This document shows positions 1 through 64,000 of a stretch of DNA of 64,000 nt, in pieces. The translations under genes were made by a program, and so were the position numbers. Position 1 is the first letter of the stretch. Every line of letters starts with the position of its first letter. Location: contig NZ_JAFGYF010000008.1 of NCBI RefSeq assembly GCF_016921195.1, positions 1 to 64,000 of the forward strand, in the 5' to 3' direction. Below the pieces are notes generated by a model, which worked only from the letters and a program-made list of their open reading frames with translations, was not told the origin of the DNA and did no database searches. This stretch comes from Cellulosimicrobium cellulans. Its GTDB lineage: Bacteria > Actinomycetota > Actinomycetes > Actinomycetales > Cellulomonadaceae.

Positions 1-151
1 ACGGGCAGGAACAGCCAGCCATGCCACAGGGACAAAAAATTTGGCATTGACTAACAAGCACACTGTTGAGTTCTCAAACAACCGACACACACCGCCTCCG
101 ACCTCGTTCCCGAGGCCCTTGCGCGGGGCGTTTCCTTCGTTCTGAATCCTA
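1..151 (-). promoter_or_regulatory. rRNA operon leader with boxA-like element (16S gene off the left edge)
   Basis: Read on the minus strand, 80 to 58 gives TTGAGAACTCAACAGTGTGC preceded by TGT. This is the strongly conserved boxA/antitermination element of actinobacterial rrn leaders, which lies a few hundred bases at most before 16S rRNA. It is followed by the usual AT-rich stretch (CAAATTTTTT, plus-strand 36-45). A -10-like TAGGAT lies at 151 to 146; I cannot define a -35 at normal spacing. The 16S gene itself would start beyond position 1 and is not visible. The assignment rests on similarity to known mycobacterial and other actinobacterial rrn leaders. Confidence 0.85.
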
Positions 152-381
152 CCAGACCCGGCCGTTCGTCCCGGACCGGCAAAACCGGATTTCCGTTCAG
201 AAATGTACCTGATCCAGACACCCCCACCTCGCTCGCGGCGCAGCACTGTGCTCCGAGAATCTGGTGGAAGTTTCACCCGGGGGACCAGCCACTTCGCATC
301 TGCTCCGAGGAGCTGTGCCGTGGTGTCTGTTCCTCCCTGCCGGGCGACCTCGAGAACATTACGGGGTCCCGAGGCGGGAGG
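152..381. other. intergenic, upstream of the rRNA leader
   Basis: There is no convincing gene here. The stretch lies between the 3' end of the WYL regulator and the rRNA leader, so additional rrn promoter elements would be expected in it, but I see no clear -35/-10 pair. Confidence 0.4.
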
Positions 382-1464
382 TCAACTCGCGTCGCCGTGA
401 CCCGGGCCACTCCCCTCCGGGGCCTCTCGCCCCGGTGCGCGCGTCGCGGTCGCCTCCGCCGCGTCCCACGGCGGAGGGGGCCCGGCTGCCGCCGTCGCGC
501 GCGCCGCGAGACGGGCCACCGCCGCACGGAGGTCGTCCGGTCCCACGACGGTGAAGGGCGCGTCGAAGATGCCGAACCACGCGGCGAGCCCGCCCCACGA
601 CCAGGAACCCGCCGTCAGACGGCACCGCCCCTTCTCCACCGCCTCCACGAGGGCGTCCGTGCCGGCCCATGCCGCCACGACGGTGGCGTCCAGCTCGAGC
701 TCGACCGTGCCCCGCACGGGCATCTCGGGCTGCGTGAAGCGCTCGGCGACGAACGTCGCCACGTCCGGGGCGGGCAGCGCCCGACGCTCGAACCGCGCTC
801 CGACGCCCTCGCGCGGCGTCATCCGGTCGATCCGGAACGTGCGCCAGTCGTCCCGGTCGAGGTCCCACGCGACGAGGTACCACCGGCCGCCCCACGTGAC
901 GACATGGTGCGGCTCCGCCCGGCGTGGCGCACGGAACCCCTCCCCGGACCCCTGGCCCGGAGCACGGAGCACCTCGCCCGTCCCGCCCTCGTAGTCGAAC
1001 CGCAGGACACGACGCTCGGTGGCTGCCGAGCCGACGGCCACCAGCACGTCGGCCCGGACGGCGGGCAGGGCCCGCTCCCTCCCGCCCGGCACGGCCGTCA
1101 CCTCGAGCGCGTCGATGCGCGTGCGCAGGCGCGCGGGCATGACCTGGCGGATCGTCGCGAGCGCGCGCGCCGCGGCGTCCTCCACCCCGGGGAGCGTCCC
1201 GGTGCGCAGGGCGATCGCGACCGCGACCGCCTGCTCGTCGTCGAAGAGGAGCGGCGGCACGTCCGCGCCGGCGTCGAGCCGGTACCCGCCGTCGGGCCCC
1301 TTCGTCGCGCGGACCGGGTAGCCGAGCTCGCGCAACCGGTCGACGTCGCGCCGCACGGTGCGGGGACTCACGTCGAGCCGCTCGGCCAGCGCGGAACCCG
1401 GCCAGTCCCGGCGTGCCTGGAGCAGCGAGAGGAGCCGGAGCAGTCGTCCAGAGGTCTCGAGCAT
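382..1464 (-). CDS. WYL-domain transcriptional regulator (YafY/DeoR type)
   Basis: 360 residues. The N-terminus is a winged HTH (residues about 1-60, with SPRTVRRDVDRLRELGYPV as the recognition region) of the DeoR/YafY type. A WYL domain follows (motif GGRWYLVAWDLDRDDWRTFR around 195-215) and then a WCX-like C-terminus. WYL domains bind small ligands or nucleic acids and control the HTH. The ATG at 1464 is chosen because it begins exactly at the HTH fold (MLETSGRLLRLLSLLQ); the frame stays open upstream but into the neighbouring operator and gene. The gene is divergent from an ABC exporter and separated from it by a perfect 9-bp inverted repeat, so it probably represses that exporter and itself. 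The ligand is unknown. Confidence 0.88.
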   Translation of the reverse strand: MLETSGRLLRLLSLLQARRDWPGSALAERLDVSPRTVRRDVDRLRELGYPVRATKGPDGGYRLDAGADVPPLLFDDEQAVAVAIALRTGTLPGVEDAAARALATIRQVMPARLRTRIDALEVTAVPGGRERALPAVRADVLVAVGSAATERRVLRFDYEGGTGEVLRAPGQGSGEGFRAPRRAEPHHVVTWGGRWYLVAWDLDRDDWRTFRIDRMTPREGVGARFERRALPAPDVATFVAERFTQPEMPVRGTVELELDATVVAAWAGTDALVEAVEKGRCRLTAGSWSWGGLAAWFGIFDAPFTVVGPDDLRAAVARLAARATAAAGPPPPWDAAEATATRAPGREAPEGSGPGHGDAS

Positions 1465-1483
1465 GACCTCAGGGTGGCACGGA

Positions 1484-1508
1484 GTAGAGGACCGTAGCTG
1501 TCCTCTAC
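1484..1508. promoter_or_regulatory. inverted-repeat operator between WYL gene and ABC exporter
   Basis: GTAGAGGAC (1484-1492), 7-bp spacer, GTCCTCTAC (1500-1508): a perfect 9-bp palindrome 20 bp before the WYL start codon and 50 bp before the exporter start. Its position in a divergent promoter next to a regulator gene makes it the likely WYL-regulator site; that pairing is inference. Confidence 0.6.
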
Positions 1509-1558
1509 CCCTGGCAACGTCGCTCTCGACGCACCAAGCACACCCAGGAGGAGCCACT

Positions 1559-2647
1559 GTGATCCGCACCAGAGCACTGACCAAGGACTTCGCCGTCGGG
1601 CGCGACGCGAGCGCCACGGTGCGCGCCGTGCGCGGCATCGACCTCGACGTCGCACCCGGCGAGCTCGTCGCCGTCCTCGGCCCCAACGGCGCCGGCAAGA
1701 CGACCACGCTCCGCATGCTCACCACGCTCATCCGCCCCACGTCGGGCACGGCGACGGTCGCGGGCCACGACGTCGTCGCGGAGCCCGACGCCGTCCGGCA
1801 CCGCATCGGCTACGTCGGCCAGGGCAACGGCGCCGGTCACGCGCAGCGTGCCGTCGACGAGCTCGCGAGCCAGGGCCGCATCCACGGCCTCGACCGGCGC
1901 ACCGCGCGACGCCGCGCCGACGAGCTCCTCGACTCCCTCGAGCTCGCGTCGTACGGCAGGCGCAAGGTGTCCGACCTCTCCGGCGGACAGCGTCGCCGGC
2001 TCGACGTCGCGATGGGCCTGGTGCACGCGCCGTCGCTGCTGTTCCTCGACGAGCCGTCGACCGGCCTCGACCCGCACAACCGCGCGAACCTGTGGGACCA
2101 CGTCCTGCGCATGCGCGAGGACACGCTCGCGGCCACGGGCGAGCCCATGACGATCGTGCTCACGACGCACTACCTCGACGAGGCCGACACCATGGCCGAG
2201 CGCGTCGTCGTCGTCGACCACGGCCAGGTCATCGCGGACGACACCGCCGAGAACCTCAAGGCCGACCTCGCCGGGGACCGCGTCGTCGTCACCCTCGCGT
2301 CCCCGCAGGGCCCGGTGCACGACGACGCCGCGCGGCTCGTCGCGCTCGCCCGCCGGGTCGAGGGCTTCCGCGAGGCGATCCGCACGCCCGACGGCGCCCC
2401 CGGCGTCGGGCACGACGCCGCACCGACGCTCGAGGTGCGGGCCGAGCGGGGCGACGCCTACCTGCCCCGCCTGCTGCGTGCCGCCGACGCCGACGGCATC
2501 GCCGTCGAGACGGCGCAGGTCCACCGGCCCACGCTCGACGACGTGTTCCTCGCGCTCACCGGGCGCAGCCTGCGCGAGGCAGGTGCCACGACCCCGACCG
2601 ACGCCCTCGCCGAGGGCGCCCGCCCCACCGAGAGGACCGCAGCATGA
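1559..2647 (+). CDS. ABC transporter ATP-binding protein, DrrA type
   Basis: 362 residues, starting at GTG 1559 after a strong AGGAGG at 1546-1551. ABC ATPase with Walker A GPNGAGKTT (41-49), signature LSGGQRRRLDVAMGL, Walker B LLFLDEPSTGLDP and an H-loop in TTHYLDEADTMAERV. The long C-terminal extension (about 230-362) is typical of DrrA/daunorubicin-resistance ATPases. It would energise export together with the membrane protein encoded by the next gene, which it overlaps by 4 nt (ATGA). The substrate cannot be read from sequence; the family exports drugs, antibiotics and lipids. Expression is probably controlled by the divergent WYL regulator through the 1484-1508 palindrome. Confidence 0.92.
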   Translation: MIRTRALTKDFAVGRDASATVRAVRGIDLDVAPGELVAVLGPNGAGKTTTLRMLTTLIRPTSGTATVAGHDVVAEPDAVRHRIGYVGQGNGAGHAQRAVDELASQGRIHGLDRRTARRRADELLDSLELASYGRRKVSDLSGGQRRRLDVAMGLVHAPSLLFLDEPSTGLDPHNRANLWDHVLRMREDTLAATGEPMTIVLTTHYLDEADTMAERVVVVDHGQVIADDTAENLKADLAGDRVVVTLASPQGPVHDDAARLVALARRVEGFREAIRTPDGAPGVGHDAAPTLEVRAERGDAYLPRLLRAADADGIAVETAQVHRPTLDDVFLALTGRSLREAGATTPTDALAEGARPTERTAA

Positions 2648-3498
2648 GCACCGTAGACATCGCCCCCACCGGCGTCGCCCCGCGCCGGGCCGCCACCGGT
2701 CCCCGCCCACACCGCGGGCTCGCCGCCTTCGCGCGCGACACCGGGCTCGTGCTCGTCCGCGAGCTGCGGCCCGTCGTCCACGACCCGTTCTCCGTGCTGT
2801 TCGGTCTCGTCCAGCCGATCGTCTTCCTCGCGCTGTTCGGCCCTCTGCTCGTCGGGTCGCTCGGGGGCACGGCGACCGGCCAGGAGGTCCTGGGCGGCAA
2901 CGTCTGGCAGTGGTTCGTCCCCTCGATCCTCGTCATGACGACTCTCTTCGGAACCTCCACCACGGGGGCGAACCTCCTCGTCGAGCTCCAGACCGGCGCG
3001 CACGAGCGGATGCTCGTCGCCCCGCTGTCCCGGGCCTCGCTGCTCGTGGGCCGCGCGCTCAAGGAGATGGTCCCGATCGTCGCGCAGTCGGTCGTCGTGG
3101 TGCTCGTCATGCTCCCGTTCGGGTTCGAGCTCCATCCCGCCGGCGCCGTCGTCGGGCTCGCGCTGCTCGCCGTGTTCGGCGTCGGGATCGGGTCCCTCAG
3201 CTACGCCCTCGCACTCGCCGTGCGCAAGCAGGACTGGATGTTCTGGGTCGTGCAGCAGACGCTGGTCTTCCCGCTCATGATCCTGTCCGGCATGCTCCTG
3301 CCGCTGGAGACGGGGCCCCGCTGGATGCAGGTGGCGTCCGACGTCAACCCGCTGCGTTACGTCGTCGACGCCGAGCGCGCCCTGTTCGCCGGCGACCTCA
3401 CGGCCTCGGCGGCCGCGTGGGGGTGGGTAGCCGCCGTCGTGACGGCCGCCGTCGGACTCGCCGTCGGGATCCGCACCATGGTGCGCTCGACCGACTGA
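2644..3498 (+). CDS. ABC-2 type permease, DrrB type
   Basis: 284 residues. The ATG at 2644 overlaps the ATPase stop (ATGA), so the two genes are translationally coupled. After a cytoplasmic N-terminus of about 45 residues there are six hydrophobic segments (for example PIVFLALFGPLLVGSL and VGLALLAVFGVGIGSLSYAL) and the conserved ABC-2 region GAHERMLVAPLSRASLLVGR that contacts the ATPase. The C-terminal part (LMILSGMLLPLETGPRWMQ, then NPLRYVVDAERALFAG) is standard for DrrB-like permeases. It forms the membrane channel of a two-component exporter. A hairpin at 3527-3556 follows the stop codon. Confidence 0.9.
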   Translation: MSTVDIAPTGVAPRRAATGPRPHRGLAAFARDTGLVLVRELRPVVHDPFSVLFGLVQPIVFLALFGPLLVGSLGGTATGQEVLGGNVWQWFVPSILVMTTLFGTSTTGANLLVELQTGAHERMLVAPLSRASLLVGRALKEMVPIVAQSVVVVLVMLPFGFELHPAGAVVGLALLAVFGVGIGSLSYALALAVRKQDWMFWVVQQTLVFPLMILSGMLLPLETGPRWMQVASDVNPLRYVVDAERALFAGDLTASAAAWGWVAAVVTAAVGLAVGIRTMVRSTD

Positions 3499-3526
3499 CG
3501 GGCCAGACCCGCTGCGGGCACGAGAC

Positions 3527-3556
3527 GGGCCCGGCCTCCGAGGGGAGACCGGGCCC
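3527..3556. terminator. bidirectional hairpin terminator
   Basis: GGGCCCGG at 3527-3534 pairs with CCGGGCCC at 3549-3556. An inner CTCC/GGAG pair leaves a short loop. It lies between convergent genes (permease ends 3498, RAMA-like gene ends 3583). No U-tract follows, as is common in high-GC actinobacteria. Confidence 0.7.
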
Positions 3557-3582
3557 GATGCCTGCCCGCACGCGCCGGCCGG

Positions 3583-5046
3583 TCAGGCGTGGTGCTCTCG
3601 GAAGGCGTCGGTGAGGGTGGGGCCGTCGTCGGTGCCGAGGCGCCAGACGCTCCAGCCGTCGGCGGTGTGGGTGCCCGACACGGCGACGGCGGCGAGGTCC
3701 GGGTGGCGGAAGCGCGCGCCGTCGGGCAGCTCGATGTAGCCGTCGGGCTGGAGCAAGGCCTCGAAGCGCTGGCCGCGGCGCGGACGTGACCAGACGAGCT
3801 GGCGCGGGGTGCCCAAAGCGCGCGCGAGCGCGACGAGGTCGGGGTCGTCGTCGGGACCGAGCGGAACGTCCGCGGAGGGCGGGGGCGGCACGGGGACGAC
3901 GTCGCGGCTCGCGGGCGCCGGAGCGGGCACCGGGTCGAGGTCGACGGGCGGGTGGTACGACAGCGGGTCGTACGGCTGCTCGCGCGACGGGCTGCGCTGC
4001 TCGCCGTACTCGTGCGTGAGGTAGGACTCCCGCGTCCGGATCGACTCGCGGGTGCGGATCGACTCGCGCGTGAGGATCGACGTGCGCGGCGTCGGGACGT
4101 CGTCGCCGGCCTCGACGGGCCGGCGGTCGGCCCAGCCGGCGGACGCGGCGTCGGGCACGGTCCGGGCGGTGAGCGGGTCGTCGAGGGGCACGAAGTCCAG
4201 GACGGGAGGCTCGGCGTGCGACGGCTCCGACGGCGCGGCGGTCGGTGCCGGCGCGGCGAGGGGGCCGGTCTCGTCCGCCGGGGTGGGCGCGATCGCGGAG
4301 CCGACGCGCGGCTCGAGCTCGGCGGCACGACGGCGCTCGGCCCGGGACTGCGCGGCCTGCCGCGTCACCACGGGAAACTTGCCGGTCAGGGCTCGGCCCA
4401 CGGCGACGCCGTCCGCGAAGTCGGAACCGGGAGCGACGGCACGGCCCCGGCGGGGCTCGGGTGCCGCGGGTGGTGCGGGGTTGTCGCGCGTCATGGCGAG
4501 GGGGGACACGTCGACGAAGCGGCGGCCGTCCGCGCCGTGCACGACGCCGAGGCGCAGGACGGAGACCGGGGAGCCGGGCTGCCGGAGGAAGTCGAGCGCG
4601 TCCTGGATGCCGGGCGCGGCGCTGGAGCAGATGACGATGAGGCGGGCGCCCGTCGCGCGGGCGGTCGCCTGCGAGCGCGTGAGCGGGACGTTGTCGTAGA
4701 ACGCGGCCACGTCCTGCTGGAACCGCGACGCTCCGCCGGTGTAGCGGGCGGCGAGCTCGGCGCGCGTGAGTCGCCCGGCACGGCCGGCGTGGTTGAGCGC
4801 CGCGGTGAGGGCCTCCTCCGTGAGCTCCGCGGTGACCTCGATGACGACCGGGAGGCCGGCGGCGTCGAGCGCGAGGAGGTGGGGCTCGTCGTCGGACGTG
4901 CCCTGCGCGACCGGGAAGATCTGCTCGCCCAGCAGCCCCTCGATGTTGCCGTCGACGACACGCTGCGCGTCGGTCCCGAAGGCACCTGCCGGCTGGGGCG
5001 GCTGGACCAGTACGGGACGCTCGGCGTCCACCTCGAAGAGGGGCAT
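3583..5046 (-). CDS. putative nuclease-like protein with C-terminal RAMA-like domain
   Basis: 487 residues from ATG 5046 (MPLFEVDAERPVLVQPP), chosen because GGAG precedes it at good spacing; an in-frame start 18 codons upstream exists. The N-terminal part (about 20-110) has NIEGLLGEQ, PHLLALDAAGLPVVIEV and an alpha-helical tail. That pattern resembles NucS/PD-(D/E)XK-like folds, but the usual lysine after the E-x motif is not present. The middle (about 190-400) is Pro/Ala-rich and disordered, with a TRESIR repeat. The last 80 residues (LQPDGYIELPDGARFRHPD, then DGWSVWRL) look like a RAMA domain, a module fused to restriction and modification enzymes. The function is therefore probably DNA-related, but activity is unproven and the N-terminus may be non-catalytic. 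Confidence 0.6.
   Translation of the reverse strand: MPLFEVDAERPVLVQPPQPAGAFGTDAQRVVDGNIEGLLGEQIFPVAQGTSDDEPHLLALDAAGLPVVIEVTAELTEEALTAALNHAGRAGRLTRAELAARYTGGASRFQQDVAAFYDNVPLTRSQATARATGARLIVICSSAAPGIQDALDFLRQPGSPVSVLRLGVVHGADGRRFVDVSPLAMTRDNPAPPAAPEPRRGRAVAPGSDFADGVAVGRALTGKFPVVTRQAAQSRAERRRAAELEPRVGSAIAPTPADETGPLAAPAPTAAPSEPSHAEPPVLDFVPLDDPLTARTVPDAASAGWADRRPVEAGDDVPTPRTSILTRESIRTRESIRTRESYLTHEYGEQRSPSREQPYDPLSYHPPVDLDPVPAPAPASRDVVPVPPPPSADVPLGPDDDPDLVALARALGTPRQLVWSRPRRGQRFEALLQPDGYIELPDGARFRHPDLAAVAVSGTHTADGWSVWRLGTDDGPTLTDAFREHHA
4025..4078 (-). repeat. three 18-bp coding repeats (TRESIR linker)
   Basis: Three 18-bp units (4025-4042, 4043-4060, 4061-4078), each GACTC followed by a GC-rich core and GGATC, encode a TRESIR/TRESIL hexapeptide on the minus strand in the disordered linker. 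The units differ at synonymous as well as first positions. Confidence 0.7.
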
Positions 5047-5196
5047 CGGGAGATCTCCTGCGGCAGCGGAACGCGACCTGGGCGGGTGCGTTTGCGCCAT
5101 AGCCTACGTCGGCGGTCAAGTCCGTCGAACCGGTCGAACCGTCCTGGAGGCGCCGCACCGGAACCCTGCGACGTCGTCCCGCGACGCCACCGCAGG

Positions 5197-5517
5197 TCAG
5201 GCGTGCCCGGTCTCCTCGGACTCGGCGGCGAGGCGTTCCTCGACCCGCTCGACCTTGCCCGTGAGCTCGCCCGTGCGACCCGGCCGGATGTCGGCCTTGA
5301 TGACGAGCGAGACCCGGTGCCCGCCCGCGCCCACGGCCTCGGTGGCGCGCTGGATCACGGGCATGACGGCGTCCCAGTCGCCCTCGATCTCGGTGAACAT
5401 CGCGGTGGTGCGGTTGGGCAGGCCCGATTCGCGGACGATGCGGACGGCCTCGGCGACGGAGTCCGCGACGGACTCGCCGGCACCGAGCGGAGCGACGGAG
5501 AAGGCGAAGACGGCCAT
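5197..5517 (-). CDS. thiamine-binding family protein (MTH1187/YkoF-like, DUF77)
   Basis: 106 residues, the usual length for the family. [19 protein letters not shown], then [32 protein letters not shown], then an [18 protein letters not shown] strand are hallmarks of the MTH1187/DUF77 ferredoxin-like fold, whose members bind thiamine or related molecules in the cytoplasm. It is divergent from cofD (92 bp between starts) and lies 150 bp downstream of the RAMA-like gene start on the same strand. No obvious thiamine (TPP) riboswitch precedes it. The exact ligand is inference from the family. Confidence 0.82.
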
Positions 5518-5596
5518 GGACCCATCGTGGCACGGCTCCGTGCTCCGGCCCGCGCCGAGGCGCCCGGGCAGCGCCGTGGCCTCCGCCCCTCCGACG

Positions 5597-5612
5597 TAGG
5601 CTCGTCGTCGTG
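5597..5612 (+). promoter_or_regulatory. -10 element for a probably leaderless cofD mRNA
   Basis: TAGGCT at 5597-5602 ends 7 nt before the GTG start codon (5610). Transcription would start at or next to the start codon, and no ribosome binding site is visible. No clear -35 is seen. Confidence 0.45.
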
Positions 5613-6563
5613 ACAGCAGAACACCGCACCGACCGCGTGACCGTGCTCGCGGGCGGGGTCGGCGGGGCGCGCCTCGCGCACGGCCTGGACCTCGCCGGGG
5701 CCGACCTCACGGTCGTCGTCAACGTCGCGGACGACGTCGAGCTGCACGGGCTGTGGATCTCGCCCGACCTCGACACGGTGACGTACACGCTCGCCGGGCT
5801 CGCGGACGAGGAGCGCGGCTGGGGCGTGGTCGGCGAGACGTACGCCGCGCTGGAGGCGATGGGCCGGCTCGGCGAGGACACGTGGTTCACGCTCGGCGAC
5901 CGCGACCTCGCGACGCACGTCGTGCGGACGGCCCAGCTGCGGGCGGGCGCTCCGCTCTCCGACGTCACCGCGCAGCTCACGTCCGCGCTCGGCGTCCGGG
6001 CGCGTGTGCTGCCCGTGACCGACGACCGCGTCGCGACGCTCGTCGACACACCCGCGGGACGCCTCGGGTTCCAGGAGTACTTCGTGGGCCGGCGGCACGC
6101 GGACGACGTGCTGGGTCTCGTCTACGACGGCATCGACGCCGCGCGCCCGGCGCCCGGCGTGCTCGACGCGGTGGCGGGCGCCGACGTCGTCGTGGTCGCG
6201 CCGTCGAACCCGTTCCTGTCGGTGGAGCCGGTGCTGGGCGTCGCGGGCGTGCGGCACGCGCTCGCCGGGACGACCGCGCGTCGCGTCGCGGTGAGCCCCA
6301 TCGTCGGCGGCCGCGCGATCAAGGGCCCCGCGGCGCAGATCCTCACGACCCTCGGGCACGAGGTCTCGGCGCTCGGCGTCGCGCGCCTGTACGCGGGCCT
6401 GGTCGACGTCATGGTGATCGACGACGAGGACGCGCACCTCGCGGACGCCGTCCGCGCGCTCGGGATGGACGTCGTCGTCACGGACACCGTCATGGGCGGT
6501 GCCGAGGGCCGCGAGCGCCTCGCGCGCACGCTCCTCGCGTCGGCGGGGGTCGCTCGTGGGTGA
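5610..6563 (+). CDS. cofD: 2-phospho-L-lactate transferase (CofD/FbiA)
   Basis: 317 residues from GTG 5610. The N-terminus [17 protein letters not shown] is the CofD nucleotide-binding loop. [19 protein letters not shown] and DTVTYTLAG, with ITVSPIVGG-like [17 protein letters not shown] near 240, are family signatures. The enzyme joins the activated phospholactate or phosphoenolpyruvate unit to the deazaflavin Fo to give (dehydro)F420-0 in the cytoplasm. It overlaps cofC, the enzyme that makes its activated substrate, by 8 nt, so the two steps are coupled. The Fo synthase (FbiC) and the glutamate ligase (FbiB/CofE) are not in this window. Confidence 0.93.
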
Positions 6564-7431
6564 CCTCGCGCTGCCCGACGGCGACGCCCGCCCGGGTGCC
6601 ACCGCCCGACCGGGGCGCGTGGTCGCCGTCGTGCCGTTGCGCGACGGGTCGTCCGGCAAGTCACGGCTCGCGCACGTCCTCGACCCCGCGTCGCGCAGCA
6701 GGCTGATCGCCGTGCTCGCGCGGCACGTCGTGGGGACGCTGCTCGCGAGCGACGGCGTGGAGCGCGTGGTCGTGGTGACGTCGGACTCGCGGTTCACGTG
6801 GCGGGCGCTGCGGGACGTCGTGGTGGACGAGCCCGCCGACGCGGCGCACACCGGCGAGGCCGACGGGCTCCCCCTGCTGACCGAGGACGCGGACCGGCTG
6901 CGCATCGTGCTCCAGCCCGCGGACCGGCCCGGCCTGGACGCGGCGGTCGAGCTGGGCCGGGAGATCGCGTCGGAGGACGCGGCGACCCAGGGCCCGGTGC
7001 GGCTCCTCGTGGCGCACGCCGACCTGCCCGCGCTCACGACCGCGGACGTGGCGGCGCTGCTCGCCGAGGACGCCCCGGTCGTCGTCGCGACGGACCGGGT
7101 CGGAGCGGGCACGAACCTGCTCGTCCTCGGACCCCCCGCCTCCTCGCCGTCGAGCACCGGGCTGCCGTCGGTCAGCGGCGCAGAACGCCACGAACCTCGT
7201 GCTCGGCCGAGCGGCGGTCCCGTCGACGCGGGGTTCCGGTTCCGGTTCGGACCGGGCAGCCGCGCGGCGCACGTCGCGGAGGCCGAGCGGCTCGGGCTGC
7301 GGGCCGCCGTCGTGCAGCGGCCCGGGACGGCGGTCGACCTCGACACCGCCGAGGACTGGGGCGAGCTGCCTGCGGACGCGCGCGCCGTCGTCGGGCTGCA
7401 CGTCCCGGCGCTGCGCGACCGCGACGCCTGA
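6556..7431 (+). CDS. cofC: phosphoenolpyruvate/2-phospho-L-lactate guanylyltransferase (CofC/FbiD)
   Basis: 291 residues from GTG 6556, overlapping the cofD stop. VVAVVPLRDGSSGKSRLAHVL is the nucleotidyltransferase entry motif (xPxKxxxxxKSRL type); HADLPALTTADVAALL and ATDRVGAGTNLLVL are the CofC core. It activates phosphoenolpyruvate or 2-phospholactate with GTP for CofD. Residues about 195-225 form a Pro/Ser/Gly-rich insertion (PPASSPSSTGLPSV) just before the conserved FRFRFGPGSRAAHV block. This makes the protein longer than the roughly 210 residues usual for the family; the N-terminal 25 residues may also be non-conserved. Confidence 0.9.
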   Translation: MGDLALPDGDARPGATARPGRVVAVVPLRDGSSGKSRLAHVLDPASRSRLIAVLARHVVGTLLASDGVERVVVVTSDSRFTWRALRDVVVDEPADAAHTGEADGLPLLTEDADRLRIVLQPADRPGLDAAVELGREIASEDAATQGPVRLLVAHADLPALTTADVAALLAEDAPVVVATDRVGAGTNLLVLGPPASSPSSTGLPSVSGAERHEPRARPSGGPVDAGFRFRFGPGSRAAHVAEAERLGLRAAVVQRPGTAVDLDTAEDWGELPADARAVVGLHVPALRDRDA

Positions 7432-7455
7432 CGGCGAGCGTCCCGGGCGCGCAGG

Positions 7456-8073
7456 TTACGGCCGGCCTCCCCAGCGGCCGCGGTGCACGACGTCGTCGAG
7501 CGGCTTGCGCGCGCGGCGCCGCGGCGAGCCCGTGGTCGCCCGGTCGGCCGGGTGCCCGACGGCGACGACCCCGGTCGGGGCGTACGCGTCGGGGATGCCG
7601 AACGCGGCGCGCAGCCGCGCGACCTCGCCGGGCGCGACGCCGAAGAAGCACGCGCCGAGCCCCTCGTCGACGGCGGTCTGGAGCATGAGCAGCGCGGCCA
7701 TCCCGGCGTCGACGTGCCAGTACGGCACGGCCCACCGGTTCTCGTCGCGGTCGGCCCAGCCCTTGTCGTCCTCGGCGTACCGGTCGAGGTAGACGGCCTT
7801 CGACGTGAGGACCACGACGAGCACGGGCGCGGTGCGCATCCCGGCGAGCCACGCGCTCATGCTCCGCTCGGGCTGCTCGGGCGAGCTCGCGGACCAGAAG
7901 CGCGCGACGTCGTCGGGCTCGGTGAGGACGAGGAACGACCACCCCTGCGAGAACCCCGCGCTCGGAGCGCGGACCGCGTTGCGCACGAGGCGGTCGACCG
8001 CGTCCGGCGCGACCGGCTCGTCGGTGAACCGGCGCACCATGCGACGGCGTCGGACGACGTCCTGGAACTCCAC
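7456..8073 (-). CDS. nitroreductase family FMN enzyme
   Basis: 205 residues. MEFQDVVRRRRMVRRFTDEPV is the family N-terminus with the FMN-phosphate-binding arginines. APSAGFSQGWSFLVLT and VDAGMAALLMLQTAVDEGLGACFFG are the FMN and dimer regions; GVVAVGHP closes the fold. The substrate is unknown. It faces cofC with only 24 bp between stop codons. FbiB of mycobacteria carries a C-terminal FMN domain of this superfamily that reduces dehydro-F420-0, so a role in F420 maturation is possible; that is inference from proximity, and an unrelated nitroreductase is equally compatible. RBS-like AGGGGGCC precedes the ATG. Confidence 0.82.
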   Translation of the reverse strand: MEFQDVVRRRRMVRRFTDEPVAPDAVDRLVRNAVRAPSAGFSQGWSFLVLTEPDDVARFWSASSPEQPERSMSAWLAGMRTAPVLVVVLTSKAVYLDRYAEDDKGWADRDENRWAVPYWHVDAGMAALLMLQTAVDEGLGACFFGVAPGEVARLRAAFGIPDAYAPTGVVAVGHPADRATTGSPRRRARKPLDDVVHRGRWGGRP

Positions 8074-8113
8074 GTGGCCCCCTCGGCACGGTCCGGCAGC
8101 GGGTCCCCGAACC

Positions 8114-8656
8114 CTACCCGGCGACGTGCCGCGTCATCCGCAGCTCGAGGAGGCGCGGGTCGCTCGGGAGGGGCTTGGTCTCGCCGGTGGGCGCGAAGCC
8201 CGCGCGCTCGTACAGCCGGCGCGCGCGGGCGTTCGTGATGGTGACCCAGAGCGCGAGCGTCCGCGCCCCGAGCTCGGCGGCGAGCGCGTCGGCGGAACGC
8301 AGGAGCGCCGCCGCGACGCCGGTGCCGCGCGCGCCCGGGTCGACCCACACGGACACGAGCTCGGCCACGGTCGGGTCGTCGGGCGAGAGGACGACCGCGG
8401 CGACGCCGACCACCGGACCGGGCGACCGGTCGCCTCCGGCCGGGCCGCCGTCGTCGGGCGTGACGTCGTCGGGCACCGTCCGCGCGACAAGCGTGCGGCC
8501 CTGCGTCGCGCGCTCGTGCCAGACGTCGTCGGGAAAGGCGACCTCGCGCGCGAGCGTCGAGCCGAACGCGGACGGCGCGTCCGCGAGCGCGCGCAGGCGG
8601 ACGTCCCGGAGGTCGCGCCAGTCGTCCGGCCGGACGCGTACGACGGTGGTGGGCAC
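8114..8656 (-). CDS. GNAT family N-acetyltransferase
   Basis: 180 residues from GTG 8656 (VPTTVVRVRPDDWRDLRDVRL), chosen because the fold begins there; the upstream in-frame extension is Pro/Gly-rich and unlikely to be translated. VAELVSVWVDPGARGTGVAAALLRSADALA is the acetyl-CoA binding V-D-P-x-x-R-G-x-G motif, and NARARRLYERAGFAPTGE is the C-terminal motif B. It would acetylate an unknown amine substrate in the cytoplasm. It lies between the nitroreductase and the aldo/keto reductase on the same strand with gaps of 40 and 69 bp. Confidence 0.85.
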   Translation of the reverse strand: MPTTVVRVRPDDWRDLRDVRLRALADAPSAFGSTLAREVAFPDDVWHERATQGRTLVARTVPDDVTPDDGGPAGGDRSPGPVVGVAAVVLSPDDPTVAELVSVWVDPGARGTGVAAALLRSADALAAELGARTLALWVTITNARARRLYERAGFAPTGETKPLPSDPRLLELRMTRHVAG

Positions 8657-8725
8657 GGCCCCATGGTGGCAGGCCGGCCCAGCCCGGCCCGACGGCGGGG
8701 CATCGGGCCGGGCGGACACGCGGGC

Positions 8726-9709
8726 TCAGGCGGCGTCGAGGCGGGCGCGCAGCTCCGGGTCGAGCTCGAGGTCGGCAGCCCCCAGGAGCTCGTCGAGCTG
8801 CTCGACCGTGCTCGGCCCGATGATCGGGACCACCGGGTGCGCACCGCCGAGGAGCCACGCGAGCACGACCTGGTTGGGCGTCGCGCCGAGCTCGCCCGCG
8901 ACCTCGTGCAGGAGCCGGATGCGCTCGCGCGTGGTCGGGTGGTCGAACCCGTCCCACAGCGGCTTGTCGCGGCGCACGTACGCACCCTGGAGGATCGGCG
9001 AGTAGGCCGTGACCGCGAGCGGCGGGCGGCCGTCGACGCCGGTGGACGCCGCGTAGTCGAGCAGCTCGTACGACGCCCAGTTGTGCCGGCCCACCTCCGG
9101 CGTCGGGTAGGCGTAGGTGTAGTTCTGCTGGACGAGCCCGTAGGGCGCGACGCCCTGCCGCAGCGCCTCCTCGCGCGCCTCGACGACGCGCCACAGCGCG
9201 ACGTTCGAGATGCCCGTGATGCCGACGACGCCCTCGGCCTGGAGCTTGCCGAACGCGCCGACGGTCTCGGCGAGCGGCGTCTCGACGTCGTCCACGTGCC
9301 CGTAGAGCACGTCCAGGTGGTCGACGCCGAGGTGGCGCAGGCTCTCGTGCGCCTCGTACCCGATGACGTCGGCGCCCAGGCCTTGGAAGTTCGTGGGCTC
9401 GACGTTCTGCAGCGGCAGGGTGGGGTCCTTCTTCGCCGCGCCGAGCTTGGTCGCGATGCGGACCTCGTCGCGCACGCCGCGGCTCGCGAGCCAGCGGCCC
9501 AGCAGGTCCTCGCTGTCGCGCCCGTGGCCGAGCCCCCAGGCGTTGTAGTTGTTCGCCGTGTCGAGGAACGTGCCGCCCGCCTCGAGGTAGCGGTCGAGGA
9601 TCGCGAACGACGTGTCCTCGTCGACGAGCGTGCCCATGTTCATGGTGCCGAGGCACAGGGTCGACACGTCGAAGGAGGTGCGCCCGTCGCCGATGGTGCG
9701 GTACCGCAT
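8726..9709 (-). CDS. aldo/keto reductase
   Basis: 327 residues starting at ATG 9709 behind GGGAG. MRYRTIGDGRTSFDVSTLCLGTMNMGTLVDE is the AKR N-terminus. The catalytic tetrad can be placed: D in TFLDTANNYN, the following Y (NNYN), K in IATKLGAAK, and H in DVLYGHVDD. The C-terminal PVVPIIGPSTVEQLDELL is the NADPH 2'-phosphate region. It would be a cytoplasmic NADPH-dependent carbonyl reductase. It is divergent from a MocR/PdxR-type regulator, and pyridoxal-reducing AKRs exist, so a role in vitamin B6 salvage is a testable guess. Confidence 0.9.
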   Translation of the reverse strand: MRYRTIGDGRTSFDVSTLCLGTMNMGTLVDEDTSFAILDRYLEAGGTFLDTANNYNAWGLGHGRDSEDLLGRWLASRGVRDEVRIATKLGAAKKDPTLPLQNVEPTNFQGLGADVIGYEAHESLRHLGVDHLDVLYGHVDDVETPLAETVGAFGKLQAEGVVGITGISNVALWRVVEAREEALRQGVAPYGLVQQNYTYAYPTPEVGRHNWASYELLDYAASTGVDGRPPLAVTAYSPILQGAYVRRDKPLWDGFDHPTTRERIRLLHEVAGELGATPNQVVLAWLLGGAHPVVPIIGPSTVEQLDELLGAADLELDPELRARLDAA

Positions 9710-9788
9710 GGTGGTCTCCCTGCTACATGGTGCTCGGTGGTCCGAGCGGTCCGTGGTGGATCCGTGGTCCCGATGACGTGCTCCACGC

Positions 9789-9822
9789 TACGGAGCGATC
9801 GGCACGGGTGTACGGTCCGATT
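9789..9822. promoter_or_regulatory. direct-repeat operator and promoters between AKR and MocR genes
   Basis: TACGGAGCGATC (9789-9800) and TACGGTCCGATT (9811-9822) match at 9 of 12 positions and start 22 bp apart, two helical turns. MocR/PdxR proteins are known to bind spaced direct repeats. The second copy includes a -10-like TACGGT ending 8 nt before the MocR ATG. On the opposite strand TAGCGT (9790 to 9785) could be the AKR -10. Confidence 0.5.
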
Positions 9823-9824
9823 CC

Positions 9825-11438
9825 ATGGCCATGCACCAGACCAATCGCCGTCGAGCCGGACCCGGCACGACGGCGGAGCTCGCGTGGGAGGCGCTGCTCG
9901 ACCTGGGGACGGGGCCGGGCTCTCGCGTCGAGCGGTTGGAGCGCGCGGTCCGCGACGCCGTGCACACCGGCCGTGTCCCCGTCGGGGCGGCGTTGCCGCC
10001 GAGCCGCCAGCTCGCCGAGACGCTCGGGGTGTCGCGGTGGGTCGTCACCGAGGCCTACGGCCAGCTCGTCGCCGAGGGCTTCCTCGAGGCGCGCACCGGC
10101 TCCGCGACCCGCGTCTCCGCCGCAGCCCGGCCGACGAGCCCTGCGGGGACGGGCGCCCTGCTCGAGCGGCCAACGAGCACGGCGGGGACGGCGGCGCGCG
10201 CGGGTCGTGGCGGGTCTGGCGGGAGCCGCGAACGGGCGGCGGACGGTAGACCCGCGCGCGCCGTCGTGGACGCCCGGCGGACCGACACCGGCAGGACCCA
10301 CGCCGCGCGCGCCCGGTTCGACCTCGCGCCCGGTGTGCCCGACCTCCGGCACGTGCCCCGCGACCCGTGGCTCCGCGCGGCGCGCGAGGCGTTCGCGGAC
10401 GCGTCGAACGACGACCTCGGCCAGCCTGCCCCCGCCGGGCACCCGTACGCGCGAGCCGTCGTCGCCGGCCACCTGCGCCGGGCGCGCGTCGTCGCGGGGC
10501 CGGACGACGCCGTCGTGCTCACGCGCGGCGCGACCGACGGCATGGCGCGCGTCGCCGCCGCGCTCGTCGAGGCAGGTCACACACACGTCCTCGTGGAGGA
10601 CCCGAGCTGGTCGGTGCTACGCGACGTCGCGACGCGGGTCGGTCTCACGCCCGTCCCGGTCCCCGTGGACGACGCGGGCGCGGACGTCGACGCGCTCGTC
10701 GCGGCGTCACGACGGACCGGGGCGCGGACGGCGCTCCTCACGCCCGCGCACCAGTTCCCTACCGGCGCCGCGCTGGCGCCCGAGCGGCGCGAGGCGGTCC
10801 TCGCGTGGGCCCGTGCCGTCGACGGCGTCGTGATCGAGGACGACTACGACGCCGAGTTCCGGTACGACCGCCGGCCCGTCGCCGCGCTCCAGCAGCTCGA
10901 CCCCGACCGCGTGGTCCTGCTCGGCTCGGTGAGCAAGACGATGAGCCCGGCGTTCGGCGTCGGGTGGATGGTCGTGCCCGCGCGGTGGCGCGAGTCGGTG
11001 GTGCGCGCGGCCACTCCGCACGGCGCGACGGCCCCGTCCACGGTCGACCAGCTCACGTTCGCGCGGTTCGTCGCCTCGGGCGGGTACGACCGGCACCTGC
11101 GCGCCGCGCGCGGCCGGTACCGCCGCCGTCGCGACGCCGTGCTCGGCGCGCTCGCCCGCGAGCTGCCTGGCGCCGCGGTGAGCGGCATCGCGGCAGGGAT
11201 GCACGCGCTGCTCTCCCTGCCGAGCGCGCCGGACGATCCCGCGCCCGACGCCGCGGCCGTCGTGCGCGAGGCTGCCCGACGCGAGGTGACCGTCGTCGAC
11301 CTGCGCCGCTATCAGGTGCGCCCCGCCGACCGGTCCACGACCCTCGTGCTCGGGTACGGCAACCTCGCCGACGCCCGTGTCGGCGAGGCAGTCGCCCGAC
11401 TCGCCGACGCCGTCCGCGCCGCGCAGACCGGCGCGTGA
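9825..11438 (+). CDS. MocR/PdxR-type regulator (GntR HTH + aminotransferase-like domain)
   Basis: 537 residues. A GntR winged HTH spans about 25-105 (RLERAVRDAVHTGRVPVGAA, then LGVSRWVVTEAYGQLVAEGF). A long linker (about 105-165) follows, then a fold-type I aminotransferase domain. Its PLP lysine is in LLGSVSKTMSPAFGVGWM, and the upstream VIEDDYDAEFRYDRRP motif holds the pyridine-N aspartate. Such proteins sense PLP or related aldimines and act as activators or repressors. The linker carries about 24 residues (RAGRGGSGGSRERAADGR and flanks) encoded by a palindromic repeat element (10192-10263) that also occurs in intergenic DNA of this window. Divergent AKR gene and direct-repeat operator adjoin. 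Confidence 0.9.
   Translation: MAMHQTNRRRAGPGTTAELAWEALLDLGTGPGSRVERLERAVRDAVHTGRVPVGAALPPSRQLAETLGVSRWVVTEAYGQLVAEGFLEARTGSATRVSAAARPTSPAGTGALLERPTSTAGTAARAGRGGSGGSRERAADGRPARAVVDARRTDTGRTHAARARFDLAPGVPDLRHVPRDPWLRAAREAFADASNDDLGQPAPAGHPYARAVVAGHLRRARVVAGPDDAVVLTRGATDGMARVAAALVEAGHTHVLVEDPSWSVLRDVATRVGLTPVPVPVDDAGADVDALVAASRRTGARTALLTPAHQFPTGAALAPERREAVLAWARAVDGVVIEDDYDAEFRYDRRPVAALQQLDPDRVVLLGSVSKTMSPAFGVGWMVVPARWRESVVRAATPHGATAPSTVDQLTFARFVASGGYDRHLRAARGRYRRRRDAVLGALARELPGAAVSGIAAGMHALLSLPSAPDDPAPDAAAVVREAARREVTVVDLRRYQVRPADRSTTLVLGYGNLADARVGEAVARLADAVRAAQTGA
10192..10263 (+). repeat. palindromic repeat element inside the MocR coding sequence
   Basis: A perfect 15-bp stem (CGGCGCGCGCGGGTC at 10192-10206, its complement at 10249-10263) encloses 42 nt (10207-10248). 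By eye the enclosed part matches the loop at 60673-60717 at about 38 of 42 positions apart from one 3-nt gap, sharing CTGGCGGGAGCCGCGA, and more loosely the loop at 36464-36513. The host protein remains in frame through it, in the HTH-aminotransferase linker. Confidence 0.7.
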
Positions 11439-11504
11439 GGTCGCCCGGCGCATCGCCGAGTCGGCTTGCCGCAAGACCGTGCGTCGTCGGCACACGAGCA
11501 GGGC

Positions 11505-11993
11505 ATGGAGAGGACGCCGCACCGTCGCACCCGCCCGTCGTGGACCACGACGGTGCTCGCCCTGGGCGGGCTCCTCGCCGCGCCGCTCGTGACCGCGTGC
11601 GCGGGCGTCGCGTCACCGGTCGCCGGGCTCGCAGGCGCGCGGGACCGGTGGGCCGCAGCGGGGTACGACCACTACGGGTTCACGCTCACGTCGTCGTGCG
11701 GGGAGCGGAACCTCGTCGGGGACTTCGACGTCGAGGTCGCGGGCGGCGAGGTGGTCGCGGTCTCCGCGAGCCTCGCGCACCTGGAGATGACCCCCGAGTC
11801 CTACGTCGAGAGCGGGGGCCGCACGATCGACGGGTTCCTCGACCTCCTCGACGAGCGCCAGGACGACGTCACCGACGTGGCGTTCGACGGCGACCTCGGG
11901 TACCCGACGTCGCTCACGCTCGACCCGATGCCGCGCGCGATCGACGACGAGGAGTGCTACACGATCACGGACGTGCACCCCGTGCGCGGCTGA
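11505..11993 (+). CDS. small lipoprotein, DUF6174-like
   Basis: 162 residues from ATG 11505 (MERTPHRRTRPSWTTT). A basic N-terminus and hydrophobic stretch TVLALGGLLAAPLVTAC end in a lipobox (VTAC), so the mature protein is probably lipid-anchored outside the membrane. The mature part (YDHYGFTLTSSCGE, then TIDGFLDLLDERQDDVTDVAFDGDLGYPTSLTLDP) has the alternating pattern of DUF6174 proteins, whose function is unknown. Two cysteines besides the lipobox could form a disulfide. It follows MocR by 66 bp and is convergent with the next gene. Confidence 0.72.
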   Translation: MERTPHRRTRPSWTTTVLALGGLLAAPLVTACAGVASPVAGLAGARDRWAAAGYDHYGFTLTSSCGERNLVGDFDVEVAGGEVVAVSASLAHLEMTPESYVESGGRTIDGFLDLLDERQDDVTDVAFDGDLGYPTSLTLDPMPRAIDDEECYTITDVHPVRG

Positions 11994-12043
11994 CGGCCCA
12001 CCCGGGCGACCGCGCGCCGTCGGGCACGCCGGACGCCCGGCGC

Positions 12044-15000
12044 TCAGAGCCGCTCGGCGAGGAGCTCGACGAGAGCCTTGCCCTGCACGCCGGCGAGGTC
12101 GTCGGCCTGGGTACGGCAGGAGAACCCGTCCGCGAGGTACACGTCGCCCGGGGCGGCGTCGCGCAGCGCGGGCAGCAGCGCGTTCTCCGCGACGGCGACC
12201 GACGTCTCGTAGTGGCCCTTCTGCATGCCGAAGTTGCCCGCGAGGCCGCAGCAGCCGGCGAGGACCTTGATCGTCGCGCCCGCGTCGCGCAGCAGCCGCT
12301 CGTCCGCGGCGAACCCCATGACCGAGTGCTGGTGGCAGTGCGGCTGCACGACGGCGGTCACGTCGGACAGGTCGGGCATGCGCCACCCGGACTCGCGCCC
12401 CGGCGCGGTGTCGACGGACGTGAGGAGCTCGGCGAGCGTGCGCGTCGCGGCGGAGACGGCCCGGGCGCGCGGGTCGTCGGGGAACAGGTCCACGAGGTCG
12501 GAGCGGAGCACGGCGGTGCACGACGGCTCGAGCCCCAGGATCGGGATGCCGTTCACCGCGTACGGGCCGAGCACCGAGAGCAGGTTCTCCAGGCGCTTGC
12601 GCGCGCCGTCGAGCTGGCCCGTGCTGATCCACGTGAGGCCGCAGCACGCCTGCTCGTCGGGCACGACGACGTCGTACCCGGCCGCGGTGAGGACCTTGAC
12701 CGCGGCCTGCGGGACGCCGGGCGACATGTTGTCGCTGAACGAGTCGGTCCACAGCACGACCTTGGGCCGCTCGTCGCGCACGGGGTGGCCGGGCCGCTGG
12801 CCGATGCGCAGGCCGGGCACGCCCTGCGTCGCGCCGCCGCGCTTCCACCACGTGCGGAACGGCACCTCGGCGAACGTCGTCATCGAGCGGCGCGTGTCCA
12901 TGCCGCCCGCCCACAGGACCACCTTCGCGAGCGGCCGGAACCCGAGCAGCTTGTTGGCCAGGCGCGGCATGCCGGTCGCGAGCCGCGCCCAGATCGGCAG
13001 CCAGCCGAGCGAGTAGTGGTCGACCGGGCGCAGCTTGCCGCGGTACGTACGGTAGAGGACCTCGGACTTGTACTGCGCCATGTCGACGCCTGCGGGGCAG
13101 TCGCTCGAGCACGCCTTGCAGGACAGGCAGAGGTCGAGCGACTCGCGCACCTCGGGCGCGGCGAGACCACCGACGAGCGTGCCGTTCACCGCCTCCTGGA
13201 GCACGCGGGCGCGGGCGCGCGTGACGTCCTTCTCGTCCTTGGTCGCCTGGTACGACGGGCACATGAAACCGCCCGCGGCGCTGGTGTCCGCGCGGCACTT
13301 GCCGACACCGACGCAGCGGTGCACCGCCTGCGTCATGTCGCCGTGGTCGTGCGCGAACGAGAAGCCCTGGTAGCCGGCGCGGCGCGAGATCTTGGTGACC
13401 TTCACGGGCGCGGCCGTGCTCGTCCCGGGCGTCCCCGGCGCGCCGACCGTCGAGAGCAGCGGGTGCGCGTGCGGGCGGCGCAGGTCGTCGTCGATCGCGC
13501 TCGGGCGCACCACGACGCCCGGGTTCATGACGTCCTGCGGGTCGAACAGGGCCTTGAACCGCTCCATGAGGGCGATCGCCTCGGGGCTGTACATGACCGG
13601 CAGCAGCTCCGAGCGCGCGCGGCCGTCGCCGTGCTCGCCGGACAGCGAACCGCCGTACTTCGCGACGAGCTCGGCCGCCTCCAGCATGAACGTGCGCAGC
13701 ACCGACCCCGACGCCTCGAGCGGGATGTCGATGCGCAGGTGCACGCACCCGTCGCCGAAGTGCCCGTACGGCAGGCCGTCGACGCCGTAGCGCGCCATGA
13801 GCGCGTCGAGGTCGCGCAGGTAGTCGCCCAGCTTCTCCGGCGGGACGGCGGAGTCCTCCCAGCCCGGCCACGCCTGCTCGCCCGCGGGCGTGCGCCCCGC
13901 CAGCCCGGCGCCGTCGGCCCGGATCTGCCACATCTTGGTCGCCTCGGGGCCCGCGGGCAGGATCATCGTGGCCTCGCTGCCCGACGCCGCGACGATCGCC
14001 TCCGCGTTCGCCATCGCCTCCTCGGGCGTCGCGCCCCCGACCTCGACCATGAGCCAGCCGGCGCCCGGCGGCAGCGGCGGGACGGACGCGTCGCCCTTGG
14101 CGCGACGCACGACGTCGACGAGCCGCGCGTCGAGGCCCTCGACCGCGAGCGGGCTGAGGTTCAGGAAGGTCGGGACGTCGTCGGCCGCGGACGGCATGTC
14201 CGGGTAGCCGAGCACGACGAGCGTCGGCTTGGACGGCACCGGCACCAGGCGGACCGTGGCCTCGAGGATCGTCACGAGCGTGCCCTCGGTGCCCACCAGC
14301 GCCTTGGCGAGGTCGGACCCGTTCTCGGGCAGCAGGTGCTCGAGCGAGTACCCCGACACCTGGCGCCCGAACCGCCCGAACTCCGTGCGGATCAGCGCGA
14401 GGTTCTCGCGCACCAGCTCCGCCAGGCCGGGGACCGCGGCGAACGTCGGGTCGCCCTTGCCCGCGGTGAAGCGGCGGCCCCGACCGTCGACGACGTCGAG
14501 CTCGAGCACGTTGTCGACCGTGCGCCCGTACGCGACCGCGTGCGGCCCGCACGCGTTGTTGCCGATCATGCCGCCGAGCGTCGCGCGGTTCTGCGTCGAC
14601 GGGTCCGGCCCGAACCGCAGCCCGTGCGGCGCGGCCTCCTTCTGGAGCGCCGACATGACGACGCCCGGCTGGACGCGCGCCGTGCGGGCTTCCGGGTCCA
14701 CGTCGAGCACGCGGTTCACGTGCCGCGTGAAGTCGAGGACCACGCCCGGCCCGATCGAGTTCCCCGCGACCGACGTCCCCGCACCGCGCGCCGTGACCGG
14801 CACCTCGAGCTCGCGCAGCACGTCGAGCGCCGCGACGACGTCGTCCGCGTCGTGGGGGTAGACCACGGCCTCGGGCACCACCCGGTAGTTCGAGGCGTCC
14901 GTCGAGTACTCGGCGCGGCGCCGGGTCGCGGTGTCGACCATGCCGCGCACGACCGTCCGCAGCGCCTCGGCGAGCGCCGTGCGCGCGACGTCGGCCGCCC

Positions 15001-15130
15001 GTTCGGCCTCGCGGAGAGCGGCCGCGCGCTCCGCCTCCGGCGACCTCGTCGCGCGGGAGCCGGACCGCCGCGAGCCGTTCCCGTGGTGCTGCGGGGCGGG
15101 GGTCGGGGTGGCGTCGATCTCAGCGGACAC
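12044..15130 (-). CDS. FAD-linked oxidase / Fe-S protein, YdiJ-like D-2-hydroxyglutarate dehydrogenase
   Basis: 1028 residues from GTG 15130; an upstream in-frame ATG only adds a low-complexity stretch. Order: FAD-binding type 4 domain (PVTARGAGTSVAGNSIG and NRATLGGMIGNNACGPHAV, about 120-330), FAD-oxidase C-terminal domain (about 370-600), ferredoxin-like segment with CVGVGKCRAD and CLSCKACSSDCPAGVDMAQY (about 640-720), then CCG-type cysteine motifs (ACCGLTW, LEPSCTAVL, GCCGLAGNFGMQKGHYE). This order matches YdiJ/D-lactate dehydrogenase-like enzymes that oxidise D-2-hydroxyglutarate or D-lactate and pass electrons through Fe-S clusters. It stands alone, converging on the lipoprotein gene; a 21-bp repeat array starts 87 bp upstream of its start. 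Confidence 0.88.
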   Translation of the reverse strand: MSAEIDATPTPAPQHHGNGSRRSGSRATRSPEAERAAALREAERAADVARTALAEALRTVVRGMVDTATRRRAEYSTDASNYRVVPEAVVYPHDADDVVAALDVLRELEVPVTARGAGTSVAGNSIGPGVVLDFTRHVNRVLDVDPEARTARVQPGVVMSALQKEAAPHGLRFGPDPSTQNRATLGGMIGNNACGPHAVAYGRTVDNVLELDVVDGRGRRFTAGKGDPTFAAVPGLAELVRENLALIRTEFGRFGRQVSGYSLEHLLPENGSDLAKALVGTEGTLVTILEATVRLVPVPSKPTLVVLGYPDMPSAADDVPTFLNLSPLAVEGLDARLVDVVRRAKGDASVPPLPPGAGWLMVEVGGATPEEAMANAEAIVAASGSEATMILPAGPEATKMWQIRADGAGLAGRTPAGEQAWPGWEDSAVPPEKLGDYLRDLDALMARYGVDGLPYGHFGDGCVHLRIDIPLEASGSVLRTFMLEAAELVAKYGGSLSGEHGDGRARSELLPVMYSPEAIALMERFKALFDPQDVMNPGVVVRPSAIDDDLRRPHAHPLLSTVGAPGTPGTSTAAPVKVTKISRRAGYQGFSFAHDHGDMTQAVHRCVGVGKCRADTSAAGGFMCPSYQATKDEKDVTRARARVLQEAVNGTLVGGLAAPEVRESLDLCLSCKACSSDCPAGVDMAQYKSEVLYRTYRGKLRPVDHYSLGWLPIWARLATGMPRLANKLLGFRPLAKVVLWAGGMDTRRSMTTFAEVPFRTWWKRGGATQGVPGLRIGQRPGHPVRDERPKVVLWTDSFSDNMSPGVPQAAVKVLTAAGYDVVVPDEQACCGLTWISTGQLDGARKRLENLLSVLGPYAVNGIPILGLEPSCTAVLRSDLVDLFPDDPRARAVSAATRTLAELLTSVDTAPGRESGWRMPDLSDVTAVVQPHCHQHSVMGFAADERLLRDAGATIKVLAGCCGLAGNFGMQKGHYETSVAVAENALLPALRDAAPGDVYLADGFSCRTQADDLAGVQGKALVELLAERL

Positions 15131-15216
15131 GTCGCGATTCTCGCACCCTCGCACCCGGGTGCGGGGCGAGCGTCCGCCCCCTGGCGACCCAACCACCCCC
15201 GAGGAACCCGGGCCCC

Positions 15217-15422
15217 GCGCGGCAGAACCGCTTCGCCGAGCCAGAACCCCGGTCTGCCGAGGTAGAACCCTGGTCTGCCGAAGTAGAACCCTGGTCCCAA
15301 GTAGAACGCGGTCCCGGGAGGTAGAACCCTGGTCCCGCGAGGTAGAACCGTGGTCCCGCGAGGTAGAACCCTGGTCCCGCGAGGTAGAACGGTGTTCCGA
15401 TGAAGTAGAACCCCGGTCGGAG
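15217..15422 (+). repeat. array A: about ten 21-bp units, forward orientation
   Basis: About ten units of 18-22 bp, most of them 21 bp, with consensus core GGTAGAACCNTGGTC separated by GC-rich CGCGA-type linkers. The edge units are degenerate (ggcagaaccgcttcg at the left, GTAGAACCCCGGTCGG at the right). The four most regular units lie at 15318-15400. It pairs with the reversed array B 750 bp away; the DIP1984-family gene lies between. All frames are open across 21-bp units, so the array mimics a short coding repeat, but no initiation signal supports translation. Confidence 0.85.
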
Positions 15423-15655
15423 CAGTGCTCTGGTGCGACCGGTGGTGCTGTGACGAGAGGTCCCCGACCCCACCCTCACCCCTGCGAGCCAGCACACGGT
15501 GGTGCGCGATGCCGGGTGCGCGGTGCGGTCGTGCGCCGTGCTGGGCTGCGCCGTGCCAGGGAAACCCTGTGCGGACCTGCCCTCCGGTCACCTGGAGTGC
15601 CCTGCCCGGGCCGGGTCGTGCTCGCTCTCGCGGGGGCTACCGACTCCCGTCGTGC
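15423..15655. other. intergenic between array A and the DIP1984 gene
   Basis: No gene or clear signal is seen. It is GC-rich, with several short direct repeats of GTGC/TGCG type. Confidence 0.3.
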
Positions 15656-16111
15656 TCAGACCTCCGTCGTCCAGTTGGCCTGCTGGATCGCCGTGTCCAG
15701 CTCGCGCAGCCGGCGCGCGACGTCGTCGGCCTCGCGACGCAGCCCCGCGACGTCGACCGCCGAGACGAACCGCAGCTCCGTCCGGGTGAAACGGTCCTGC
15801 GTGGCGGTGCCGGCGTCGGCCAGGTCTCCCCGGACACGGTGCCGCAGCCGCAGCACGTCGCGGCGCGCGAGAGCCTGCGTCATCGTGAGTCCCGGTGCGA
15901 CCTCCGTCGTGAGGTTCACCTCGTTGATGCGGGCGATCAGCTGCTCCAGCTCGGCCGCGATGCGGTCGTGCTCGGCAAGCAGCGCCACCGGGTCCTCCGC
16001 GGGCTCCTCGCCCTCCTGGTGCCGCGCGTTCGCGACCGCGCGCGACGCCACCTGCGCGAGTCGCCGCTGCAGGTCCGCGCGCAGCGCCAACGCCTCCGCG
16101 AGCTTCGTCAT
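15656..16111 (-). CDS. DIP1984 family protein
   Basis: 151 residues, the usual family size. MTKLAEALALRADLQRRLAQ and LLAEHDRIAAELEQLIARIN form long helices, followed by TMTQALARRDVLRLRHRVRGDLADAG and a C-terminal helix LRREADDVARRLRELDTAIQ. It is almost all-helical, with coiled-coil character. DIP1984-family proteins are widespread in actinobacteria; their function is not established (some are labelled septicolysin-like). A GGGAGC ribosome site precedes the ATG. It sits between two oppositely oriented 21-bp repeat arrays, an arrangement unlike any other gene here. Confidence 0.8.
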   Translation of the reverse strand: MTKLAEALALRADLQRRLAQVASRAVANARHQEGEEPAEDPVALLAEHDRIAAELEQLIARINEVNLTTEVAPGLTMTQALARRDVLRLRHRVRGDLADAGTATQDRFTRTELRFVSAVDVAGLRREADDVARRLRELDTAIQQANWTTEV

Positions 16112-16175
16112 GCTCCCACCTCCGCGCCGACCCTACGCGCCGCCGTCGGGCTGGGCGTGGCGACGCCCCGGCGTC

Positions 16176-16279
16176 GGTGGAACCACGGTTCTACCTCGCG
16201 AGACCACGGTTCTACCTCGCGCGACCACGGTTCTATCTCGCGGGACCAGGGTTCTATCTCGCGAGGTAGAACCCTGGTC
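16176..16279. repeat. array B: four reversed 21-bp units plus one forward unit forming a 36-bp palindrome
   Basis: Four reverse-orientation units (core GACCACGGTTCTACCTC) run from 16176 to 16260. A single forward unit then completes a near-perfect palindrome at 16244-16279, with outer arms GACCAGGGTTCTA/TAGAACCCTGGTC and centre CTCGCGAG. The palindrome touches the stop codon of the YhgE gene (16280-16282), so its RNA hairpin could serve as that gene's terminator. Confidence 0.85.
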
Positions 16280-18394
16280 TCACAGGACGAGCTCCGGCTG
16301 GAGCTTCTTGATCGTCCAGACGCGCTGCTTGCGGGCCGCGAGGGTCGTCAGGGCGAGGGCGGCGGCCAGCACGACGACGAGCACCGTGACGTCGCGCGTC
16401 ACGGTCGCCGAGTTGCCGCCGTAGAGGAGCTGGCGCAGGCCCTCGACCGCGTACGTCATGGGCAGGAACCGGTGCAGGGAGCGCAGCGGCTCGGGGATCG
16501 TCTGCCACGGGAACGTCCCGCCCGCGGTGACGAGCTGGACGAGCATGAGCACGAGCCCGAGGAACTGGCCGGCCGCGCCGAGCCAGACGTTGAGCGCCTG
16601 GAGGATCGCGACGAACGTCGCGGAGACCAGCACGAGGAACAGCGCGGTCCCGACGCCGTGGACCGGGTCGATGTCGAGCGCGAACTTCGTCACGGTGAAC
16701 ATCGCCGCGACCTGCACGACGCCGATCGCGGCCGGGGTGAGCCAGCCGCCCAGGGCGGTGGCCAGGCCGGACCGCCCGGCGGCGAGGGCGCGCGACGACA
16801 GCGGGCGCACGAGCAGGAAGAGCACGTAGGCGCCGATCCACGTCGCGAGCGACAGGAAGAACGGCGCGAGCCCGCCGCCATAGGTCCCCGCGGACGACAG
16901 CGCCTCGTTCTGCACGGACACCGGGTTGCCGATGGTCTCGGCGGTGTCCTGCCGGGTCTGCTCGTCGAGGTCCGGCACCTGGCCCAGTCCTTCCGCGAGC
17001 CCGTCGCGGAGCTGCGTCACGCCGTCGACGAGCTCGCCCGAGCCGTCGCGCAGCTGCGACGTGCCGTCCGCGAGCGAGGTCGCGCCGTCGGACACCTGGC
17101 GCGTGCCGTCGGCGAGCTGCGAGACGCCGTCCACGAGCTGCGGGGTCGCGGCGGCGAGCTGTCCGGTGCCGTCGGCGAGGCGGTCCGCGCCGTCGGCGGC
17201 GCTCGCGATGCCGGAGGTCAGCTGCGGCGTGGCGGCCGCGAGCCGGGCCGCGCCGTCGGACACCTGGCGCGACCCGTCGGCGAGCTGGTCCAGCTTCCCG
17301 GACGCGGCGGTGACCTGGTCGACCGCGCCCTGGACCTGCTCGCGCTGCTGGTCGAGCACGGGCCCGACCTGCGCCCGCACCTGGTCCGCGGTCGCCCGGT
17401 CGATGACGCCGTCGGCGACGAGCTGGTCGAGCCGGGCGTCGACGTCACCGCGGATCGTGTCGAGCGTCGGGAGCACCTCGCCCGCGGCCGCGGCCGCCTG
17501 CTGCCCGTACTGCGCGACCTGCGCGTTCCCGTCCGCGACCTGCGCGGCACCGTCGGCGAGCTGCTGGGTCTGGTCGGGCAGCGACGACGTCGCACCGCGG
17601 AGCGTCCCGAGCCCGGAGGCCAGGGACTCGGCGCCGTCGTCGAGCCGCCCGACGGCGTCCGCGAGCGTCCCGGTGCTCGCGTCGAGACGCTCGGCGCCGT
17701 CGGCGGCCTGCCCCGCGCCGTCGGCGAGGGTGTGCGCGCCGTCGTCCGCGGTGACGAGGCCGTCGCGGACCTGCGTCGACCCGTCGAGGAGCTGGTCCGC
17801 GCCGTCCACGGCATCCGCGAGGTTGGTGTGGATGGACGCGAAGCCGCGCAGGAACGTGTCGGCGGCCTCGGTGCCCACCTGCTCGGCGATCGAGTCGCGC
17901 ACCTTCCCGACGATCTGGTCCGCGATCGTGCGCGCGAGGTAGTTGTTCGCGTCGTTGGTGATGAGCGTGAGGCTCGCCTGCTGGGGCTCGAACTCGCCCG
18001 CGGACGCAAGGTCGGCGGAGAACGTCGGCCCGATGACGAGCGCGGCGTCGTACCGCCCGGACCGCACGCCGTACTCGGCGTCGACCTGGCTCGTCTCCAC
18101 CCAGCCGAACCCGCCGTCGTCGAGGAGCTGGTCGGCGACGTCACGACCGAAGTGACGCGCCGTCGTCGTGCCTGTCCCCCCTTGGGCAGAGGCGTCCGTG
18201 GTCGTGGTGCCCTCGTCGAGCACCACGAGCGCGGCGGGGATCTGGTCGAGCTTGTCGTACGGGTCGTGGTTCGCGAACAGGTACAGCCCGGCGTAGAGCG
18301 TGGGGATGAGCGCCATCGCCAGGATGGCGAGACGCGGCAGCGTGCCCGCGGCGAGGCGGCGCAGCTCGGACAGCCCGAGGCGGATCGCGGTCAT
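16280..18394 (-). CDS. YhgE/Pip family membrane protein
   Basis: 704 residues. One N-terminal membrane segment (LPRLAILAMALIPTLYAGLYLF, about 19-40) precedes an extracytoplasmic region. That region contains a very long heptad-like repeat built on LADG(A/T) (for example DGAHTLADGAGQAADGAERL and later copies, about 220-490), predicted as a coiled coil. Five or so C-terminal membrane segments follow (about 515-690), as in ABC-2 permeases. YhgE/Pip proteins include phage-infection proteins and components of type VII-like or export systems; the role here is unknown. Its ATG overlaps the upstream gene by 4 nt. That gene encodes a degenerate ABC ATPase, and a TetR repressor is divergent. Confidence 0.9.
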   Translation of the reverse strand: MTAIRLGLSELRRLAAGTLPRLAILAMALIPTLYAGLYLFANHDPYDKLDQIPAALVVLDEGTTTTDASAQGGTGTTTARHFGRDVADQLLDDGGFGWVETSQVDAEYGVRSGRYDAALVIGPTFSADLASAGEFEPQQASLTLITNDANNYLARTIADQIVGKVRDSIAEQVGTEAADTFLRGFASIHTNLADAVDGADQLLDGSTQVRDGLVTADDGAHTLADGAGQAADGAERLDASTGTLADAVGRLDDGAESLASGLGTLRGATSSLPDQTQQLADGAAQVADGNAQVAQYGQQAAAAAGEVLPTLDTIRGDVDARLDQLVADGVIDRATADQVRAQVGPVLDQQREQVQGAVDQVTAASGKLDQLADGSRQVSDGAARLAAATPQLTSGIASAADGADRLADGTGQLAAATPQLVDGVSQLADGTRQVSDGATSLADGTSQLRDGSGELVDGVTQLRDGLAEGLGQVPDLDEQTRQDTAETIGNPVSVQNEALSSAGTYGGGLAPFFLSLATWIGAYVLFLLVRPLSSRALAAGRSGLATALGGWLTPAAIGVVQVAAMFTVTKFALDIDPVHGVGTALFLVLVSATFVAILQALNVWLGAAGQFLGLVLMLVQLVTAGGTFPWQTIPEPLRSLHRFLPMTYAVEGLRQLLYGGNSATVTRDVTVLVVVLAAALALTTLAARKQRVWTIKKLQPELVL

Positions 18395-19221
18395 CGTCCC
18401 TCCTCGGTGTCGTCCTGACGGTCGGCGGCGGCGTCGACCCCGGGGTCGTCGTCAGGATCGGTGCCGAACCCGGGGATGTCGCCGGGTTCGGCGGGAGGGG
18501 TGGCCGCAACCCCGGGTTCGGCGAGCGGGGTGGGGCGGGTACGCAGCGCGACGACGGGTGGCTCGTGGATCGACGAGCCGCGTGCGGGCGGGAGGTCGAC
18601 GCCGAGGTCGCGGGCCGACGCGCGCGTGCACTGCACCAGGACGCCGTAGCCCGCGCCGGCGAGCGACTGCGCGACCTCCCACCAGCCCGACGGCTCGCCG
18701 CCGTGGCGGTCGGGGAGCGTGAGCACGAGGAAGCGGACGTCGGGGTCCTCGGCCGCGAGCGCCGCGAGCAGGGCGGTGCGCACGACACCGGGGACCTGGT
18801 CGAGGCGCCGCGCGCGGTCGGCGGCGAGCGAGTGGTCGGCGAGCCAGCGCGTCACGTCGGAGGGCAGCGACCGTCGCCCGGCGAGCGCGAGGCCCTCGGC
18901 GACGACGTCGGACACGGTGAGCGCGTCGTCGGGCTCGCTGATGCCGGGCACGTCGACGACGGCGGTCACGTCGCGCAGGGTCGCGGCGGCGCCGCGGGAC
19001 GTGCGCCCGGCGCGGCGCGACGGCGTGCTCGCGGGCAGGAGCCGGACGTCGCCCGCGGACGGGTCGAACCGTCCCGTGGCGACGAGCGCGAGGGCGGTGT
19101 GCCCGTGCCCGGGCTCGCCCGCGACGAGCACGCACTCGCCCGTGGACCAGGCGAGGTCGATCGGCTCGAGCATCGGCTCGCGCCGCCCGTCGACGCGGAC
19201 GTCCGTCAGCGTGATCTGCAT
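18391..19221 (-). CDS. ABC ATPase-like protein with degenerate P-loop, partner of YhgE
   Basis: 276 residues from ATG 19221 (MQITLTDVRVDGRREPMLEP). The first strands match an ABC nucleotide-binding domain (PIDLAWSTGECVLVAGEPGHGHTALALVATG), but the Walker A lysine is replaced: GEPGHGHTA instead of GxxxxGK(S/T). No LSGGQ signature is seen, and the Walker B region (VRFLVLTLPDRHGGE) lacks the usual DE pair. The last 70 residues are Pro-rich. It overlaps the YhgE gene (ATGA) and therefore probably forms a complex with it, as a regulatory or structural subunit rather than an active ATPase. ATP hydrolysis is unlikely from sequence. Confidence 0.75.
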   Translation of the reverse strand: MQITLTDVRVDGRREPMLEPIDLAWSTGECVLVAGEPGHGHTALALVATGRFDPSAGDVRLLPASTPSRRAGRTSRGAAATLRDVTAVVDVPGISEPDDALTVSDVVAEGLALAGRRSLPSDVTRWLADHSLAADRARRLDQVPGVVRTALLAALAAEDPDVRFLVLTLPDRHGGEPSGWWEVAQSLAGAGYGVLVQCTRASARDLGVDLPPARGSSIHEPPVVALRTRPTPLAEPGVAATPPAEPGDIPGFGTDPDDDPGVDAAADRQDDTEEGR

Positions 19222-19265
19222 CCCGGCTCTTCCCTCTCGTGGGTCCCCGGCCTCCCGAGGACGCC

Positions 19266-19327
19266 GTTGACTCACGGTCAACAACGCTACGCCTCTTGTT
19301 GACTCGTGGTCAACAACCGCGTACAAC
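19266..19327. promoter_or_regulatory. two TetR operators overlapping divergent promoters
   Basis: Operator 1: GTTGAC-TCACG-GTCAAC (19266-19282). Operator 2: TTGTTGAC-TCGTG-GTCAACAA (19296-19316). Their centres are 32 bp apart. The tetR promoter is TTGACT (19299-19304), 17 bp, TACAAC (19322-19327), ending 7 nt before the ATG, so the mRNA is probably leaderless. In the other direction TTGACC (19313 to 19308), 18 bp, TAGCGT (19289 to 19284) drives the ABC/YhgE pair. Binding of the dimer would block both. Confidence 0.75.
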
Positions 19328-19334
19328 GGATGCC

Positions 19335-20045
19335 ATGCCCCGCACGCCCGCCCCCTCCGGCGATCCCCCGTCCCCGGCCGACGCGGCAGCCCCGTCGCAC
19401 GGCTCGCGGCGTCGCCGCGAACCCGCCGACCGCCGTCGCGAGCTGCTCGACGCCGCCGCGCGGCAGGCCGACGAGCAGGGCCTGGACTCGCTCACGCCCG
19501 CGGCCGTCGCCGCGCGGGCCGGGGCGTCCAAGGCGCTCGTCTTCCACTACTTCGGGTCCACCGCCGGGCTGCGGCGGGCCGTCGCGCTCGAGGCCGTGGC
19601 GGGGCTCGAGGCGGCGACCGTCGCACCGGACGATCGTCCCCTCGTGGAGCGCCCGGCGCTCGCGGTCGCGTCGTTCCTCGACGCGGTCGAGGCCCGGCGC
19701 CTCGTCTGGCAGGACCTCTGGCGCGGCGCGCTCGGCGGGGACGACGCGACGCAGGAGGCGCTCGCGCGCGTCCGCGAGGGCCTCGTCGCCCGCCTCACCT
19801 CGACGGTCTCCGCGACGACGGCCGGCTCGCCCCTGGCCTCGCCGCGCCTGCGGCTCGTCGCCGCGGGCTGGGTCGCGCTCGTCGAGAACGTCACCGCCGC
19901 GTGGCTCGGCGGCAGCGACCTGTCGCGTGCGGAGATCGAACGGCTCGTCCTCGCGAGCACCGTCGTCCTCGTGCCCGAGCTCCCCGAGCCCGCGCGCGGC
20001 GCCGTCCTCGCCATCGCCCGGGCGAACTCGGGCGCGGCGGGCTAG
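19335..20045 (+). CDS. TetR family transcriptional regulator
   Basis: 236 residues from ATG 19335. After about 30 Pro/Arg-rich residues a TetR N-terminal HTH follows: RRRELLDAAARQADEQGLDS, then LTPAAVAARAGASKALVFHYF, with the Y-F motif at the end of the recognition helix. The C-terminal helical part (ligand and dimer domain) is family-typical but not identifiable to a ligand class. It is divergent from the degenerate ABC/YhgE pair, with two palindromic operators between them, so it almost certainly represses that pair and itself. The start is supported by a promoter whose expected transcription start coincides with the ATG. Confidence 0.9.
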   Translation: MPRTPAPSGDPPSPADAAAPSHGSRRRREPADRRRELLDAAARQADEQGLDSLTPAAVAARAGASKALVFHYFGSTAGLRRAVALEAVAGLEAATVAPDDRPLVERPALAVASFLDAVEARRLVWQDLWRGALGGDDATQEALARVREGLVARLTSTVSATTAGSPLASPRLRLVAAGWVALVENVTAAWLGGSDLSRAEIERLVLASTVVLVPELPEPARGAVLAIARANSGAAG

Positions 20046-20108
20046 CGTCGGGAGAGCGGCCGCCGCACACGTACACAGGGCGGCGCGGACGAGGTCGGGA
20101 GGCAGCGC

Positions 20109-21152
20109 ATGCGCGTGGTGGTCGTCGGGGCGAGCGGGAACGTCGGCACGGCGGTGCTGCGCCGGCTCGCGGCCGAACCCGTCGTGACGTCCCTCGTGGC
20201 GGTCGCGCGACGCGTGCCGCGAGCCGACGGCTCGAGCACCGTGCGCGCCCCGCACGACGCGGCGACGTGGCGGTACGCGGACGCCGCCGCGGCCGACGCG
20301 GACGAGCGGCTCGACGCCGCGTTCGCCGGGGCGGACGTCGTCGTGCACCTCGCGTGGGCGATCCAGCCGAGCCACGACCGCAAGCGCCTGCGCCGCGTCA
20401 ACGTCGAGGGCACGCGACGGGTGGTCGAGGCCGCGCAGCGCGCCGGGGTCGCGCACCTCGTCGCCGCGTCGTCGGTCGGCGCCTACTCGCCCGCCCCGTA
20501 CGCGGGCGACGCGCGCGACACCCCGGTCAACGAGGGCTGGCCCGTCGAGGGCGTGCCCGGCTCGTCGTACTCCGAGGACAAGGCGGCCGTGGAGTCGCTC
20601 CTCGACGAGGTCGACCGCCACAGCGGGATCGTCATCTCGCGCGTCCGCTCGGCCCTGGTGTTCCAGCGCGACGCCGCCTCCGAGATCGCGCGGTACTTCC
20701 TGGGCCCGTTCGGCACCCGCGTGCTCCGCCGGGCGCCCCTGCCCACCGTCCCGCTCCCCGAGGGCCTGCGGCTCCAGGTCGTGCACGCCGAGGACGTCGC
20801 CGAGGCGTACGCGCGCATCGTGGTCGGTCGGCACCCGGGGCCGTTCAACGTCGCGCACCCCACGGTGCTCACGCCGCAGGACGTGGCGGACGTCGTCGCG
20901 GACGGCTCGCTGCGGACCGTCCCCTACGGGACGGCCCGGACGGCCGTCGCGGCCGCGTGGCGGGCCCGCCTGGTGCCGGTGGGCGAGGGCTGGCTCGACA
21001 TGATGATGCGCGTGCCCGTGCTGGACACGAGCCTGGCCGGGGAGCTCCTGCGGTGGCACCCGGCCCACGGCGCGAAGGACACGCTCGCCGAGCTCGTCGA
21101 CGGGATCCGCGACGGCGCGGGCACGTCGACGCCCCCTCTCCTCCCCCGCTGA
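20109..21152 (+). CDS. NAD-dependent epimerase/dehydratase (extended SDR)
   Basis: 347 residues, ATG 20109 preceded by GGGAGG. MRVVVVGASGNVGTAVLRRLA is the Rossmann GxxGxxG motif. DVVVHLAWAIQPSHDRKRLRRVNVEGTRRV and HLVAASSVGAYSP carry the NAD-binding and catalytic serine region; YSEDKAAVE is the catalytic YxxxK. The family acts on nucleotide sugars and other carbonyl or hydroxyl substrates; this member's substrate is unknown. It lies 63 bp after tetR on the same strand. A long near-perfect hairpin follows its stop. Confidence 0.88.
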   Translation: MRVVVVGASGNVGTAVLRRLAAEPVVTSLVAVARRVPRADGSSTVRAPHDAATWRYADAAAADADERLDAAFAGADVVVHLAWAIQPSHDRKRLRRVNVEGTRRVVEAAQRAGVAHLVAASSVGAYSPAPYAGDARDTPVNEGWPVEGVPGSSYSEDKAAVESLLDEVDRHSGIVISRVRSALVFQRDAASEIARYFLGPFGTRVLRRAPLPTVPLPEGLRLQVVHAEDVAEAYARIVVGRHPGPFNVAHPTVLTPQDVADVVADGSLRTVPYGTARTAVAAAWRARLVPVGEGWLDMMMRVPVLDTSLAGELLRWHPAHGAKDTLAELVDGIRDGAGTSTPPLLPR

Positions 21153-21170
21153 CCCACCCCGGGCGTCGCC

Positions 21171-21223
21171 GAGCACGACATGAGGGTCGCTATCCGACGG
21201 ATAACGACCCTCAGGTCGTGCTC
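21171..21223. terminator. 53-nt near-perfect hairpin between convergent genes
   Basis: GAGCACGAC (21171-21179), TGAGGGTCG (21181-21189) and TATCC (21191-21195) pair with GGATA, CGACCCTCA and GTCGTGCTC (to 21223), with only two single mismatches and a 3-nt loop. It lies between the SDR stop (21152) and the OsmC stop (21243) and can terminate both. No U-run is present. Confidence 0.65.
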
Positions 21224-21242
21224 AGCGCGGTGGGAGCGCGCG

Positions 21243-21686
21243 TCAGCGCTCCAGCGCGGCGTCGAGCGTGATCGTCGGGACGCTCGCGAGCGCCTTCGAC
21301 ACGGGGCACGTCGCCTTGGCCGTCTCGGCCGCCTGCTGGAACCCGGCCTCGTCGATGCCCTCGACCTCGCCCCGGACGGTGAGCGCGATCGTCGGGATCT
21401 GGAAGCCGCCGGCCGGGTCCGGCGCGAGCGTGACCTCGGCGGTCACCTCGAGCGAGACGGGCGTCGCGCCGGCCTCGGCGAGCACCGCCGAGAACTGCAT
21501 GGCGTAGCAGGACGAGTGCGCGGCGGCGATGAGCTCCTCGGGGCTCGTGACACCGCCCGCGTCGTCCGCGGCACGCCGCGGGAACGAGACGTCGTACGTG
21601 CCGACCTTCGAGCTCGTCAGCTCGACCTGGCCCTGACCGTCCTGCAGTCCACCGTTCCAGGCGGTACGAGCGATACGCGTGGGCAT
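21243..21686 (-). CDS. OsmC family peroxiredoxin-like protein
   Basis: 147 residues, full family length. MPTRIARTAWNGGLQDGQGQ is the OsmC start; SPEELIAAAHSSCYAMQFSAVL holds the first catalytic cysteine and EVEGIDEAGFQQAAETAKATCPVSKAL the second. OsmC proteins reduce organic hydroperoxides with a thiol pair in the cytoplasm. GGAGATC precedes the ATG. It is convergent with the SDR gene and divergent from pnuC. Confidence 0.93.
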   Translation of the reverse strand: MPTRIARTAWNGGLQDGQGQVELTSSKVGTYDVSFPRRAADDAGGVTSPEELIAAAHSSCYAMQFSAVLAEAGATPVSLEVTAEVTLAPDPAGGFQIPTIALTVRGEVEGIDEAGFQQAAETAKATCPVSKALASVPTITLDAALER

Positions 21687-21839
21687 GCGAGATCTCCTTC
21701 GACGTCGGGGTGCCCGGGAGGGACCGGGCTCGTCCCGACCGTAACGCCCCGACGGCCCGTCTGCCCCCGAGCGCGGCGCACGTCACAGTGCCGTCGCGGC
21801 CGCCGGCGCTCCGCGGGCACGCCCGTAGAGTGAGCGCCC

Positions 21840-22484
21840 GTGAGCGTCGAGGAGATCCTGGGGTTCGTCACGGGCGCCGCGTGCGTGTGGCTCGCGGTGC
21901 GGCAGAACGTGTGGACGTTCCCCGTGGGGCTGGCCAACAACGTCGTGTTCCTCGTGCTGTTCACCGGCGCGGGCCTGTACGCGAACGCCGGGCTCCAGGT
22001 CGTGTACCTCGTGCTCGGCGCGCTCGGCTGGTACTGGTGGCTGCGGGGCGGCACCGACCGTGGAAGGCTCGTCGTGCACGGCACGCCGCGCGCGGCGTGG
22101 GTGGTCGGGCTGGTCGCCGCCGCGGCGACCACGGCGGCGCTCGTCGCCGTCCTCACCACCTGGACCGACTCCGCGGTGCCGTTCTGGGACGCCCTGACCA
22201 CGTCGTCGAGCCTGCTCGCGCAGACCATGCTCGGGCGCAAGTGGATCGGCAACTGGTGGGTCTGGATCGCGACGGACGTCGTGCTCGTCGGGCTCTACGC
22301 GAGCCAGGGCCTGTGGCTCACCGCCGCGCTCTACGTCGGGTTCGTCGCGCTGTGCGTGCAGGGCCTGCGCGAGTGGTCGGCGGCCGGGCCCGACGGCGCC
22401 GGGCCGGCCACGGGCACCGCCGAGCCGGGAGCCGTCGGGCCGGCCCCCGCCCCCGTGCCCGACGACGCGGAGCCGGCCCGGTGA
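21840..22484 (+). CDS. pnuC: nicotinamide riboside/mononucleotide transporter PnuC
   Basis: 214 residues from GTG 21840. About seven membrane segments are seen, with LAVRQNVWTFPVGLANNVVF and LGALGWYWWLRGG typical of the PnuC pore; QTMLGRKWIGNWWVWIATD is the conserved C-terminal half motif. It facilitates uptake of nicotinamide riboside for NAD salvage. It overlaps nadR (GTGA), whose product phosphorylates and traps the substrate, so uptake and metabolism are coupled. TAGAGT at 21826-21831, 9 nt before the start, suggests a leaderless or near-leaderless mRNA. The last 40 residues are a Pro/Ala-rich cytoplasmic tail. Confidence 0.92.
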   Translation: MSVEEILGFVTGAACVWLAVRQNVWTFPVGLANNVVFLVLFTGAGLYANAGLQVVYLVLGALGWYWWLRGGTDRGRLVVHGTPRAAWVVGLVAAAATTAALVAVLTTWTDSAVPFWDALTTSSSLLAQTMLGRKWIGNWWVWIATDVVLVGLYASQGLWLTAALYVGFVALCVQGLREWSAAGPDGAGPATGTAEPGAVGPAPAPVPDDAEPAR

Positions 22485-23608
22485 CCCGGCTCGCCCACGG
22501 CCTCGTCATCGGCAAGTTCTACCCGCCGCACGCCGGCCACCTGCACCTCGTCCGCACCGCGCTCGCGCGCTGCGAGCGCGTCACCGTCCAGGTGCTCGCC
22601 TCCACGAGCGAGTCGATCCCCGCCGCCCTGCGCGCCGAGTGGCTGCGCGCCGAGGTCCCCGGCGCGCGCGTCGTCCACGGTCTCGACGACGCGCCCGTCG
22701 ACTACGCCGACCCGCACGCGTGGGACGAGCACGTCAAGGTCATGCGCTCGCTCCTCGACCCGGACGACCCGCCCGTCGACGCGGTGCTCACGTCCGACCG
22801 GTACGGCGTCGAGCTCGCGCGGCGGTTCGACGCGACGTGGGTCCAGGTGGACCCCGACCGGCGCCACCTGCCCGTGTCCGGCTCGGCCGTCCGCGCCGAC
22901 CCGGCAGCGCACTGGTGGGCGCTGCCCGCGCCGGTCCGGTCCTGGTACGTGCGGCGCGTCGTCGTGCTCGGCGCCGAGTCCACGGGCTCGACGACGCTCG
23001 CGACCGATCTCGCCGCCCACCTCGGGCTGGACCCGGTGCTCGAGTTCGGGCGCGAGTGGTCCGAGGTCCGGCCCGGCGGCCTCGCCGCGCCCTGGCACAC
23101 CGCCGAGTTCGACCTCGTGGCGCGCGAGCAGGCCCGCCGCGAGGACGCCGCCGCCGCGACGTCGCCCGTCCCGCTCCTCGTGTGCGACACCGACGTGCTC
23201 GCCACGACGCTGTGGCACGAGCGCTACGTGGGCCACCGCTCCCCCACCGTCGAGGCGCTCGCCGCCTCCCGGCGCCCCGACCTCTACGTCCTCACCGGCG
23301 ACGAGATCCCGTTCGTCCAGGACGGCCTGCGCGACGGCGAGCACGTGCGCCACGCGATGCAGGACCGCTTCCGCGAGGTCCTCGCCGCGACCGGTCCGCG
23401 CCTGGCGGACCCGCGCGACGTCGTGCACCACCTCGGCCCCGCCGAGCTGCCGACGCCGGACGGTCGGCGCCCCGGCGTCCCGTGGTTCGAGGTGCGCGGC
23501 GACCGGGCGAGCCGCCTCGCCCAGGCCCTGGCCGCCGTCGGACCGCTGCTCGCGACCCCGCGCCACGTCGCCGACCCGCTCCCCCAGGCCGGGACCGACG
23601 CGTTCTGA
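22481..23608 (+). CDS. nadR: NadR-type NMN adenylyltransferase / ribosylnicotinamide kinase
   Basis: 375 residues from GTG 22481 (overlaps pnuC). The N-terminal nucleotidyltransferase domain has GKFYPPHAGHLHLVRTAL (the GxFxPxHxGH motif) and a late SGSAVRADP motif. The C-terminal kinase domain starts at about 160 with VVLGAESTGSTTLATDLAAH. The P-loop reads GAESTGST, with serine where the canonical GK(S/T) has lysine. LVCDTDVLATTLWHERY and YVLTGDEIPFVQDGLRDG match NadR kinases. It makes NMN from nicotinamide riboside and NAD from NMN. No N-terminal HTH is present, unlike the enterobacterial repressor form. Confidence 0.9.
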   Translation: MTRLAHGLVIGKFYPPHAGHLHLVRTALARCERVTVQVLASTSESIPAALRAEWLRAEVPGARVVHGLDDAPVDYADPHAWDEHVKVMRSLLDPDDPPVDAVLTSDRYGVELARRFDATWVQVDPDRRHLPVSGSAVRADPAAHWWALPAPVRSWYVRRVVVLGAESTGSTTLATDLAAHLGLDPVLEFGREWSEVRPGGLAAPWHTAEFDLVAREQARREDAAAATSPVPLLVCDTDVLATTLWHERYVGHRSPTVEALAASRRPDLYVLTGDEIPFVQDGLRDGEHVRHAMQDRFREVLAATGPRLADPRDVVHHLGPAELPTPDGRRPGVPWFEVRGDRASRLAQALAAVGPLLATPRHVADPLPQAGTDAF

Positions 23609-23701
23609 CCCCGCACGTCCCGGCGCGCGAGGGCGGAGCCCGAGGAGGTCCCGGCCACGGACGTCCCCGCGTCCCGCGCACGACGGTGGCAGGATCGGCC
23701 C

Positions 23702-25309
23702 GTGACCGATCTCGAGCACGTGTCCTCGGCCCCGACCCGGCCGCAGCCCGCGGGGCGGGCGGAGGTGCGCGACCCGTTCGCCCTGGGCGTCGACGACCTG
23801 TTCGGCACGCCCGTCGCGGAGGCGGGCCCGGACGACGGCACGGCCCGGGCCGGACTGCCGCTCGACGAGAAGCTGCGCCAGGCGTACTTCTGGGTCGTCA
23901 ACCACGCGATCATCAGCCCGCACTACGACGTCGAGTTCGCGGCGCCCGGCGCGCGGGAGACGAGCTTCCGCCTCGGCGACTCGAAGGCGCTGCTCACCCT
24001 GCCGAGCGACCAGTCGTACTCGAGCTTCGTGCTGCTGCCGCTCCTGACCTTCGCCGTGCGCGGGCGGTGCCTCATGATCGGCGGGCCGGGCCGCGGGAAG
24101 ACCGCGAGCGCCGTGCTCATGGGCGTCCTCGCGGGCTACCCGGTGCGCGACGTGCGCCGCGCGATGCAGCACGGGCACCCGCAGCTGACGGTGTCGGACC
24201 TGTTCGGCACGCCGCTGCCCAAGGACCTCGTGCAGGCGGACAGCCTCGCGGACGTGGACGTCGCGTGGCGGTCGTGGCTGGGCATGCGCGTGAAGATCGT
24301 CGACGAGTACAACCGCATCCCCACCCGTACGCAGTCGGCGCTGCTCACCGTGCTCGCGGACGGGTACGTCGAGGTCTACGACCAGGTCTACGAGACGGGC
24401 GACGCCGCCTGGTACCTGACGGCGAACGACGACGCGGGGGGTGGGACGTACCAGGTGGTCGACGCGCTGCGGGACCGCATCGACGTCGTCGTGCACGCGC
24501 TGCCGTTCAACAACCGCTTCCTGGGCGACCTCGTCGCGCGCGCGGAGCGGCGCGTACGGCCGGAGGAGAACGTGCCGCCGGAGATCGTGTTCGACGCCGC
24601 CGAGCACGACGCGCTGCACGCCGCGATCCTCGCCGTCCCGTTCCCGGACCCGGTGCGCCGTCGTCTGGAGTTCTTCGCGAGCCAGCTCGAGGTGCTCGAG
24701 CGAGCCGGCTGGCAGTTCGAGTACCGGACCAAGGACACGGCGCGCGTCGCGGGCGTCGACCCGCACCTCGTGGCGACGGCGGACACGGGCCGCGACCGTC
24801 TGGGCGACGTGGGCGCGCAGACGCTCAACGGCCTGTCGGTGCGCGCGCTGCAGTCGCTCGTCGCGTACGCGAAGGCCATGGCGTACTTCCGCGGGAACGC
24901 CGAGGTGGACCTCGCGGACCTGCGCGCGGTGCTCCCCTTCGTCCTCCACGACAAGCTGCTCCCCGACCTGCAGTCGGCCCCGTTCGACGACCGCGAGCGG
25001 GAGCCGCTGCGCTCGGACCGGGTCTCGTGGATCCGCGACCTGTTCGACACGGCGTGCCGCCAGTACGACGCCGCCGGCCTGGACGACCGGGACGACGTCG
25101 GCGAGATCCTCGCGGAGGTCGCCGCCGGTCTCGAGGGTCTGCCGGAGGCGGACGTGCTGCGCCGGCTCGCCCGGATCGAGCAGGTCCTCGCGTCGTGGGA
25201 GAAGCACGCCAAGCTCCACGGCCACGTGTACGAGGACGCGCTCGCGCTCAAGTACGCCCACCAGCGGTACACGAACTACCTCGCGTGGCTGCGCTGGAGC
25301 GGCTCGTGA
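23702..25309 (+). CDS. MoxR-type AAA+ ATPase
   Basis: 535 residues from GTG 23702. AAA+ core: Walker A GGPGRGKTA (about 128-136), Walker B VKIVDEYNRIPTRTQSALL (about 197), sensor/arginine region DALRDRIDVVVHALPFNNRFL. The N-terminal 90 residues and a helical C-terminal 200 residues are longer than in minimal MoxR proteins. MoxR ATPases act as chaperones that remodel or load metals into partner proteins, usually with a VWA protein; such a protein is encoded two genes downstream. It heads a run of genes overlapping by GTGA (25306, 26532) or by a few bases. CAGGAT at 23691-23696 lies 6 nt before the start, suggesting a leaderless mRNA. Confidence 0.88.
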   Translation: MTDLEHVSSAPTRPQPAGRAEVRDPFALGVDDLFGTPVAEAGPDDGTARAGLPLDEKLRQAYFWVVNHAIISPHYDVEFAAPGARETSFRLGDSKALLTLPSDQSYSSFVLLPLLTFAVRGRCLMIGGPGRGKTASAVLMGVLAGYPVRDVRRAMQHGHPQLTVSDLFGTPLPKDLVQADSLADVDVAWRSWLGMRVKIVDEYNRIPTRTQSALLTVLADGYVEVYDQVYETGDAAWYLTANDDAGGGTYQVVDALRDRIDVVVHALPFNNRFLGDLVARAERRVRPEENVPPEIVFDAAEHDALHAAILAVPFPDPVRRRLEFFASQLEVLERAGWQFEYRTKDTARVAGVDPHLVATADTGRDRLGDVGAQTLNGLSVRALQSLVAYAKAMAYFRGNAEVDLADLRAVLPFVLHDKLLPDLQSAPFDDREREPLRSDRVSWIRDLFDTACRQYDAAGLDDRDDVGEILAEVAAGLEGLPEADVLRRLARIEQVLASWEKHAKLHGHVYEDALALKYAHQRYTNYLAWLRWSGS

Positions 25310-26535
25310 CCGAGGTCGCCACCGGTCGCGCCCCGGGTCCGCGCGACGTCGCGCCGGCCGCGTTCTCGTCCCGCGCGCTCGCCGCGCGCGAGCGCTACGA
25401 CGCGGCGCTGGCCCGCGCCCTCGCGCTCGGCGCGGACCGGGACACGCTCGCCGACGCGGTGCGCGAGGCGGCCGTGGCGGCGGACCCGCTCGCCCTCCGG
25501 CTCGGGCCGGACGCCTTCGCGGCGACGTGCGACGCGCTCGTCGACGCGGTCGCGCGGCTCGTGGCGGCGCGGCGTTGGCGCGTCGGCGGACCGGAGCGGA
25601 GCGCCGTCCTCGACCTGGTGCCACGCCTGGGGCCGTGGCTCGCGGCGGCGCCCGCCGTCACGGTCGCGGCCGTCGTCGACGGCGCGCGTGCCGTCGGCGG
25701 CGGGCCGGGGTCGCGGGGGGACGTCGCCGGCTGGGCGGCGCGCGTCGTGGCGGCGGCCGAGGCCTCGCCCGCCGCGGAGCACGGCGCGCCCGAGGTCGGC
25801 GTCGTCCGGGGCGCGGTGCTCGTCGCCGCGTGGCGCAGCGGGCTCGTGCGCTACCGGGACGCGGCGCTCGACGCCGCGCGCTCGCTCCCGGCGCCGGTCG
25901 CTCGGGCGGCGCTCTCGCTCCCGACGACCGACGCGGACGCGCGGACCGACTCCGCCGACCTGCGTGCCGTGCTCGACCGCCACGCCGCAGACCCGTGGTG
26001 GTGGCCCGCCGCAGCGCCGACCGGGGAGCCCGCCGGCACGAGGTGGGTCCGCCTCCCGGGTGCTCCCGGGCCCGCCCAGGTCCTGGGGCGGTTCGGCGGC
26101 TTCCGCGGGTTCGGCGGCCCGTGGCGGTCGCCCGCGCTCGTCGTCGGTGCCGACGCGCGCCACCCGGGCCTGCGCTGGGTGCTGCTCTCGACCGGCGACG
26201 AACGCGCCGCGGACACCGGCACGGACACCGCGGCCGGGGACGAGACGGTCGAGTGGACGCTCGTCGCCGACGTCCACGGCGCGTTCGTCGCGCGCGCACC
26301 CGGTGCCGGCGACCACGCCACGGGCGCGGTCACCCCGCCGGGGCCCGACGCCGCCGACCAGGACCTCCACGGGGCGGACCACGGTTCCGCCGACCGGCGC
26401 GCGGCCGATCCGGCCCCCGAGGGCGTCCTGACGGACGTCAGCGGCGCCGCGGTGGTCGAGACGCCGTCGGGCCGGCTCGCGCTGCTGAGCCGGACCGGCT
26501 CGTACGACGTCCTCCTCGTGCGGTGGCCCCGGTGA
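25306..26535 (+). CDS. unknown protein of the MoxR/VWA module
   Basis: 409 residues from GTG 25306, overlapping the ATPase stop. The N-terminal 200 residues are Ala/Arg-rich helices (ALAARERYDAALARALALGA, then VAGWAARVVAAAEASPAAEH). The C-terminal half is beta-rich (VLGRFGGFRGFGGPW, WVLLSTGDERAADTG, WTLVADVHGAFVARAP, GRLALLSRTGSYDVLLVRWP), with an acidic, disordered insert at about 350-375. I recognise no family and see no signal peptide or membrane segment. Its fixed position between the AAA ATPase and the zincin/VWA gene, with GTGA overlaps on both sides, points to a subunit or substrate adaptor of the same complex. Confidence 0.75.
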   Translation: MTEVATGRAPGPRDVAPAAFSSRALAARERYDAALARALALGADRDTLADAVREAAVAADPLALRLGPDAFAATCDALVDAVARLVAARRWRVGGPERSAVLDLVPRLGPWLAAAPAVTVAAVVDGARAVGGGPGSRGDVAGWAARVVAAAEASPAAEHGAPEVGVVRGAVLVAAWRSGLVRYRDAALDAARSLPAPVARAALSLPTTDADARTDSADLRAVLDRHAADPWWWPAAAPTGEPAGTRWVRLPGAPGPAQVLGRFGGFRGFGGPWRSPALVVGADARHPGLRWVLLSTGDERAADTGTDTAAGDETVEWTLVADVHGAFVARAPGAGDHATGAVTPPGPDAADQDLHGADHGSADRRAADPAPEGVLTDVSGAAVVETPSGRLALLSRTGSYDVLLVRWPR

Positions 26536-28496
26536 CCGCGGCGGCGCCCGACCGCCCCGGCGCGCCGCCCGACCTCGGGGCGCTGCGCGAGCGGTGGCAC
26601 GCCGCCTGGCCCGAGGCGCTCGCGGCCTGGGGCCGGTTCACGCGACTGAGCGCCCCGACGTTGCACGGCCCCGGCACGGCCCCGGAGGGGGTCGGGTCGT
26701 TCGCGTGGTTCTCGACGACGCGCGTGAGCGTGCACGTGGACCTCGCCGAGGTCGTGGAGCTGGGCATCGAGGACCACGCGGTCGCGGTCCTCGCGCACGA
26801 GGTGGGGCACCACGTGCTCTCCCCCGGCGACCTCACGACGAGCGCGCTCCTCGTCGCGCGCACGCGCGCCGGGCTCGTCGACCAGGACCACCTCGCGCCG
26901 CTCACCGCCAACCTGTGGAGCGACCTGCTCATCAACGACCGCCTCCAGCGCCGTGCCGGGATCGACCTCGCCGGCCTGTGGCGCGCGCTGGGTCCGGGGA
27001 CGAGCACGGTCATGCAGACCGTGCTGCGCGCGGACGAGATCCTGTGGGGCCTGCCGCGCGGCGACCTCACCGCATCGGACACCCCGGTGGCCGAGCGCGA
27101 GGCGACGCTCGTGGCGCGGCTCGTGCGCGCCTACGCCGACGACCCTGTCGGCGGCGCCGCGGGGTTCGCCGCGCTGCTGCGCACGCTGCTCGCGGCGGAG
27201 GCGGGGTCGCTCGCGACCGCGAAGGACGCCCGCCGCCGCGCACGACCGGAGCACGGGGACCGCGAGACCCGCCGGCGCCACCTCCAGCGTCGGCGGTCCA
27301 CGCTGCCCCACGTGGTCTGCGGCCAGGACGAGGTGGCCGGGGCGGTCCCGGGCGGCCTCGCGACCGACCCGCGCGCCGTCGAGCCCGTGCGCCACCCCGC
27401 GCTCGACCCGCGCGTCGTCGGGGACCTCGGGCTGGGCGCCGACGACGACCCCTCGGCGCGACCGGACACCACGCAGCACGCCCCCGCGACGGGCGGCGAG
27501 GGCGCGCACGACGCGACCGGCCAGGCTCTGGCGCCGGCGGACTACGACGCGACGCTCCGGCTGCTCGGGCTCACGACGGACGCCGCGGCGTCGGCCCGGC
27601 GCTGGTACCGCGAGCACGCCGCGCCCCTGCTCGTCCCGTTCCCCGTGCGCGAGCACGTGCGCGCCACCGAGCCGCTGCTCGGCGCGCACGAGCAGTGGGA
27701 CGTGGGCGACGAGCTGAGCGAGGTGGACTGGACGGGGACGTTGCTGCGCTCGCCCGTCGTCGTGCCGGGGTTCACGACGGTGCGCCGGTCGGTGGACGAG
27801 GACACGGGCGACGAGCCCGACCGCGTGCCCGTCGACCTCGACCTCTACCTCGACTCGTCCGGCTCCATGCCGGACCCGACGCGGCGGGTCGCGCCGATCG
27901 CGCTCGCCGGTGCCGTGCTCGCGCTCTCGGCCCTGCGCGCCGGGGCGCGCGTGCAGGCGACGACGTGGAGCGGGCCGCGGCAGGTCGCCGGGACGGACGG
28001 GTTCGTTCGCGACGAGGACCGCGTGCTCGACGCGGTGGTCGCGCACTTCGGCGGGTCGACGTCCTTCCCGGTGCCGCTCCTGGAGCGCACGCACCTCGGC
28101 GACCCGGTGACAGGAGCCGCGCCGACCCGCACGCGCCCGTGCCACGTCGCCGTCATCTCCGACGACGGCGTCGTGTCGATGTTCGACGACGTGGTCCGGA
28201 TCCGGTGGGGCGCTCGCCCCGACACCGAGCTGGTCGCGCCCCACGAGGGCACCGCGGCGCGCGCCGTCGCGGCCGCCGGGGGCGGGGGCACGCTCGTCCT
28301 GGACGTCTCGGCCGAGGGCGCCGAGACGGTGCGGGAGTACGCGGTGGGCTACCGGGTCCACGCCGTGCAGACCCAGGACGACCTCGTCGCGTTCGCCCGC
28401 GCGTTCGCGCGCGAGCTGTGGGGCGCCTCGACCGGCGCCCCGGCCGGTGCACGGACAGCGGGCACCCGACCGGAAGGGGCCCGTCGTGGCCGATGA
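26532..28496 (+). CDS. VWA-domain protein with N-terminal metallopeptidase-like (HExxH) region
   Basis: 654 residues from GTG 26532. Around residue 89 AVLAHEVGHHVLSPGDLTTS gives a zincin HExxH motif, and DLLINDRLQRRAG follows, resembling the putative peptidase part of DUF2201-type proteins. A charged linker (about 235-335) leads to a VWA-like domain with the MIDAS motif LYLDSSGSMPDP (about 438) and VAVISDDGVVSMFDD, the fourth strand and loop. MoxR ATPases typically act on such VWA partners. The combination of an intact HExxH and an intact MIDAS suggests both zinc and Mg binding; whether it cleaves protein is unknown. Confidence 0.85.
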   Translation: MTAAAPDRPGAPPDLGALRERWHAAWPEALAAWGRFTRLSAPTLHGPGTAPEGVGSFAWFSTTRVSVHVDLAEVVELGIEDHAVAVLAHEVGHHVLSPGDLTTSALLVARTRAGLVDQDHLAPLTANLWSDLLINDRLQRRAGIDLAGLWRALGPGTSTVMQTVLRADEILWGLPRGDLTASDTPVAEREATLVARLVRAYADDPVGGAAGFAALLRTLLAAEAGSLATAKDARRRARPEHGDRETRRRHLQRRRSTLPHVVCGQDEVAGAVPGGLATDPRAVEPVRHPALDPRVVGDLGLGADDDPSARPDTTQHAPATGGEGAHDATGQALAPADYDATLRLLGLTTDAAASARRWYREHAAPLLVPFPVREHVRATEPLLGAHEQWDVGDELSEVDWTGTLLRSPVVVPGFTTVRRSVDEDTGDEPDRVPVDLDLYLDSSGSMPDPTRRVAPIALAGAVLALSALRAGARVQATTWSGPRQVAGTDGFVRDEDRVLDAVVAHFGGSTSFPVPLLERTHLGDPVTGAAPTRTRPCHVAVISDDGVVSMFDDVVRIRWGARPDTELVAPHEGTAARAVAAAGGGGTLVLDVSAEGAETVREYAVGYRVHAVQTQDDLVAFARAFARELWGASTGAPAGARTAGTRPEGARRGR

Positions 28497-29097
28497 CCTC
28501 ACCCGCCCCACGGTCGAGGGCCCCGCGCTCGCCGACGTCGTGCACCGCCTGGCCGACACGCCCCCGGACGTGCTGGACCACCCCGTGGTCGTGGCCGCCG
28601 CGCTCGTCGGCGACACCGCGGACCTCCTCGCCGGCGACGGCGCGATCGGCGTGCTGCGCGGTTCGCCGCGCACCGCCGTCGAGGCGCTGTGCACCCATGC
28701 CCCGTACGCGGCGCTCGCCGGGACGGTCTGCTGGCTCCTGCGCGACGAGAACCTGCTCGCCGGGCCCGCGTTCCGGGCCGCCGCGACGCCGGGCGCGCTC
28801 GTCCGGGTCGTCGAGCAGACCGTGCCCGCCCTCGCGGCGCTGCGGACGCCGGACGACTGGCTGCACGCGCCGGCGGCGCGCGAGGAGCTGGCCCGCGCGG
28901 TGCTGCGCGAGCTCGGGCTGCGGCCCGCGGGCGAGAGCCCCGAGGTGGCCCAGGACCGGTGGGCCGCCGTGAGCACGGCGGAGCAGCGCCGGATCGCGCG
29001 CGAGATGGCGCAGGAGGCGCGGCGGGCCGAGCAGCTCGCGCGCGAGCTCGCGGAGAAGCGGGCCAAGGAGGCCGCCGCGCAGTACGCGAATTACTAG
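28486..29097 (+). CDS. small helical protein of the MoxR/VWA module
   Basis: 203 residues from GTG 28486 (VADDLTRPTVEGPALADVV), overlapping the VWA gene by 11 nt. The body is helical and hydrophobic (VVAAALVGDTADLLAGDGAI, AALAGTVCWLLRDENLLAGP, LRTPDDWLHAPAAREELARA). The last 40 residues form a strongly charged helix (EQRRIAREMAQEARRAEQLA and RELAEKRAKEAAAQY), probably a coiled coil. No known domain is recognised. It probably binds another component of the module. Confidence 0.72.
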   Translation: MADDLTRPTVEGPALADVVHRLADTPPDVLDHPVVVAAALVGDTADLLAGDGAIGVLRGSPRTAVEALCTHAPYAALAGTVCWLLRDENLLAGPAFRAAATPGALVRVVEQTVPALAALRTPDDWLHAPAAREELARAVLRELGLRPAGESPEVAQDRWAAVSTAEQRRIAREMAQEARRAEQLARELAEKRAKEAAAQYANY

Positions 29098-29119
29098 CGA
29101 AACTCCTGACGAGGACTCC

Positions 29120-30658
29120 ATGACGACACCCGACGACGCTCCCGACCTCACGCTCGACGAGTACGCTCCCGGCTCGGCGGTCGCGCTCACCGACGCCGAG
29201 CGCTGGCCCACGCTCGACGCCGCCGGCCGGGCCGCGCTCGACGCCGTGCGGGGCCACCCCGCCGCCCCCGCCTGGGTCCACGTCACCGGCGACCGGCTGC
29301 GCCCCGACGACCTGCCCGTGCTCGACGAGGTCGCGGCGCGCCTCGCCGCCGGCCACCCCGACGCCCGTGCCGGCACCCGCGCCGAGGACCGGGGAGCGCC
29401 GCCCGCCACCGCGGACGGGTCGCCGCTCGCACCGCCCGCGTGGGTGGGTGCCCTCATCGACCGGGCGCACGCCGTCGTGCCGCGGTACCGGCGGGCGCGC
29501 GACCGCGGGGAGAGCGGGGCCGGGTCGCCGCTCACCGCGGTCCGGCCCGTCACGCGTGACGACCTGCGGCACGACGTGGCGTCGTTCGTCCCGGTGGACG
29601 TGCCGCTCGGCCGGGTGCTCGAGGGCACGAGCTCCGGCAGCACGGGCGCCGCGGTCCGCGTGCCGCTGCACCCCGTCACCGTCGCGGCGGACCTCGTGCT
29701 CCTGCAGCACCTCGTCTCGGGAGCAGCTGCCTCGTCGGGCGCCGCGTGGGAGCCGGCCCCCGGACGGCTCGGCCTCGTGAACCTCGTGGACCAGCGCAAC
29801 GCGTTCACCTACGCCTCGGCCATGACGGGGTTCCGGCGGCCGCCGGGCACCCCCGCGCCGAGCATGGCCCGCGTGAACCTCGACCCCGGGGCGTGGCGAC
29901 GGCCGGGCGACCGGGAGGCGTTCCTCGCGGCCCAGGACCCGCAGGTCGTGTCCAGCTCGCCGCTGCCGCTGCTCGCGCTCGCCCGCCTCGCCGAGGAGCA
30001 CGGGCTCGACCTGCACCCGGTCGCGCTCGTGAGCGGGGCCGCGCACCTGTCCGACGTCGCCCGCGCGCGACTGCGCGCCACGTGGGACGTCCCCGTCGTG
30101 GACCTCTACGGGCTGCGCGAGACCGGCGCGGTCGCGGCCCGCACCGACGCCGGGCCTTTCGTCGTCGTCGCGGGCCGGCGCGTCTGGGTCGAGGTCCTCG
30201 ACGACGACGGCGCCCCGGTCCCCGACGGCGACCTCGGCGAGGTGGTCGTCACGGTCGACGAGAACCCGTACCTGCCTCTCCTGCGCTACCGCACCGGGGA
30301 CCGCGCGCGGATCGTGCGGCGCGGGGAGCGGGTCGAGCTGCACGACCTGGAGGGCCGGTCCCCCGTGCGCTACCTCCGGCCCGACGGCGCGTGGGTGCCG
30401 TCCGTCGACGCCGCGCAGCACCTCCAGGCCCACGGCATGGCTGCGTGGCAGCTCCACCAGTCCGCCGACGGGAGCGTCGCGCTCGACGTCGTCCCCGACG
30501 CCCCGGGAGACGCCGGGGCGCGGGCCGCGCGGGCCGCGGGCGACGCCGTCGGGCACCTGCTGGGGCGCCGCGTCGCGGTGCGGGAGGTGAGCCCGGCCCG
30601 GCTCGGCGCCGGCCGGGCCCGCCGCTGGTCGAGCGACGTGCCCGGCGGCGCCGCGTGA
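29120..30658 (+). CDS. adenylate-forming (AMP-ligase, PaaK/F390-synthetase-like) protein
   Basis: 512 residues; the ATG at 29120 follows GAGGACTCC and comes 22 bp after the previous stop. The core has the P-loop TSSGSTGAAVRVPLHP (about 170), VVSSSPLPLLALARLAEEHG, DLYGLRETGAVAARTDAGPF (the YGLTE-type motif) and LPLLRYRTGDRARIV (the hinge/TGD motif). These are features of phenylacetate-CoA ligase and coenzyme F390 synthetase relatives. The first 100 residues are extra and not recognised. It probably adenylates a carboxylate or transfers AMP. Its place at the end of a MoxR/VWA gene run is unusual; it may be functionally separate. Confidence 0.75.
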   Translation: MTTPDDAPDLTLDEYAPGSAVALTDAERWPTLDAAGRAALDAVRGHPAAPAWVHVTGDRLRPDDLPVLDEVAARLAAGHPDARAGTRAEDRGAPPATADGSPLAPPAWVGALIDRAHAVVPRYRRARDRGESGAGSPLTAVRPVTRDDLRHDVASFVPVDVPLGRVLEGTSSGSTGAAVRVPLHPVTVAADLVLLQHLVSGAAASSGAAWEPAPGRLGLVNLVDQRNAFTYASAMTGFRRPPGTPAPSMARVNLDPGAWRRPGDREAFLAAQDPQVVSSSPLPLLALARLAEEHGLDLHPVALVSGAAHLSDVARARLRATWDVPVVDLYGLRETGAVAARTDAGPFVVVAGRRVWVEVLDDDGAPVPDGDLGEVVVTVDENPYLPLLRYRTGDRARIVRRGERVELHDLEGRSPVRYLRPDGAWVPSVDAAQHLQAHGMAAWQLHQSADGSVALDVVPDAPGDAGARAARAAGDAVGHLLGRRVAVREVSPARLGAGRARRWSSDVPGGAA

Positions 30659-30662
30659 CGGC

Positions 30663-31379
30663 TCAGCCGAGCTGGCCCACGGGGCGGTAGACGACCGAGG
30701 ACGCCCGGTTGTCGAACGTGCCCAGCGTCGCGCAGTGCGGCGTGCAGTTCTTCTTCGCACCCGCGTAGTTGTACGAGTCGTACAGGGTCACCCAGCAGCC
30801 CGCGTAGGTCGTCGCGGAGGTGACGACGTTGTTCATGAGCAGGTTCGCGAGGTTCGGGAAGCCGTAGGTCGAGCCGGTGTAGCACCCGTTGGTGCCCGAC
30901 CCGTAGAGCACCTTGGACGCGCCCTTGTAGTTGGCGTCGCGCCACAGCACGCCCAGGACGAGCGAGCTCGCCGCGGCGGCCGCCGCACGCTCCGTCCCGG
31001 CGAGGCGAGGCGCGACCGATGCCGACGCGTTGAGCTCCGCGACGAGGCCCTCGACCTGCGCGGGCGTCGCGTCGGCGAGCCGCGACGAGGCGACGTCGCC
31101 GCCCGAGACGAACTCGAGCGCCTCCTCGAGCGAGCCGAAGCACACCTCGGGCGCGGGCGGGAGCGTGTCAGGGTCCTGGCCGGGCAGGAGCGGCTGCGCC
31201 TCGACCGCGCAGCTCTCACCGGTCGAGACCTGGGCGTCGTCGGCGGCGTCGGCTCCGCGGTCCCAGGTCACGACCCGCAGGTCCGGCTCCGACGCGAGGG
31301 CGGGCGCCGCGGCGGCGGCGCTGAGGGCGAGTCCGGCGACGAGCGCGGCGGACAGGACGCGGAACGAGGATCTGGTCAT
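30663..31379 (-). CDS. secreted I36 (beta-gamma-crystallin-like) protein, possible peptidase inhibitor
   Basis: 238 residues from ATG 31379 behind GGAGAAA. A signal peptide is clear (MTRSSFRVLSAALVAGLALS, then AAAAAPALA, cleavage near 30). The acidic middle is not recognised. The C-terminal 90 residues contain two beta-gamma-crystallin-like repeats (LWRDANYKGASKVLYGSG and WVTLYDSYNYAGAKKNCTPH), matching I36/SMI-type proteins; four cysteines could form disulfides. I36 members inhibit metallopeptidases, but many homologues have other or unknown roles. It is divergent from an S8 protease gene, which fits a protease/inhibitor pair without proving it. It ends 4 bp from the previous stop. Confidence 0.75.
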   Translation of the reverse strand: MTRSSFRVLSAALVAGLALSAAAAAPALASEPDLRVVTWDRGADAADDAQVSTGESCAVEAQPLLPGQDPDTLPPAPEVCFGSLEEALEFVSGGDVASSRLADATPAQVEGLVAELNASASVAPRLAGTERAAAAAASSLVLGVLWRDANYKGASKVLYGSGTNGCYTGSTYGFPNLANLLMNNVVTSATTYAGCWVTLYDSYNYAGAKKNCTPHCATLGTFDNRASSVVYRPVGQLG

Positions 31380-31449
31380 GGTTTCTCCTTCTGCGTGGGC
31401 CACGCCCCCGGGTTCGCACCCCGTGGACCTGCCGCGGGAAGGGGACTCC

Positions 31450-31471
31450 CACAGGACGGCCACGTCCTGTG
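31450..31471. promoter_or_regulatory. 9-bp inverted repeat upstream of the I36-like gene
   Basis: CACAGGACG (31450-31458), GCCA, CGTCCTGTG (31463-31471). A minus-strand -10-like TACGAT (31487 to 31482) puts transcription start at about 31475, so the repeat lies at the very start of the transcript or just over it: an operator or 5' hairpin. Confidence 0.5.
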
Positions 31472-31667
31472 ACCCCGCCCGCATCGTAGAGCGTGCCGCC
31501 CCTGTTGTCTCCGGCTCCGGGCCGGTTCTGGCACCCGCCGCTGGGCAGGCCCGGCACTCGTTGGTTACCGTGCTCGGGTGGCCTTCGTCCCACCCGGGCG
31601 AGACCGCTGGGAAGGACCCATCCACGAACCCTTCGCCGAACCGGCCCTGCCGGGGAGATGAGTGTCG

Positions 31668-34600
31668 ATGAAGCACCGTTCTCTACCCGTGTCGCTGACC
31701 GCTGCCGCCGCGAGCCTCGCCGTCGTCGCCGCGGCCGCCGCGCCTGCTGTCGCGGACCCGCCGCCCGACCCCGGGGACTCCCTCGGCGTGCAGTCGGGCG
31801 CGTCCCTCGCCCCGACCGACAAGGTCGCCCCGTCCCTCGCGAAGGCGGCCGGCACCGTCACCGCGTTCGTCGAGCTCGACGCGCCGTCAGCCGTCGACCT
31901 CGCCGCGCAGGGCGCGACCCCGGACGAGGTCGAGGCCAACGCGCAGGAGGTCGCGCAGCTCGCGGACGACGTCGTCCCGCAGCAGGCGACCGCCCGCAGC
32001 GCCGGCGCGCGCGACCCGCAGCAGGTGTCGGTGACGAGCACGCTCGTCGCGGGAGTCGTCGTCACGGGCGACGCCGACCGCGTGCGCGACCTCGCGCGCG
32101 ACGCCTCGGTCCGCACGGTCTACCGGATCATCCCCAAGAAGCCCGCGAACAAGGGCACGGACGTGTTCACGCGTGCGCTCGAGACGTGGCAGAGCACCGG
32201 CCTCACCGGCGAGGGCGTGCGCATCGGCATCATCGACACGGGCATCGACTACACGCACAAGGCGTTCGGCGGCCCCGGCACGCAGGAGGCGTTCGACGAG
32301 GCCTACGGCGACCGTGGCACCGGCCCGGTCCCCGAGGGCACGTACGACGAGCTGAAGTTCCTCGGCGGGTACGACTTCGCCGGGTACGACTACGACGCGA
32401 GCGGCACCGTCCCCGGGACGACGCTCGTGCCCACGCCGGACGAGAACCCGATCGACTCGCTCGACTCGGTCGGCTCGGGCCACGGCTCGCACGTGGCCGG
32501 CACGACGGCGGCGTACGGCGTCACCGCGGACGGCGAGACGTTCGACGGGGACTACTCGACGCTGACGGACATCTCCGACTGGCAGGTCGGCCCGGGGTCC
32601 GCGCCCGAGGCGGGCCTGTACGCGCTCAAGGTGTTCGGCGACCTCGGCGGCTCGACGGGCGTCGTCGTGGACGCGCTCGAGTGGGCGGCCGACCCGAACG
32701 GCGACGGCGACCTGTCCGACCGCCTCGACATCGTCAACCTCTCCCTCGGCTCCGACGGCTCGCCCGCGGACGACCCGGAGAACCTCTTCATCGACCAGCT
32801 CTCGCGCCTGGGCACGCTGTCCGTCATCGCGTCGGGCAACGCGGGCGACGTGACCGACGTCGGCGGCTCGCCCGGGAACGCGCGGACCGCTCTCACGGTC
32901 GCGAACTCGGTCGGCGACACCCAGACGTTCGACGCGGTGCGCGTCGACGCGCCGGAGTCGCTCGCGGGCGAGTACCCCGCCCAGAACTCCCAGGACTACG
33001 CGGGCGGAACCGACGTCACCGCGCCGGTCGCGTTCCTCGGGGGCGACGTCGACGGCTGCGAGGCGTTCACGCCCGAGCAGGCGGCGGCCGTCGCGGGCAA
33101 GATCGCGTTCCTCTCCTGGGACGACAACGACGCGACGCGCGCGTGCGGCAGCGCCGCGCGGTTCAACAACGCGGAGGCCGCCGGTGCGGTCGGCGTGCTG
33201 CTCTCCTCCGAGCTCTCGTCGTTCGTCGCGGGCATCGCGGGCAACCCCGGCATCCCCGGCGCCCAGCTCACGGGCCCGAGCCACGACGCGCTGCGCCCGG
33301 CGATCGAGGCCGGCGAGGTGACGATGACGATCGGCCCGTCGTTCGCGCTGTCGTCCTTCGTCTCGATCCCGGAGATCGGCGACACGCTCAACAGCGGGTC
33401 GTCGCGCGGCGTCCACGGCTCTCTCGGCATCGCCAAGCCCGACGTCGCGGCGCCGGGCACGGGGATCGCGTCCGTCGCGTCCGGCCACCTGGACGGCGCG
33501 AGCATCAAGTCCGGTACGTCGATGGCCACCCCGCACGTCGCGGGCATCGCGGCGCTCGTCAAGGAGGCCCACCCCGGCTGGGCCCCGGCCGAGGTCAAGG
33601 CCTCGGTCATGAACACCGCGACGCACGACGTCTTCACCGGGCCGTCGGGCACCGGCACCGCCTACGGGCCCGAGCGCGTGGGCTCCGGACGCGTCGACGC
33701 CGTCGACGCCGTCGCGAACACGACGCTCGCCTACGCGTCGCAGGACTCCGACCAGGTGTCCGTGGCGTTCGGCGTCGTGCCGGTCGGCAAGGACACGGTC
33801 ACCGTGCGCAAGACCGTGACCGTGCAGAACACGGGCGACGCCCCGAAGACGTACGCGACGAGCTTCGCGCAGTCGAGCACCGCGGGCGGCGCGACGGTGT
33901 CCGTCGCCCCGGCGTCCGTCACCGTGCCGGCCGGGCAACGCACGGTCGTCACCGTGACGCTGACGGCGGACCCGGCGACGCTCGCCAAGGAGCTCGACCC
34001 GACGTCGTCGGACGACTCCGGCCTCGGCGTCCCGCGCGACTACGTGTCCTCGGTCAGCGGTCGCGTCGTGCTCACCCCGACCGACGGCGGCGCCGCGCTC
34101 CGCGTCCCGGTGCAGGCCTCGCCGAGGCTCGTGAGCGACCTGAAGGGCCAGGACGTCGCCTTCCCGGGCACGTCGACCACAGCGGACCTCGAGCTCGACG
34201 GCCGCGGGGTCGCGCAGGGCGGCTGGTTCTCGCTCGTCGCACCGTTCGAGCTCAAGACGACGAGCCCGCGTCTCGAGGCGGACGCGGCGGTCGGCGCCTC
34301 GGCGACGGCCATCGCGGCGGCCGACGTCCGCGCGGTCGGCTTCACGTCCACCGCGCCACAGGTCGCCGCGGACGGCGGCGACCCCGCGGACGGCGTCATC
34401 GGCATCGGTGTCGCGGTCGACGGCGAGTGGGCGAGCCTCGGCTCCGTCTCGATCCCGGCGGTCGAGGTGGACGTCGACTCCGACGGCACGGCCGACTTCG
34501 AGGTCGCGGCGATCAAGTACAACAGCGAGACCGACCTGACCCTCGCGGCGACGTTCACCCTCAAGGACTGGACGGCTCCCGACGGCACCGAGTACGAGGC

Positions 34601-35291
34601 CGGCGACAACGTCGACCTCCAGCCGATCAACTCGGTGTGGGGCGACGTCGACACGTCGGTGTTCGACAACAACGTCGTCGTCATCCCCGTGGGCATCGGC
34701 TCGCTCGGCATCGAGGAGGGCGACGTCCCGACCTTCCAGGTCCTCACGTACTCGCCGTACTCCCAGGCGGCCGACCAGCTCGTCGACGCGACGGAGACGT
34801 TCACGGGCGACCCGTACGACCCGGCCTACTGGTTCGACGGCGGCGACCAGCTCCTGTACGTGGGGGCCGACGACACGTCGATCCCCGTGCACCGCTCGCA
34901 GGCCGCGGTCGAGGCGGGCAGCGGCAAGCTCCTGCTGCTGCACCTGCACAACGCGACGACGACCAAGCGCTGGCAGACCGTGGACGTCACGACGTCCGCC
35001 GTCGTCGACGCGACGGTGACGGCGCAGGCGCGCTGCCTCGGCGGCAAGGCCCACGTCGCGGTCCGCGTGCTCAACGAGTCGGGCGCGACGGCCGACGTCG
35101 TGGTGACCACGCCGTACGGCGAGAAGACGTTCCCGAACGTCAAGGACGGCAAGAACGCGTACCAGTCGTTCTCGTCGCGCTCCGCGTCGTTCGACGCCGG
35201 CTCCGTGACCGCGACCCTCACCGCCGAGATCGACGGCGAGGAGGTCACGACGACCTACGACGCCGACTACGAGGCGCTGAGCTGCTCGTAG
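31668..35291 (+). CDS. large secreted S8 (subtilisin-like) serine peptidase
   Basis: 1207 residues from ATG 31668, preferred over GTG 31662 because GGGGAG lies 10 nt before it. Signal peptide (LPVSLTAAAASLAVVAAAAA) and I9-like propeptide come first. Catalytic residues: D in GIIDTGIDYTHKAFGG (about 188), H in GSGHGSHVAGTTAAYG (about 271), S in SIKSGTSMATPHVAGIAALV (about 616). A PA-type insert (about 430-560) precedes the serine, and an Fn3-like domain and about 400 beta-rich residues follow. No sortase motif or membrane anchor is seen at the C-terminus (ending EALSCS), so the enzyme should be released. It is of the C5a-peptidase/vpr-like size class. A strong terminator follows. Confidence 0.92.
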   Translation: MKHRSLPVSLTAAAASLAVVAAAAAPAVADPPPDPGDSLGVQSGASLAPTDKVAPSLAKAAGTVTAFVELDAPSAVDLAAQGATPDEVEANAQEVAQLADDVVPQQATARSAGARDPQQVSVTSTLVAGVVVTGDADRVRDLARDASVRTVYRIIPKKPANKGTDVFTRALETWQSTGLTGEGVRIGIIDTGIDYTHKAFGGPGTQEAFDEAYGDRGTGPVPEGTYDELKFLGGYDFAGYDYDASGTVPGTTLVPTPDENPIDSLDSVGSGHGSHVAGTTAAYGVTADGETFDGDYSTLTDISDWQVGPGSAPEAGLYALKVFGDLGGSTGVVVDALEWAADPNGDGDLSDRLDIVNLSLGSDGSPADDPENLFIDQLSRLGTLSVIASGNAGDVTDVGGSPGNARTALTVANSVGDTQTFDAVRVDAPESLAGEYPAQNSQDYAGGTDVTAPVAFLGGDVDGCEAFTPEQAAAVAGKIAFLSWDDNDATRACGSAARFNNAEAAGAVGVLLSSELSSFVAGIAGNPGIPGAQLTGPSHDALRPAIEAGEVTMTIGPSFALSSFVSIPEIGDTLNSGSSRGVHGSLGIAKPDVAAPGTGIASVASGHLDGASIKSGTSMATPHVAGIAALVKEAHPGWAPAEVKASVMNTATHDVFTGPSGTGTAYGPERVGSGRVDAVDAVANTTLAYASQDSDQVSVAFGVVPVGKDTVTVRKTVTVQNTGDAPKTYATSFAQSSTAGGATVSVAPASVTVPAGQRTVVTVTLTADPATLAKELDPTSSDDSGLGVPRDYVSSVSGRVVLTPTDGGAALRVPVQASPRLVSDLKGQDVAFPGTSTTADLELDGRGVAQGGWFSLVAPFELKTTSPRLEADAAVGASATAIAAADVRAVGFTSTAPQVAADGGDPADGVIGIGVAVDGEWASLGSVSIPAVEVDVDSDGTADFEVAAIKYNSETDLTLAATFTLKDWTAPDGTEYEAGDNVDLQPINSVWGDVDTSVFDNNVVVIPVGIGSLGIEEGDVPTFQVLTYSPYSQAADQLVDATETFTGDPYDPAYWFDGGDQLLYVGADDTSIPVHRSQAAVEAGSGKLLLLHLHNATTTKRWQTVDVTTSAVVDATVTAQARCLGGKAHVAVRVLNESGATADVVVTTPYGEKTFPNVKDGKNAYQSFSSRSASFDAGSVTATLTAEIDGEEVTTTYDADYEALSCS

Positions 35292-35309
35292 CCGCGCGCC
35301 GTGCCGCGC

Positions 35310-35341
35310 GAGGGCCGTCACCCGTCCGGGTGGCGGCCCTC
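35310..35341 (+). terminator. hairpin terminator after the S8 peptidase gene
   Basis: GAGGGCCG (35310-35317), CACCCG/CGGGTG inner stem and CGGCCCTC (35334-35341), with a 2-nt loop; near-perfect 15-bp stem 19 bp after the stop codon. No U-tract. Confidence 0.8.
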
Positions 35342-35394
35342 GCCGCGTCCGGGGTCGTGCAGCCTCGACGGGCGCCGGCGGATACGCTCGCGGC

Positions 35395-36081
35395 GTGAGC
35401 GACTTCCCCACCCCTGACACGTTCTTCGCGCTGCGCCCCGGCCCCGCCGCGGGGACCGGCGCCGCCGACGGCCCGGACCTCCACCTGACCGTGCACGACC
35501 TGGGCGACCTCGTGCTCCCGAGCGGGCGGCTCGAGGCGTCCGACCCGTTCGCGCGGCTCGGCGACGGTCTCGTCGTGCGCGTCGAGCCCGGCCGCTACCC
35601 CGTGCGCGTCACGGTCGCCGACGTCTCGGACGAGCAGGACGGCTCGCACCTGCGCGAGGCGTACCTGAGCGTCGTGCTCGCCGAGGGCGAGGTCGCCGTC
35701 GTCGAGCCCGTCGTCCCCGAGGGCGCCGACGTCCCGCCCGAGGCCGGCACCGCCTACGGCGTGCCCGTCGACGCGGGGACGGTCGCGTTCGCGGACGCCG
35801 ACGCCGTCGCACGCCTCATGCCCGAGGGCGACTGGTACGAGGAGGTGTTCGACGACGGCACGGACACGAGCTGGTTCTCGCTCATGGACTCCGCCGAGCA
35901 CCTGTTCGAGGGTGTCGCGAACATCGAGCTCCCCGGCGCACCGGACGGCGAGAACGTCGTGCTCGCCCACTCGGGGTGGGGCGACGGCTTCTACCCGCTC
36001 GTGCGGACCGTCGCGGCCGACGGCACCGTTCTCGGCCTGCACCTCGACCTCCTCGTCGCCCTCCCGGACGACGAGGACTAG
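35395..36081 (+). CDS. DUF4241 family protein
   Basis: 228 residues from GTG 35395. LHLTVHDLGDLVLPSGRLEASDPF, then VRVEPGRYPVRVTVADVS, REAYLSVVLAEGEV, GTVAFADADAV and a C-terminal HSGWGDGFYPLVRTVAADG are the DUF4241 pattern. The family is uncharacterised; some members accompany contact-dependent toxins as immunity proteins, but no toxin is seen here. TACGCT at 35383-35388 ends 6 nt before the start, so the mRNA is probably leaderless. A 21-bp repeat array begins 34 bp after the stop. Confidence 0.82.
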   Translation: MSDFPTPDTFFALRPGPAAGTGAADGPDLHLTVHDLGDLVLPSGRLEASDPFARLGDGLVVRVEPGRYPVRVTVADVSDEQDGSHLREAYLSVVLAEGEVAVVEPVVPEGADVPPEAGTAYGVPVDAGTVAFADADAVARLMPEGDWYEEVFDDGTDTSWFSLMDSAEHLFEGVANIELPGAPDGENVVLAHSGWGDGFYPLVRTVAADGTVLGLHLDLLVALPDDED

Positions 36082-36114
36082 GCGCGCCACGGACCCCCAC
36101 CCGCCCCTCCGCCG

Positions 36115-36256
36115 GGGTAGAACCCGGTCACGCGAGATAGAACCCCGGTCACCCGAGACAGAACCGTGGTCACGCGAGATAGAACCGTGGTCACGCGAGA
36201 TAGAACCGTGGTCACGCGAGATAAGACCGTGGTTTCGTGAGGTAGAACCGTGGTCA
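36115..36256 (+). repeat. array C: about seven 21-bp units, forward orientation
   Basis: Regular 21-bp units with core GATAGAACCGTGGTCACGCG from 36115 to 36256. The first two carry CCCGG or CCCCGG in place of CCGTGG, the sixth has an extra A (GATAAGACCGTGG), and the last reverts to GAGGTAGAACCGTGG. It pairs with the reversed array D (36570-36674). Confidence 0.9.
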
Positions 36257-36436
36257 TGCCCGACGACGGTGGGTCGCCTGCCGAGGCGAGGTCACGACGT
36301 CCCACCCGCGCCACCGCACGGTGACGGACCTGAGCACGCCGTCACGGACCGCCGACAACCCGGAACCGTCCACGACTCCGTACTCAGCGCTCGGCGAGCC
36401 TGCCCGGGCGAGCACCGACCAGGGTGAGACGACGCA
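36257..36436. other. spacer between array C and the hairpin element
   Basis: 180 bp with no supported gene. A 22-codon reading frame from ATG 36256 has no ribosome site and starts inside the repeat. Confidence 0.3.
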
Positions 36437-36540
36437 GGGCGGGGTGGGTGGTGGTGCCGCGTCGTGGTCGGGCCTGGCGGGAGCGACGCGAGGAACGAGC
36501 GGCGCGGATGGTAGACGCGGCACCACCACCCACCCCGCCC
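36437..36540. repeat. long-stem hairpin element, copy 2
   Basis: Perfect 27-bp arms at 36437-36463 and 36514-36540 (GGGCGGGGTGGG at the outer left, GCCGCGTC at the inner left) enclose 50 nt. The loop holds GGGCCTGGCGGGAGC and GAGGAACGAGCGGCG, shared with the copy at 60650-60740. The homology continues about 30 nt beyond the right arm (GCCGTCGAGCAC) into array D. Confidence 0.85.
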
Positions 36541-36569
36541 ACCCAGAGCAACCACGCGCCGTCGAGCAC

Positions 36570-36674
36570 GAGAACCACGGTTCTACCTCGCGCAACCACG
36601 GTTCTACCTCGCGCAACCACGGTTCTACCTCACGCGACCACGGTTCTACCTCGCGCGACCACGGTTCTACCTCG
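36570..36674 (-). repeat. array D: five reversed 21-bp units
   Basis: Five reverse-orientation units (ACCACGGTTCTACCTCGCGC type), nearly identical to one another, ending 7 bp from the stop codon of the eboF-like gene at 36681. Read on the minus strand they match the CCGTGG subtype of array C. Confidence 0.9.
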
Positions 36675-36680
36675 GCGGCG

Positions 36681-38099
36681 TCAGACGCGGGCGCCGAGGC
36701 CCTGGAGCTCGAGCACGAGGCCCTTGATCGCCGCCGCCGGGATCTGCCCGCTCCCGCTCTCCACGACGCCCGCGACGGACGCCGGCACCTCCGCGTCGGA
36801 GCACAGCACGAGCGGGGTGTCGGCCGAGGAGTCGGGCAGCCGGCCGTGCGAGCCCTTCACGTACGACGCGTCGAGCGGGACGGTGCTCATGGCGTACCGC
36901 AGCCCGACCTTCTTCTTCACGAGGTTGAGGCCCGCCTTCGCCTTCGCCAGCCTGTCCGCGGGGTCGAAGAACAGCTCGGCGGGGTCGTAGCCGGGCTTGC
37001 GGTGGATGTCGACGCCGCGCGCGTACTCGGGCGCGCGCGCGTCGTCGAGCCAGAAGTAGTACGTGAACCACGCGCCCGGCTCCGCGACGACGACGAGGTC
37101 GCCGGAGCGCTCGTGGTCGAGCCCGTACCGGGCCTGCGCCTCGCGGTCGAGGACCTCGTCGACCCCCGGCACGCCGCGCAGCAGGTCGGTGACGCGCCGC
37201 TGGAGCGCGGGGTCGTGCTGGTCGCCCAGGTAGACGTGCGCGACCTGGTGGTCCGCGACGGCGAACGCGCGCGACGTCCACGGGTCGAGCTGCTCCTTGC
37301 CGTCCTGCACGTAGACCTCGAGCAGGCCCTCGCGGCGCAGGATGCGGTTGAGGTGCACGGGCCGGTCGGCGTCCGCGATGCCGTACTCGGAGACCACGAG
37401 GACGGTCACACCCTGGTTCGCGGCGTCGTCGAGCAGCGGCGCGAGGGTCGCGTCGAGCTCCGCCGCGGCGGCGTCGGCCTGCGGGGACGTGGGCCCGAAC
37501 CGCTGGAGGTCGTAGTCGAGGTGCGGGACGTACGCCATGGTGAGGTCCGGCGCGTGCGTGCGCAGCACGTGCCGCGTCGCGTCGACGATCCACCGCGAGG
37601 ACGAGATGTCCGCCGTCGGGCCCCAGTACGTGAACAGGGGGAACTCGCCGAACCGTCCGACGAGGTCGTCGTGCAGCGCCGGGGGGCGCACGTACGCGTC
37701 CGGGGACTTGCGGCCGTCCGCGTGGTAGATCGGGCGCGGCGTGACGGTGACGTCGGTCGTCATGCCCATGGCGTACCACCAGCAGACGTTCGCCGACGAG
37801 TACTCGCGGCGCGCCCGGCGCGCGGCCTCCCACAGCTTCTCGCCCTCGACGAGCCGGGCGTGCTGCCGCCACAGGTACACGTCGCCGAGCTCGCGGAAGT
37901 ACCAGCCGTTCCCGACGATCCCGTGCTGGGACGGGCTGAGCCCGGTCGTCATCGTGGCCTGGACGCTGCACGTCACCGCGGGCAGGACCGTCGCGAGCTC
38001 GGACTGCCAGCCGCTCGCGGCGAGCTGGCGCAGGCGCGGCATGTGCGCGAGCGCGGTCGAGGTGAGCCCGACGACGTCGAGCAGCAGCACGGGCTTCAT
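36681..38099 (-). CDS. eboF: EboF-like type I phosphodiesterase/nucleotide pyrophosphatase
   Basis: 472 residues from ATG 38099. MKPVLLLDVVGLTSTALAHM holds the first metal-binding aspartate; AVTCSVQATMTTGLSPSQHG carries the nucleophile threonine of type I phosphodiesterases; DLTMAYVPHLDYDLQRFGP and VSEYGIADADRPVHLN carry the remaining metal ligands. It is thus an alkaline-phosphatase-fold hydrolase of phosphate mono- or diesters. It is the last gene of a seven-gene ebo-type operon and overlaps eboE by 4 nt. No signal peptide is present, so it acts in the cytoplasm. Substrate unknown. Confidence 0.85.
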   Translation of the reverse strand: MKPVLLLDVVGLTSTALAHMPRLRQLAASGWQSELATVLPAVTCSVQATMTTGLSPSQHGIVGNGWYFRELGDVYLWRQHARLVEGEKLWEAARRARREYSSANVCWWYAMGMTTDVTVTPRPIYHADGRKSPDAYVRPPALHDDLVGRFGEFPLFTYWGPTADISSSRWIVDATRHVLRTHAPDLTMAYVPHLDYDLQRFGPTSPQADAAAAELDATLAPLLDDAANQGVTVLVVSEYGIADADRPVHLNRILRREGLLEVYVQDGKEQLDPWTSRAFAVADHQVAHVYLGDQHDPALQRRVTDLLRGVPGVDEVLDREAQARYGLDHERSGDLVVVAEPGAWFTYYFWLDDARAPEYARGVDIHRKPGYDPAELFFDPADRLAKAKAGLNLVKKKVGLRYAMSTVPLDASYVKGSHGRLPDSSADTPLVLCSDAEVPASVAGVVESGSGQIPAAAIKGLVLELQGLGARV

Positions 38100-39313
38100 G
38101 CGGTCCTCCGGGTGGTGAGGTCGGTGTCGGCGGTCAGGTGGGTCGTGGCCCAGCGGAGCTCGGCCGCGATGCCTGCGACGAGCGAGTCGGTCGCCGCGCC
38201 CTCCGGGAGCACCGACCACGTGTACGTCTCGACGTCGAGGTGCGCCTCGTCGCCGTGCGGGGCCGCCCGGACGGCGTCGACCGCGTCGCGCAGGACGTCG
38301 GTCGTCGCCGCGAGCGGCGCGGCGGGCTCGTGGTGCAGCGGCACGTGGAAGTGCACGCGCCACGGCCCGTCCCCCGGCAGCGCGTGCCCGACGGCGTCCC
38401 CCGCGCCGGGCTCGGGCGCGTCGCCGAGCGCGTCGGGGAGGTCGTCGGCCGCGAGCACGTCGCCCGCCGCCGTGAGCTCGCGGACCTGGTGGATGTAGCG
38501 CTTCTCGGCGAACGCGCCGACGGCCGCGCGCGCGGCCGGGTCGGACGGGTCGGCGACGTGGAGCGCCGCCGACGCCTGCACCTTGACCACGCGCAGCCCG
38601 GCGTCGGTGATCCGGCGCACCGTGGCGGCCGTCCCCGCGCGCCGGTCCGCGAAGGACACCGCGAGGTGGCACGTGTCGAGGCAGACCCCGACGTGCTCGG
38701 GGTCGATGCGGGTCTCCTCGTGGACCGCGGGTCCGGTGCGCGCCGCGAGCCAGGCCACCACGTCGTCCACCGTGTCCAGCACGCAGCCGGGCTCCGGCTC
38801 GACCGCGACGCGCACGACCTTGCCCGTCCGCTCGCGCAGGTCGCGCAGCCCCGCGCCCAGCGCCACGAACGCGCGCGTCGCCGCGTCGTCGTCCGCCGCG
38901 GACCACGGCTCGCGCCACGCGAGCGGGAGCGTCGAGATCGAGCCCGTCACGCCGTCGGGCAGGAGGTCGGCGAGGACCTCGGCGCACTCGAGCGTGTACG
39001 CGAGCCGCTCGGGCTGCGCCCACGTGGGCGTGTAGACGTCGAGCTTGACGACGTCCGCGTGGAAACCTCCGAACGGGAACGCGTTGAGCGTGTGGACCTG
39101 GAGCCCCTGCTCGTCGAGGACGGCGCGCAGCCACGCGCGGTCCGCCGGCGACGCCGCGAGCCGGTGCGCGAGCGTCGCGGGCATCCAGAGGCCGACCCCG
39201 AGGACGTCGAGCCCCGCGGCCTCGCGGACGGGGCCCGCGTACGTCACGAGCTGCTCGACGACCCCGTCGAGGTCCTCGGCGGGGTGGACGTTGGTGCAGT
39301 ACGACAACAGCAC
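38096..39313 (-). CDS. eboE: EboE-like TIM-barrel protein (metabolite traffic protein EboE)
   Basis: 405 residues. MLLSYCTNVHPAEDLDGVVEQL and LDVLGVGLWMPATLAHRLAAS are characteristic of EboE. NAFPFGGFHADVVKLDVYTPTW, VAVEPEPGCVLDTVDDVVAW and EHVGVCLDTCHLAVSFA show a xylose-isomerase/AP-endonuclease-type barrel with metal-binding E and D/H residues. In cyanobacteria the ebo operon is needed for export of the scytonemin monomer; the biochemical role of EboE is not established. It overlaps eboF and follows eboB after 12 bp. Confidence 0.87.
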   Translation of the reverse strand: MLLSYCTNVHPAEDLDGVVEQLVTYAGPVREAAGLDVLGVGLWMPATLAHRLAASPADRAWLRAVLDEQGLQVHTLNAFPFGGFHADVVKLDVYTPTWAQPERLAYTLECAEVLADLLPDGVTGSISTLPLAWREPWSAADDDAATRAFVALGAGLRDLRERTGKVVRVAVEPEPGCVLDTVDDVVAWLAARTGPAVHEETRIDPEHVGVCLDTCHLAVSFADRRAGTAATVRRITDAGLRVVKVQASAALHVADPSDPAARAAVGAFAEKRYIHQVRELTAAGDVLAADDLPDALGDAPEPGAGDAVGHALPGDGPWRVHFHVPLHHEPAAPLAATTDVLRDAVDAVRAAPHGDEAHLDVETYTWSVLPEGAATDSLVAGIAAELRWATTHLTADTDLTTRRTA

Positions 39314-39325
39314 GGTGGTGCCGCC

Positions 39326-40204
39326 CTACGCCCGCACGCCGCGCAGCACGGACGAGCCCTCGAACTCGACGCCGGGCGTCGGCAGGTCGCCCTCGACGAA
39401 GCCCGGCACCGGGTCGAGCACGAGGTTGCCGGACTGCCCGTAGAACTCGACCGGGTTGCGCCACAGCACCTTGTCGACGTCGTCCTCGGTGAACCCGGCC
39501 GCGAGCATCGCGCGACCGGTCTTGAGCGTCTTGAGCGGGTCGGACCGCCCCCAGTCCGCGGCGGAGTTGACGATCATCCGGTCGGTGCCGTGCTCCTGCA
39601 GGATCGCGACCATGCGGTCCTCGTCCATCTTGGTGTCCGGGTAGATCGAGAACCCGGCCCACGCGCCCGCGTCGAGCACGAGCGCCACGTTCGTCTCGTT
39701 GAGGTGGTCGACGAGCACGTGCTCGGACGGCACCCCGGACTCGCGCACGACGTCGAGCGTCCGGCGCGTGCCCGCGAGCTTGTCGCGGTGCGGCGTGTGG
39801 ACGAGGACCGGCAGGTCGACGTCGCGCGCCATCTGGAGCTGGCGGGAGAACACCTCGTCCTCCTCGGGCGTCATCGAGTCGTACCCGACCTCGCCGACGG
39901 CCACGACGCCGTCCTTGAGCAGGTAGCGCGGGATCTCGTCGAGCACCTCGCGGCAGCGCGGGTCGTTCGCCTCCTTGGGGTTGAGGGCGATCGTCGCGTG
40001 GTGCCGGATGCCGAACTGCGCCGCCCGGAACCGCTCCCAGCCCAGGAGCGCGTCGAAGTAGTCGAGGAACGACCCCACGTTCGTGCGCGGCTGGCCGAGC
40101 CAGAACGCCGGCTCCACGAGCGCGCGCACGCCCGCCGCGTACAGCGCCTCGTAGTCGTCCGTCGTGCGGCTGGTCATGTGGATGTGGGGGTCGAAGATGC
40201 GCAT
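39326..40204 (-). CDS. eboB: EboB-like TatD-family metal-dependent hydrolase
   Basis: 292 residues. MRIFDPHIHMTSRTTDDYEAL has the HxH metal motif. VVAVGEVGYDSMTPEEDEVF (metal-bridging E), PVLVHTPHRDKLAGTRRTLD (H), EHVLVDHLNETNVALVLDAG (H) and MIVNSAADWGRSDPLKTLKT (the final D) complete the amidohydrolase site. TatD-like hydrolase of an unknown substrate. Its start codon shares one base with the eboA stop (TGATG at 40206-40202), so translation is coupled. Confidence 0.87.
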   Translation of the reverse strand: MRIFDPHIHMTSRTTDDYEALYAAGVRALVEPAFWLGQPRTNVGSFLDYFDALLGWERFRAAQFGIRHHATIALNPKEANDPRCREVLDEIPRYLLKDGVVAVGEVGYDSMTPEEDEVFSRQLQMARDVDLPVLVHTPHRDKLAGTRRTLDVVRESGVPSEHVLVDHLNETNVALVLDAGAWAGFSIYPDTKMDEDRMVAILQEHGTDRMIVNSAADWGRSDPLKTLKTGRAMLAAGFTEDDVDKVLWRNPVEFYGQSGNLVLDPVPGFVEGDLPTPGVEFEGSSVLRGVRA

Positions 40205-40908
40205 CAGGCGGTCCTCCCGGTGGTGACGTCAGGGGCGAGGCGGGCGACGTCGTCGGGCACGACGCGGCCGGCGGCGCGGCGCTCGGCGGCGAAGTCGCGC
40301 GCCATGCGGGCCAGCTCGTCGTCGGCGCGGTCGTCGAGGCCGGCGACGGCGTCGAGGCTCACGCCCATGAACACGAGCTTGAGCACGGCGTGCCGCCACG
40401 CGTGCGGGTCGAGGTGCGCGGCCGCGAACGGCCCGACCGCCGCGGCGACGAGGCTCTGGTCGTTGGTGCGCAGCGCGTCCGCGGCGAGGTCGCGCCCGAC
40501 GGCGACGACCGAGGCCGCGGAGTCACCCGCGAGCTCCCCGCGCTCGGTGAGCGCGTCGAGCCCCCGCAGGACGCCGCGCCGCTCGGCGGTGTCGCCGTGC
40601 TGGTACAGGTCGGCGAGGCGCGCGGCGAGCGCGGCGTCGGCGTCCGACCCGCGGCGCCCGACGGCCTCGGCCAGGGCGACCACGAGCGCGGCGCGCGCGC
40701 GGTCGTCGACGGTGCCGTGGACGACGCCGGCGGGGTCGGTCTCCGGACGGACCGGTGTGCGGCCGACCTTGCGACCTGCGAGCGCGAACGCGCGCGACAC
40801 GGCCGCGGGGTCCTGCTCGACGGCGGCGCGCGCCTCGGCGAGCCAGCGCTCGCCCTCGGTGGTCGCGCCGTCCTGGGCCGCGGGAGCGGCGGCGGCTGGC
40901 TCGGTCAT
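40204..40908 (-). CDS. eboA: EboA domain protein
   Basis: 234 residues from ATG 40908 behind AGGAGG. After a short Ala-rich start it is a single helical domain: RWLAEARAAVEQDPAAVSRAF, LGLDALTERGELAGDS-like core, DALRTNDQSLVAAAVGPFAA, HLDPHAWRHAVLKLVFMGVS, LDAVAGLDDRADDELARM. The EboA family is always found with other ebo genes; no catalytic residues are recognised, and a scaffolding role is assumed. Neighbours overlap on both sides. Confidence 0.85.
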   Translation of the reverse strand: MTEPAAAAPAAQDGATTEGERWLAEARAAVEQDPAAVSRAFALAGRKVGRTPVRPETDPAGVVHGTVDDRARAALVVALAEAVGRRGSDADAALAARLADLYQHGDTAERRGVLRGLDALTERGELAGDSAASVVAVGRDLAADALRTNDQSLVAAAVGPFAAAHLDPHAWRHAVLKLVFMGVSLDAVAGLDDRADDELARMARDFAAERRAAGRVVPDDVARLAPDVTTGRTA

Positions 40909-41852
40909 GGCACCTCCTGGGGGTGGTCGGAGACGAGGGGTTCCTGCTCGGGGGCGGGCACCGCGGAGCGGCGGTCCCAGGCCTGCTTCAGCGCTGTCAT
41001 GCTGCGGCGCGCGAGCCCGGGCGCGTCGTACGAGTGGCGGGGCAGCTCGACCGCGGCGACGCCGGTGTAGCCGACGTCGGCGAGCGTCGCGAGCACGAGC
41101 GGCAGGTCGATCTCGCCCTCGCCGAACGGGCGGTGCTCGTGGTGCGTCCGCGGCATGTCGTCGAGCTGCACGTTCGCGAGGTACGGCGCGGCGGCGCGCA
41201 GCGCGCCCACGACGCCGTCGGGCTCCACGACGAGGCAGTGGCCCACGTCGACGGTCATGCCGAGGTCCGCCAGGTCCCCGGCGTCGCCCCCGAGCTCGTC
41301 GCGCAGCCGCAGCGCGTCGCCGACCGTCTCGACGAGCATCCCCGGCTCGGGCTCGAGCGAGAGCCGCACGCCGTGGTCGCGCGCGTGCTCGACGAGGCCG
41401 GGCAGGCGGTCGCGCAGGAGCGACCAGCCCTCGGCCGGGGACGCGTCGTCGGGCAGGACGCCCGAGAAGAACGACACGCACTCCGCGTCGAGCGCGGCCG
41501 CGATCTCGACCGCGCGGCGCAGGAAGCGCAGCCGGGCGTCGGCCTCGGCGTCCACGAGCGTGGGCCGGTGCTTGCGGTACGGGTCGAGCAGGAACCGCGT
41601 GCCCGTCTCGACGACGACCCGCATCCCCGCCCCGCCGCGCAGCGCCGCGAGGCGTGCGCGCAGCGCGTCGACCTCCGCGCGCCAGCCGTCCGTGAACGGG
41701 TCGAGGTGCGGGAACCCGAGGGTGAGCGCGACGGCGCCGTAGCCCTCGTGGTCGAGCACGTCGAGCGCGACGTCGAGAGGGTGGTCCGTGAAGCCGTTGG
41801 TGCCGTACCCGAGCGTGAAGGGCATCCCCTGCCGGGTCTCGTGCGCGGTCAC
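40905..41852 (-). CDS. sugar phosphate isomerase/epimerase (xylose isomerase-like) of the ebo cluster
   Basis: 315 residues from GTG 41852, overlapping eboC (GTGA); an internal ATG nine codons later is possible. TIM barrel with LGYGTNGFTDHPLDVALDVL, SLEPEPGMLVETVGDALRLR (metal E), LGMTVDVGHCLVVEPDG (D, H), LANVQLDDMPRTHHEHRPFG and VAAVELPRHSYDAPGLAR (E). It is a second AP-endonuclease-2-type barrel beside EboE, so the cluster has two. The substrate is probably a cyclitol or sugar phosphate, as inferred from the inositol-phosphate synthase gene in the same operon. Confidence 0.82.
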   Translation of the reverse strand: MTAHETRQGMPFTLGYGTNGFTDHPLDVALDVLDHEGYGAVALTLGFPHLDPFTDGWRAEVDALRARLAALRGGAGMRVVVETGTRFLLDPYRKHRPTLVDAEADARLRFLRRAVEIAAALDAECVSFFSGVLPDDASPAEGWSLLRDRLPGLVEHARDHGVRLSLEPEPGMLVETVGDALRLRDELGGDAGDLADLGMTVDVGHCLVVEPDGVVGALRAAAPYLANVQLDDMPRTHHEHRPFGEGEIDLPLVLATLADVGYTGVAAVELPRHSYDAPGLARRSMTALKQAWDRRSAVPAPEQEPLVSDHPQEVP

Positions 41853-42766
41853 GTCTCGCTCATCTCGGCACGCCCGCGTCCGGCCCGGCGCAGCAGCCGG
41901 CCCGCGACCTCGACGCCCGCGAGCACGCCCACCGACGCGAGGCTCCCGCCGCGCGCCGCCCACGCGGCCTGGAGCGGCAGCATCGCGCGGATCCCGGCCT
42001 TCGTCGCCGCGAAGGCGTTGCCCGCGGACGGCGTGATCGCCGCGTCGACCTGGCGGGGCAGCGCCGTCGCGAGGTACGCACCGGCCGCGACGACCCCGGC
42101 GACCGCCGTCGCGACGCGCGTCGGACGGCCCGGGCCGACCCCGCGCCCACGGCGCAGCGCCCCGACGCCGACGACCGCTCCACCCACCGCGGTGGCCGCC
42201 GCCACGCCGGCGGCGAGGGACGACGTCGTGCCGTGCACCTCCCCGCGTGACACGAACGTCACACCCGCGGTGTGCACCGCCATCCCCGCCGCGGCCGGCA
42301 GCGCGGCGCGGAGGTGCCCGACGCCCGCGCCCAGCAGGACGTCGAGCCCGCGGCACGCGGCCATGACGACGGGGCCGACGGCGTGCTCCTTGGCGACCGT
42401 GTCGTACGTCCAGACGCTCGCGGCGAGCGGGACGGCGACGGCGAGCGCCCGCGCTCCCCCGCCGGCGGCGGCGAGCCCGACGCCTGCTGCGGTGAGCCCC
42501 ACGGCCACCTGGAGCGCACGCCGCTCCGGGATCCGCCCGGACGGGATCGGGCGCTCGGGCCGCTCGACCGCGTCGAGGTGCCGGTCGGCGTAGTCGTTGA
42601 GCGCCATGCCGCCCGCGTAGAGGCACGCGGAGGCCACCGGGAGCAGCGCGCGGCGCGGCGTGAGCGCGTGACCGGCCGCGGCGGCGCCCGCGAGGGTGTC
42701 ACCGACCACCGAGAGGACCGCAGGGGCGCGGACGAGGTCCAGGTGGTCGTGGAGAGAGCCGGTCAC
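41849..42766 (-). CDS. eboC: EboC-like UbiA-family prenyltransferase
   Basis: 305 residues from GTG 42766 (VTGSLHDHLDLVRAPAVLSV), overlapping the inositol-phosphate synthase gene. GGMALNDYADRHLDAVERPE and RPIPSGRIPERRALQVAVGL form the first aspartate-rich motif of UbiA enzymes. Seven to nine hydrophobic segments follow, with SVWTYDTVAKEHAVGPVVMA carrying the second, weaker motif (YDxxxK). It would transfer a prenyl chain to an acceptor at the membrane. EboC is the membrane component of ebo operons. Confidence 0.85.
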   Translation of the reverse strand: MTGSLHDHLDLVRAPAVLSVVGDTLAGAAAAGHALTPRRALLPVASACLYAGGMALNDYADRHLDAVERPERPIPSGRIPERRALQVAVGLTAAGVGLAAAGGGARALAVAVPLAASVWTYDTVAKEHAVGPVVMAACRGLDVLLGAGVGHLRAALPAAAGMAVHTAGVTFVSRGEVHGTTSSLAAGVAAATAVGGAVVGVGALRRGRGVGPGRPTRVATAVAGVVAAGAYLATALPRQVDAAITPSAGNAFAATKAGIRAMLPLQAAWAARGGSLASVGVLAGVEVAGRLLRRAGRGRAEMSET

Positions 42767-44001
42767 GGCCGGTCGGCCGGTGCCGCACCGACGCGGGCCG
42801 CCGCCTCCCGGACCCAGTCCGCGAGCGCGACGGTCTGCGCCGCGAAGTCGTGCACGTCGCTCCCCCACGGGTCCTTGAAGAAGAACCCGAGCTCGGCGAC
42901 CGGCCCCCCGTACCCGGCCGCGTCGGCGAGCGCCAGCAGGCGCGCGAGGTCGAGCACGAGCGGCGCCGCGAGCATCGAGTCGTAGGCCGACCACGTGGTC
43001 TGCAGAGTGAGGCGCGAGCCGAGGAAGCCCTCGACGTGCACGTGGTCCCACGCGACCTTGATGTCACCGAGGTCCGGCACGTTGTCGATGTGCAGCGGGG
43101 TGACCTGGCTGCCCGTGAGGTCCTGCAGACCGCGCGACTTGGACGCGAGCTTGCTCTGCACGGCCTCCGGGTCCGCCAGGGTCGCGCCGTCGCCGCCGCC
43201 GAGCAGGTTGGCACCTGCCCAGGACAGGACGCGCAGTCCGCGGGCCGCGAAGGCCGGCGCGAGGATCGTGCGGAGCCACGTCTGGCCGGTCTTGCCGTCC
43301 TGGCCCGCGACGGGGACGCCGAGCTCCTCCGCGAGCTCGAGCAGCACCGGCAGGTGCATGCTCGCCGACGGCGTGAACTCCGCGAACGGAGCGCCCGCGA
43401 GCAGGGCCGCGTACGCGGTCACGGAGCTCGGCGGGAGCACGGCGCGCTCCGGATCCGCGAGCGCGGCGCGCAGGAGCTCCCGGTCGGAGAGCTCCGGCCC
43501 GGGCTCGGGCAGCGGCTCCGTCGACACGAGGTCGACCACGACGACGCGCGCGAGCCCGTGCCGCTCGCGGAAGTCGACGATGTCCGCGGCCAGGCGCTCC
43601 GCCGCGGCCTGCTGGGACTCGCGCGGCGACCCCTCGGCGGGGTGGGCGGTGTAGCCGGGGCGGACCTCGGCGTCGGCCCGCTCGAGCGCGGCGTGCGCGG
43701 CCGTGAGCAGGCGCGGGGCGATCATGCCGGCCTCGACGAGGAGCTCCGCGCGCTTGACCATCGAGACGTCGGAGATGTCGTGGCCGCCGACGACGAGGTC
43801 GGCGAACGCCGGGAGCGGGGCGGACGCGAAGGGCTCGGACACCGTGACGCACCCGGTCGGCGCCGCACGCCCGTCGGCGACGGCCGCGAGGCCGAGCGTC
43901 GCGGTGGTCGCGACGGAGCCGCGGGCGCCGACGAGCCAGAGCCCCGTGCGCGCGTCCGGAGCAGGGCGGTCTGACGAGCCGTCAGAAGCGAAGTGGTGCA
44001 T
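42763..44001 (-). CDS. inositol-3-phosphate synthase family protein
   Basis: 412 residues from ATG 44001 behind GGGAGC. LWLVGARGSVATTATLGLAA is the NAD-binding loop; PVAGQDGKTGQTWLRTILAP and WAGANLLGGGDGATLADPEA, then SKSRGLQDLTGSQVTPLHID and KVAWDHVHVEGFLGSRLTLQ are conserved synthase segments with the catalytic lysines. It converts glucose-6-phosphate to inositol-phosphate or a related cyclitol. It is the first gene of the operon and sits where EboD, a dehydroquinate-synthase-like cyclase, is expected; both are sugar-phosphate cyclases, so it is a plausible functional replacement. Confidence 0.88.
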   Translation of the reverse strand: MHHFASDGSSDRPAPDARTGLWLVGARGSVATTATLGLAAVADGRAAPTGCVTVSEPFASAPLPAFADLVVGGHDISDVSMVKRAELLVEAGMIAPRLLTAAHAALERADAEVRPGYTAHPAEGSPRESQQAAAERLAADIVDFRERHGLARVVVVDLVSTEPLPEPGPELSDRELLRAALADPERAVLPPSSVTAYAALLAGAPFAEFTPSASMHLPVLLELAEELGVPVAGQDGKTGQTWLRTILAPAFAARGLRVLSWAGANLLGGGDGATLADPEAVQSKLASKSRGLQDLTGSQVTPLHIDNVPDLGDIKVAWDHVHVEGFLGSRLTLQTTWSAYDSMLAAPLVLDLARLLALADAAGYGGPVAELGFFFKDPWGSDVHDFAAQTVALADWVREAAARVGAAPADRP

Positions 44002-44049
44002 CGTTGCTCCCGTTCCCGTCGGCGGACGCCGGAGCGCCGCCGAGCACGA

Positions 44050-44100
44050 CGACGATGGCCTCCCTGCCATCGTCGGACCGCACGCCCGGACGAGGGCGTG
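44050..44100 (-). promoter_or_regulatory. two adjacent leader hairpins upstream of the ebo-type operon
   Basis: CGACGATGGC/GCCATCGTCG (44050-44059 with 44066-44075, 6-nt loop) and CACGCCC/GGGCGTG (44081-44087 with 44094-44100). Both are perfect and lie in the roughly 130-nt leader between the promoter and the first start codon. They could be an attenuator or mRNA-stabilising element. Confidence 0.55.
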
Positions 44101-44139
44101 TGACCGCTCTCCGACCCGGTGGGCGCCCGGTCTGCTGCG

Positions 44140-44179
44140 ACCCTAGCCACACTTTTGTCGAGGGTCAATCAAAAGCGTG
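44140..44179 (-). promoter_or_regulatory. promoter and operator of the ebo-type operon
   Basis: On the minus strand TTGACC (44168 to 44163), 17 bp, TAGGGT (44145 to 44140): a good vegetative promoter. CACACTTTTG (44148-44157) and CAAAAGCGTG (44170-44179) form a 10-bp inverted repeat with one mismatch that spans the -35 and spacer, a natural repressor site. A related GCAAAAGCGCACG occurs at 44212-44224. Confidence 0.7.
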
Positions 44180-44223
44180 CCTACTTTCGCGGAGCACGAC
44201 GCTTGCGCGATGCAAAAGCGCAC

Positions 44224-44282
44224 GCCGGGGACGACCCGACGGTCGGCATCGCGCGGACACCGGCCGCCGGGTCGTCCCCGGC
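44224..44282 (-). terminator. hairpin terminator after the anti-sigma-like gene
   Basis: GCCGGGGACGACCCG (44224-44238) and its exact complement (44268-44282) form a 15-bp stem with a 29-nt loop, starting 10 bp after the stop at 44292. It insulates the ebo promoter, which lies about 50 bp further on. Confidence 0.7.
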
Positions 44283-44291
44283 GAGGTGGGC

Positions 44292-45668
44292 TCAGCCTGC
44301 GGGAGAGAAGTCGAGCCGGTCGTCCACGACGGCCACGACGGACCACACGTTGCCGTCGGCGTCGGAGAGCTCGTACGCGGGCAGGAGCACCGCCGCGCCG
44401 TCGGGCTGGTACTGCACCGCGTGCCCCAGGCGCGCGTCCGTGATCGTCACGTCCGTGACGGGCCACGCGAACCGGGCGCCCTCGCCGACCGTGGGCGGCA
44501 CGGTCGGCGCCTCCGGCTCGGCGGGCGCGATCTCGGGCACGGCCTGCGCGGTGCCGTCCTCCCGCGCGAAGGCGATCATGCCTCCCCCGCCGAACCGCGG
44601 GTCGCCCAGGCGGTCCACCGCCTCGGCGGGGCTCACGACGTCGTAGGAGCCGATCGCGACGCGCGGCGCGAGCGGCCCGTACAGGCTCCCGAGCCCGGCT
44701 CCGGAGAACGTCGCGTTCCAGGACAGCCCCGTTCGACGACCGTCGACGACCTCATAGGCGTTGAGGAACCTCCCCTGCTGCGCGTCGGACGCGTCCGCGA
44801 GGTCCTCCACGACCACCTCGACCTCCGTGGGGTCGACGCCCAGTGCCTCCAGAACACCTAAGAGCTCGCTCGTGGCGGCTTCCGCCGAGACAGGCGCTCC
44901 GAGGTCCGCACCACCCCACGGCTCCTTCGCCGAGTCGTAGAAGGACATCCCGACCGTTCCGTCAGGGGAGAGACGCACCTGCGCCTCGCCGTCGGCCCCG
45001 ACGACGAGGGTCCCGTACTCCTCGCGCACCTCGCCCGAGACGCCGAGGACGTCCGCGACGCGCCGTGCGGTCTCCTGCGAGAACACGCCCGCGGCGTCGT
45101 ACGCCCAGGCGTCCGCGCTCGTCCCCTGCGTCGAGAGGCCGTCCTGGTGGAACACCGTGCGCCCGCCCCAGGCGCCGGGGTAGGCCATGTCCGCCGAGGC
45201 CCGTGCGTCGGACGAGAACGCCTGCCCCGACGCGGCGGCGTCGGGGGCGAGGCCCGACTCCTCCTGGGCCGCGCCCGCGCCCCCCAGCCGGAACGGCGCG
45301 AGCGCCGTCGACTCCACGGCCGAGTCCCCCGCGGGCGACGCTCCCACCGCTCCGGCACCGAGCGCGTAGCCGCCCGCCCCGATGACGAGCGCCCCCGCCA
45401 CCACCGCGGCGACCTGGAGCGGGGCCCGCCGACGCAGGCGTCGCGCACGGCGCTCGGCGAGCTCGTCGACGAGCGTCGCCGTCGGGCCGCCCGGCCCGGA
45501 CAGCGGCTCGCCGGTCACCGCCGAGCGGTCGCCGAACGCCTCAGGGACGCGGTCGCGGACCGCGGCCTCCAGGGCGCCGGTGTCCGGTGCGGCGCTCGCC
45601 GCCGGATCGGCGGCGCGCAGGCGCTCCAGGTCGACGTCGTCGGGCTGGTCGGGGGTGTGGCTGGTCAT
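44292..45668 (-). CDS. putative membrane anti-sigma-like protein
   Basis: 458 residues; ATG 45668 behind GGAGGG. The cytoplasmic N-terminus of about 80 residues (DVDLERLRAADPAASAAPDT, then ERRARRLRRRAPLQ) is followed by one membrane helix (VAAVVAGALVIGAGGYALGA, about 85-105) and a 350-residue extracytoplasmic part rich in Gly/Ala/Asp. This has the topology of an anti-sigma factor, and the gene directly follows an ECF sigma gene on the same strand, 69 bp away. No zinc motif (HxxxCxxC) is present, so the assignment is by context. A role of the outer part in sensing is inference. Confidence 0.68.
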   Translation of the reverse strand: MTSHTPDQPDDVDLERLRAADPAASAAPDTGALEAAVRDRVPEAFGDRSAVTGEPLSGPGGPTATLVDELAERRARRLRRRAPLQVAAVVAGALVIGAGGYALGAGAVGASPAGDSAVESTALAPFRLGGAGAAQEESGLAPDAAASGQAFSSDARASADMAYPGAWGGRTVFHQDGLSTQGTSADAWAYDAAGVFSQETARRVADVLGVSGEVREEYGTLVVGADGEAQVRLSPDGTVGMSFYDSAKEPWGGADLGAPVSAEAATSELLGVLEALGVDPTEVEVVVEDLADASDAQQGRFLNAYEVVDGRRTGLSWNATFSGAGLGSLYGPLAPRVAIGSYDVVSPAEAVDRLGDPRFGGGGMIAFAREDGTAQAVPEIAPAEPEAPTVPPTVGEGARFAWPVTDVTITDARLGHAVQYQPDGAAVLLPAYELSDADGNVWSVVAVVDDRLDFSPAG

Positions 45669-45689
45669 GTCGCCCTCCAGGTACTGCGG

Positions 45690-45712
45690 GGCCGCGCCGC
45701 GGGGGCGCGGCC
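45690..45712 (-). terminator. hairpin between sigma and anti-sigma-like genes
   Basis: GGCCGCGCC (45690-45698) pairs with GGCGCGGCC (45704-45712). It is short, GC-only and lies within the presumed operon, so it may attenuate rather than end transcription. Confidence 0.4.
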
Positions 45713-45737
45713 GGTCGGGTCTACCCGTGATGTGTGC

Positions 45738-46289
45738 TCAGGCGCCCGACTCTTGCGCGAGGGCCGACTGCTCCGCCCACGCGGTGCGCAGCCGCGCCCG
45801 CGCCCGCGAGAGCGCCGCGTCGGCTCCCCCGCGCGACGTGCCGAGGACCGCCGCCAGGCCGTCGCCGCCCAGGCCCTCCCAGGCGTGCAGGAGGAGGATG
45901 CGCCGGTCGCGGACCGACAGCGCGCCCAGGGCGCGCCGCACCTCGTCGTCCTGCACGACGACGTGCTCGACGTCCGCGCCCTCGTCGCCCCGGTCGGGCA
46001 CCTCGGCCACCGGCACCGCCCGCGCCTTGCGCCGGTGGTTGGCCAGGACGAAGCCCGCGGTGCGGTAGAGCCACGGGAGCTCGGCGCCGTCGGGCACGTC
46101 CTCGCGGCGCCGCCAGGCCGTCGCGAGGACCTCGGCCGTGAGGTCGTCGGCGTCCGGCCCGACGGAGCCGGCCGCGCTCGGCAGCCGGCGGCGGAAGTAG
46201 CGGTAGAGCGGCGTCGCGTGCGCGGCGAAGAGCGCGGCGAACCAGGCCTCGTCGTGGACGGCGGCGTCGGCTGCCTCGTCGGTCGTCAC
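45738..46289 (-). CDS. ECF-type RNA polymerase sigma factor
   Basis: 183 residues from GTG 46289 behind GAGGAG. Sigma region 2: WFAALFAAHATPLYRYFRRR, then DADDLTAEVLATAWRRREDV and LPWLYRTAGFVLANHRRKAR. Sigma region 4: LGALSVRDRRILLLHAWEGL and LAAVLGTSRGGADAALSRARARL. It directs RNA polymerase to its regulon. It lies upstream of a membrane protein with anti-sigma topology and is divergent from a DUF4012 gene. A GGAACC-N19-CGGTTG element at 46350-46320 fits an autoregulatory ECF promoter. Confidence 0.9.
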   Translation of the reverse strand: MTTDEAADAAVHDEAWFAALFAAHATPLYRYFRRRLPSAAGSVGPDADDLTAEVLATAWRRREDVPDGAELPWLYRTAGFVLANHRRKARAVPVAEVPDRGDEGADVEHVVVQDDEVRRALGALSVRDRRILLLHAWEGLGGDGLAAVLGTSRGGADAALSRARARLRTAWAEQSALAQESGA

Positions 46290-46319
46290 GGCGGCTCCTC
46301 GTCGGCGGGTCGGGGCTGT

Positions 46320-46350
46320 CAACCGCTCTGTGTCCCGGGGAGCCGGTTCC
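46320..46350 (-). promoter_or_regulatory. possible ECF-type autoregulatory promoter
   Basis: Minus-strand GGAACC (46350 to 46345), 19 bp, CGGTTG (46325 to 46320). The GGAAC -35 is the hallmark of many ECF sigma factors. The expected start is about 24 nt before the sigma gene GTG. Confidence 0.45.
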
Positions 46351-46429
46351 TTGCACGGCACGTCCTTCACCCGAACCTCACCCGCGACGGCACCGATCCT
46401 GCCACCGCGCAGCACCTACGCTGTGGGGC

Positions 46430-48271
46430 ATGACGAGGACGGAGCCGGTCGACCTGCCGCCCCGCCACACGGGCGGCCGACGACGGCGGCACTGGGCGTC
46501 GTGGCTGGGCTGGGCGCTGATCCTCCTCGCCGTGCTCCTGGTGGTCTGCGTCGCGCTGCTCGCCCGCGACGCCCTCGCCGCGCGCGACGCGCTGACCCGC
46601 GCGCTCGACGAGGTCCCCGCGGCCGAGGAGGCGCTGCGCGCGGGCGACGTCGAGACCGCGGAGGCGGCCCTGGACCGGGTCCAGCCCTTCACCGCGACCG
46701 CGCGCGCGAGCACCGACGGCCCGCTGTGGTCCCTGGCCGCGCACCTCCCCGTGTACGGGCAGGACGTCCGCGCGTTCTCCGCCGCGGCGGCGACCGTGGA
46801 CGACCTGGCCGCGACCGTGCTGCCGGCGCTCACGCAGGCTCTCGGGGCCGTCGAGGGCGACAGCCTGACCGTCGCGGACGGGCGCGTCGACCTCGCCCCG
46901 CTCGCCGCTGCCGCTCCCGCCGTCGGCCGCGCCGCGGACGCGTTCGACGACATCGACGCGCGCCTCGCGGCCGTCGAGCCCGACGCCCTGCACCAGGAGA
47001 TCGCGGAGCCGTACGCGACGCTCGTCGCCCGGACCGACGACCTGCGCCCGGTCGTGCGCACCGCCGACCGCGTCACCGCGCTCGGCCCGGCCATGCTCGG
47101 CGCCGACGGCCCGCGCCGGTACCTCGTGGTCGCGCTCAACAACGCGGAGCTGCGCGCGGGCGGCGGCATCCCCGGGGCGCTCGCGGTCCTCACGGTCGAC
47201 GGCGGCGCGGTCTCCCTGGAGCGCCAGGCCTCGACGGCCGACGTCCCGCCGTTCGCCGAGCCCGTCCTCCCGCTGGACGCCGGGGTCGAGCAGCTCTTCA
47301 CCGACCGCGTGGGCCGGTACGTGCAGGACACCCCGCTCACGCCCGACTTCCCCACGACCGCGGAGCTCACGGCGGCCATGTGGGAGCAGGCCCAGGGCGA
47401 GACGGTGGACGGCGTGGCCGCGATCGACCCCGTCGCGCTGTCGTACCTGCTGGAGGCCACCGGGGCGGTCCAGGTGCCGTTCGGGGACGAGACCGTCGCG
47501 CTCGACGCGGGCAACGTCGTCCAGGTCCTCCTCTCGGACGCCTACGTCGAGCTGGAGCCCGGGGAGCAGACGGACGCGTTCTTCGCCTCCGTCGCGTCGA
47601 CCGTCCTCGGGACGTTCCTCGCCGGGGGCGCGGACCCCGCGCTCGCCCGCGACGCGCTCGCACGCGGCGCGGACGAGCACCGCGTGCTCCTCTGGTCCGC
47701 GCACCCCGACGAGCAGGACCGCCTGGCGGGCACGGTCGTCGCGGGCGACATCGACACCGCGGACCGCGCGGAGGGCTCCGTCGGCGTGTTCCTCAACGAC
47801 GCCACGGGCGGCAAGATGAGCTACTACCTCGGCACGGACGTCCGGCTCACCGGCAGCGTGTGCACCGACGGCGGACGGGTCGACACGTTCAGCGCCGCGC
47901 TCACGTCCACCGCGCCGGCCGACGCCGGGACGAGCCTGCCGTGGTACGTGACCGGCGGCGGCATCTCGGGCGTCACCCCGGGGAACGTCCGCACGGTGGT
48001 CGTCCTCTACCCGCCGCGGGGCGGAGAGGTCGGCACCGTCCGGGTGGGCGGGGCACCGACGGGGGCGCTCGTCGCGGAGGTGGGGGGACGGCGCGCGGCC
48101 TCGCTCCCCGTCGAGCTCGCGCCGGGTCAGAGCACGGCGGTCTCCTTCACCGTGACGACGCCGGGCGACGCCCCTGACCACCCCGGCGCCGACGGCACGA
48201 TCGACGTGTGGACGACCCCGACGGTGTCGGCGCCCGGCCTCGAGGTGGTGCCGGTCGCCGCGTGCGGGTGA
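46430..48271 (+). CDS. DUF4012 membrane-anchored protein
   Basis: 613 residues from ATG 46430; TACGCT at 46417-46422 suggests a near-leaderless mRNA. A basic N-terminus and one membrane helix (WLGWALILLAVLLVVCVALL, about 27-46) anchor an extracytoplasmic DUF4012 region: SLAAHLPVYGQDVRAFSAAA, LVVALNNAELRAGGGIPGAL (the family hallmark), GVEQLFTDRVGRYVQDTPLT and LLEATGAVQVPFGDETVAL. DUF4012 proteins are common in actinobacteria next to cell-wall or polysaccharide genes; their function is unknown. It is divergent from the sigma factor. Confidence 0.88.
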   Translation: MTRTEPVDLPPRHTGGRRRRHWASWLGWALILLAVLLVVCVALLARDALAARDALTRALDEVPAAEEALRAGDVETAEAALDRVQPFTATARASTDGPLWSLAAHLPVYGQDVRAFSAAAATVDDLAATVLPALTQALGAVEGDSLTVADGRVDLAPLAAAAPAVGRAADAFDDIDARLAAVEPDALHQEIAEPYATLVARTDDLRPVVRTADRVTALGPAMLGADGPRRYLVVALNNAELRAGGGIPGALAVLTVDGGAVSLERQASTADVPPFAEPVLPLDAGVEQLFTDRVGRYVQDTPLTPDFPTTAELTAAMWEQAQGETVDGVAAIDPVALSYLLEATGAVQVPFGDETVALDAGNVVQVLLSDAYVELEPGEQTDAFFASVASTVLGTFLAGGADPALARDALARGADEHRVLLWSAHPDEQDRLAGTVVAGDIDTADRAEGSVGVFLNDATGGKMSYYLGTDVRLTGSVCTDGGRVDTFSAALTSTAPADAGTSLPWYVTGGGISGVTPGNVRTVVVLYPPRGGEVGTVRVGGAPTGALVAEVGGRRAASLPVELAPGQSTAVSFTVTTPGDAPDHPGADGTIDVWTTPTVSAPGLEVVPVAACG

Positions 48272-48396
48272 ACCCTCGCGACGCCCTCCCGAACCTGCCG
48301 GCCCCGCCCCCGGGACGGGCGGACGAACGCGTGGTCTTCCCGCCGAGGATGACGCCGAGGATCACGGCACGATAACGATGGTCCTGACGGGCACAT

Positions 48397-48557
48397 TTCA
48401 CCCGGACGACCGTCCAGTTCAGGGTCCGATCCTCGCTATCCTGGGCGCCTGTCGCTCGACCCGTGCCATCGGTCCGTGGCGCACGATGCATCACGGACCG
48501 CACTCCGGGGCTCTCTGTGTACCGGAACACCACAATCCCTGAACCGAGACGGGTGAA
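48397..48557 (+). ncRNA. structured 5' leader of the LAETG gene (nested stems)
   Basis: Three nested perfect stems: TTCACCCG (48397-48404)/CGGGTGAA (48550-48557); GTTCAGGG (48417-48424)/CCCTGAAC (48537-48544); CGGTCCGTG (48470-48478)/CACGGACCG (48492-48500). A small GGAC-GACC-GTCC hairpin (48404-48415) lies on the 5' side. The outer stem contains GGGTGAAG, the probable ribosome site of the ATG at 48564, so folding would block translation. A possible promoter ATGACG-N18-TAACGA (48349-48378) would start the RNA about 12 nt before the first stem. I cannot assign it to a known riboswitch class. Confidence 0.6.
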
Positions 48558-48563
48558 GAAGCC

Positions 48564-49604
48564 ATGCGTACCTCGAAGGGTCTGCGCAGCACGGGACGGG
48601 CGGTGCTCGTCGGAGCGCTCTCCGCGGTCGCCGCGCTCCTGACCGTCCCCGTCGTCGCGACGACCGCGAGCGCTGCCACCACCGACCCCGAGACGTACGT
48701 CCCGGAGATCACCGTGGCCTCGCCGGTGTGCGACGGCGACGTGCCCTACCTCGACTACGTCTTCGAGCTCCCCGAGAACTACGAGAACGACGAGACGAAC
48801 CCGCTCACGATCACCTGGGTCAACCCGGACGGCGAGGACGTCGTCCAGTCCGGCCTGCCGCTCTCGGGCCGCGTCCTTTGGCCGGGCGCCGAGGTCGACG
48901 GCGCGGGCAACCCCGTCGACTGGCCCGGCTGGAGCCTCGTGGACGGCGAGTGGGTCGTCGGCGACGAGTTCGACTGGGTCCGCGCGGGCGTGACGGTGGT
49001 CTTCGAGGTCAACCCGACGGCCGAGACCGTCGTGGCCTACCCGCCGTCGACGCCGGAGTGCGCGACGAACCCGCCCGGCACCCCGGAGCCGACGATCAAG
49101 GTCGACGTGCTCACGCCCGTGTGCGTCGAGGGCGTGTCCTACCTCGACTACGGGGTCTCGGTCACCGGCACGCCGAACACGACGGCGACCCTCACGTGGC
49201 ACAACCCCGACGGCGAGGACGAGGTGATGGCCGACCTCCCCCTCAGCGGACGGGTGCTGTGGCCCGGCGCGTATCCCGAGCGCTTCGTCGACCTGCCGGC
49301 CGACGAGGGCTGGGAGCTCGTGAACAACATGTGGATCAACACCGCGACCCACGGCTGGGCCACGGGCACCGTGGACGTGACGTTCGCCGTGAACCCCGAG
49401 GTGACCGTCCCGGTGACCTATCCGCAGGACACGAGCAACTGCTTCCCGGGCGTGACGCCGGTCGACAACCCCGTCGCCGGGAGCCAGAACCCGACGCTCG
49501 CGGAGACCGGCGCGACGGTCGGCCTGTACGCGGCGATCGCGGCCGGGCTCGCCGTGGTCGGCGCGGCGATCGTCCTGCTGACGCGCCGGACCCGCAAGGG
49601 CTGA
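48564..49604 (+). CDS. LAETG-anchored surface protein with two tandem domains
   Basis: 346 residues. Signal peptide MRTSKGLRSTGRAVLVGALS, then AVAALLTVPVVATTASA. Two related domains of about 125 residues follow. Each begins with a V-C-x(2)-G-x(2)-YLDY motif (SPVCDGDVPYLDYVF and TPVCVEGVSYLDYGV), contains WVNPDGED or WHNPDGED, then LPLSGRVLWPGA, and ends with a Y-P-x(4)-C motif. The C-terminus has the sorting signal LAETG, a membrane helix (VGLYAAIAAGLAVVGAAIVL) and RRTRKG. LAxTG signals are used by class E sortases in actinobacteria. Domain function is unknown. A strong terminator follows. Confidence 0.88.
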   Translation: MRTSKGLRSTGRAVLVGALSAVAALLTVPVVATTASAATTDPETYVPEITVASPVCDGDVPYLDYVFELPENYENDETNPLTITWVNPDGEDVVQSGLPLSGRVLWPGAEVDGAGNPVDWPGWSLVDGEWVVGDEFDWVRAGVTVVFEVNPTAETVVAYPPSTPECATNPPGTPEPTIKVDVLTPVCVEGVSYLDYGVSVTGTPNTTATLTWHNPDGEDEVMADLPLSGRVLWPGAYPERFVDLPADEGWELVNNMWINTATHGWATGTVDVTFAVNPEVTVPVTYPQDTSNCFPGVTPVDNPVAGSQNPTLAETGATVGLYAAIAAGLAVVGAAIVLLTRRTRKG

Positions 49605-49622
49605 CCGGGCACCGCACGCACG

Positions 49623-49660
49623 ACGAAGGCCTCGCACCCGCCAGGGTGCGAGGCCTTCGT
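49623..49660 (+). terminator. strong hairpin terminator after the LAETG gene
   Basis: A perfect 17-bp stem (ACGAAGGCCTCGCACCC at 49623-49639, complement at 49644-49660) with a GCCA loop, 19 bp after the stop. It can act on both strands, because the next gene is on the minus strand and ends at 49704. Confidence 0.88.
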
Positions 49661-49703
49661 GCGTCGCCGGTCGCGACGAGACGACCCGTCGGGGGCGGGT
49701 CCG

Positions 49704-50330
49704 TCAGGCGGCCGCCCAGGCGCCGGCCGCCAGGCGCGACTCCAGGCCCTCGAAGGCCCAGCGGTCGACGACGAGCACCGCGCCGCCCGGAGCGTCCGGG
49801 ACGTACCACTGGAGCTGCTCGACGGTGCGCACCTCGGCCCCGGAGGGGTCGACGCACGAGAGCGTCCAGCGCGCGAGCGTGGCGGCCGTCCCCGCGACCT
49901 CGACGTCCGACTCGACCGCCTCCCCCACCGCGCGGGCCGCGAGCTGGTCGGTGCCCGGGCAGGTCGCGCCGTCGGGCACGTGGGCGGCGGCGGGGTCGAC
50001 GCCGTCGAGGCCCGCGCCGGTGAGGATCTCGAAGGCGGGGCAGACCGCGTCCTCGGGGCACCCGCCCGAGCGGACCTGCGTGACGCCGTCGGCGGGCTGG
50101 AGCACGGACCAGTACTCGGCGGCCGGGAGCTGGAGGGGGCCGACCGGGACCTTGCTCTCGTCGGCGTGGGCGCCGTGCGCGCCGTGGTCCTCGGCCGTCG
50201 CCGGGCCCGAGCCTCCGTCGGCGGTCGCGTCGGGCTCGGAGCCCCCCGAGCAGCCGGCGAGGAGCAGTCCGCCGAGCGCGACGGCCGCGAGGGAGAGGGA
50301 GAGACGGGTCGTTCGATGCTGCACGTGCAC
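49704..50330 (-). CDS. putative lipoprotein of unknown function
   Basis: 208 residues. Signal sequence with lipobox LLLAGCSGGS (cysteine at about 27) after LSLSLAAVALGG. A Ser/Gly/His-rich linker (DHGAHGAHADES) follows, then a globular part with GGCPEDAVCPAFEILTGAGL and ATCPGTDQLAARAVGEAVES, four cysteines and a C-terminal LVVDRWAFEGLESRLAAG. No domain is recognised. It lies downstream of two chitinase genes on the same strand, 198 bp after the first, with a terminator hairpin between, so it is probably a separate transcript. Confidence 0.75.
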   Translation of the reverse strand: MHVQHRTTRLSLSLAAVALGGLLLAGCSGGSEPDATADGGSGPATAEDHGAHGAHADESKVPVGPLQLPAAEYWSVLQPADGVTQVRSGGCPEDAVCPAFEILTGAGLDGVDPAAAHVPDGATCPGTDQLAARAVGEAVESDVEVAGTAATLARWTLSCVDPSGAEVRTVEQLQWYVPDAPGGAVLVVDRWAFEGLESRLAAGAWAAA

Positions 50331-50455
50331 GTTTGGTCGCCTTTCACGGTCGGAGGTCCCCGCAGCCCACTGGGGAGAGCTGCGGAGACCTCGTCGGTCT
50401 TGTCACGCTAGCGAGCGCGACCACGGGTCGAGATGCGTGAGACCCACACGATGGC

Positions 50456-50491
50456 GGCTCGCGGGTACGGGATTCCCCGTACCCGCGAGCC
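50456..50491 (-). terminator. hairpin terminator after the first chitinase gene
   Basis: GGCTCGCGGGTACGGG (50456-50471), ATTC loop, CCCGTACCCGCGAGCC (50476-50491): a perfect 16-bp stem 38 bp after the chitinase stop at 50529. Confidence 0.85.
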
Positions 50492-50528
50492 GTCGCGGCG
50501 GGACCTCGTCAGGGACGCTGGCGGCGCG

Positions 50529-53153
50529 TCAGCACGCGCCGCCGTCGGCCCACGGACCCCACGCCGAGGCGCCGGGGGTGTCGTTCTGGGTCCAGTAGCG
50601 CGCCGTCCACACGTGACCGCCGTGGCTCACGACCGCGCCGCCGGTGTAGACCGTGCCCGCGACCCAGGCCGCGGCGGCGCACTCGCCCGTGCCGGTGCCG
50701 GGGCCGCCCGGACCCCCGCCGCTCCCGGAGCCCGGGAGGTCGACGACGGTGACGCCGCGCGGGTGGTCGTACGTCGTGGCGTAGTCCACGCCGTCGACCG
50801 TGACGATCACGTTGGAGAACTGGGCGGCCGGCATCGACCACTTGAGCTGGTTCGTGATCGAGCCGCCCGCCGGGATGCCCCCCGTCGGGACCGTGAACTG
50901 CACGGTGTGGAAGTCGCCGTCGAGGCCGCCGACGTTGTCCCCCGTGTGGCCCTTCGCGGTGACCGTGGTCTTGAAGCCGCTCCAGTCGCTCATCTCGCCC
51001 GGGTCGGTCGTGCCGTACTGGAACGAGATCGTCGCGCCCGCCGGGATGTCCTTCGCGCCGTTGTTGGCGAAGACGACCTTGGGCGAGATCGGGTAGTTGT
51101 TGTCGCCGAGCGCGAACTCCGTGTACCGGATGTCGACGTCGAGCGCCTGCGTCGGCATCGTCCGGTCGGCGTTCGCCTTCGACGCGCCGTACGGCGTCGT
51201 GGCCGAGAGCTTGCTGTGCATGAGGTCGACGAGCGTGCTGCCGATCTCGTACTGGCCCTTCGCCTGGTCGTAGCCGAAGTCGCCCGCGAGCTCCCAGATC
51301 ATCAGGCCGCCGAGGCCGGTGTTCGCGACGTAGTCCGCCTTGGCCGCGATCGCCTCGGTCGAGTCACCGGAGAGGAACGTCTTCGTCTGCGCGTTCCACC
51401 ACCACTCGTTCTTCGTGACCGGGTCGAAGTGGCGCTCGTAGGTGCCCTGGATCGTGTCCGTGACGCCGTACGCGGAGACGTAGTCGCCCGTCACGCCCTT
51501 CTCGAGGTTGAGCACGTGCCACATCGGGTTGACGCCGGCCGGGACCGCGTTGCCCTGCGGGTCGCTGTCGTACCAGAGGTTGTCGATGCCCTCCGCGCCG
51601 TAGCCGCACTTGTTGTTCGTGCCCGCCGGGCAGAGGAACCCGGCCGGCGCCTTCGCGGTGCCGCCCATGCCGTACGTGCCGCCCTGGACGCCCTGGAAGC
51701 CGCGCGTGTAGAACGGCACGCCCAGGTTGATGCGGCCGGCCTGCATGGCGCCGCGGAAGTAGTGCGAGGCCCAGTCGCCGTTGAGGTAGCCGATGCCCTT
51801 GTACGCGCTGTACACGCCGCCGGCCGCGAGCTCGGGGTCCTTGCCGTCGTCGAACAGGGCGCCGTTGCCGCCCACGTACTCGTTCCAGGCGCCGTGCAGG
51901 TCGTACGTCATCATGTTCACGTAGTCCGTGTACTGCGTGACCTGGTAGACCTCCATGCCGCGCAGCAGCCAGCCTGACGACGGCGTCGCGGTCGTCAGCA
52001 TGTAGTACTCGCCGTCCTGCGCGCCCGCCGCGTCGAGCTTCTCGCGCAGGGTCTTCATGAGGTTCACGTAGCCCTGGAAGAGCTGCCCGCGGCGCTTGTC
52101 GGAGATCTGGAAGTCGTCCGGGTTGCCAGCCTGGTTGTTGGACGTCGGGTACTCGTAGTCGATGTCGATGCCGTCGAACCCGTACTGGCGGACGAAGTCG
52201 ACGACCGAGTCCGCGAAGGTGTCGATGCGCGCCTGCGACTCCGTCATCGTGTAGAAGCCGCCGGACGCGACGCGCTTCCCGCTCGCGTCGAAGTAGCCGC
52301 CCGTCTCGGCCCAGCCGCCCACGGCCGGGATGACCTTGACGCCCGGGTGGGCCTTCTTGTACTTCGCCAGCAGGTTGAAGTGGCCCGTGTAGTCGAGCGC
52401 CGGGTCCATCTCCGCGCCCGCGACGCCCGGCCACGTCATGTCCGTCGCCGCGTTGCCGGCCGCGCCCGCGTTCACGGAGACCTTGTCGTTGCCGTCGATA
52501 TGCGCGAACGCGTAGTTGATGTGGGAGAGCTTGTCCCAGGGGATGTCGCTCGCGAGGTAACGCGGCTGGCCGTTCGTGCCGGTCCGCCAGCTCGAGAAGT
52601 AGCCGATGACGCGGCGGTCGAGCCCGTTCGGCAGCTTCTCCCGACCGTCCTCGTCGTACACGTCGCAGTAGGGCGTCCTGACGCCCGGCGTCTGCGCCAT
52701 GCCGTCAGGACGGCACTTCTCGTCCGGGTTCGCGGCGGGGTCGGTCGTCGGCTCCGTCGTGGGGTCGGTGGTCGGGTCCGTCGTCGGGTCGGTCGTCGGG
52801 TCCGTGGTCGGGTCCGTCGTCGGCTCCTCGGCCGGGGTGTCGCCGCACGCGCCGAGCGACTCCCAGGGGCCGTACGCCTCCGCGCCCGGGACGTTGTTCT
52901 GCGTCCACCACTTCGCCCGGTAGTTCTGGCCGCCGTACGAGACGGTCGCGCCGCCCACGTAGGCGGGGGTCGCGGACCAGGGGTCCGCGCACGCCGTGGC
53001 CGTGGCGGCGGCGAGGGGGGTCGTGGCCTGCGCGGCCGCGGCACCGGCGAGGCCGGTGGCCAGCACGGCGAGCGTCGTGAGGGCCGCGACGACCTGTGGC
53101 CGGCGTCCGGGAGCGCGGGGGGCGCGCGCCCGAGGGGTCAGGGACAACCGCAT
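50529..53153 (-). CDS. secreted GH18 chitinase with N- and C-terminal CBM5/12 modules
   Basis: 874 residues from ATG 53153. Signal peptide RPQVVAALTTLAVLATGLAG, ending near AAAAQA. A CBM5/12 module (about 55-100: PAYVGGATVSYGGQNYRAKW, WTQNNVPGAEAYGPWESLGAC) comes next, then a (TTDP)n linker. The GH18 barrel (about 180-640) has the catalytic FDGIDIDYEYP (E as proton donor, about 330); its long insertion and GMEVYQVTQYTDYVNMMTYD are of Serratia ChiA type. A beta-sandwich (about 680-800) and a second CBM5/12 (YTGGAVVSHGGHVWTARYWT) close the protein. It hydrolyses chitin outside the cell. It follows the second chitinase gene on the same strand, 288 bp away. Confidence 0.95.
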   Translation of the reverse strand: MRLSLTPRARAPRAPGRRPQVVAALTTLAVLATGLAGAAAAQATTPLAAATATACADPWSATPAYVGGATVSYGGQNYRAKWWTQNNVPGAEAYGPWESLGACGDTPAEEPTTDPTTDPTTDPTTDPTTDPTTEPTTDPAANPDEKCRPDGMAQTPGVRTPYCDVYDEDGREKLPNGLDRRVIGYFSSWRTGTNGQPRYLASDIPWDKLSHINYAFAHIDGNDKVSVNAGAAGNAATDMTWPGVAGAEMDPALDYTGHFNLLAKYKKAHPGVKVIPAVGGWAETGGYFDASGKRVASGGFYTMTESQARIDTFADSVVDFVRQYGFDGIDIDYEYPTSNNQAGNPDDFQISDKRRGQLFQGYVNLMKTLREKLDAAGAQDGEYYMLTTATPSSGWLLRGMEVYQVTQYTDYVNMMTYDLHGAWNEYVGGNGALFDDGKDPELAAGGVYSAYKGIGYLNGDWASHYFRGAMQAGRINLGVPFYTRGFQGVQGGTYGMGGTAKAPAGFLCPAGTNNKCGYGAEGIDNLWYDSDPQGNAVPAGVNPMWHVLNLEKGVTGDYVSAYGVTDTIQGTYERHFDPVTKNEWWWNAQTKTFLSGDSTEAIAAKADYVANTGLGGLMIWELAGDFGYDQAKGQYEIGSTLVDLMHSKLSATTPYGASKANADRTMPTQALDVDIRYTEFALGDNNYPISPKVVFANNGAKDIPAGATISFQYGTTDPGEMSDWSGFKTTVTAKGHTGDNVGGLDGDFHTVQFTVPTGGIPAGGSITNQLKWSMPAAQFSNVIVTVDGVDYATTYDHPRGVTVVDLPGSGSGGGPGGPGTGTGECAAAAWVAGTVYTGGAVVSHGGHVWTARYWTQNDTPGASAWGPWADGGAC

Positions 53154-53441
53154 GGGGTACCTCGATCTGCTGGGTTGGTGCGCACGACGCCGGACGGCGT
53201 CGCGTCGGGCACGGTCGCCGGGGGGGAGGGCGACCGACGGGTGAAGGGTTGCTGAGGGGTGCCGAGCGGGACCCGTCACGACGGCGGTCGACGACGGAGG
53301 CGTTCGGTGACGCGGCGAGGGGAGGGTGCACGGGCGGGTGCACGGGACTCGTCACCGCACCCGCCGTCGACCACGTCGTGGACGGGGCCCCGCTCGGCGG
53401 CGCCGGTCGCTCGTGGCGACCGGCGCCGTCAGGGGTGGGCG

Positions 53442-55331
53442 TCAGCAGGCGCCCAGCGACTCCCAGGGGCCGTACTGCTCCGCGCCCGGGACGTTGTTCT
53501 GCGTCCACCACTTCGCGCGGTAGGTCTGGCCCTGGTAGGAGACCGTCGCGCCGCCGGTGTAGACCGCGCTCGACGACCACGCGGGCGCCGTGCACGTGCC
53601 CGGGTCGGTCGGGTCCGTGGGGTCGGTCGGGTCCGTGGGGTCGGTCGGGTCCGTCGCGCCGCACGTGCCGGTCGCCTCCCACGGGCCGCCCGCGCTCGGG
53701 CGGTCACCCTGGGTCCACCACTTCGCGCGGTAGTTCTTCCCCTCGAACGACACCGTCGCACCGCCCGTGTACACCGCGCTCGACGACCACGGGGCCAGGC
53801 ACTCCGTCGGGTCGGTCGGGTCGGTCGGGTCCGTGGGATCGGTCGGGTCCGTGGGATCGGTCGGGTCGGTCGAGCCGTCCGTGCCGTCGACCGGGCCGGT
53901 CGGGAGCGCACGGACCTTGTCCGTGAAGCCCGCGAGCAGCGTGCCGTCGTGGTTGCCGGAGAGGTCCCACCACATGCCGCCGCCGAGGTTCAGTCGGTCG
54001 ATGTACTCCGCCTTGGCGGCGACGGACCGCGCGTTGTCGTAGCCCCACCACTGGTCGCCGTCGTAGCGCCAGGCCGAGACCGTGGCCGGGTCGTAGTAGT
54101 CCTGGCCGCGCGTGCGCAGCTTGTCGTAGTCCTCGTTGCCCGCCTCCCAGGTGCCGGGGGCGGCTCCCGTCGCCGCCGACCACGGGGCCGAGGACGTGAC
54201 GCCCTTCCAGCCGCGGCCGTACATGGCCATGCCGAGGCCGAGCTGGCTCGGGTCGACGCCGCCGCGCAGGTACGCCTGGACGGCCTTGTCGGCGCTGAAC
54301 TGCCGGTTCGCCGGCCGGGGGTCGGCGGGGTCGTCGTACAGGTTGCCCTGGGGGCCGGCGAGCGCGGGGTCCCACGCGCCGTGCAGGTCGTAGCCCTGGA
54401 CGTTGCCGTAGTCGAGGTACTCGAAGATCGCCGGGTCGTTCCAGCCGCCGGCGGCGATGTCGTCGGGGTTCGCGGGGAGGAACGCCGAGAGCAGGTAGTG
54501 CTTGCCCGTCTGCGCGCCGTACGCGTCGAGCTGCTTGCGGAACTCGGCGAGCAAGAGCTTGAAGTTCGCGCGGTCGTTCACCGTGTCGACGTGGTTGCCC
54601 ACCTCGCCGTTGTTCGAGCCGGGCCACTCCCAGTCGATGTCGATCCCGTCGAACACCCCGGCGGCCGCCCCGGGCCCGCCGCGGCCGTCGATCACGGGCA
54701 GGTTGCCCTTGATGTAGAGGTCGATGCACGACGACACGAACTTCTCGCGCGACGCCTGCGTCGCCGCAGCCTTCGAGAAGTTCTTGGACCAGGTCCAGCC
54801 GCCGATGGAGATGAGGGCGCGCAGGTGGGGGTTCTTCGCCTTGAGCTGCTTGAGCTGGTTGAACGAGCCGGCGAGCGGCTGGTCCCACGTGTCGGCCACG
54901 CCGGTCACGGAGCTCGCCGCGGTGTAGCCCATGCCGAAGTCCGCCCACGCGTCACCGGCGCCGTCGGAGCCGTTCGGCCCGGCGCCCTGCGCCTTGTTCG
55001 CGATGAAGCACGTGAGGTTCTGGTGGTGGATGTTGCCGAACGAGTAGTTGATGTGCGTGAGGTCCTGCGCCGCGCCGGAGTCCTGGACCTTCTTGAGCTG
55101 GAAGTCGCGGCCGTACACGCCCCACTGCGTGAAGTAGCCGACGTTGCGGTAGCCGTTCACGTCGCTGTCGCCCGGGTGGGAGACCGCGGCCGGGGCGACC
55201 TCGGCGGCCTGGGCCGGCGCGACTCCCGCGAGGAGCCCGCCGACGAGCGCCGCTGCGGTCGTGAGCGCCGCGACGCGCGTGCCGCGACGGCGCCCCTCGC
55301 GGGGTCGTCTGGTGAAGAGGGACACGTCCAT
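53442..55331 (-). CDS. secreted GH18 chitinase with two C-terminal CBM5/12 modules
   Basis: 629 residues from ATG 55331 behind AGGACCC. Signal peptide AALTTAAALVGGLLAGVAPA, ending AQA. The GH18 barrel (about 55-460) carries VFDGIDIDWEWPGSNNG with the DxxDxDxE catalytic motif (E about 231), ALISIGGWTWSKNFSKAAA (SxGG) and GMWWDLSGNHDGTLLAGFTD at the last strand. A (DPT)n linker and two CBM5/12 modules (SSAVYTGGATVSFEGKNYRA and SSAVYTGGATVSYQGQTYRA) follow, joined by a second DPT linker. It complements the other chitinase. Its promoter region carries a palindrome, and a large LuxR regulator gene lies just upstream. Confidence 0.95.
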   Translation of the reverse strand: MDVSLFTRRPREGRRRGTRVAALTTAAALVGGLLAGVAPAQAAEVAPAAVSHPGDSDVNGYRNVGYFTQWGVYGRDFQLKKVQDSGAAQDLTHINYSFGNIHHQNLTCFIANKAQGAGPNGSDGAGDAWADFGMGYTAASSVTGVADTWDQPLAGSFNQLKQLKAKNPHLRALISIGGWTWSKNFSKAAATQASREKFVSSCIDLYIKGNLPVIDGRGGPGAAAGVFDGIDIDWEWPGSNNGEVGNHVDTVNDRANFKLLLAEFRKQLDAYGAQTGKHYLLSAFLPANPDDIAAGGWNDPAIFEYLDYGNVQGYDLHGAWDPALAGPQGNLYDDPADPRPANRQFSADKAVQAYLRGGVDPSQLGLGMAMYGRGWKGVTSSAPWSAATGAAPGTWEAGNEDYDKLRTRGQDYYDPATVSAWRYDGDQWWGYDNARSVAAKAEYIDRLNLGGGMWWDLSGNHDGTLLAGFTDKVRALPTGPVDGTDGSTDPTDPTDPTDPTDPTDPTDPTECLAPWSSSAVYTGGATVSFEGKNYRAKWWTQGDRPSAGGPWEATGTCGATDPTDPTDPTDPTDPTDPGTCTAPAWSSSAVYTGGATVSYQGQTYRAKWWTQNNVPGAEQYGPWESLGAC

Positions 55332-55429
55332 GGGTCCTGCCTCGTTGCTCGTGCGGTGGGCCGCGTCGCCGTCCTCCGGAGTCGCCGTCGCCCTCGGGTC
55401 CCCTCGAACGTAATGACGGGGGCACGCGA

Positions 55430-55467
55430 GCGTTATCCGCGCTTCCCACAATGTTCGTACTGCGAAC
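55430..55467 (-). promoter_or_regulatory. chitinase promoter with palindromic site over a weak -35
   Basis: Minus-strand -10-like TAACGC (55435 to 55430). At 17-bp spacing the -35 position reads only ACGAAC, but it is covered by GTTCG-TACTG-CGAAC (55453-55467), a 5-bp-arm palindrome. A weak -35 overlapped by a dyad is typical of activator-dependent promoters; the adjacent LuxR regulator is the obvious candidate. I saw no DasR-like (dre) site. Confidence 0.45.
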
Positions 55468-55584
55468 TTACGCGCCCGATAAGGGAAACCACCTAGGACA
55501 GACACCCTCGGACCGGGACAAGAGGGACAAGACGACGGCGAGGAAGGCGACGCCTCCGTGCCCGACCGGCGTCCGGGACTCCCC

Positions 55585-58500
55585 TCAGCGCCCCACGCGG
55601 TGCGCGAGCACGGTCAGCTCGACGCGCGACCGCACCCCGAGCTTGCGGAACACCCGGCCGAGGTGCACCTCCACCGTGCGCACCGAGAGGTAGAGCTGGT
55701 CCGCGGCCTCCCGGTTGGACGCACCCTGGACGACGAGCAGCGCGACGTCGAGCTCGCGCTCGGTGAGCTCGTCGGACCACCGCCCCCGGAGCTCGGCGAG
55801 CGCCTCGTCCGACACGTCGCTCTCCCGCACCGCGAGCCGGCACGCGTCCGGCGGCGCGGGACGGGTCGGGACCGCCGGCTCGGCCCCCGGCCGGGCGCCG
55901 CCGAGGGCTCCGGGCAGCGGCGCGTGCAGTCCCGCCGCGCGCGCCGCGGCGGCCCACGACCCGGGCGGCGCCCCGCCGGACGCCGTGCCGAGCCCGATGG
56001 CGGGCGCGGCGCCGAGCCGGACCGCCGACGCCGGGGCACCGGGCGTCGCGTCGTCCGCCACCGGCCCGCCGAGCAGCCGGACGACGTCCGCGTGCTCGTC
56101 CCGCGCGATCGTCGTCCAGGCGTCCGCACCCGCGTCGTCGAACAGCTCGATCGCGGACAGGAAGAGGCCGTGCGCGCGCTGGAGCTCCCCCGCACGCACG
56201 AGGGCGCGCGCCGCGCAGAGGTCGGTCCGCGCGTGCTCGTACGGCGAGGCCGTCGTCCGGTTCACGCGCGTCGCACGCTCGAGCGGCGCCGCGAGGTCCT
56301 CTGGCGTGGCCAGCGAGACCTCCGCCCGGACGAGCGTCGCCGACCGCAGCGACGGCGGCAGCTCCTTCGCGTCCACCTTCCGTCGGGCCAGCGCACGCTG
56401 CGCCGCGTCGTGGCGGCCCGCGACGACCCACGCCTCGACGTCGTCCAGCCCGGGCAGCGGGAGCATGCGTGCGCTGTCGGGACGCTCGCGCTCCGCCGCG
56501 AGCTCCAGCAGCGTGGCGGCCTGGGTCACGTGGTGCGCGAACGCCGCGCCCATCGCCCGGTCCACGAGGAGCCCGAGCCGCACCGGGCGGGACGTCGGGC
56601 TCGCGCACGTCTCCTCGAGCGCCGTCGCGACCGGGCCGACGACGCCCCGGGTCATCATGTCGAGGCGACGGGCGGCCGCGACCCCCAGACCGGCGAACGG
56701 CAGCCCGACCGGGAGGCGGAACGCCGCCTCGGCGAGCTCGTCGGCGGCACGCGTGAGCGTCCCGCGCCAGAGGTGCACGAGCGTCTGGGCGAGGCGCACG
56801 TGCGCCTCGGCCAGCGGGGTCAGCGCGGTGTCCGGGCCGTCGAACCAGCGACCGCCGTCGCGGACCGGGGCGAGCGACGCGACGACGCTCGCGAGCGTCT
56901 GGGCCGCGTCCTCGAGCCGGTCGTCGGCCGCGAGGGCGAGGGCTCGACCGACCTGCACCGACGCCTCGTGGTCCGGCCCGAGGTCCACGTCGGGGACGGC
57001 CGCGCGCTCGCCCACGCCGAACACCGCGGCCCAGGACCGCGCGAGCGCGAGCCTGGCGGCCGTCTCGTCGTCGTCGCACCACGACGCGAGGAACGTCGCC
57101 GTGTCGAGGAGCTGGGACGTGCTCACGCCGTCGCCCCGCTCGGCGTGCAGCCGTGCCGCGTCGAGCACCCCCGACACGACCCCCGCCACGGCGTCCGGCG
57201 CCAGGCCGTCGGGCTGCCCGCCACGCAGGTAGGGCGACAGGACGTCGTCGGGGACCTGCCCCTCGGCGAGCGTCAGCGCGGCGACGAGCGGCCCGAGCGT
57301 CCGTGCGCGCAGCGCGTCGTCGCCGCTGCGCGACGCCTTGCGCAGCCAGTCCGCCGCGTCCTGCACGTGGCCCGACCGCAGCGCGGCGACGCCCGCGATC
57401 GCGAACGCTTCGGCGCGGTGCTCGGTCGCCGCCTGGCTCGCGGCCTCGCGCGCCACCTCGTGCGCCCAGACGACGTCCCCGCGGTCCAGGTGCCGACGCG
57501 CGATCCGCAGGAGCCCCGGGACGAGCGTCGGGTCGCCGACGAGCGTCGCGAGCGCCGAGTGCCACACCGCGACGTCCTCCTCGCCCGCCCGGCGGTGCGC
57601 CTCGGCGAGCGCGACGTGCGCCGCCGTCCGCTCGGCGAGCCGTGCGTCCGCGTGGACCAGGGACCGCATGCGCGGGTCGACGAACGCGAACCGACCGCCC
57701 ACGAGCGCGAGGTGCTCGGCGAGCGGGCCGTCGAGCACCTCGTCCATCGCGAGCCCCGTCGCCGACAGCAGCAGCTCCGTCCGGTCCACGACGGCGACGG
57801 CCGCGACCAGCAGCGCGTGCCGCTCCCCCTCGGTGAGGGCCGCGAGGCGGTCGGCGAAGAGGGAGCGCACGGCGGGAACCGCCGGCAACGGGTCCGGGAG
57901 GATCGACCCCCCGGAGAGCTGCTCCGGCGTGAGCAGCGCCGCCGTCTGCGTCAGCGCCGCGGCGTTGCCCCCGAGGAGCTGCGCGAGGCGGGCCGCGACA
58001 TGCGGGGCGACCGCGAGGCGGCGCTCGACGAGCAGCAGGTGCAGGGCGTCGGCCGGCGCGAGCGGCGGGACGGCGCGGAGCTCGAAGGGCCCGGAGGACG
58101 GGTCGAGCGCGCCCGCGGTCGCGGTCCCGAGGAGCACGACCGGCGCGTGGCGCTGCGCGACCAGGCTCGCCAGGACCGACCTGCTCAGGTCGTCCTGGAG
58201 GTGCAGGTCGTCGGCCACGAGCACGACCGTCGCGCCGTCGAACGACTCCACGAGGAGCTCGGCGAGCGCGACCGCCGCGACCTCGGGGAGGTACCCGAAG
58301 CCGGGGTCGACCGGCTCGAGGACGCGCGTGAGGCGCTCCGGGACGACACCGCCCGCGAGCTGCGACACCTGCGACACGAGCGACACGACCGCGGAGCCCG
58401 GCGCAGGCGCGCCCGCGGGCGGACGGCACCGCAGGATGAGCGTCGGGCGGGCGAACGTGTGCGACGCGACGGCCTCGCACACGAGCTCGAGCGTCGCGCT

Positions 58501-58674
58501 CGCCCCCATGCCGTGCTCGGCCGTCCACACGAGGCCGCCCTTGCCCTCGCTCACGGCCGCGAGCGCGCGGTCGACCTCCTGCGCGCGGGAGGACAGCCGC
58601 TCCAGCCGTCGCGCCGACCGCGCGTCCGCGCGCCGGTGCGGCTCCGGAACCAGGTAGTCGTGCCGTTCTGACAT
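55585..58674 (-). CDS. large LuxR (LAL-type) regulator with degenerate P-loop
   Basis: 1029 residues from ATG 58674. The N-terminal ATPase-like domain (about 20-300) has GLVWTAEHGMGASATLELVC where the Walker A should be, but GAS replaces GK(S/T). The Walker B VVLVADDLHLQDDL is intact. A long helical repeat region (about 380-850, TPR-like: RAEAFAIAGVAALRSGHVQD) follows. The C-terminal LuxR HTH is canonical (LTERELDVALLVVQGASNRE, AADQLYLSVRTVEVHLGRVF). It probably senses a sugar or other signal and activates transcription. It lies 253 bp upstream of two chitinase genes on the same strand. An inverted repeat TGTTAAC-N8-GTAAACA (58723-58744) lies in its own promoter region. Confidence 0.85.
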   Translation of the reverse strand: MSERHDYLVPEPHRRADARSARRLERLSSRAQEVDRALAAVSEGKGGLVWTAEHGMGASATLELVCEAVASHTFARPTLILRCRPPAGAPAPGSAVVSLVSQVSQLAGGVVPERLTRVLEPVDPGFGYLPEVAAVALAELLVESFDGATVVLVADDLHLQDDLSRSVLASLVAQRHAPVVLLGTATAGALDPSSGPFELRAVPPLAPADALHLLLVERRLAVAPHVAARLAQLLGGNAAALTQTAALLTPEQLSGGSILPDPLPAVPAVRSLFADRLAALTEGERHALLVAAVAVVDRTELLLSATGLAMDEVLDGPLAEHLALVGGRFAFVDPRMRSLVHADARLAERTAAHVALAEAHRRAGEEDVAVWHSALATLVGDPTLVPGLLRIARRHLDRGDVVWAHEVAREAASQAATEHRAEAFAIAGVAALRSGHVQDAADWLRKASRSGDDALRARTLGPLVAALTLAEGQVPDDVLSPYLRGGQPDGLAPDAVAGVVSGVLDAARLHAERGDGVSTSQLLDTATFLASWCDDDETAARLALARSWAAVFGVGERAAVPDVDLGPDHEASVQVGRALALAADDRLEDAAQTLASVVASLAPVRDGGRWFDGPDTALTPLAEAHVRLAQTLVHLWRGTLTRAADELAEAAFRLPVGLPFAGLGVAAARRLDMMTRGVVGPVATALEETCASPTSRPVRLGLLVDRAMGAAFAHHVTQAATLLELAAERERPDSARMLPLPGLDDVEAWVVAGRHDAAQRALARRKVDAKELPPSLRSATLVRAEVSLATPEDLAAPLERATRVNRTTASPYEHARTDLCAARALVRAGELQRAHGLFLSAIELFDDAGADAWTTIARDEHADVVRLLGGPVADDATPGAPASAVRLGAAPAIGLGTASGGAPPGSWAAAARAAGLHAPLPGALGGARPGAEPAVPTRPAPPDACRLAVRESDVSDEALAELRGRWSDELTERELDVALLVVQGASNREAADQLYLSVRTVEVHLGRVFRKLGVRSRVELTVLAHRVGR

Positions 58675-58801
58675 GTCGGGACCCTCCGTCCGGGGGCTTC
58701 GTCGCCCGTCGACCGGATGAAATGTTAACAACCCTCCGTAAACAAGGGATCACCTCATCGTTTCCCGCCCGTCACACGACCGCCACCTGGGACGACGGCG
58801 C

Positions 58802-58830
58802 TTGCCCGACTCGGACGAGAGGGCTAGCCT
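58802..58830 (+). promoter_or_regulatory. promoter of the corA locus
   Basis: TTGCCC (58802-58807), 17 bp, TAGCCT (58825-58830). Transcription would begin near 58837, giving a leader of about 337 nt before the small membrane protein gene at 59174. Confidence 0.6.
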
Positions 58831-58914
58831 GACCTCGATCCCCGTCGTGGCCACGGGTCCCGTGCGCCCCGACCCGGGTGCGGCGCTCCCCCGGCGCCGC
58901 CGCCACGAGAGCGA

Positions 58915-58969
58915 GGTGAGCCCCATGCCGGACGGCAGCAGTCATAGAGCCGTGCACTGCGCGCTCACC
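58915..58969 (+). ncRNA. possible three-stem element in the corA leader
   Basis: GGTGAGC (58915-58921) pairs with GCTCACC (58963-58969). Inside, GCC-GGAC-GGC and GCAGT/ACTGC can form two further helices, giving a three-way junction. AGGTGAG and GGCAGCAG recall pieces of magnesium and other riboswitch cores, but the order does not match one, so I leave the class open. The element contains the start of the mini-ORF at 58925. Confidence 0.35.
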
Positions 58970-58996
58970 CCCCGTGGCCCGCAGCCCGTCGCCTGA
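58925..58996 (+). CDS. possible 23-codon leader peptide
   Basis: ATG 58925 with GAGGTGAG at good distance, 23 codons, stop TGA. The product begins MPDGSSHRAVHCALTPRG and continues PQPVA: a short, basic/Pro-rich peptide with no membrane segment. It lies in the long leader of the corA locus, overlapping the possible RNA element. Translation of such a leader peptide can control downstream expression. Evidence is only the ribosome site and location, so this is a tentative call. Confidence 0.35.
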   Translation: MPDGSSHRAVHCALTPRGPQPVA

Positions 58997-59173
58997 GTCC
59001 CAGCACCGCGAGGACTCCCGCGACCGGCCGTCGTCCCGTGCGGGGAGGTCGCCAGTGCGCACCGCGCGCCGTCGTGCGCGCCGCCGGACCACCCCCGCTG
59101 ACGCACCCGCCGTCGCCGCCCACCCCGTGGCGCCCGTCGGTGCTCGTCGGCACGCCGAGAAGGACGACCACCC

Positions 59174-59365
59174 ATGACCCAGCGCTCGCCTGCCACCGAG
59201 ACCCGGACCCGTCCCGCACGCCTGCCCCTGCGGGACGCGCGCGACGACCGACGCCGTGCCCGCCGACCGAACCTGGAACGCCAGTCGATCTCCTTCACCG
59301 TCGGCCTGTACGTGTTCATCTGCGTCGCGCTGCTGCTCGCGCACGTCACCGCAGGGGGTGTGTGA
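59174..59365 (+). CDS. small single-pass membrane protein coupled to corA
   Basis: 63 residues from ATG 59174 (GAGAAGGAC upstream). The basic N-terminus (ARLPLRDARDDRRRARRPNL) is followed by one membrane helix (SFTVGLYVFICVALLLAHVT). Its stop codon shares a base with the corA ATG (TGATG at 59363-59367), so translation is coupled and the two proteins are made together. Small membrane proteins often modulate transporters; a role as a CorA accessory subunit is inference. No known family is recognised. Confidence 0.65.
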   Translation: MTQRSPATETRTRPARLPLRDARDDRRRARRPNLERQSISFTVGLYVFICVALLLAHVTAGGV

Positions 59366-60396
59366 TGACGACGACGCTGCCCGAGCCCCGCAGCCTCGCG
59401 CCGGCACCCGGCGCGGACCGCGCGCTCCCTGCGCCCGCGCGCGGCGGGCTGGACCTGCACGCCCGCGCGCACGGCACCGGCGCTCCCCGGTTCGACCCCC
59501 GCGTCCTGCGCTCGCGCTGGGTCCAGGTCGGTGTGGGCGACCCCGACGCGACGGCCCGCGCCGCCGAGCACGGCGTGGACTTCGCCGCTGCCGGCGGCCG
59601 GGTCTGGGAGACGGACGTCCACGTCTACCTCCCCGTGACCGCGACGCGGCGCGACGGCGACCGGGTCGTCTCCGAGCGGATCGTGCTCGCCCTCTCCCCC
59701 GACGTCGTCGTGACGGCCCAGCCCCAGCGGCACTACCCCGTCTTCGACAAGGCGATCGCCCGCATGCGCCGCACGCCGTGGCTCATCGGCTCGTCCTACG
59801 GCGTCGCGTACGCCCTGCTGTACGCGCTCAACGAGGCGGCGGACCGCGCCGTGTCGTACGCGAGCGACCTGCTCGAGGACATGTCCGACGAGATCGACGA
59901 GGCGACGCGCGGAGTCGACTCCCGGGGCCGGGAGATCGGCGTGAGCGACATGCAGGACACCATCACCCGGATGAACCGTGCGGAGGAGATCGTCTCGCGC
60001 GCCCAGGAGTCCCAGCTCTCGCTCGCCCGCGCGGCGCGGCACCTGCGCAGCGAGATCGCGGACTCCGACCCCGTGCTCGCCGGCCTCGTCGAGACCCTCG
60101 TCGCGGACGTCGACGGCGTGAAGCAGCACGCGAGCTTCGAGCACGACAAGGTGCGCTACCTCCAGCAGGCGATCATGACGTCGCTCGACGTCAAGCAGGC
60201 CCAGATCGTCAAGGTCTTCACGATCATCACGGCCGTGTTCCTGCCGCCGACGCTCATCGCGTCGTTCTACGGCATGAACTTCACGCACATGCCCGAGCTC
60301 GACCGCCCCTACGGCTTCACGCTCACCGTCCTGCTCACCCTGGTGGCAGCCGTGATCCCGCTCGCCTACATCAAGCGCCGCGGCTGGCTCCGCTGA
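59365..60396 (+). CDS. corA: CorA-type magnesium/divalent cation channel
   Basis: 343 residues from ATG 59365. The cytoplasmic N-terminal domain (about 40-270) ends in the long stalk helix (DNAEEIVSRAQ-type region: MNRAEEIVSRAQESQLSLAR). Two C-terminal membrane helices carry the signature GMN in ASFYGMNFTHMPELDRPYG (about 310), then TVLLTLVAAVIPLAYIKRRG. Members form pentameric Mg2+ channels in the membrane. It is translationally coupled to a 63-residue membrane protein and lies behind a 337-nt leader, which suggests control of expression at the RNA level. A 21-bp repeat array follows 33 bp after its stop. Confidence 0.93.
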   Translation: MTTTLPEPRSLAPAPGADRALPAPARGGLDLHARAHGTGAPRFDPRVLRSRWVQVGVGDPDATARAAEHGVDFAAAGGRVWETDVHVYLPVTATRRDGDRVVSERIVLALSPDVVVTAQPQRHYPVFDKAIARMRRTPWLIGSSYGVAYALLYALNEAADRAVSYASDLLEDMSDEIDEATRGVDSRGREIGVSDMQDTITRMNRAEEIVSRAQESQLSLARAARHLRSEIADSDPVLAGLVETLVADVDGVKQHASFEHDKVRYLQQAIMTSLDVKQAQIVKVFTIITAVFLPPTLIASFYGMNFTHMPELDRPYGFTLTVLLTLVAAVIPLAYIKRRGWLR

Positions 60397-60428
60397 CCCC
60401 TCGCGACCTGCGGGAGGGAACCGGCCGG

Positions 60429-60531
60429 CCGAGACGGTACCCCGCTCCACCGAGACAGAACCCCGGTCCGCCGAGGTAGAACCGTGGTTGCGCGAGGTAG
60501 AACTCTGGTCGACCGAAGGCGAACCCTGGCC
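60429..60531 (+). repeat. array E1: about five forward 21-bp units, partly degenerate
   Basis: Units from GAGACGGTACCCCG at 60429 through GAGGTAGAACCGTGGTTGCG and GAGGTAGAACTCTGGTC to GAAGGCGAACCCTGGCC at 60531. The segment 60468-60510 is complementary to 60778-60820 at 40 of 43 positions. Confidence 0.85.
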
Positions 60532-60649
60532 GCGGCAGCGGCGGCTCCCGCCGGTGCGCGACGGCGGGTTGGTCGCCGTGGGTGACCCGACCACCGGGTC
60601 CTTCCTCGCCCAGGGCGATTGCCCGCGGGTCGGTGCGCTCGCCCCGGGA
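60532..60649. other. spacer between array E1 and the hairpin element
   Basis: 118 bp without a supported gene or clear homology to the spacer at 36257-36436. Confidence 0.3.
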
Positions 60650-60740
60650 GGGGTGGGTGGTGGTGCCGCGTCGTGGCGGGCCTGGCGGGAGCCGCGAGGA
60701 ACGAGCGGCGGATGGTCGATGCGGCACCACCACCCACCCC
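60650..60740. repeat. long-stem hairpin element, copy 3
   Basis: Arms 60650-60672 and 60718-60740 (23 bp, one G-T mismatch) match the stem of the copy at 36437-36540. The 45-nt loop (60673-60717) contains GGGCCTGGCGGGAGCCGCGA and GAACGAGCGGCGGATGG. This loop is the closest relative of the element inside the MocR gene. Confidence 0.85.
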
Positions 60741-60776
60741 GACCACCCAGGGCAACCAGAACGCCGTCGAGCACAA

Positions 60777-60882
60777 GAACCAGAGTTCTACCTCGAGCAA
60801 CCACGGTGCTACCTCGGCGGACCAGCCGTTCTATCTCGCGCGACCGCGGTTCTACCTCGGTAGACCAGAGTTCTACCTCGGC
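60777..60882 (-). repeat. array E2: five reversed 21-bp units
   Basis: Reverse units from GAACCAGAGTTCTACCTCG (60777) to CCAGAGTTCTACCTCGGCG (60882), ending 11 bp from the dtd stop codon. Central variants (CCAGAG, CCACGG, CCAGCC, CCGCGG, CCAGAG) differ from unit to unit; the first two mirror units of array E1 in reverse order. Confidence 0.85.
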
Positions 60883-60892
60883 GTGGCGAGGG

Positions 60893-61333
60893 TCAGGCCT
60901 CGAGGAGGAGCGTGACCGGGCCGTCGTTGACCAGGTCGACGGCCATGTGCGCGCCGAACCGTCCGGTCGCGACCTCGATCCCGCGTTCGCGCAGGCGCGC
61001 CACGACCGCGTCGACCAGGGGCTCGGCGACCGGTCCGGGCGCCGCCCCGTTCCACGACGGACGGCGGCCCTTCCTCGTGTCGGCGTAGAGCGTGAACTGG
61101 CTGACGACCAGCACCGGCGCGCCCTCGTCCTGCACCGACCGCTCCCCCGCGAGGATCCGCAGCTCGGCGATCTTGCGCGCGATCGTCTCGACCTGCGCGT
61201 CGCCGTCATCGTGCGTGACGCCGACGAGCGCGAGCAGCCCGGGGCGGTCGATCGCCCCCACGACCTCCGAGGATCCGTCCTCGGCCACGACGCTCACGCT
61301 CGCGCGCGAGACGCGCTGGACGACGGCCCTCAC
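60893..61333 (-). CDS. dtd: D-aminoacyl-tRNA deacylase
   Basis: 146 residues from GTG 61333, full length for Dtd. [19 protein letters not shown] start ([19 protein letters not shown]), [40 protein letters not shown] with the catalytic SQFTL motif, and [20 protein letters not shown] with the Gly-cis-Pro motif. It removes D-amino acids and glycine from mischarged tRNA. It overlaps the asparaginase gene stop (GTGA), so the two are co-translated. Confidence 0.95.
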
Positions 61334-62409
61334 GAGCGCGCCCCCGCGTCGTGACCCGCCCCTGGGCCCGCGCCGAGGCCGGGACCCGCAGGCGCACCGT
61401 CGAGGACCGGCCGCACGACGCCCACGGGACGCCCCGCGCCGAGCACGGGCACGTCGCCGAGCGCGGTGAGCGCGGCCTCGTCGGCTCCGGCCACGCCGTC
61501 CGCGCCGAGGCGCCGGAGTGCCGCGGCGAGCAGCGCCGGGCGCGGGCGTGACGCGCCGTCGAGCACCTTGAAGGCGAGCGCGCCGCCGTCGGGCAGGCCT
61601 GCGCCGTAGACGCCGTCGGCACCGTCCTTGGCGACCAGGCCGGGCACCGCGCGCATCGCGAGCGTCGCGTCCCGGCCCGTCCCGCCGACCATCTCCGGGA
61701 ACGCCGACATCGCGCGCGCGACCTGCGCCTCCGGGGAGAGCGGGTCGCGCTCCGGGGCGGCCGCGAGCCGCCCGAACGCCCGCGCGAGGCCCCGCACCGT
61801 CGTCGAGAAGAGCGGCGCGCCGCACCCGTCGACCGTCACGTGCTCGACCGGCACGCCGGTCGCCTCGGCGACCGTCTCGCGGACCGCGACCTGGAGGGGG
61901 TGGTCGACGTCCAGGTAGGTGGTGGTGTCCCAGCCGGCGGCGACGCAGGTCGCGAGCATCGCCGCGTGCTTCCCGGAGCAGTTCTGCGTGATCGCCGACG
62001 GCCCGTGGCCCTCGAGCTGCCAGGCGAACGCGGCGGGCGGGTGGAGCGGCATGTCGGGCGTGTTGCGCAGCGCCGACTCGTCGAGCCCGACGCCCTCGAG
62101 GATCTCCCGGACGCCCGCGAGGTGCTGCGGTTCCCCGTTGTGGCTCGCGGCCGCGAGCGCGAGGAGGCGCGGCGGGAGGACGAGGCCGCGGCGCAGCATC
62201 GCGACGGCCTGGAACGGCTTGACGCTCGAGCGTGGCCAGATCACCGCGTCGGCGTCGCCGCGCTCCAGGACGGGCGCACCGTCCGCGTCCAGCAGCACCA
62301 GGTGCCCGGCGTGGACGGACTCGACGAGGTCACCGCGCACGACCTCCGCGAGCGGGACGGCGGCGCGCTCGACCCCGCCGTGGACGTGCGCGGTCACGAC
62401 CGCGCTCAC
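61330..62409 (-). CDS. asparaginase II family protein
   Basis: 359 residues from GTG 62409. Family segments: [100 protein letters not shown] and [20 protein letters not shown]. This is the PF06089 asparaginase family, unrelated in fold to the classical bacterial asparaginases. It would hydrolyse L-asparagine or a related amide. GTGA overlaps with both neighbours (DUF2516 gene upstream, dtd downstream) put all three in one transcript. Confidence 0.9.
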
Positions 62410-62744
62410 CAGCCGCCCGGGCGGCCGGACGACCCGTTGCCGCGCCCGTTGCCGTACGGCTGGAGGCGCGGGCGCACGTCGACCAGGTAGACGATCGCGG
62501 CCACCACGGCGATGAGCCCCAGGAAGCCGAGGTTCACGCCGCCGCCGAGCGGCAGCGAGAGGAACCCGAGCGCCGCGGCGACGCCGAGGATCGCGAGCCA
62601 GATCGGCTTGGTCAGCTTGCCCTCGGCGGTGAAGGCGCTCGCCGGACGCCGGATCGCGTCGACGAGCGCGAAGAGCTGCGTCCCGAACACGACGAGCGAG
62701 AGGACGAGGAAGACGATCCACTGGAGCGACCCGATGATTCCCAC
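62406..62744 (-). CDS. DUF2516 membrane protein
   Basis: 112 residues from GTG 62744. Three hydrophobic segments: LQWIVFLVLSLVVFGTQLFA, PIWLAILGVAAALGFLSLPL and LGFLGLIAVVAAIVYLVDVR, with a conserved DAIRRPASAF loop and a Gly-rich tail ([16 protein letters not shown]). The pattern is that of DUF2516, an actinobacterial family of unknown function. It overlaps the asparaginase gene, and the toxin gene upstream ends 10 bp before it. Confidence 0.82.
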   Translation of the reverse strand: MGIIGSLQWIVFLVLSLVVFGTQLFALVDAIRRPASAFTAEGKLTKPIWLAILGVAAALGFLSLPLGGGVNLGFLGLIAVVAAIVYLVDVRPRLQPYGNGRGNGSSGRPGGW

Positions 62745-62754
62745 GGGCACGAGC

Positions 62755-63192
62755 CTACGGTCTGGCGAGCGGCCACGGCACCACGCGCAGCCCGGCCGAG
62801 CGGGCCCCGGACACCACGTGCGGGTCCCAGGCGGCGACGATCGTGTCGCCGTGCCCCACGGCGAGGGCGCTCGCCACGTGCACCGCGTCGTTGCTGCGCA
62901 ACGCGCCCGTCTCGACGAGCGCGGCCGCGCGCTCGGCGACGGCACCGGAGACCTCGACCACGTGGAGCGCGGGGCGCAGCACGTCCCACGTGCCGACGGC
63001 GCGCGCGTGCCCCGCGGCGTCGAGCACGCCGCCCCGTGCTCCGGCGGCGAGCGCGGCTCGCACCTCGACGTCGGCGAGGCGGCTCGTCACGACGACGTCC
63101 GCGCGGTTCCACAGGCGGCTCGCCAGGGCGGAGCCCGCCTCGGGGACGCAGAGCTTCACCAGCGCGCTCGCGTCGAAGTAGACCAGGGCCAT
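62755..63192 (-). CDS. vapC: PIN-domain toxin (VapC-like)
   Basis: 145 residues from ATG 63192. MALVYFDASALVKLCVPEAG holds the first acidic residue of the PIN site; SRLADVEVRAALAAGARGG and RSNDAVHVASALAVGHGDTI hold further acidic residues; IVAAWDPHVVSGARSAGLRV completes the site. VapC toxins are Mg-dependent RNases, often cutting tRNA. The cognate antitoxin gene lies 7 bp upstream. Confidence 0.9.
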   Translation of the reverse strand: MALVYFDASALVKLCVPEAGSALASRLWNRADVVVTSRLADVEVRAALAAGARGGVLDAAGHARAVGTWDVLRPALHVVEVSGAVAERAAALVETGALRSNDAVHVASALAVGHGDTIVAAWDPHVVSGARSAGLRVVPWPLARP

Positions 63193-63199
63193 CGGGGCC

Positions 63200-63517
63200 T
63201 CAGCGCCTGATCCGGCGCACGAGCGCCGCCACGCCACCCCCACGGGCCGACCGGGCACCGTCGGCCGGTCGCGCACCGTCCGGGCTCGCGGGCCGCGCGT
63301 CGGCGTCCCCGCCGGGCACCACGTGGACCGGGCGCTCGCCCGCCGCGGGGACCAGCACGCCGTCGCGCACGAGCTCGGTGACCAGGTCTGCCGTCGCGAC
63401 GCCCGTCAGCCGGGCGACGGGGATGCCGCGCTCGGTGATGACGACCTCCTCCCCCTCCCTGGCCCGCTCGATCCACGACTTGAGCTCGGCACGCAGGGCG
63501 CTGACGGGGACCTCCAT
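63200..63517 (-). CDS. vapB: Phd/YefM-type antitoxin (VapB-like)
   Basis: 105 residues. MEVPVSALRAELKSWIERAR and EGEEVVITERGIPVARLTGV are the Phd/YefM DNA-binding fold. The C-terminal half (VTELVRDGVLVPAAGERPVH to RRIRR) is disordered and charged, and would wrap the toxin. It neutralises the PIN toxin and represses the operon. Start ATG 63517 has GGGGAG-like bases nearby. Confidence 0.87.
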   Translation of the reverse strand: MEVPVSALRAELKSWIERAREGEEVVITERGIPVARLTGVATADLVTELVRDGVLVPAAGERPVHVVPGGDADARPASPDGARPADGARSARGGGVAALVRRIRR

Positions 63518-63595
63518 GCCCCGACGGTACCGGCCCGGGGCGCCGCTGTGCAGGGTGAAGAACGTCCGGTTCGCCCGGCAGGCCAGGACGCCCGC

Positions 63596-64000
63596 TCAGA
63601 GCTCCGGAAGGGCGTCGCGCGCCTGCTCGGGCGACGCCCCGGCCGCCTCCAGGAGGTCCACGATCGGCGACCGCACGAGCATGACGAGCGACTGCACCTG
63701 CCAGTCCCCGTCGCCGAGGGCGTGCGGGTCCGCACCGTGCGCAACCTCGAGGAGGACCTCGCGCGCCACCGCCGGGTCGCGCCCGGCGCCGACCGCCTCC
63801 GCGAGCACGTGCACGCCTGCGCCGAACCGCGACACGAGGTCGGCCACGCCGGCGAGCTCGTGCTCGTCGGGCCCGCTCGCGACGGGGACGGCGCGGCGCG
63901 CCAGGACGCGCACGCTGCGCATCGCGCGGTCCACGAGCACCGCCTGCCGTTCGAGCCCGCCGAGCTCGTCCCGGTGCCGCAGCCCCGCCGCGCTCACGCG
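63596..64000 (-). CDS. unknown helical protein, C-terminal part, gene continues off the right edge
   Basis: The frame is open from the right edge to the stop at 63596, about 134 residues. The sequence is helical: RDELGGLERQAVLVDRAMRS, then VRVLARRAVPVASGPDEHEL, VADLVSRFGAGVHVLAEAVG and IVDLLEAAGASPEQARDALP. This resembles the cytoplasmic C-terminal part of FUSC/aromatic-acid-exporter proteins, but the membrane part would lie beyond the window, so this is a weak guess. A GTG at 63997 is an alternative start. Confidence 0.5.
   Translation of the reverse strand, partial: RVSAAGLRHRDELGGLERQAVLVDRAMRSVRVLARRAVPVASGPDEHELAGVADLVSRFGAGVHVLAEAVGAGRDPAVAREVLLEVAHGADPHALGDGDWQVQSLVMLVRSPIVDLLEAAGASPEQARDALPEL

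Follow-up and report, generated by a model that had tools for sequence, protein, structure and literature searches.

The opposed pairs of 21-bp tandem arrays in Cellulosimicrobium cellulans can, with moderate confidence, be regarded as dispersed 3′-end cassettes that are predicted to work as bidirectional terminators or insulators of transcription. According to this reading, most of the 21-bp units would lie behind a stop codon and point the way the gene is transcribed, and an array would meet its mirror image where two genes converge. Long hairpins would then stop transcription, or insulate it, on both sides. The stem of a compact pair would be formed by its two opposed arrays; in spaced pairs a palindromic module would provide it, and the arrays would be independent 3′-end modules, possibly bound by a protein. 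The number of tandem units probably changes by slippage, and the module together with its adjoining array would be copied between loci. We infer that the hairpins act in RNA, be it as terminators, as 3′-end protectors or as barriers against antisense read-through. Directly supported by the data are the place of the arrays, their inward geometry, the co-variation of the arms of compact pairs, the palindrome of the module, the variable presence of arrays and the substitute hairpins at some array-free junctions.

Arrays in the window

A preliminary description of the window, which is the whole 64-kb stretch of DNA analysed, had placed six arrays in three opposed pairs, and all six were located there (Table 1). 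The array starts proposed at that time lie slightly before those of our weight-matrix scan and represent degenerate units. The core with up to three mismatches was matched 33 times in the window; 100 shuffled sequences gave 3.4 matches (sd 1.8, maximum 9). Two of the three pairs had been described as lying between convergent genes. This holds for pairs 2 and 3 and not for pair 1, which is surrounded by three minus-strand genes and has one gene between its arms.

Table 1. Arrays, module copies and the gene between the arms of pair 1, with positions in the window.
Feature	Position	Strand	Weight-matrix units	Remarks
Pair 1, forward 21-bp array	15217..15421	+	15237-15421	8 weight-matrix units; degenerate units before
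Pair 1, DUF6847 gene between the arms	15656..16111	-		Pfam PF20935, E 4e-52
Pair 1, reverse array, 4 units	16178..16261	-	16178-16261	in sense orientation behind the ABC-transporter gene 16280-18394(-), past its stop codon
Pair 1, extra forward unit	16262..16282	+	16262-16282	one unit, head-to-head with the reverse array; overlaps the stop of gene 16280-18394
Pair 2, forward array	36115..36258	+	36133-36258	33 bp past the stop of gene 35395-36081(+)
Pair 2, 172-bp module	36410..36585	+		palindrome with 27-bp stem; conserved spacer extending into the reverse array
Pair 2, conserved loop of the palindrome	36470..36511	+		GGGCCTGGCGGGAG-stem-GAGGAACGAG-stem-GGATGG
Pair 2, reverse array, 5 units	36570..36674	-	36570-36674	array end 7 bp away from gene 36681-38099(-), on the side of its stop codon
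Pair 3, forward array	60429..60534	+	60451-60534	32 bp past the stop of the CorA-like gene 59365-60396(+)
Pair 3, 172-bp module	60632..60790	+		palindrome with 24-bp stem
Pair 3, conserved loop of the palindrome	60678..60715	+
Pair 3, reverse array, 4 matched units	60775..60880	-	60775-60880	array end 13 bp away from the stop codon of 60893-61333(-), a D-Tyr-tRNA deacylase gene

The exceptional, non-convergent situation of pair 1 is explained by the DUF6847 gene, which stands between the arms only in the C. cellulans of the window when this is compared with 15 relatives. In nine of these 15, an opposed pair lies directly between the ABC-transporter and FAD-oxidase genes, and six of the nine have a match to the palindrome. 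Of the remaining relatives, five have no array and one is cut by a contig end after the forward array. The extra forward unit of pair 1 forms a hairpin with the neighbouring unit (-31.0 kcal/mol, z -6.2). Tandem repeats of short period (units of 9 to 36 bp) were also noted at 52738-53879 of the window, in the called genes 50529-53066(-) and 53442-55331(-).

Distribution of the 21-bp unit

The unit has the consensus CGAGGTAGAACC[G/C]TGGTCGCG and a period of 21 bp. Allowing two mismatches, the core occurs 233 times on the plus and 257 times on the minus strand of the whole genome, i.e. about 490 units, compared to 5 and 7 matches for the reversed control pattern. Hundreds of units throughout the genome go beyond the preliminary description, as do the module shared by pairs 2 and 3 and the 20-bp period observed in one other genus. 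When neighbouring units on the same strand lie less than 80 bp apart, 771 of 843 are spaced by 21 bp (loci not deduplicated). The unit was detected at least once in 16 and ten or more times in 13 of the 17 Cellulosimicrobium genomes among 221 genomes of the GTDB family; of the 204 other family genomes, one has 16 matches and 21 have one or two. The array family is dispersed and mostly restricted to the genus. Two records (L013, L023) under the name Sphaerisporangium cinnabarinum ATCC 31213 also carry the array, and this genome probably belongs to Cellulosimicrobium.

Exact-pattern scans gave no two-unit match in viral contigs, and there was no match in phage records. In a plasmid collection, one of 72,556 records matched, a distant one from Deinococcus, and tandem repeats inflate such scores.

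Orientation and position at gene ends

The following counts rely on a home-made gene caller and on two sets of data: an 843-kb sample of long contiguous sequence (the contig of the window, C22, with the window included, contig C20 and 400 kb of C17) and a pooled set, which mixes orthologous loci of related species and includes 92 loci chosen for containing the tandem unit. Clusters near contig edges were set aside; for the gene context of the pooled pairs, the same was done with 21 loci that lack a flanking gene on one or both sides and with pairs that overlap a called gene. After deduplication, 85 of the pooled clusters point inward, 2 outward, 3 are mixed and 48 have one orientation, the latter comprising 33 with two or more units and 15 single units. 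For the 843-kb sample alone, the corresponding numbers are 16, 0, 1 and 13. Despite the one-orientation clusters, the excess of inward over outward geometry does not agree with arrays that occur singly and at random, and together with the genome-wide number of units it supports the earlier proposal of a real family with consistent inward geometry. Only 7 of 147 unit midpoints in the 843 kb lie inside called genes, which speaks against units that form part of a conserved protein gene.

The gap between opposed arrays is bimodal. We found 57 unique pairs with a gap of at most 20 bp, here called compact, 75 with at least 60 bp, here called spaced, and three in between. The compact pairs share a common centre, most commonly with two bases between GGTC and GACC. 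Pairs 2 (36 kb) and 3 (60 kb) of the window belong to the spaced class.

Two or more units were found at 13 of 122 convergent junctions of the 843-kb sample (odds ratio by Fisher's test 7.5, P 7e-6) and at 10 of the 642 remaining ones, which divide into 5 of 278 in plus-plus, 4 of 240 in minus-minus and 1 of 124 in divergent orientation. With the window excluded, the preference is the same (11/114 versus 8/599, odds ratio 7.9, P 3e-5). Among the pooled inward pairs, 44 of 84 stand between convergent genes (background 395/2202) and 4 of 84 between divergent genes (background 406/2202). The outer side of an array faces the 3′ end of a gene in 145 of 199 cases. The gene-end reading is limited by the fact that just 13 of the 122 convergent junctions carry an array and that 54 of the 199 outer sides face a 5′ end. 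Single arrays are antisense to the adjoining gene end in 8 of 31 cases. At 149 gene ends with an array in the same direction within 150 bp, the TAG of the first unit is itself the stop codon in 29 cases; thus the arrays often touch the reading frame. TAG stops were counted in 42 of these 149 genes versus 301 of 2224 among all genes.

Hairpins of compact and spaced pairs

Within a genome, compact pairs show co-variation of their innermost arms: over the central nine positions of 51 loci, their identity is 0.869 versus 0.805 after swaps between loci of the same genome, a value that none of 5000 permutations reached. For the arms of spaced pairs no co-variation was observed (72 loci, 0.790 versus 0.794, 3453 of 5000 permutations as good), and a single hairpin formed by the arms of every pair was therefore rejected for the spaced class. 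Both tests cover genomes with more than one locus and thereby leave aside 6 of the 57 compact and 3 of the 75 spaced pairs. When compact loci are averaged over all units, the signal is not significant (237 of 2000 permutations, in a smaller first set), so that pairing of compact pairs is marked in the centre only. Hairpin-templated repair could be an alternative source of this co-variation.

A compact pair folds as one long hairpin of -65.5 kcal/mol (z -11.7). A single unit does not fold better than shuffled sequences (z 0.46, 130 of 200 shuffles as good), nor do two arrays of the window folded alone (z -0.91 and -1.04); one array of contig C20 is moderately better than its shuffles (z -2.73). 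With regard to canonical intrinsic terminators, the GC-rich hairpin near the stop codon is present in the compact pairs and in the module (z -5.0 to -8.2). However, in compact pairs TTT within 10 nt was found neither at the outer flanks (0 of 114) nor at the positions past the innermost reverse unit (0 of 57), and since the U-tract is absent, compact pairs are not canonical intrinsic terminators.

Hairpins are also frequent at gene ends that have no array. Among array-free junctions of 60 to 330 nt, a stem of at least 12 was detected at 64% of 77 convergent and 7% of 42 divergent junctions, at 27% of 26 in plus-plus and at 12% of 26 in minus-minus orientation, with the non-convergent junctions taken from the first four genomes only. 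Three array-bearing plus-plus junctions lack such a stem. The idea that other gene-end hairpins form large dispersed families was rejected, as 69 non-array hairpins gave clusters of only 4, 2 and 2 members. By eye, several of the non-array hairpins share with the array units an outer stem resembling CGCCGA/TCGGCG, for example those at C22 132540, C20 76275 and C17 287347 of genome G000.

The palindromic module and its conserved loop

A 172-bp module lies between the arms of pairs 2 and 3, and a strong palindrome was detected inside most spaced pairs. The genome contains at least 40 places that match the module. Its assembly has 46 contig ends, of which at least 17 lie within this palindromic module; the module therefore likely breaks short-read assembly. 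Of the 70 copies that score above 50 bits and are not at a contig edge, 64 run on to a reverse array, and the distance to it is almost constant. In 52 copies there is in addition a forward array upstream, whose distance differs from copy to copy. Six copies lack both. Palindrome and loop are almost invariant in 61 long copies from nine genome groups, and the module, itself nearly unchanged, appears to be copied between loci with its adjoining array. Both strands of the two window copies fold better than shuffles, as given above by their z values, and in both copies the GA-rich strand is the stronger one. For 27 of 31 solo copies, the gene end that adjoins the 3′ side belongs to the opposite strand; for array-bearing copies among co-directional genes no strand bias was found (15 and 14), the count being made after removal of 17 edge and 9 in-gene copies.

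Cores related to the module were found in 39 of 221 genomes and 9 of 25 genera of the family, with the best four candidates per genome scored. A common arrangement was found in 53 loops of 22 genomes and six genera, GGGYCTGGCGGGAG - short stem - GAGG(N)ACGAG - short stem - GGATGG. Outer stems of at least 15 bp carry 51 of the 53 loops, and the two others were left out for their short stems. The 31 distinct inner stems pair to 97.4% with their own partner compared to 55.9% with swapped partners; that they differ in sequence and nevertheless pair with their own partner is strong evidence for a conserved structure. In all six genera the conserved loop is carried on rebuilt stems. It may represent either a structured RNA or an element residing in hairpin loops. 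At the loci L313-L331, from several other genera of the family, it is found on long locus-specific stems independent of arrays, and this loop is a candidate for a new structured RNA or hairpin element. The Rfam models gave no match in the window at their gathering scores; around pair 2, with E values up to 5, there was nothing credible, only five below-threshold microRNA models at the palindrome. A loop motif that is carried on rebuilt stems in six genera and is not in Rfam is worth study by itself.

Comparison of orthologous junctions

Whether an orthologous junction carries an array differs between species. Scoring by hand, we found arrays in 4 of 12 genomes at junction J1, 2 of 15 at J6 (a single unit in G006 not scored), 4 of 13 at J38 (long inserts in G004, G013 and G015 not scored) and 11 of 16 at locus 1. 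Parsimony on a five-gene tree gave 4, 2, 2 and 4 changes for J1, J6, J38 and locus 1, respectively, from these hand-scored patterns. At J38, which lies at 79.3 kb of the contig of the window, 11 sequences fall in the range of 60-330 nt; ten of them reach a stem score of 15 or more, three being arrays and seven unrelated hairpins. At the junction of pair 2 (J25), the intergenic stretch measures 107 bp in three relatives, where another hairpin occupies it, and 73 bp in one relative, which has no hairpin there; in six it extends over 945-2402 bp. At J1, two further conserved hairpins stand next to the arrays, and an apparent array remnant was noted in one relative. At the co-directional junction J0 arrays occur without a strong stem. 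By eye, no target duplication was recognised at J25 and J38, where the whole intergenic stretches differ, or at J1.

Related arrays in other genera

In G026, which represents the one other genus with the unit, compact inward pairs were found with a period of 20 bp, mostly at gene ends; 2 of its 12 listed loci lie between divergent genes. Of two further genomes that have the module core, G193 contains in 200 kb one opposed pair of a different 21-bp unit, beside the module between convergent genes, and G177 contains in 200 kb three loci with different 20-bp units. This small sample hints at opposed arrays with replaceable units as a habit of the whole family. The distant plasmid match is Deinococcus radiophilus pRadio2 (NZ_CP086382.1, 90703-90807, L333), where a run of 21-bp units of the CGCGAGATAGAACTGAGGTAA type, resembling the Cellulosimicrobium unit, lies between parB and repA and is adjoined by an opposed degenerate array. 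This plasmid array probably consists of iterons, and the resemblance may be a coincidence or reflect common origin.

Discussion

That no named family has such an architecture was already presumed, and for the arrays we likewise found no catalogued family in Rfam and no account of a 21-bp repeat of this kind in the titles and abstract openings of open-licence literature, with limited search terms. The RepRanger paper (PMC12306157) has in its main text no word beginning with Cellulo. The nearest elements in behaviour are REP/BIME elements. REPs are palindromes of 20-40 bp with an unpaired GTAG or CGTC tag; the GTAG- and CGTC-tagged families are dispersed, high-copy, mostly intergenic and in some cases species-specific, they lie downstream of genes, between convergent or co-directional genes and often as opposed pairs, and roles in termination and mRNA stabilisation have been proposed (PMC3733652). 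The opposed, mostly extragenic units downstream of genes (85 versus 2 clusters, 145/199 outer sides, 7/147 midpoints) correspond to this description. However, the 21-bp unit forms no hairpin, even though it contains GTAG, it is arranged in tandem arrays of one direction, most spaced pairs hold a separate 172-bp module, and the genome has no Y1 transposase. The arrays work like REP/BIME elements and are not members of them, since the unit is not palindromic and a RAYT transposase was not found.

Other comparisons concern hairpins at gene ends. Work on intrinsic terminators and hairpin clusters without U-tract places hairpins just past stop codons and reports that poly-U trails are not general and that hairpins lacking them are common at bacterial RNA ends (PMC8355165). 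This partly fits our observations; in Cellulosimicrobium, however, a dispersed repeat family, present in tandem copies at many loci, supplies the stem. Similarly, a partial fit is seen with bacterial stem-loop sequences, for which the available part of the source describes a preference for convergent over divergent intergenic spaces and for the 50 bp after stops, and no opposed tandem arrays (PMC1590033). The few strong termination sites reported for M. tuberculosis caution against over-confidence (PMC10937400).

Several alternatives to 3′-end cassettes have to be weighed. The pairs might be non-autonomous mobile elements without function, MITE- or REPIN-like, with expanded ends and retained where insertion is harmless, an idea raised from the beginning. 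Part of it stood: presence varies at orthologous junctions (J1, J6, J38 and locus 1), the module is nearly invariant in its 61 copies, abundance is restricted to the genus, and by eye many spaced elements carry the array and the flank GTGCTCGACGGCGTGTGG a second time, inverted, at their opposite end, which recalls terminal inverted repeats, yet the outer ends are variable arrays. On the other side, a target duplication was not recognised, the products of the genes between arrays, read by eye, look ordinary and include no transposase, and PF01797 (Y1/RAYT), the only family searched genome-wide, had no match in this genome, with the control found in 5 of 14 genomes. The viral, phage and plasmid searches yielded only the Deinococcus match. 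Moreover, random insertion predicts neither the co-variation of compact arms nor first units that supply stop codons. We therefore consider mobile elements without function unlikely. An explanation by replication iterons or plasmid remnants could draw on the pRadio2 array, with its similar unit and its place between parB and repA. It is extremely improbable, given that the chromosome holds hundreds of copies, which in the stretches inspected lie at ordinary gene ends, and that there is a single match among the plasmid records with scores inflated by tandem repeats; the genome-wide distribution makes a plasmid origin unlikely.

A protein that binds the unit is the main rival to 3′-end cassettes, with spaced pairs keeping tandem units without pairing. 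Every unit would then be contacted on one face of the helix, and the arrays would serve as polar roadblocks for the polymerase or as sites that structure the nucleoid. The units are directional, two of three arrays folded alone are unstructured as RNA, and the strict 21-bp period would correspond to two helical turns. This phasing, proposed at the outset, gains weak support from the period and loses by the 20 bp used in G026. In addition, an array of binding sites requires neither inward pairing nor co-varying arms, and we judge protein sites as the whole explanation to be quite unlikely. DNA uptake sequences, as in Neisseria and Haemophilus, would account for hundreds of copies and for inverted pairs at gene ends that double as terminators. 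Uptake sequences are mostly single and frequent inside genes. The tandem arrangement and the near absence of the units from genes disagree with this, and on position the explanation was rejected as very unlikely.

RNA polymerase I terminators contain tandem Sal boxes. As a possible functional analogy, these eukaryotic terminators combine directional sites for a roadblock protein with an RNA hairpin at the gene end; there is no homology, and no roadblock protein is known for the Cellulosimicrobium arrays (PMC12366685). A speculative and rather improbable extension of the 3′-end cassettes would be two-part terminators of a type not described in bacteria, with directional tandem boxes, a genus-specific blocking protein bound to them and, beside the boxes, a family-wide hairpin that releases the polymerase. 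The boxes would be swapped for new 20-21-bp sequences in each genus, and the loop would remain constant on a stem rebuilt per locus.

Gene ending in high-GC actinobacteria is unsettled, and here a dispersed repeat sits after stop codons at dozens of junctions. Since species with and without the array, and with unrelated hairpins, are available for one and the same junction, a role in termination can be tested by 3′-end mapping in congeneric strains. Finally, in several Cellulosimicrobium genomes (L016, L021, L080, L284 and L257) the arrays are adjoined by a gene that we take to encode an AbiEi-like protein, and a similar gene was noted in the genus of G026.
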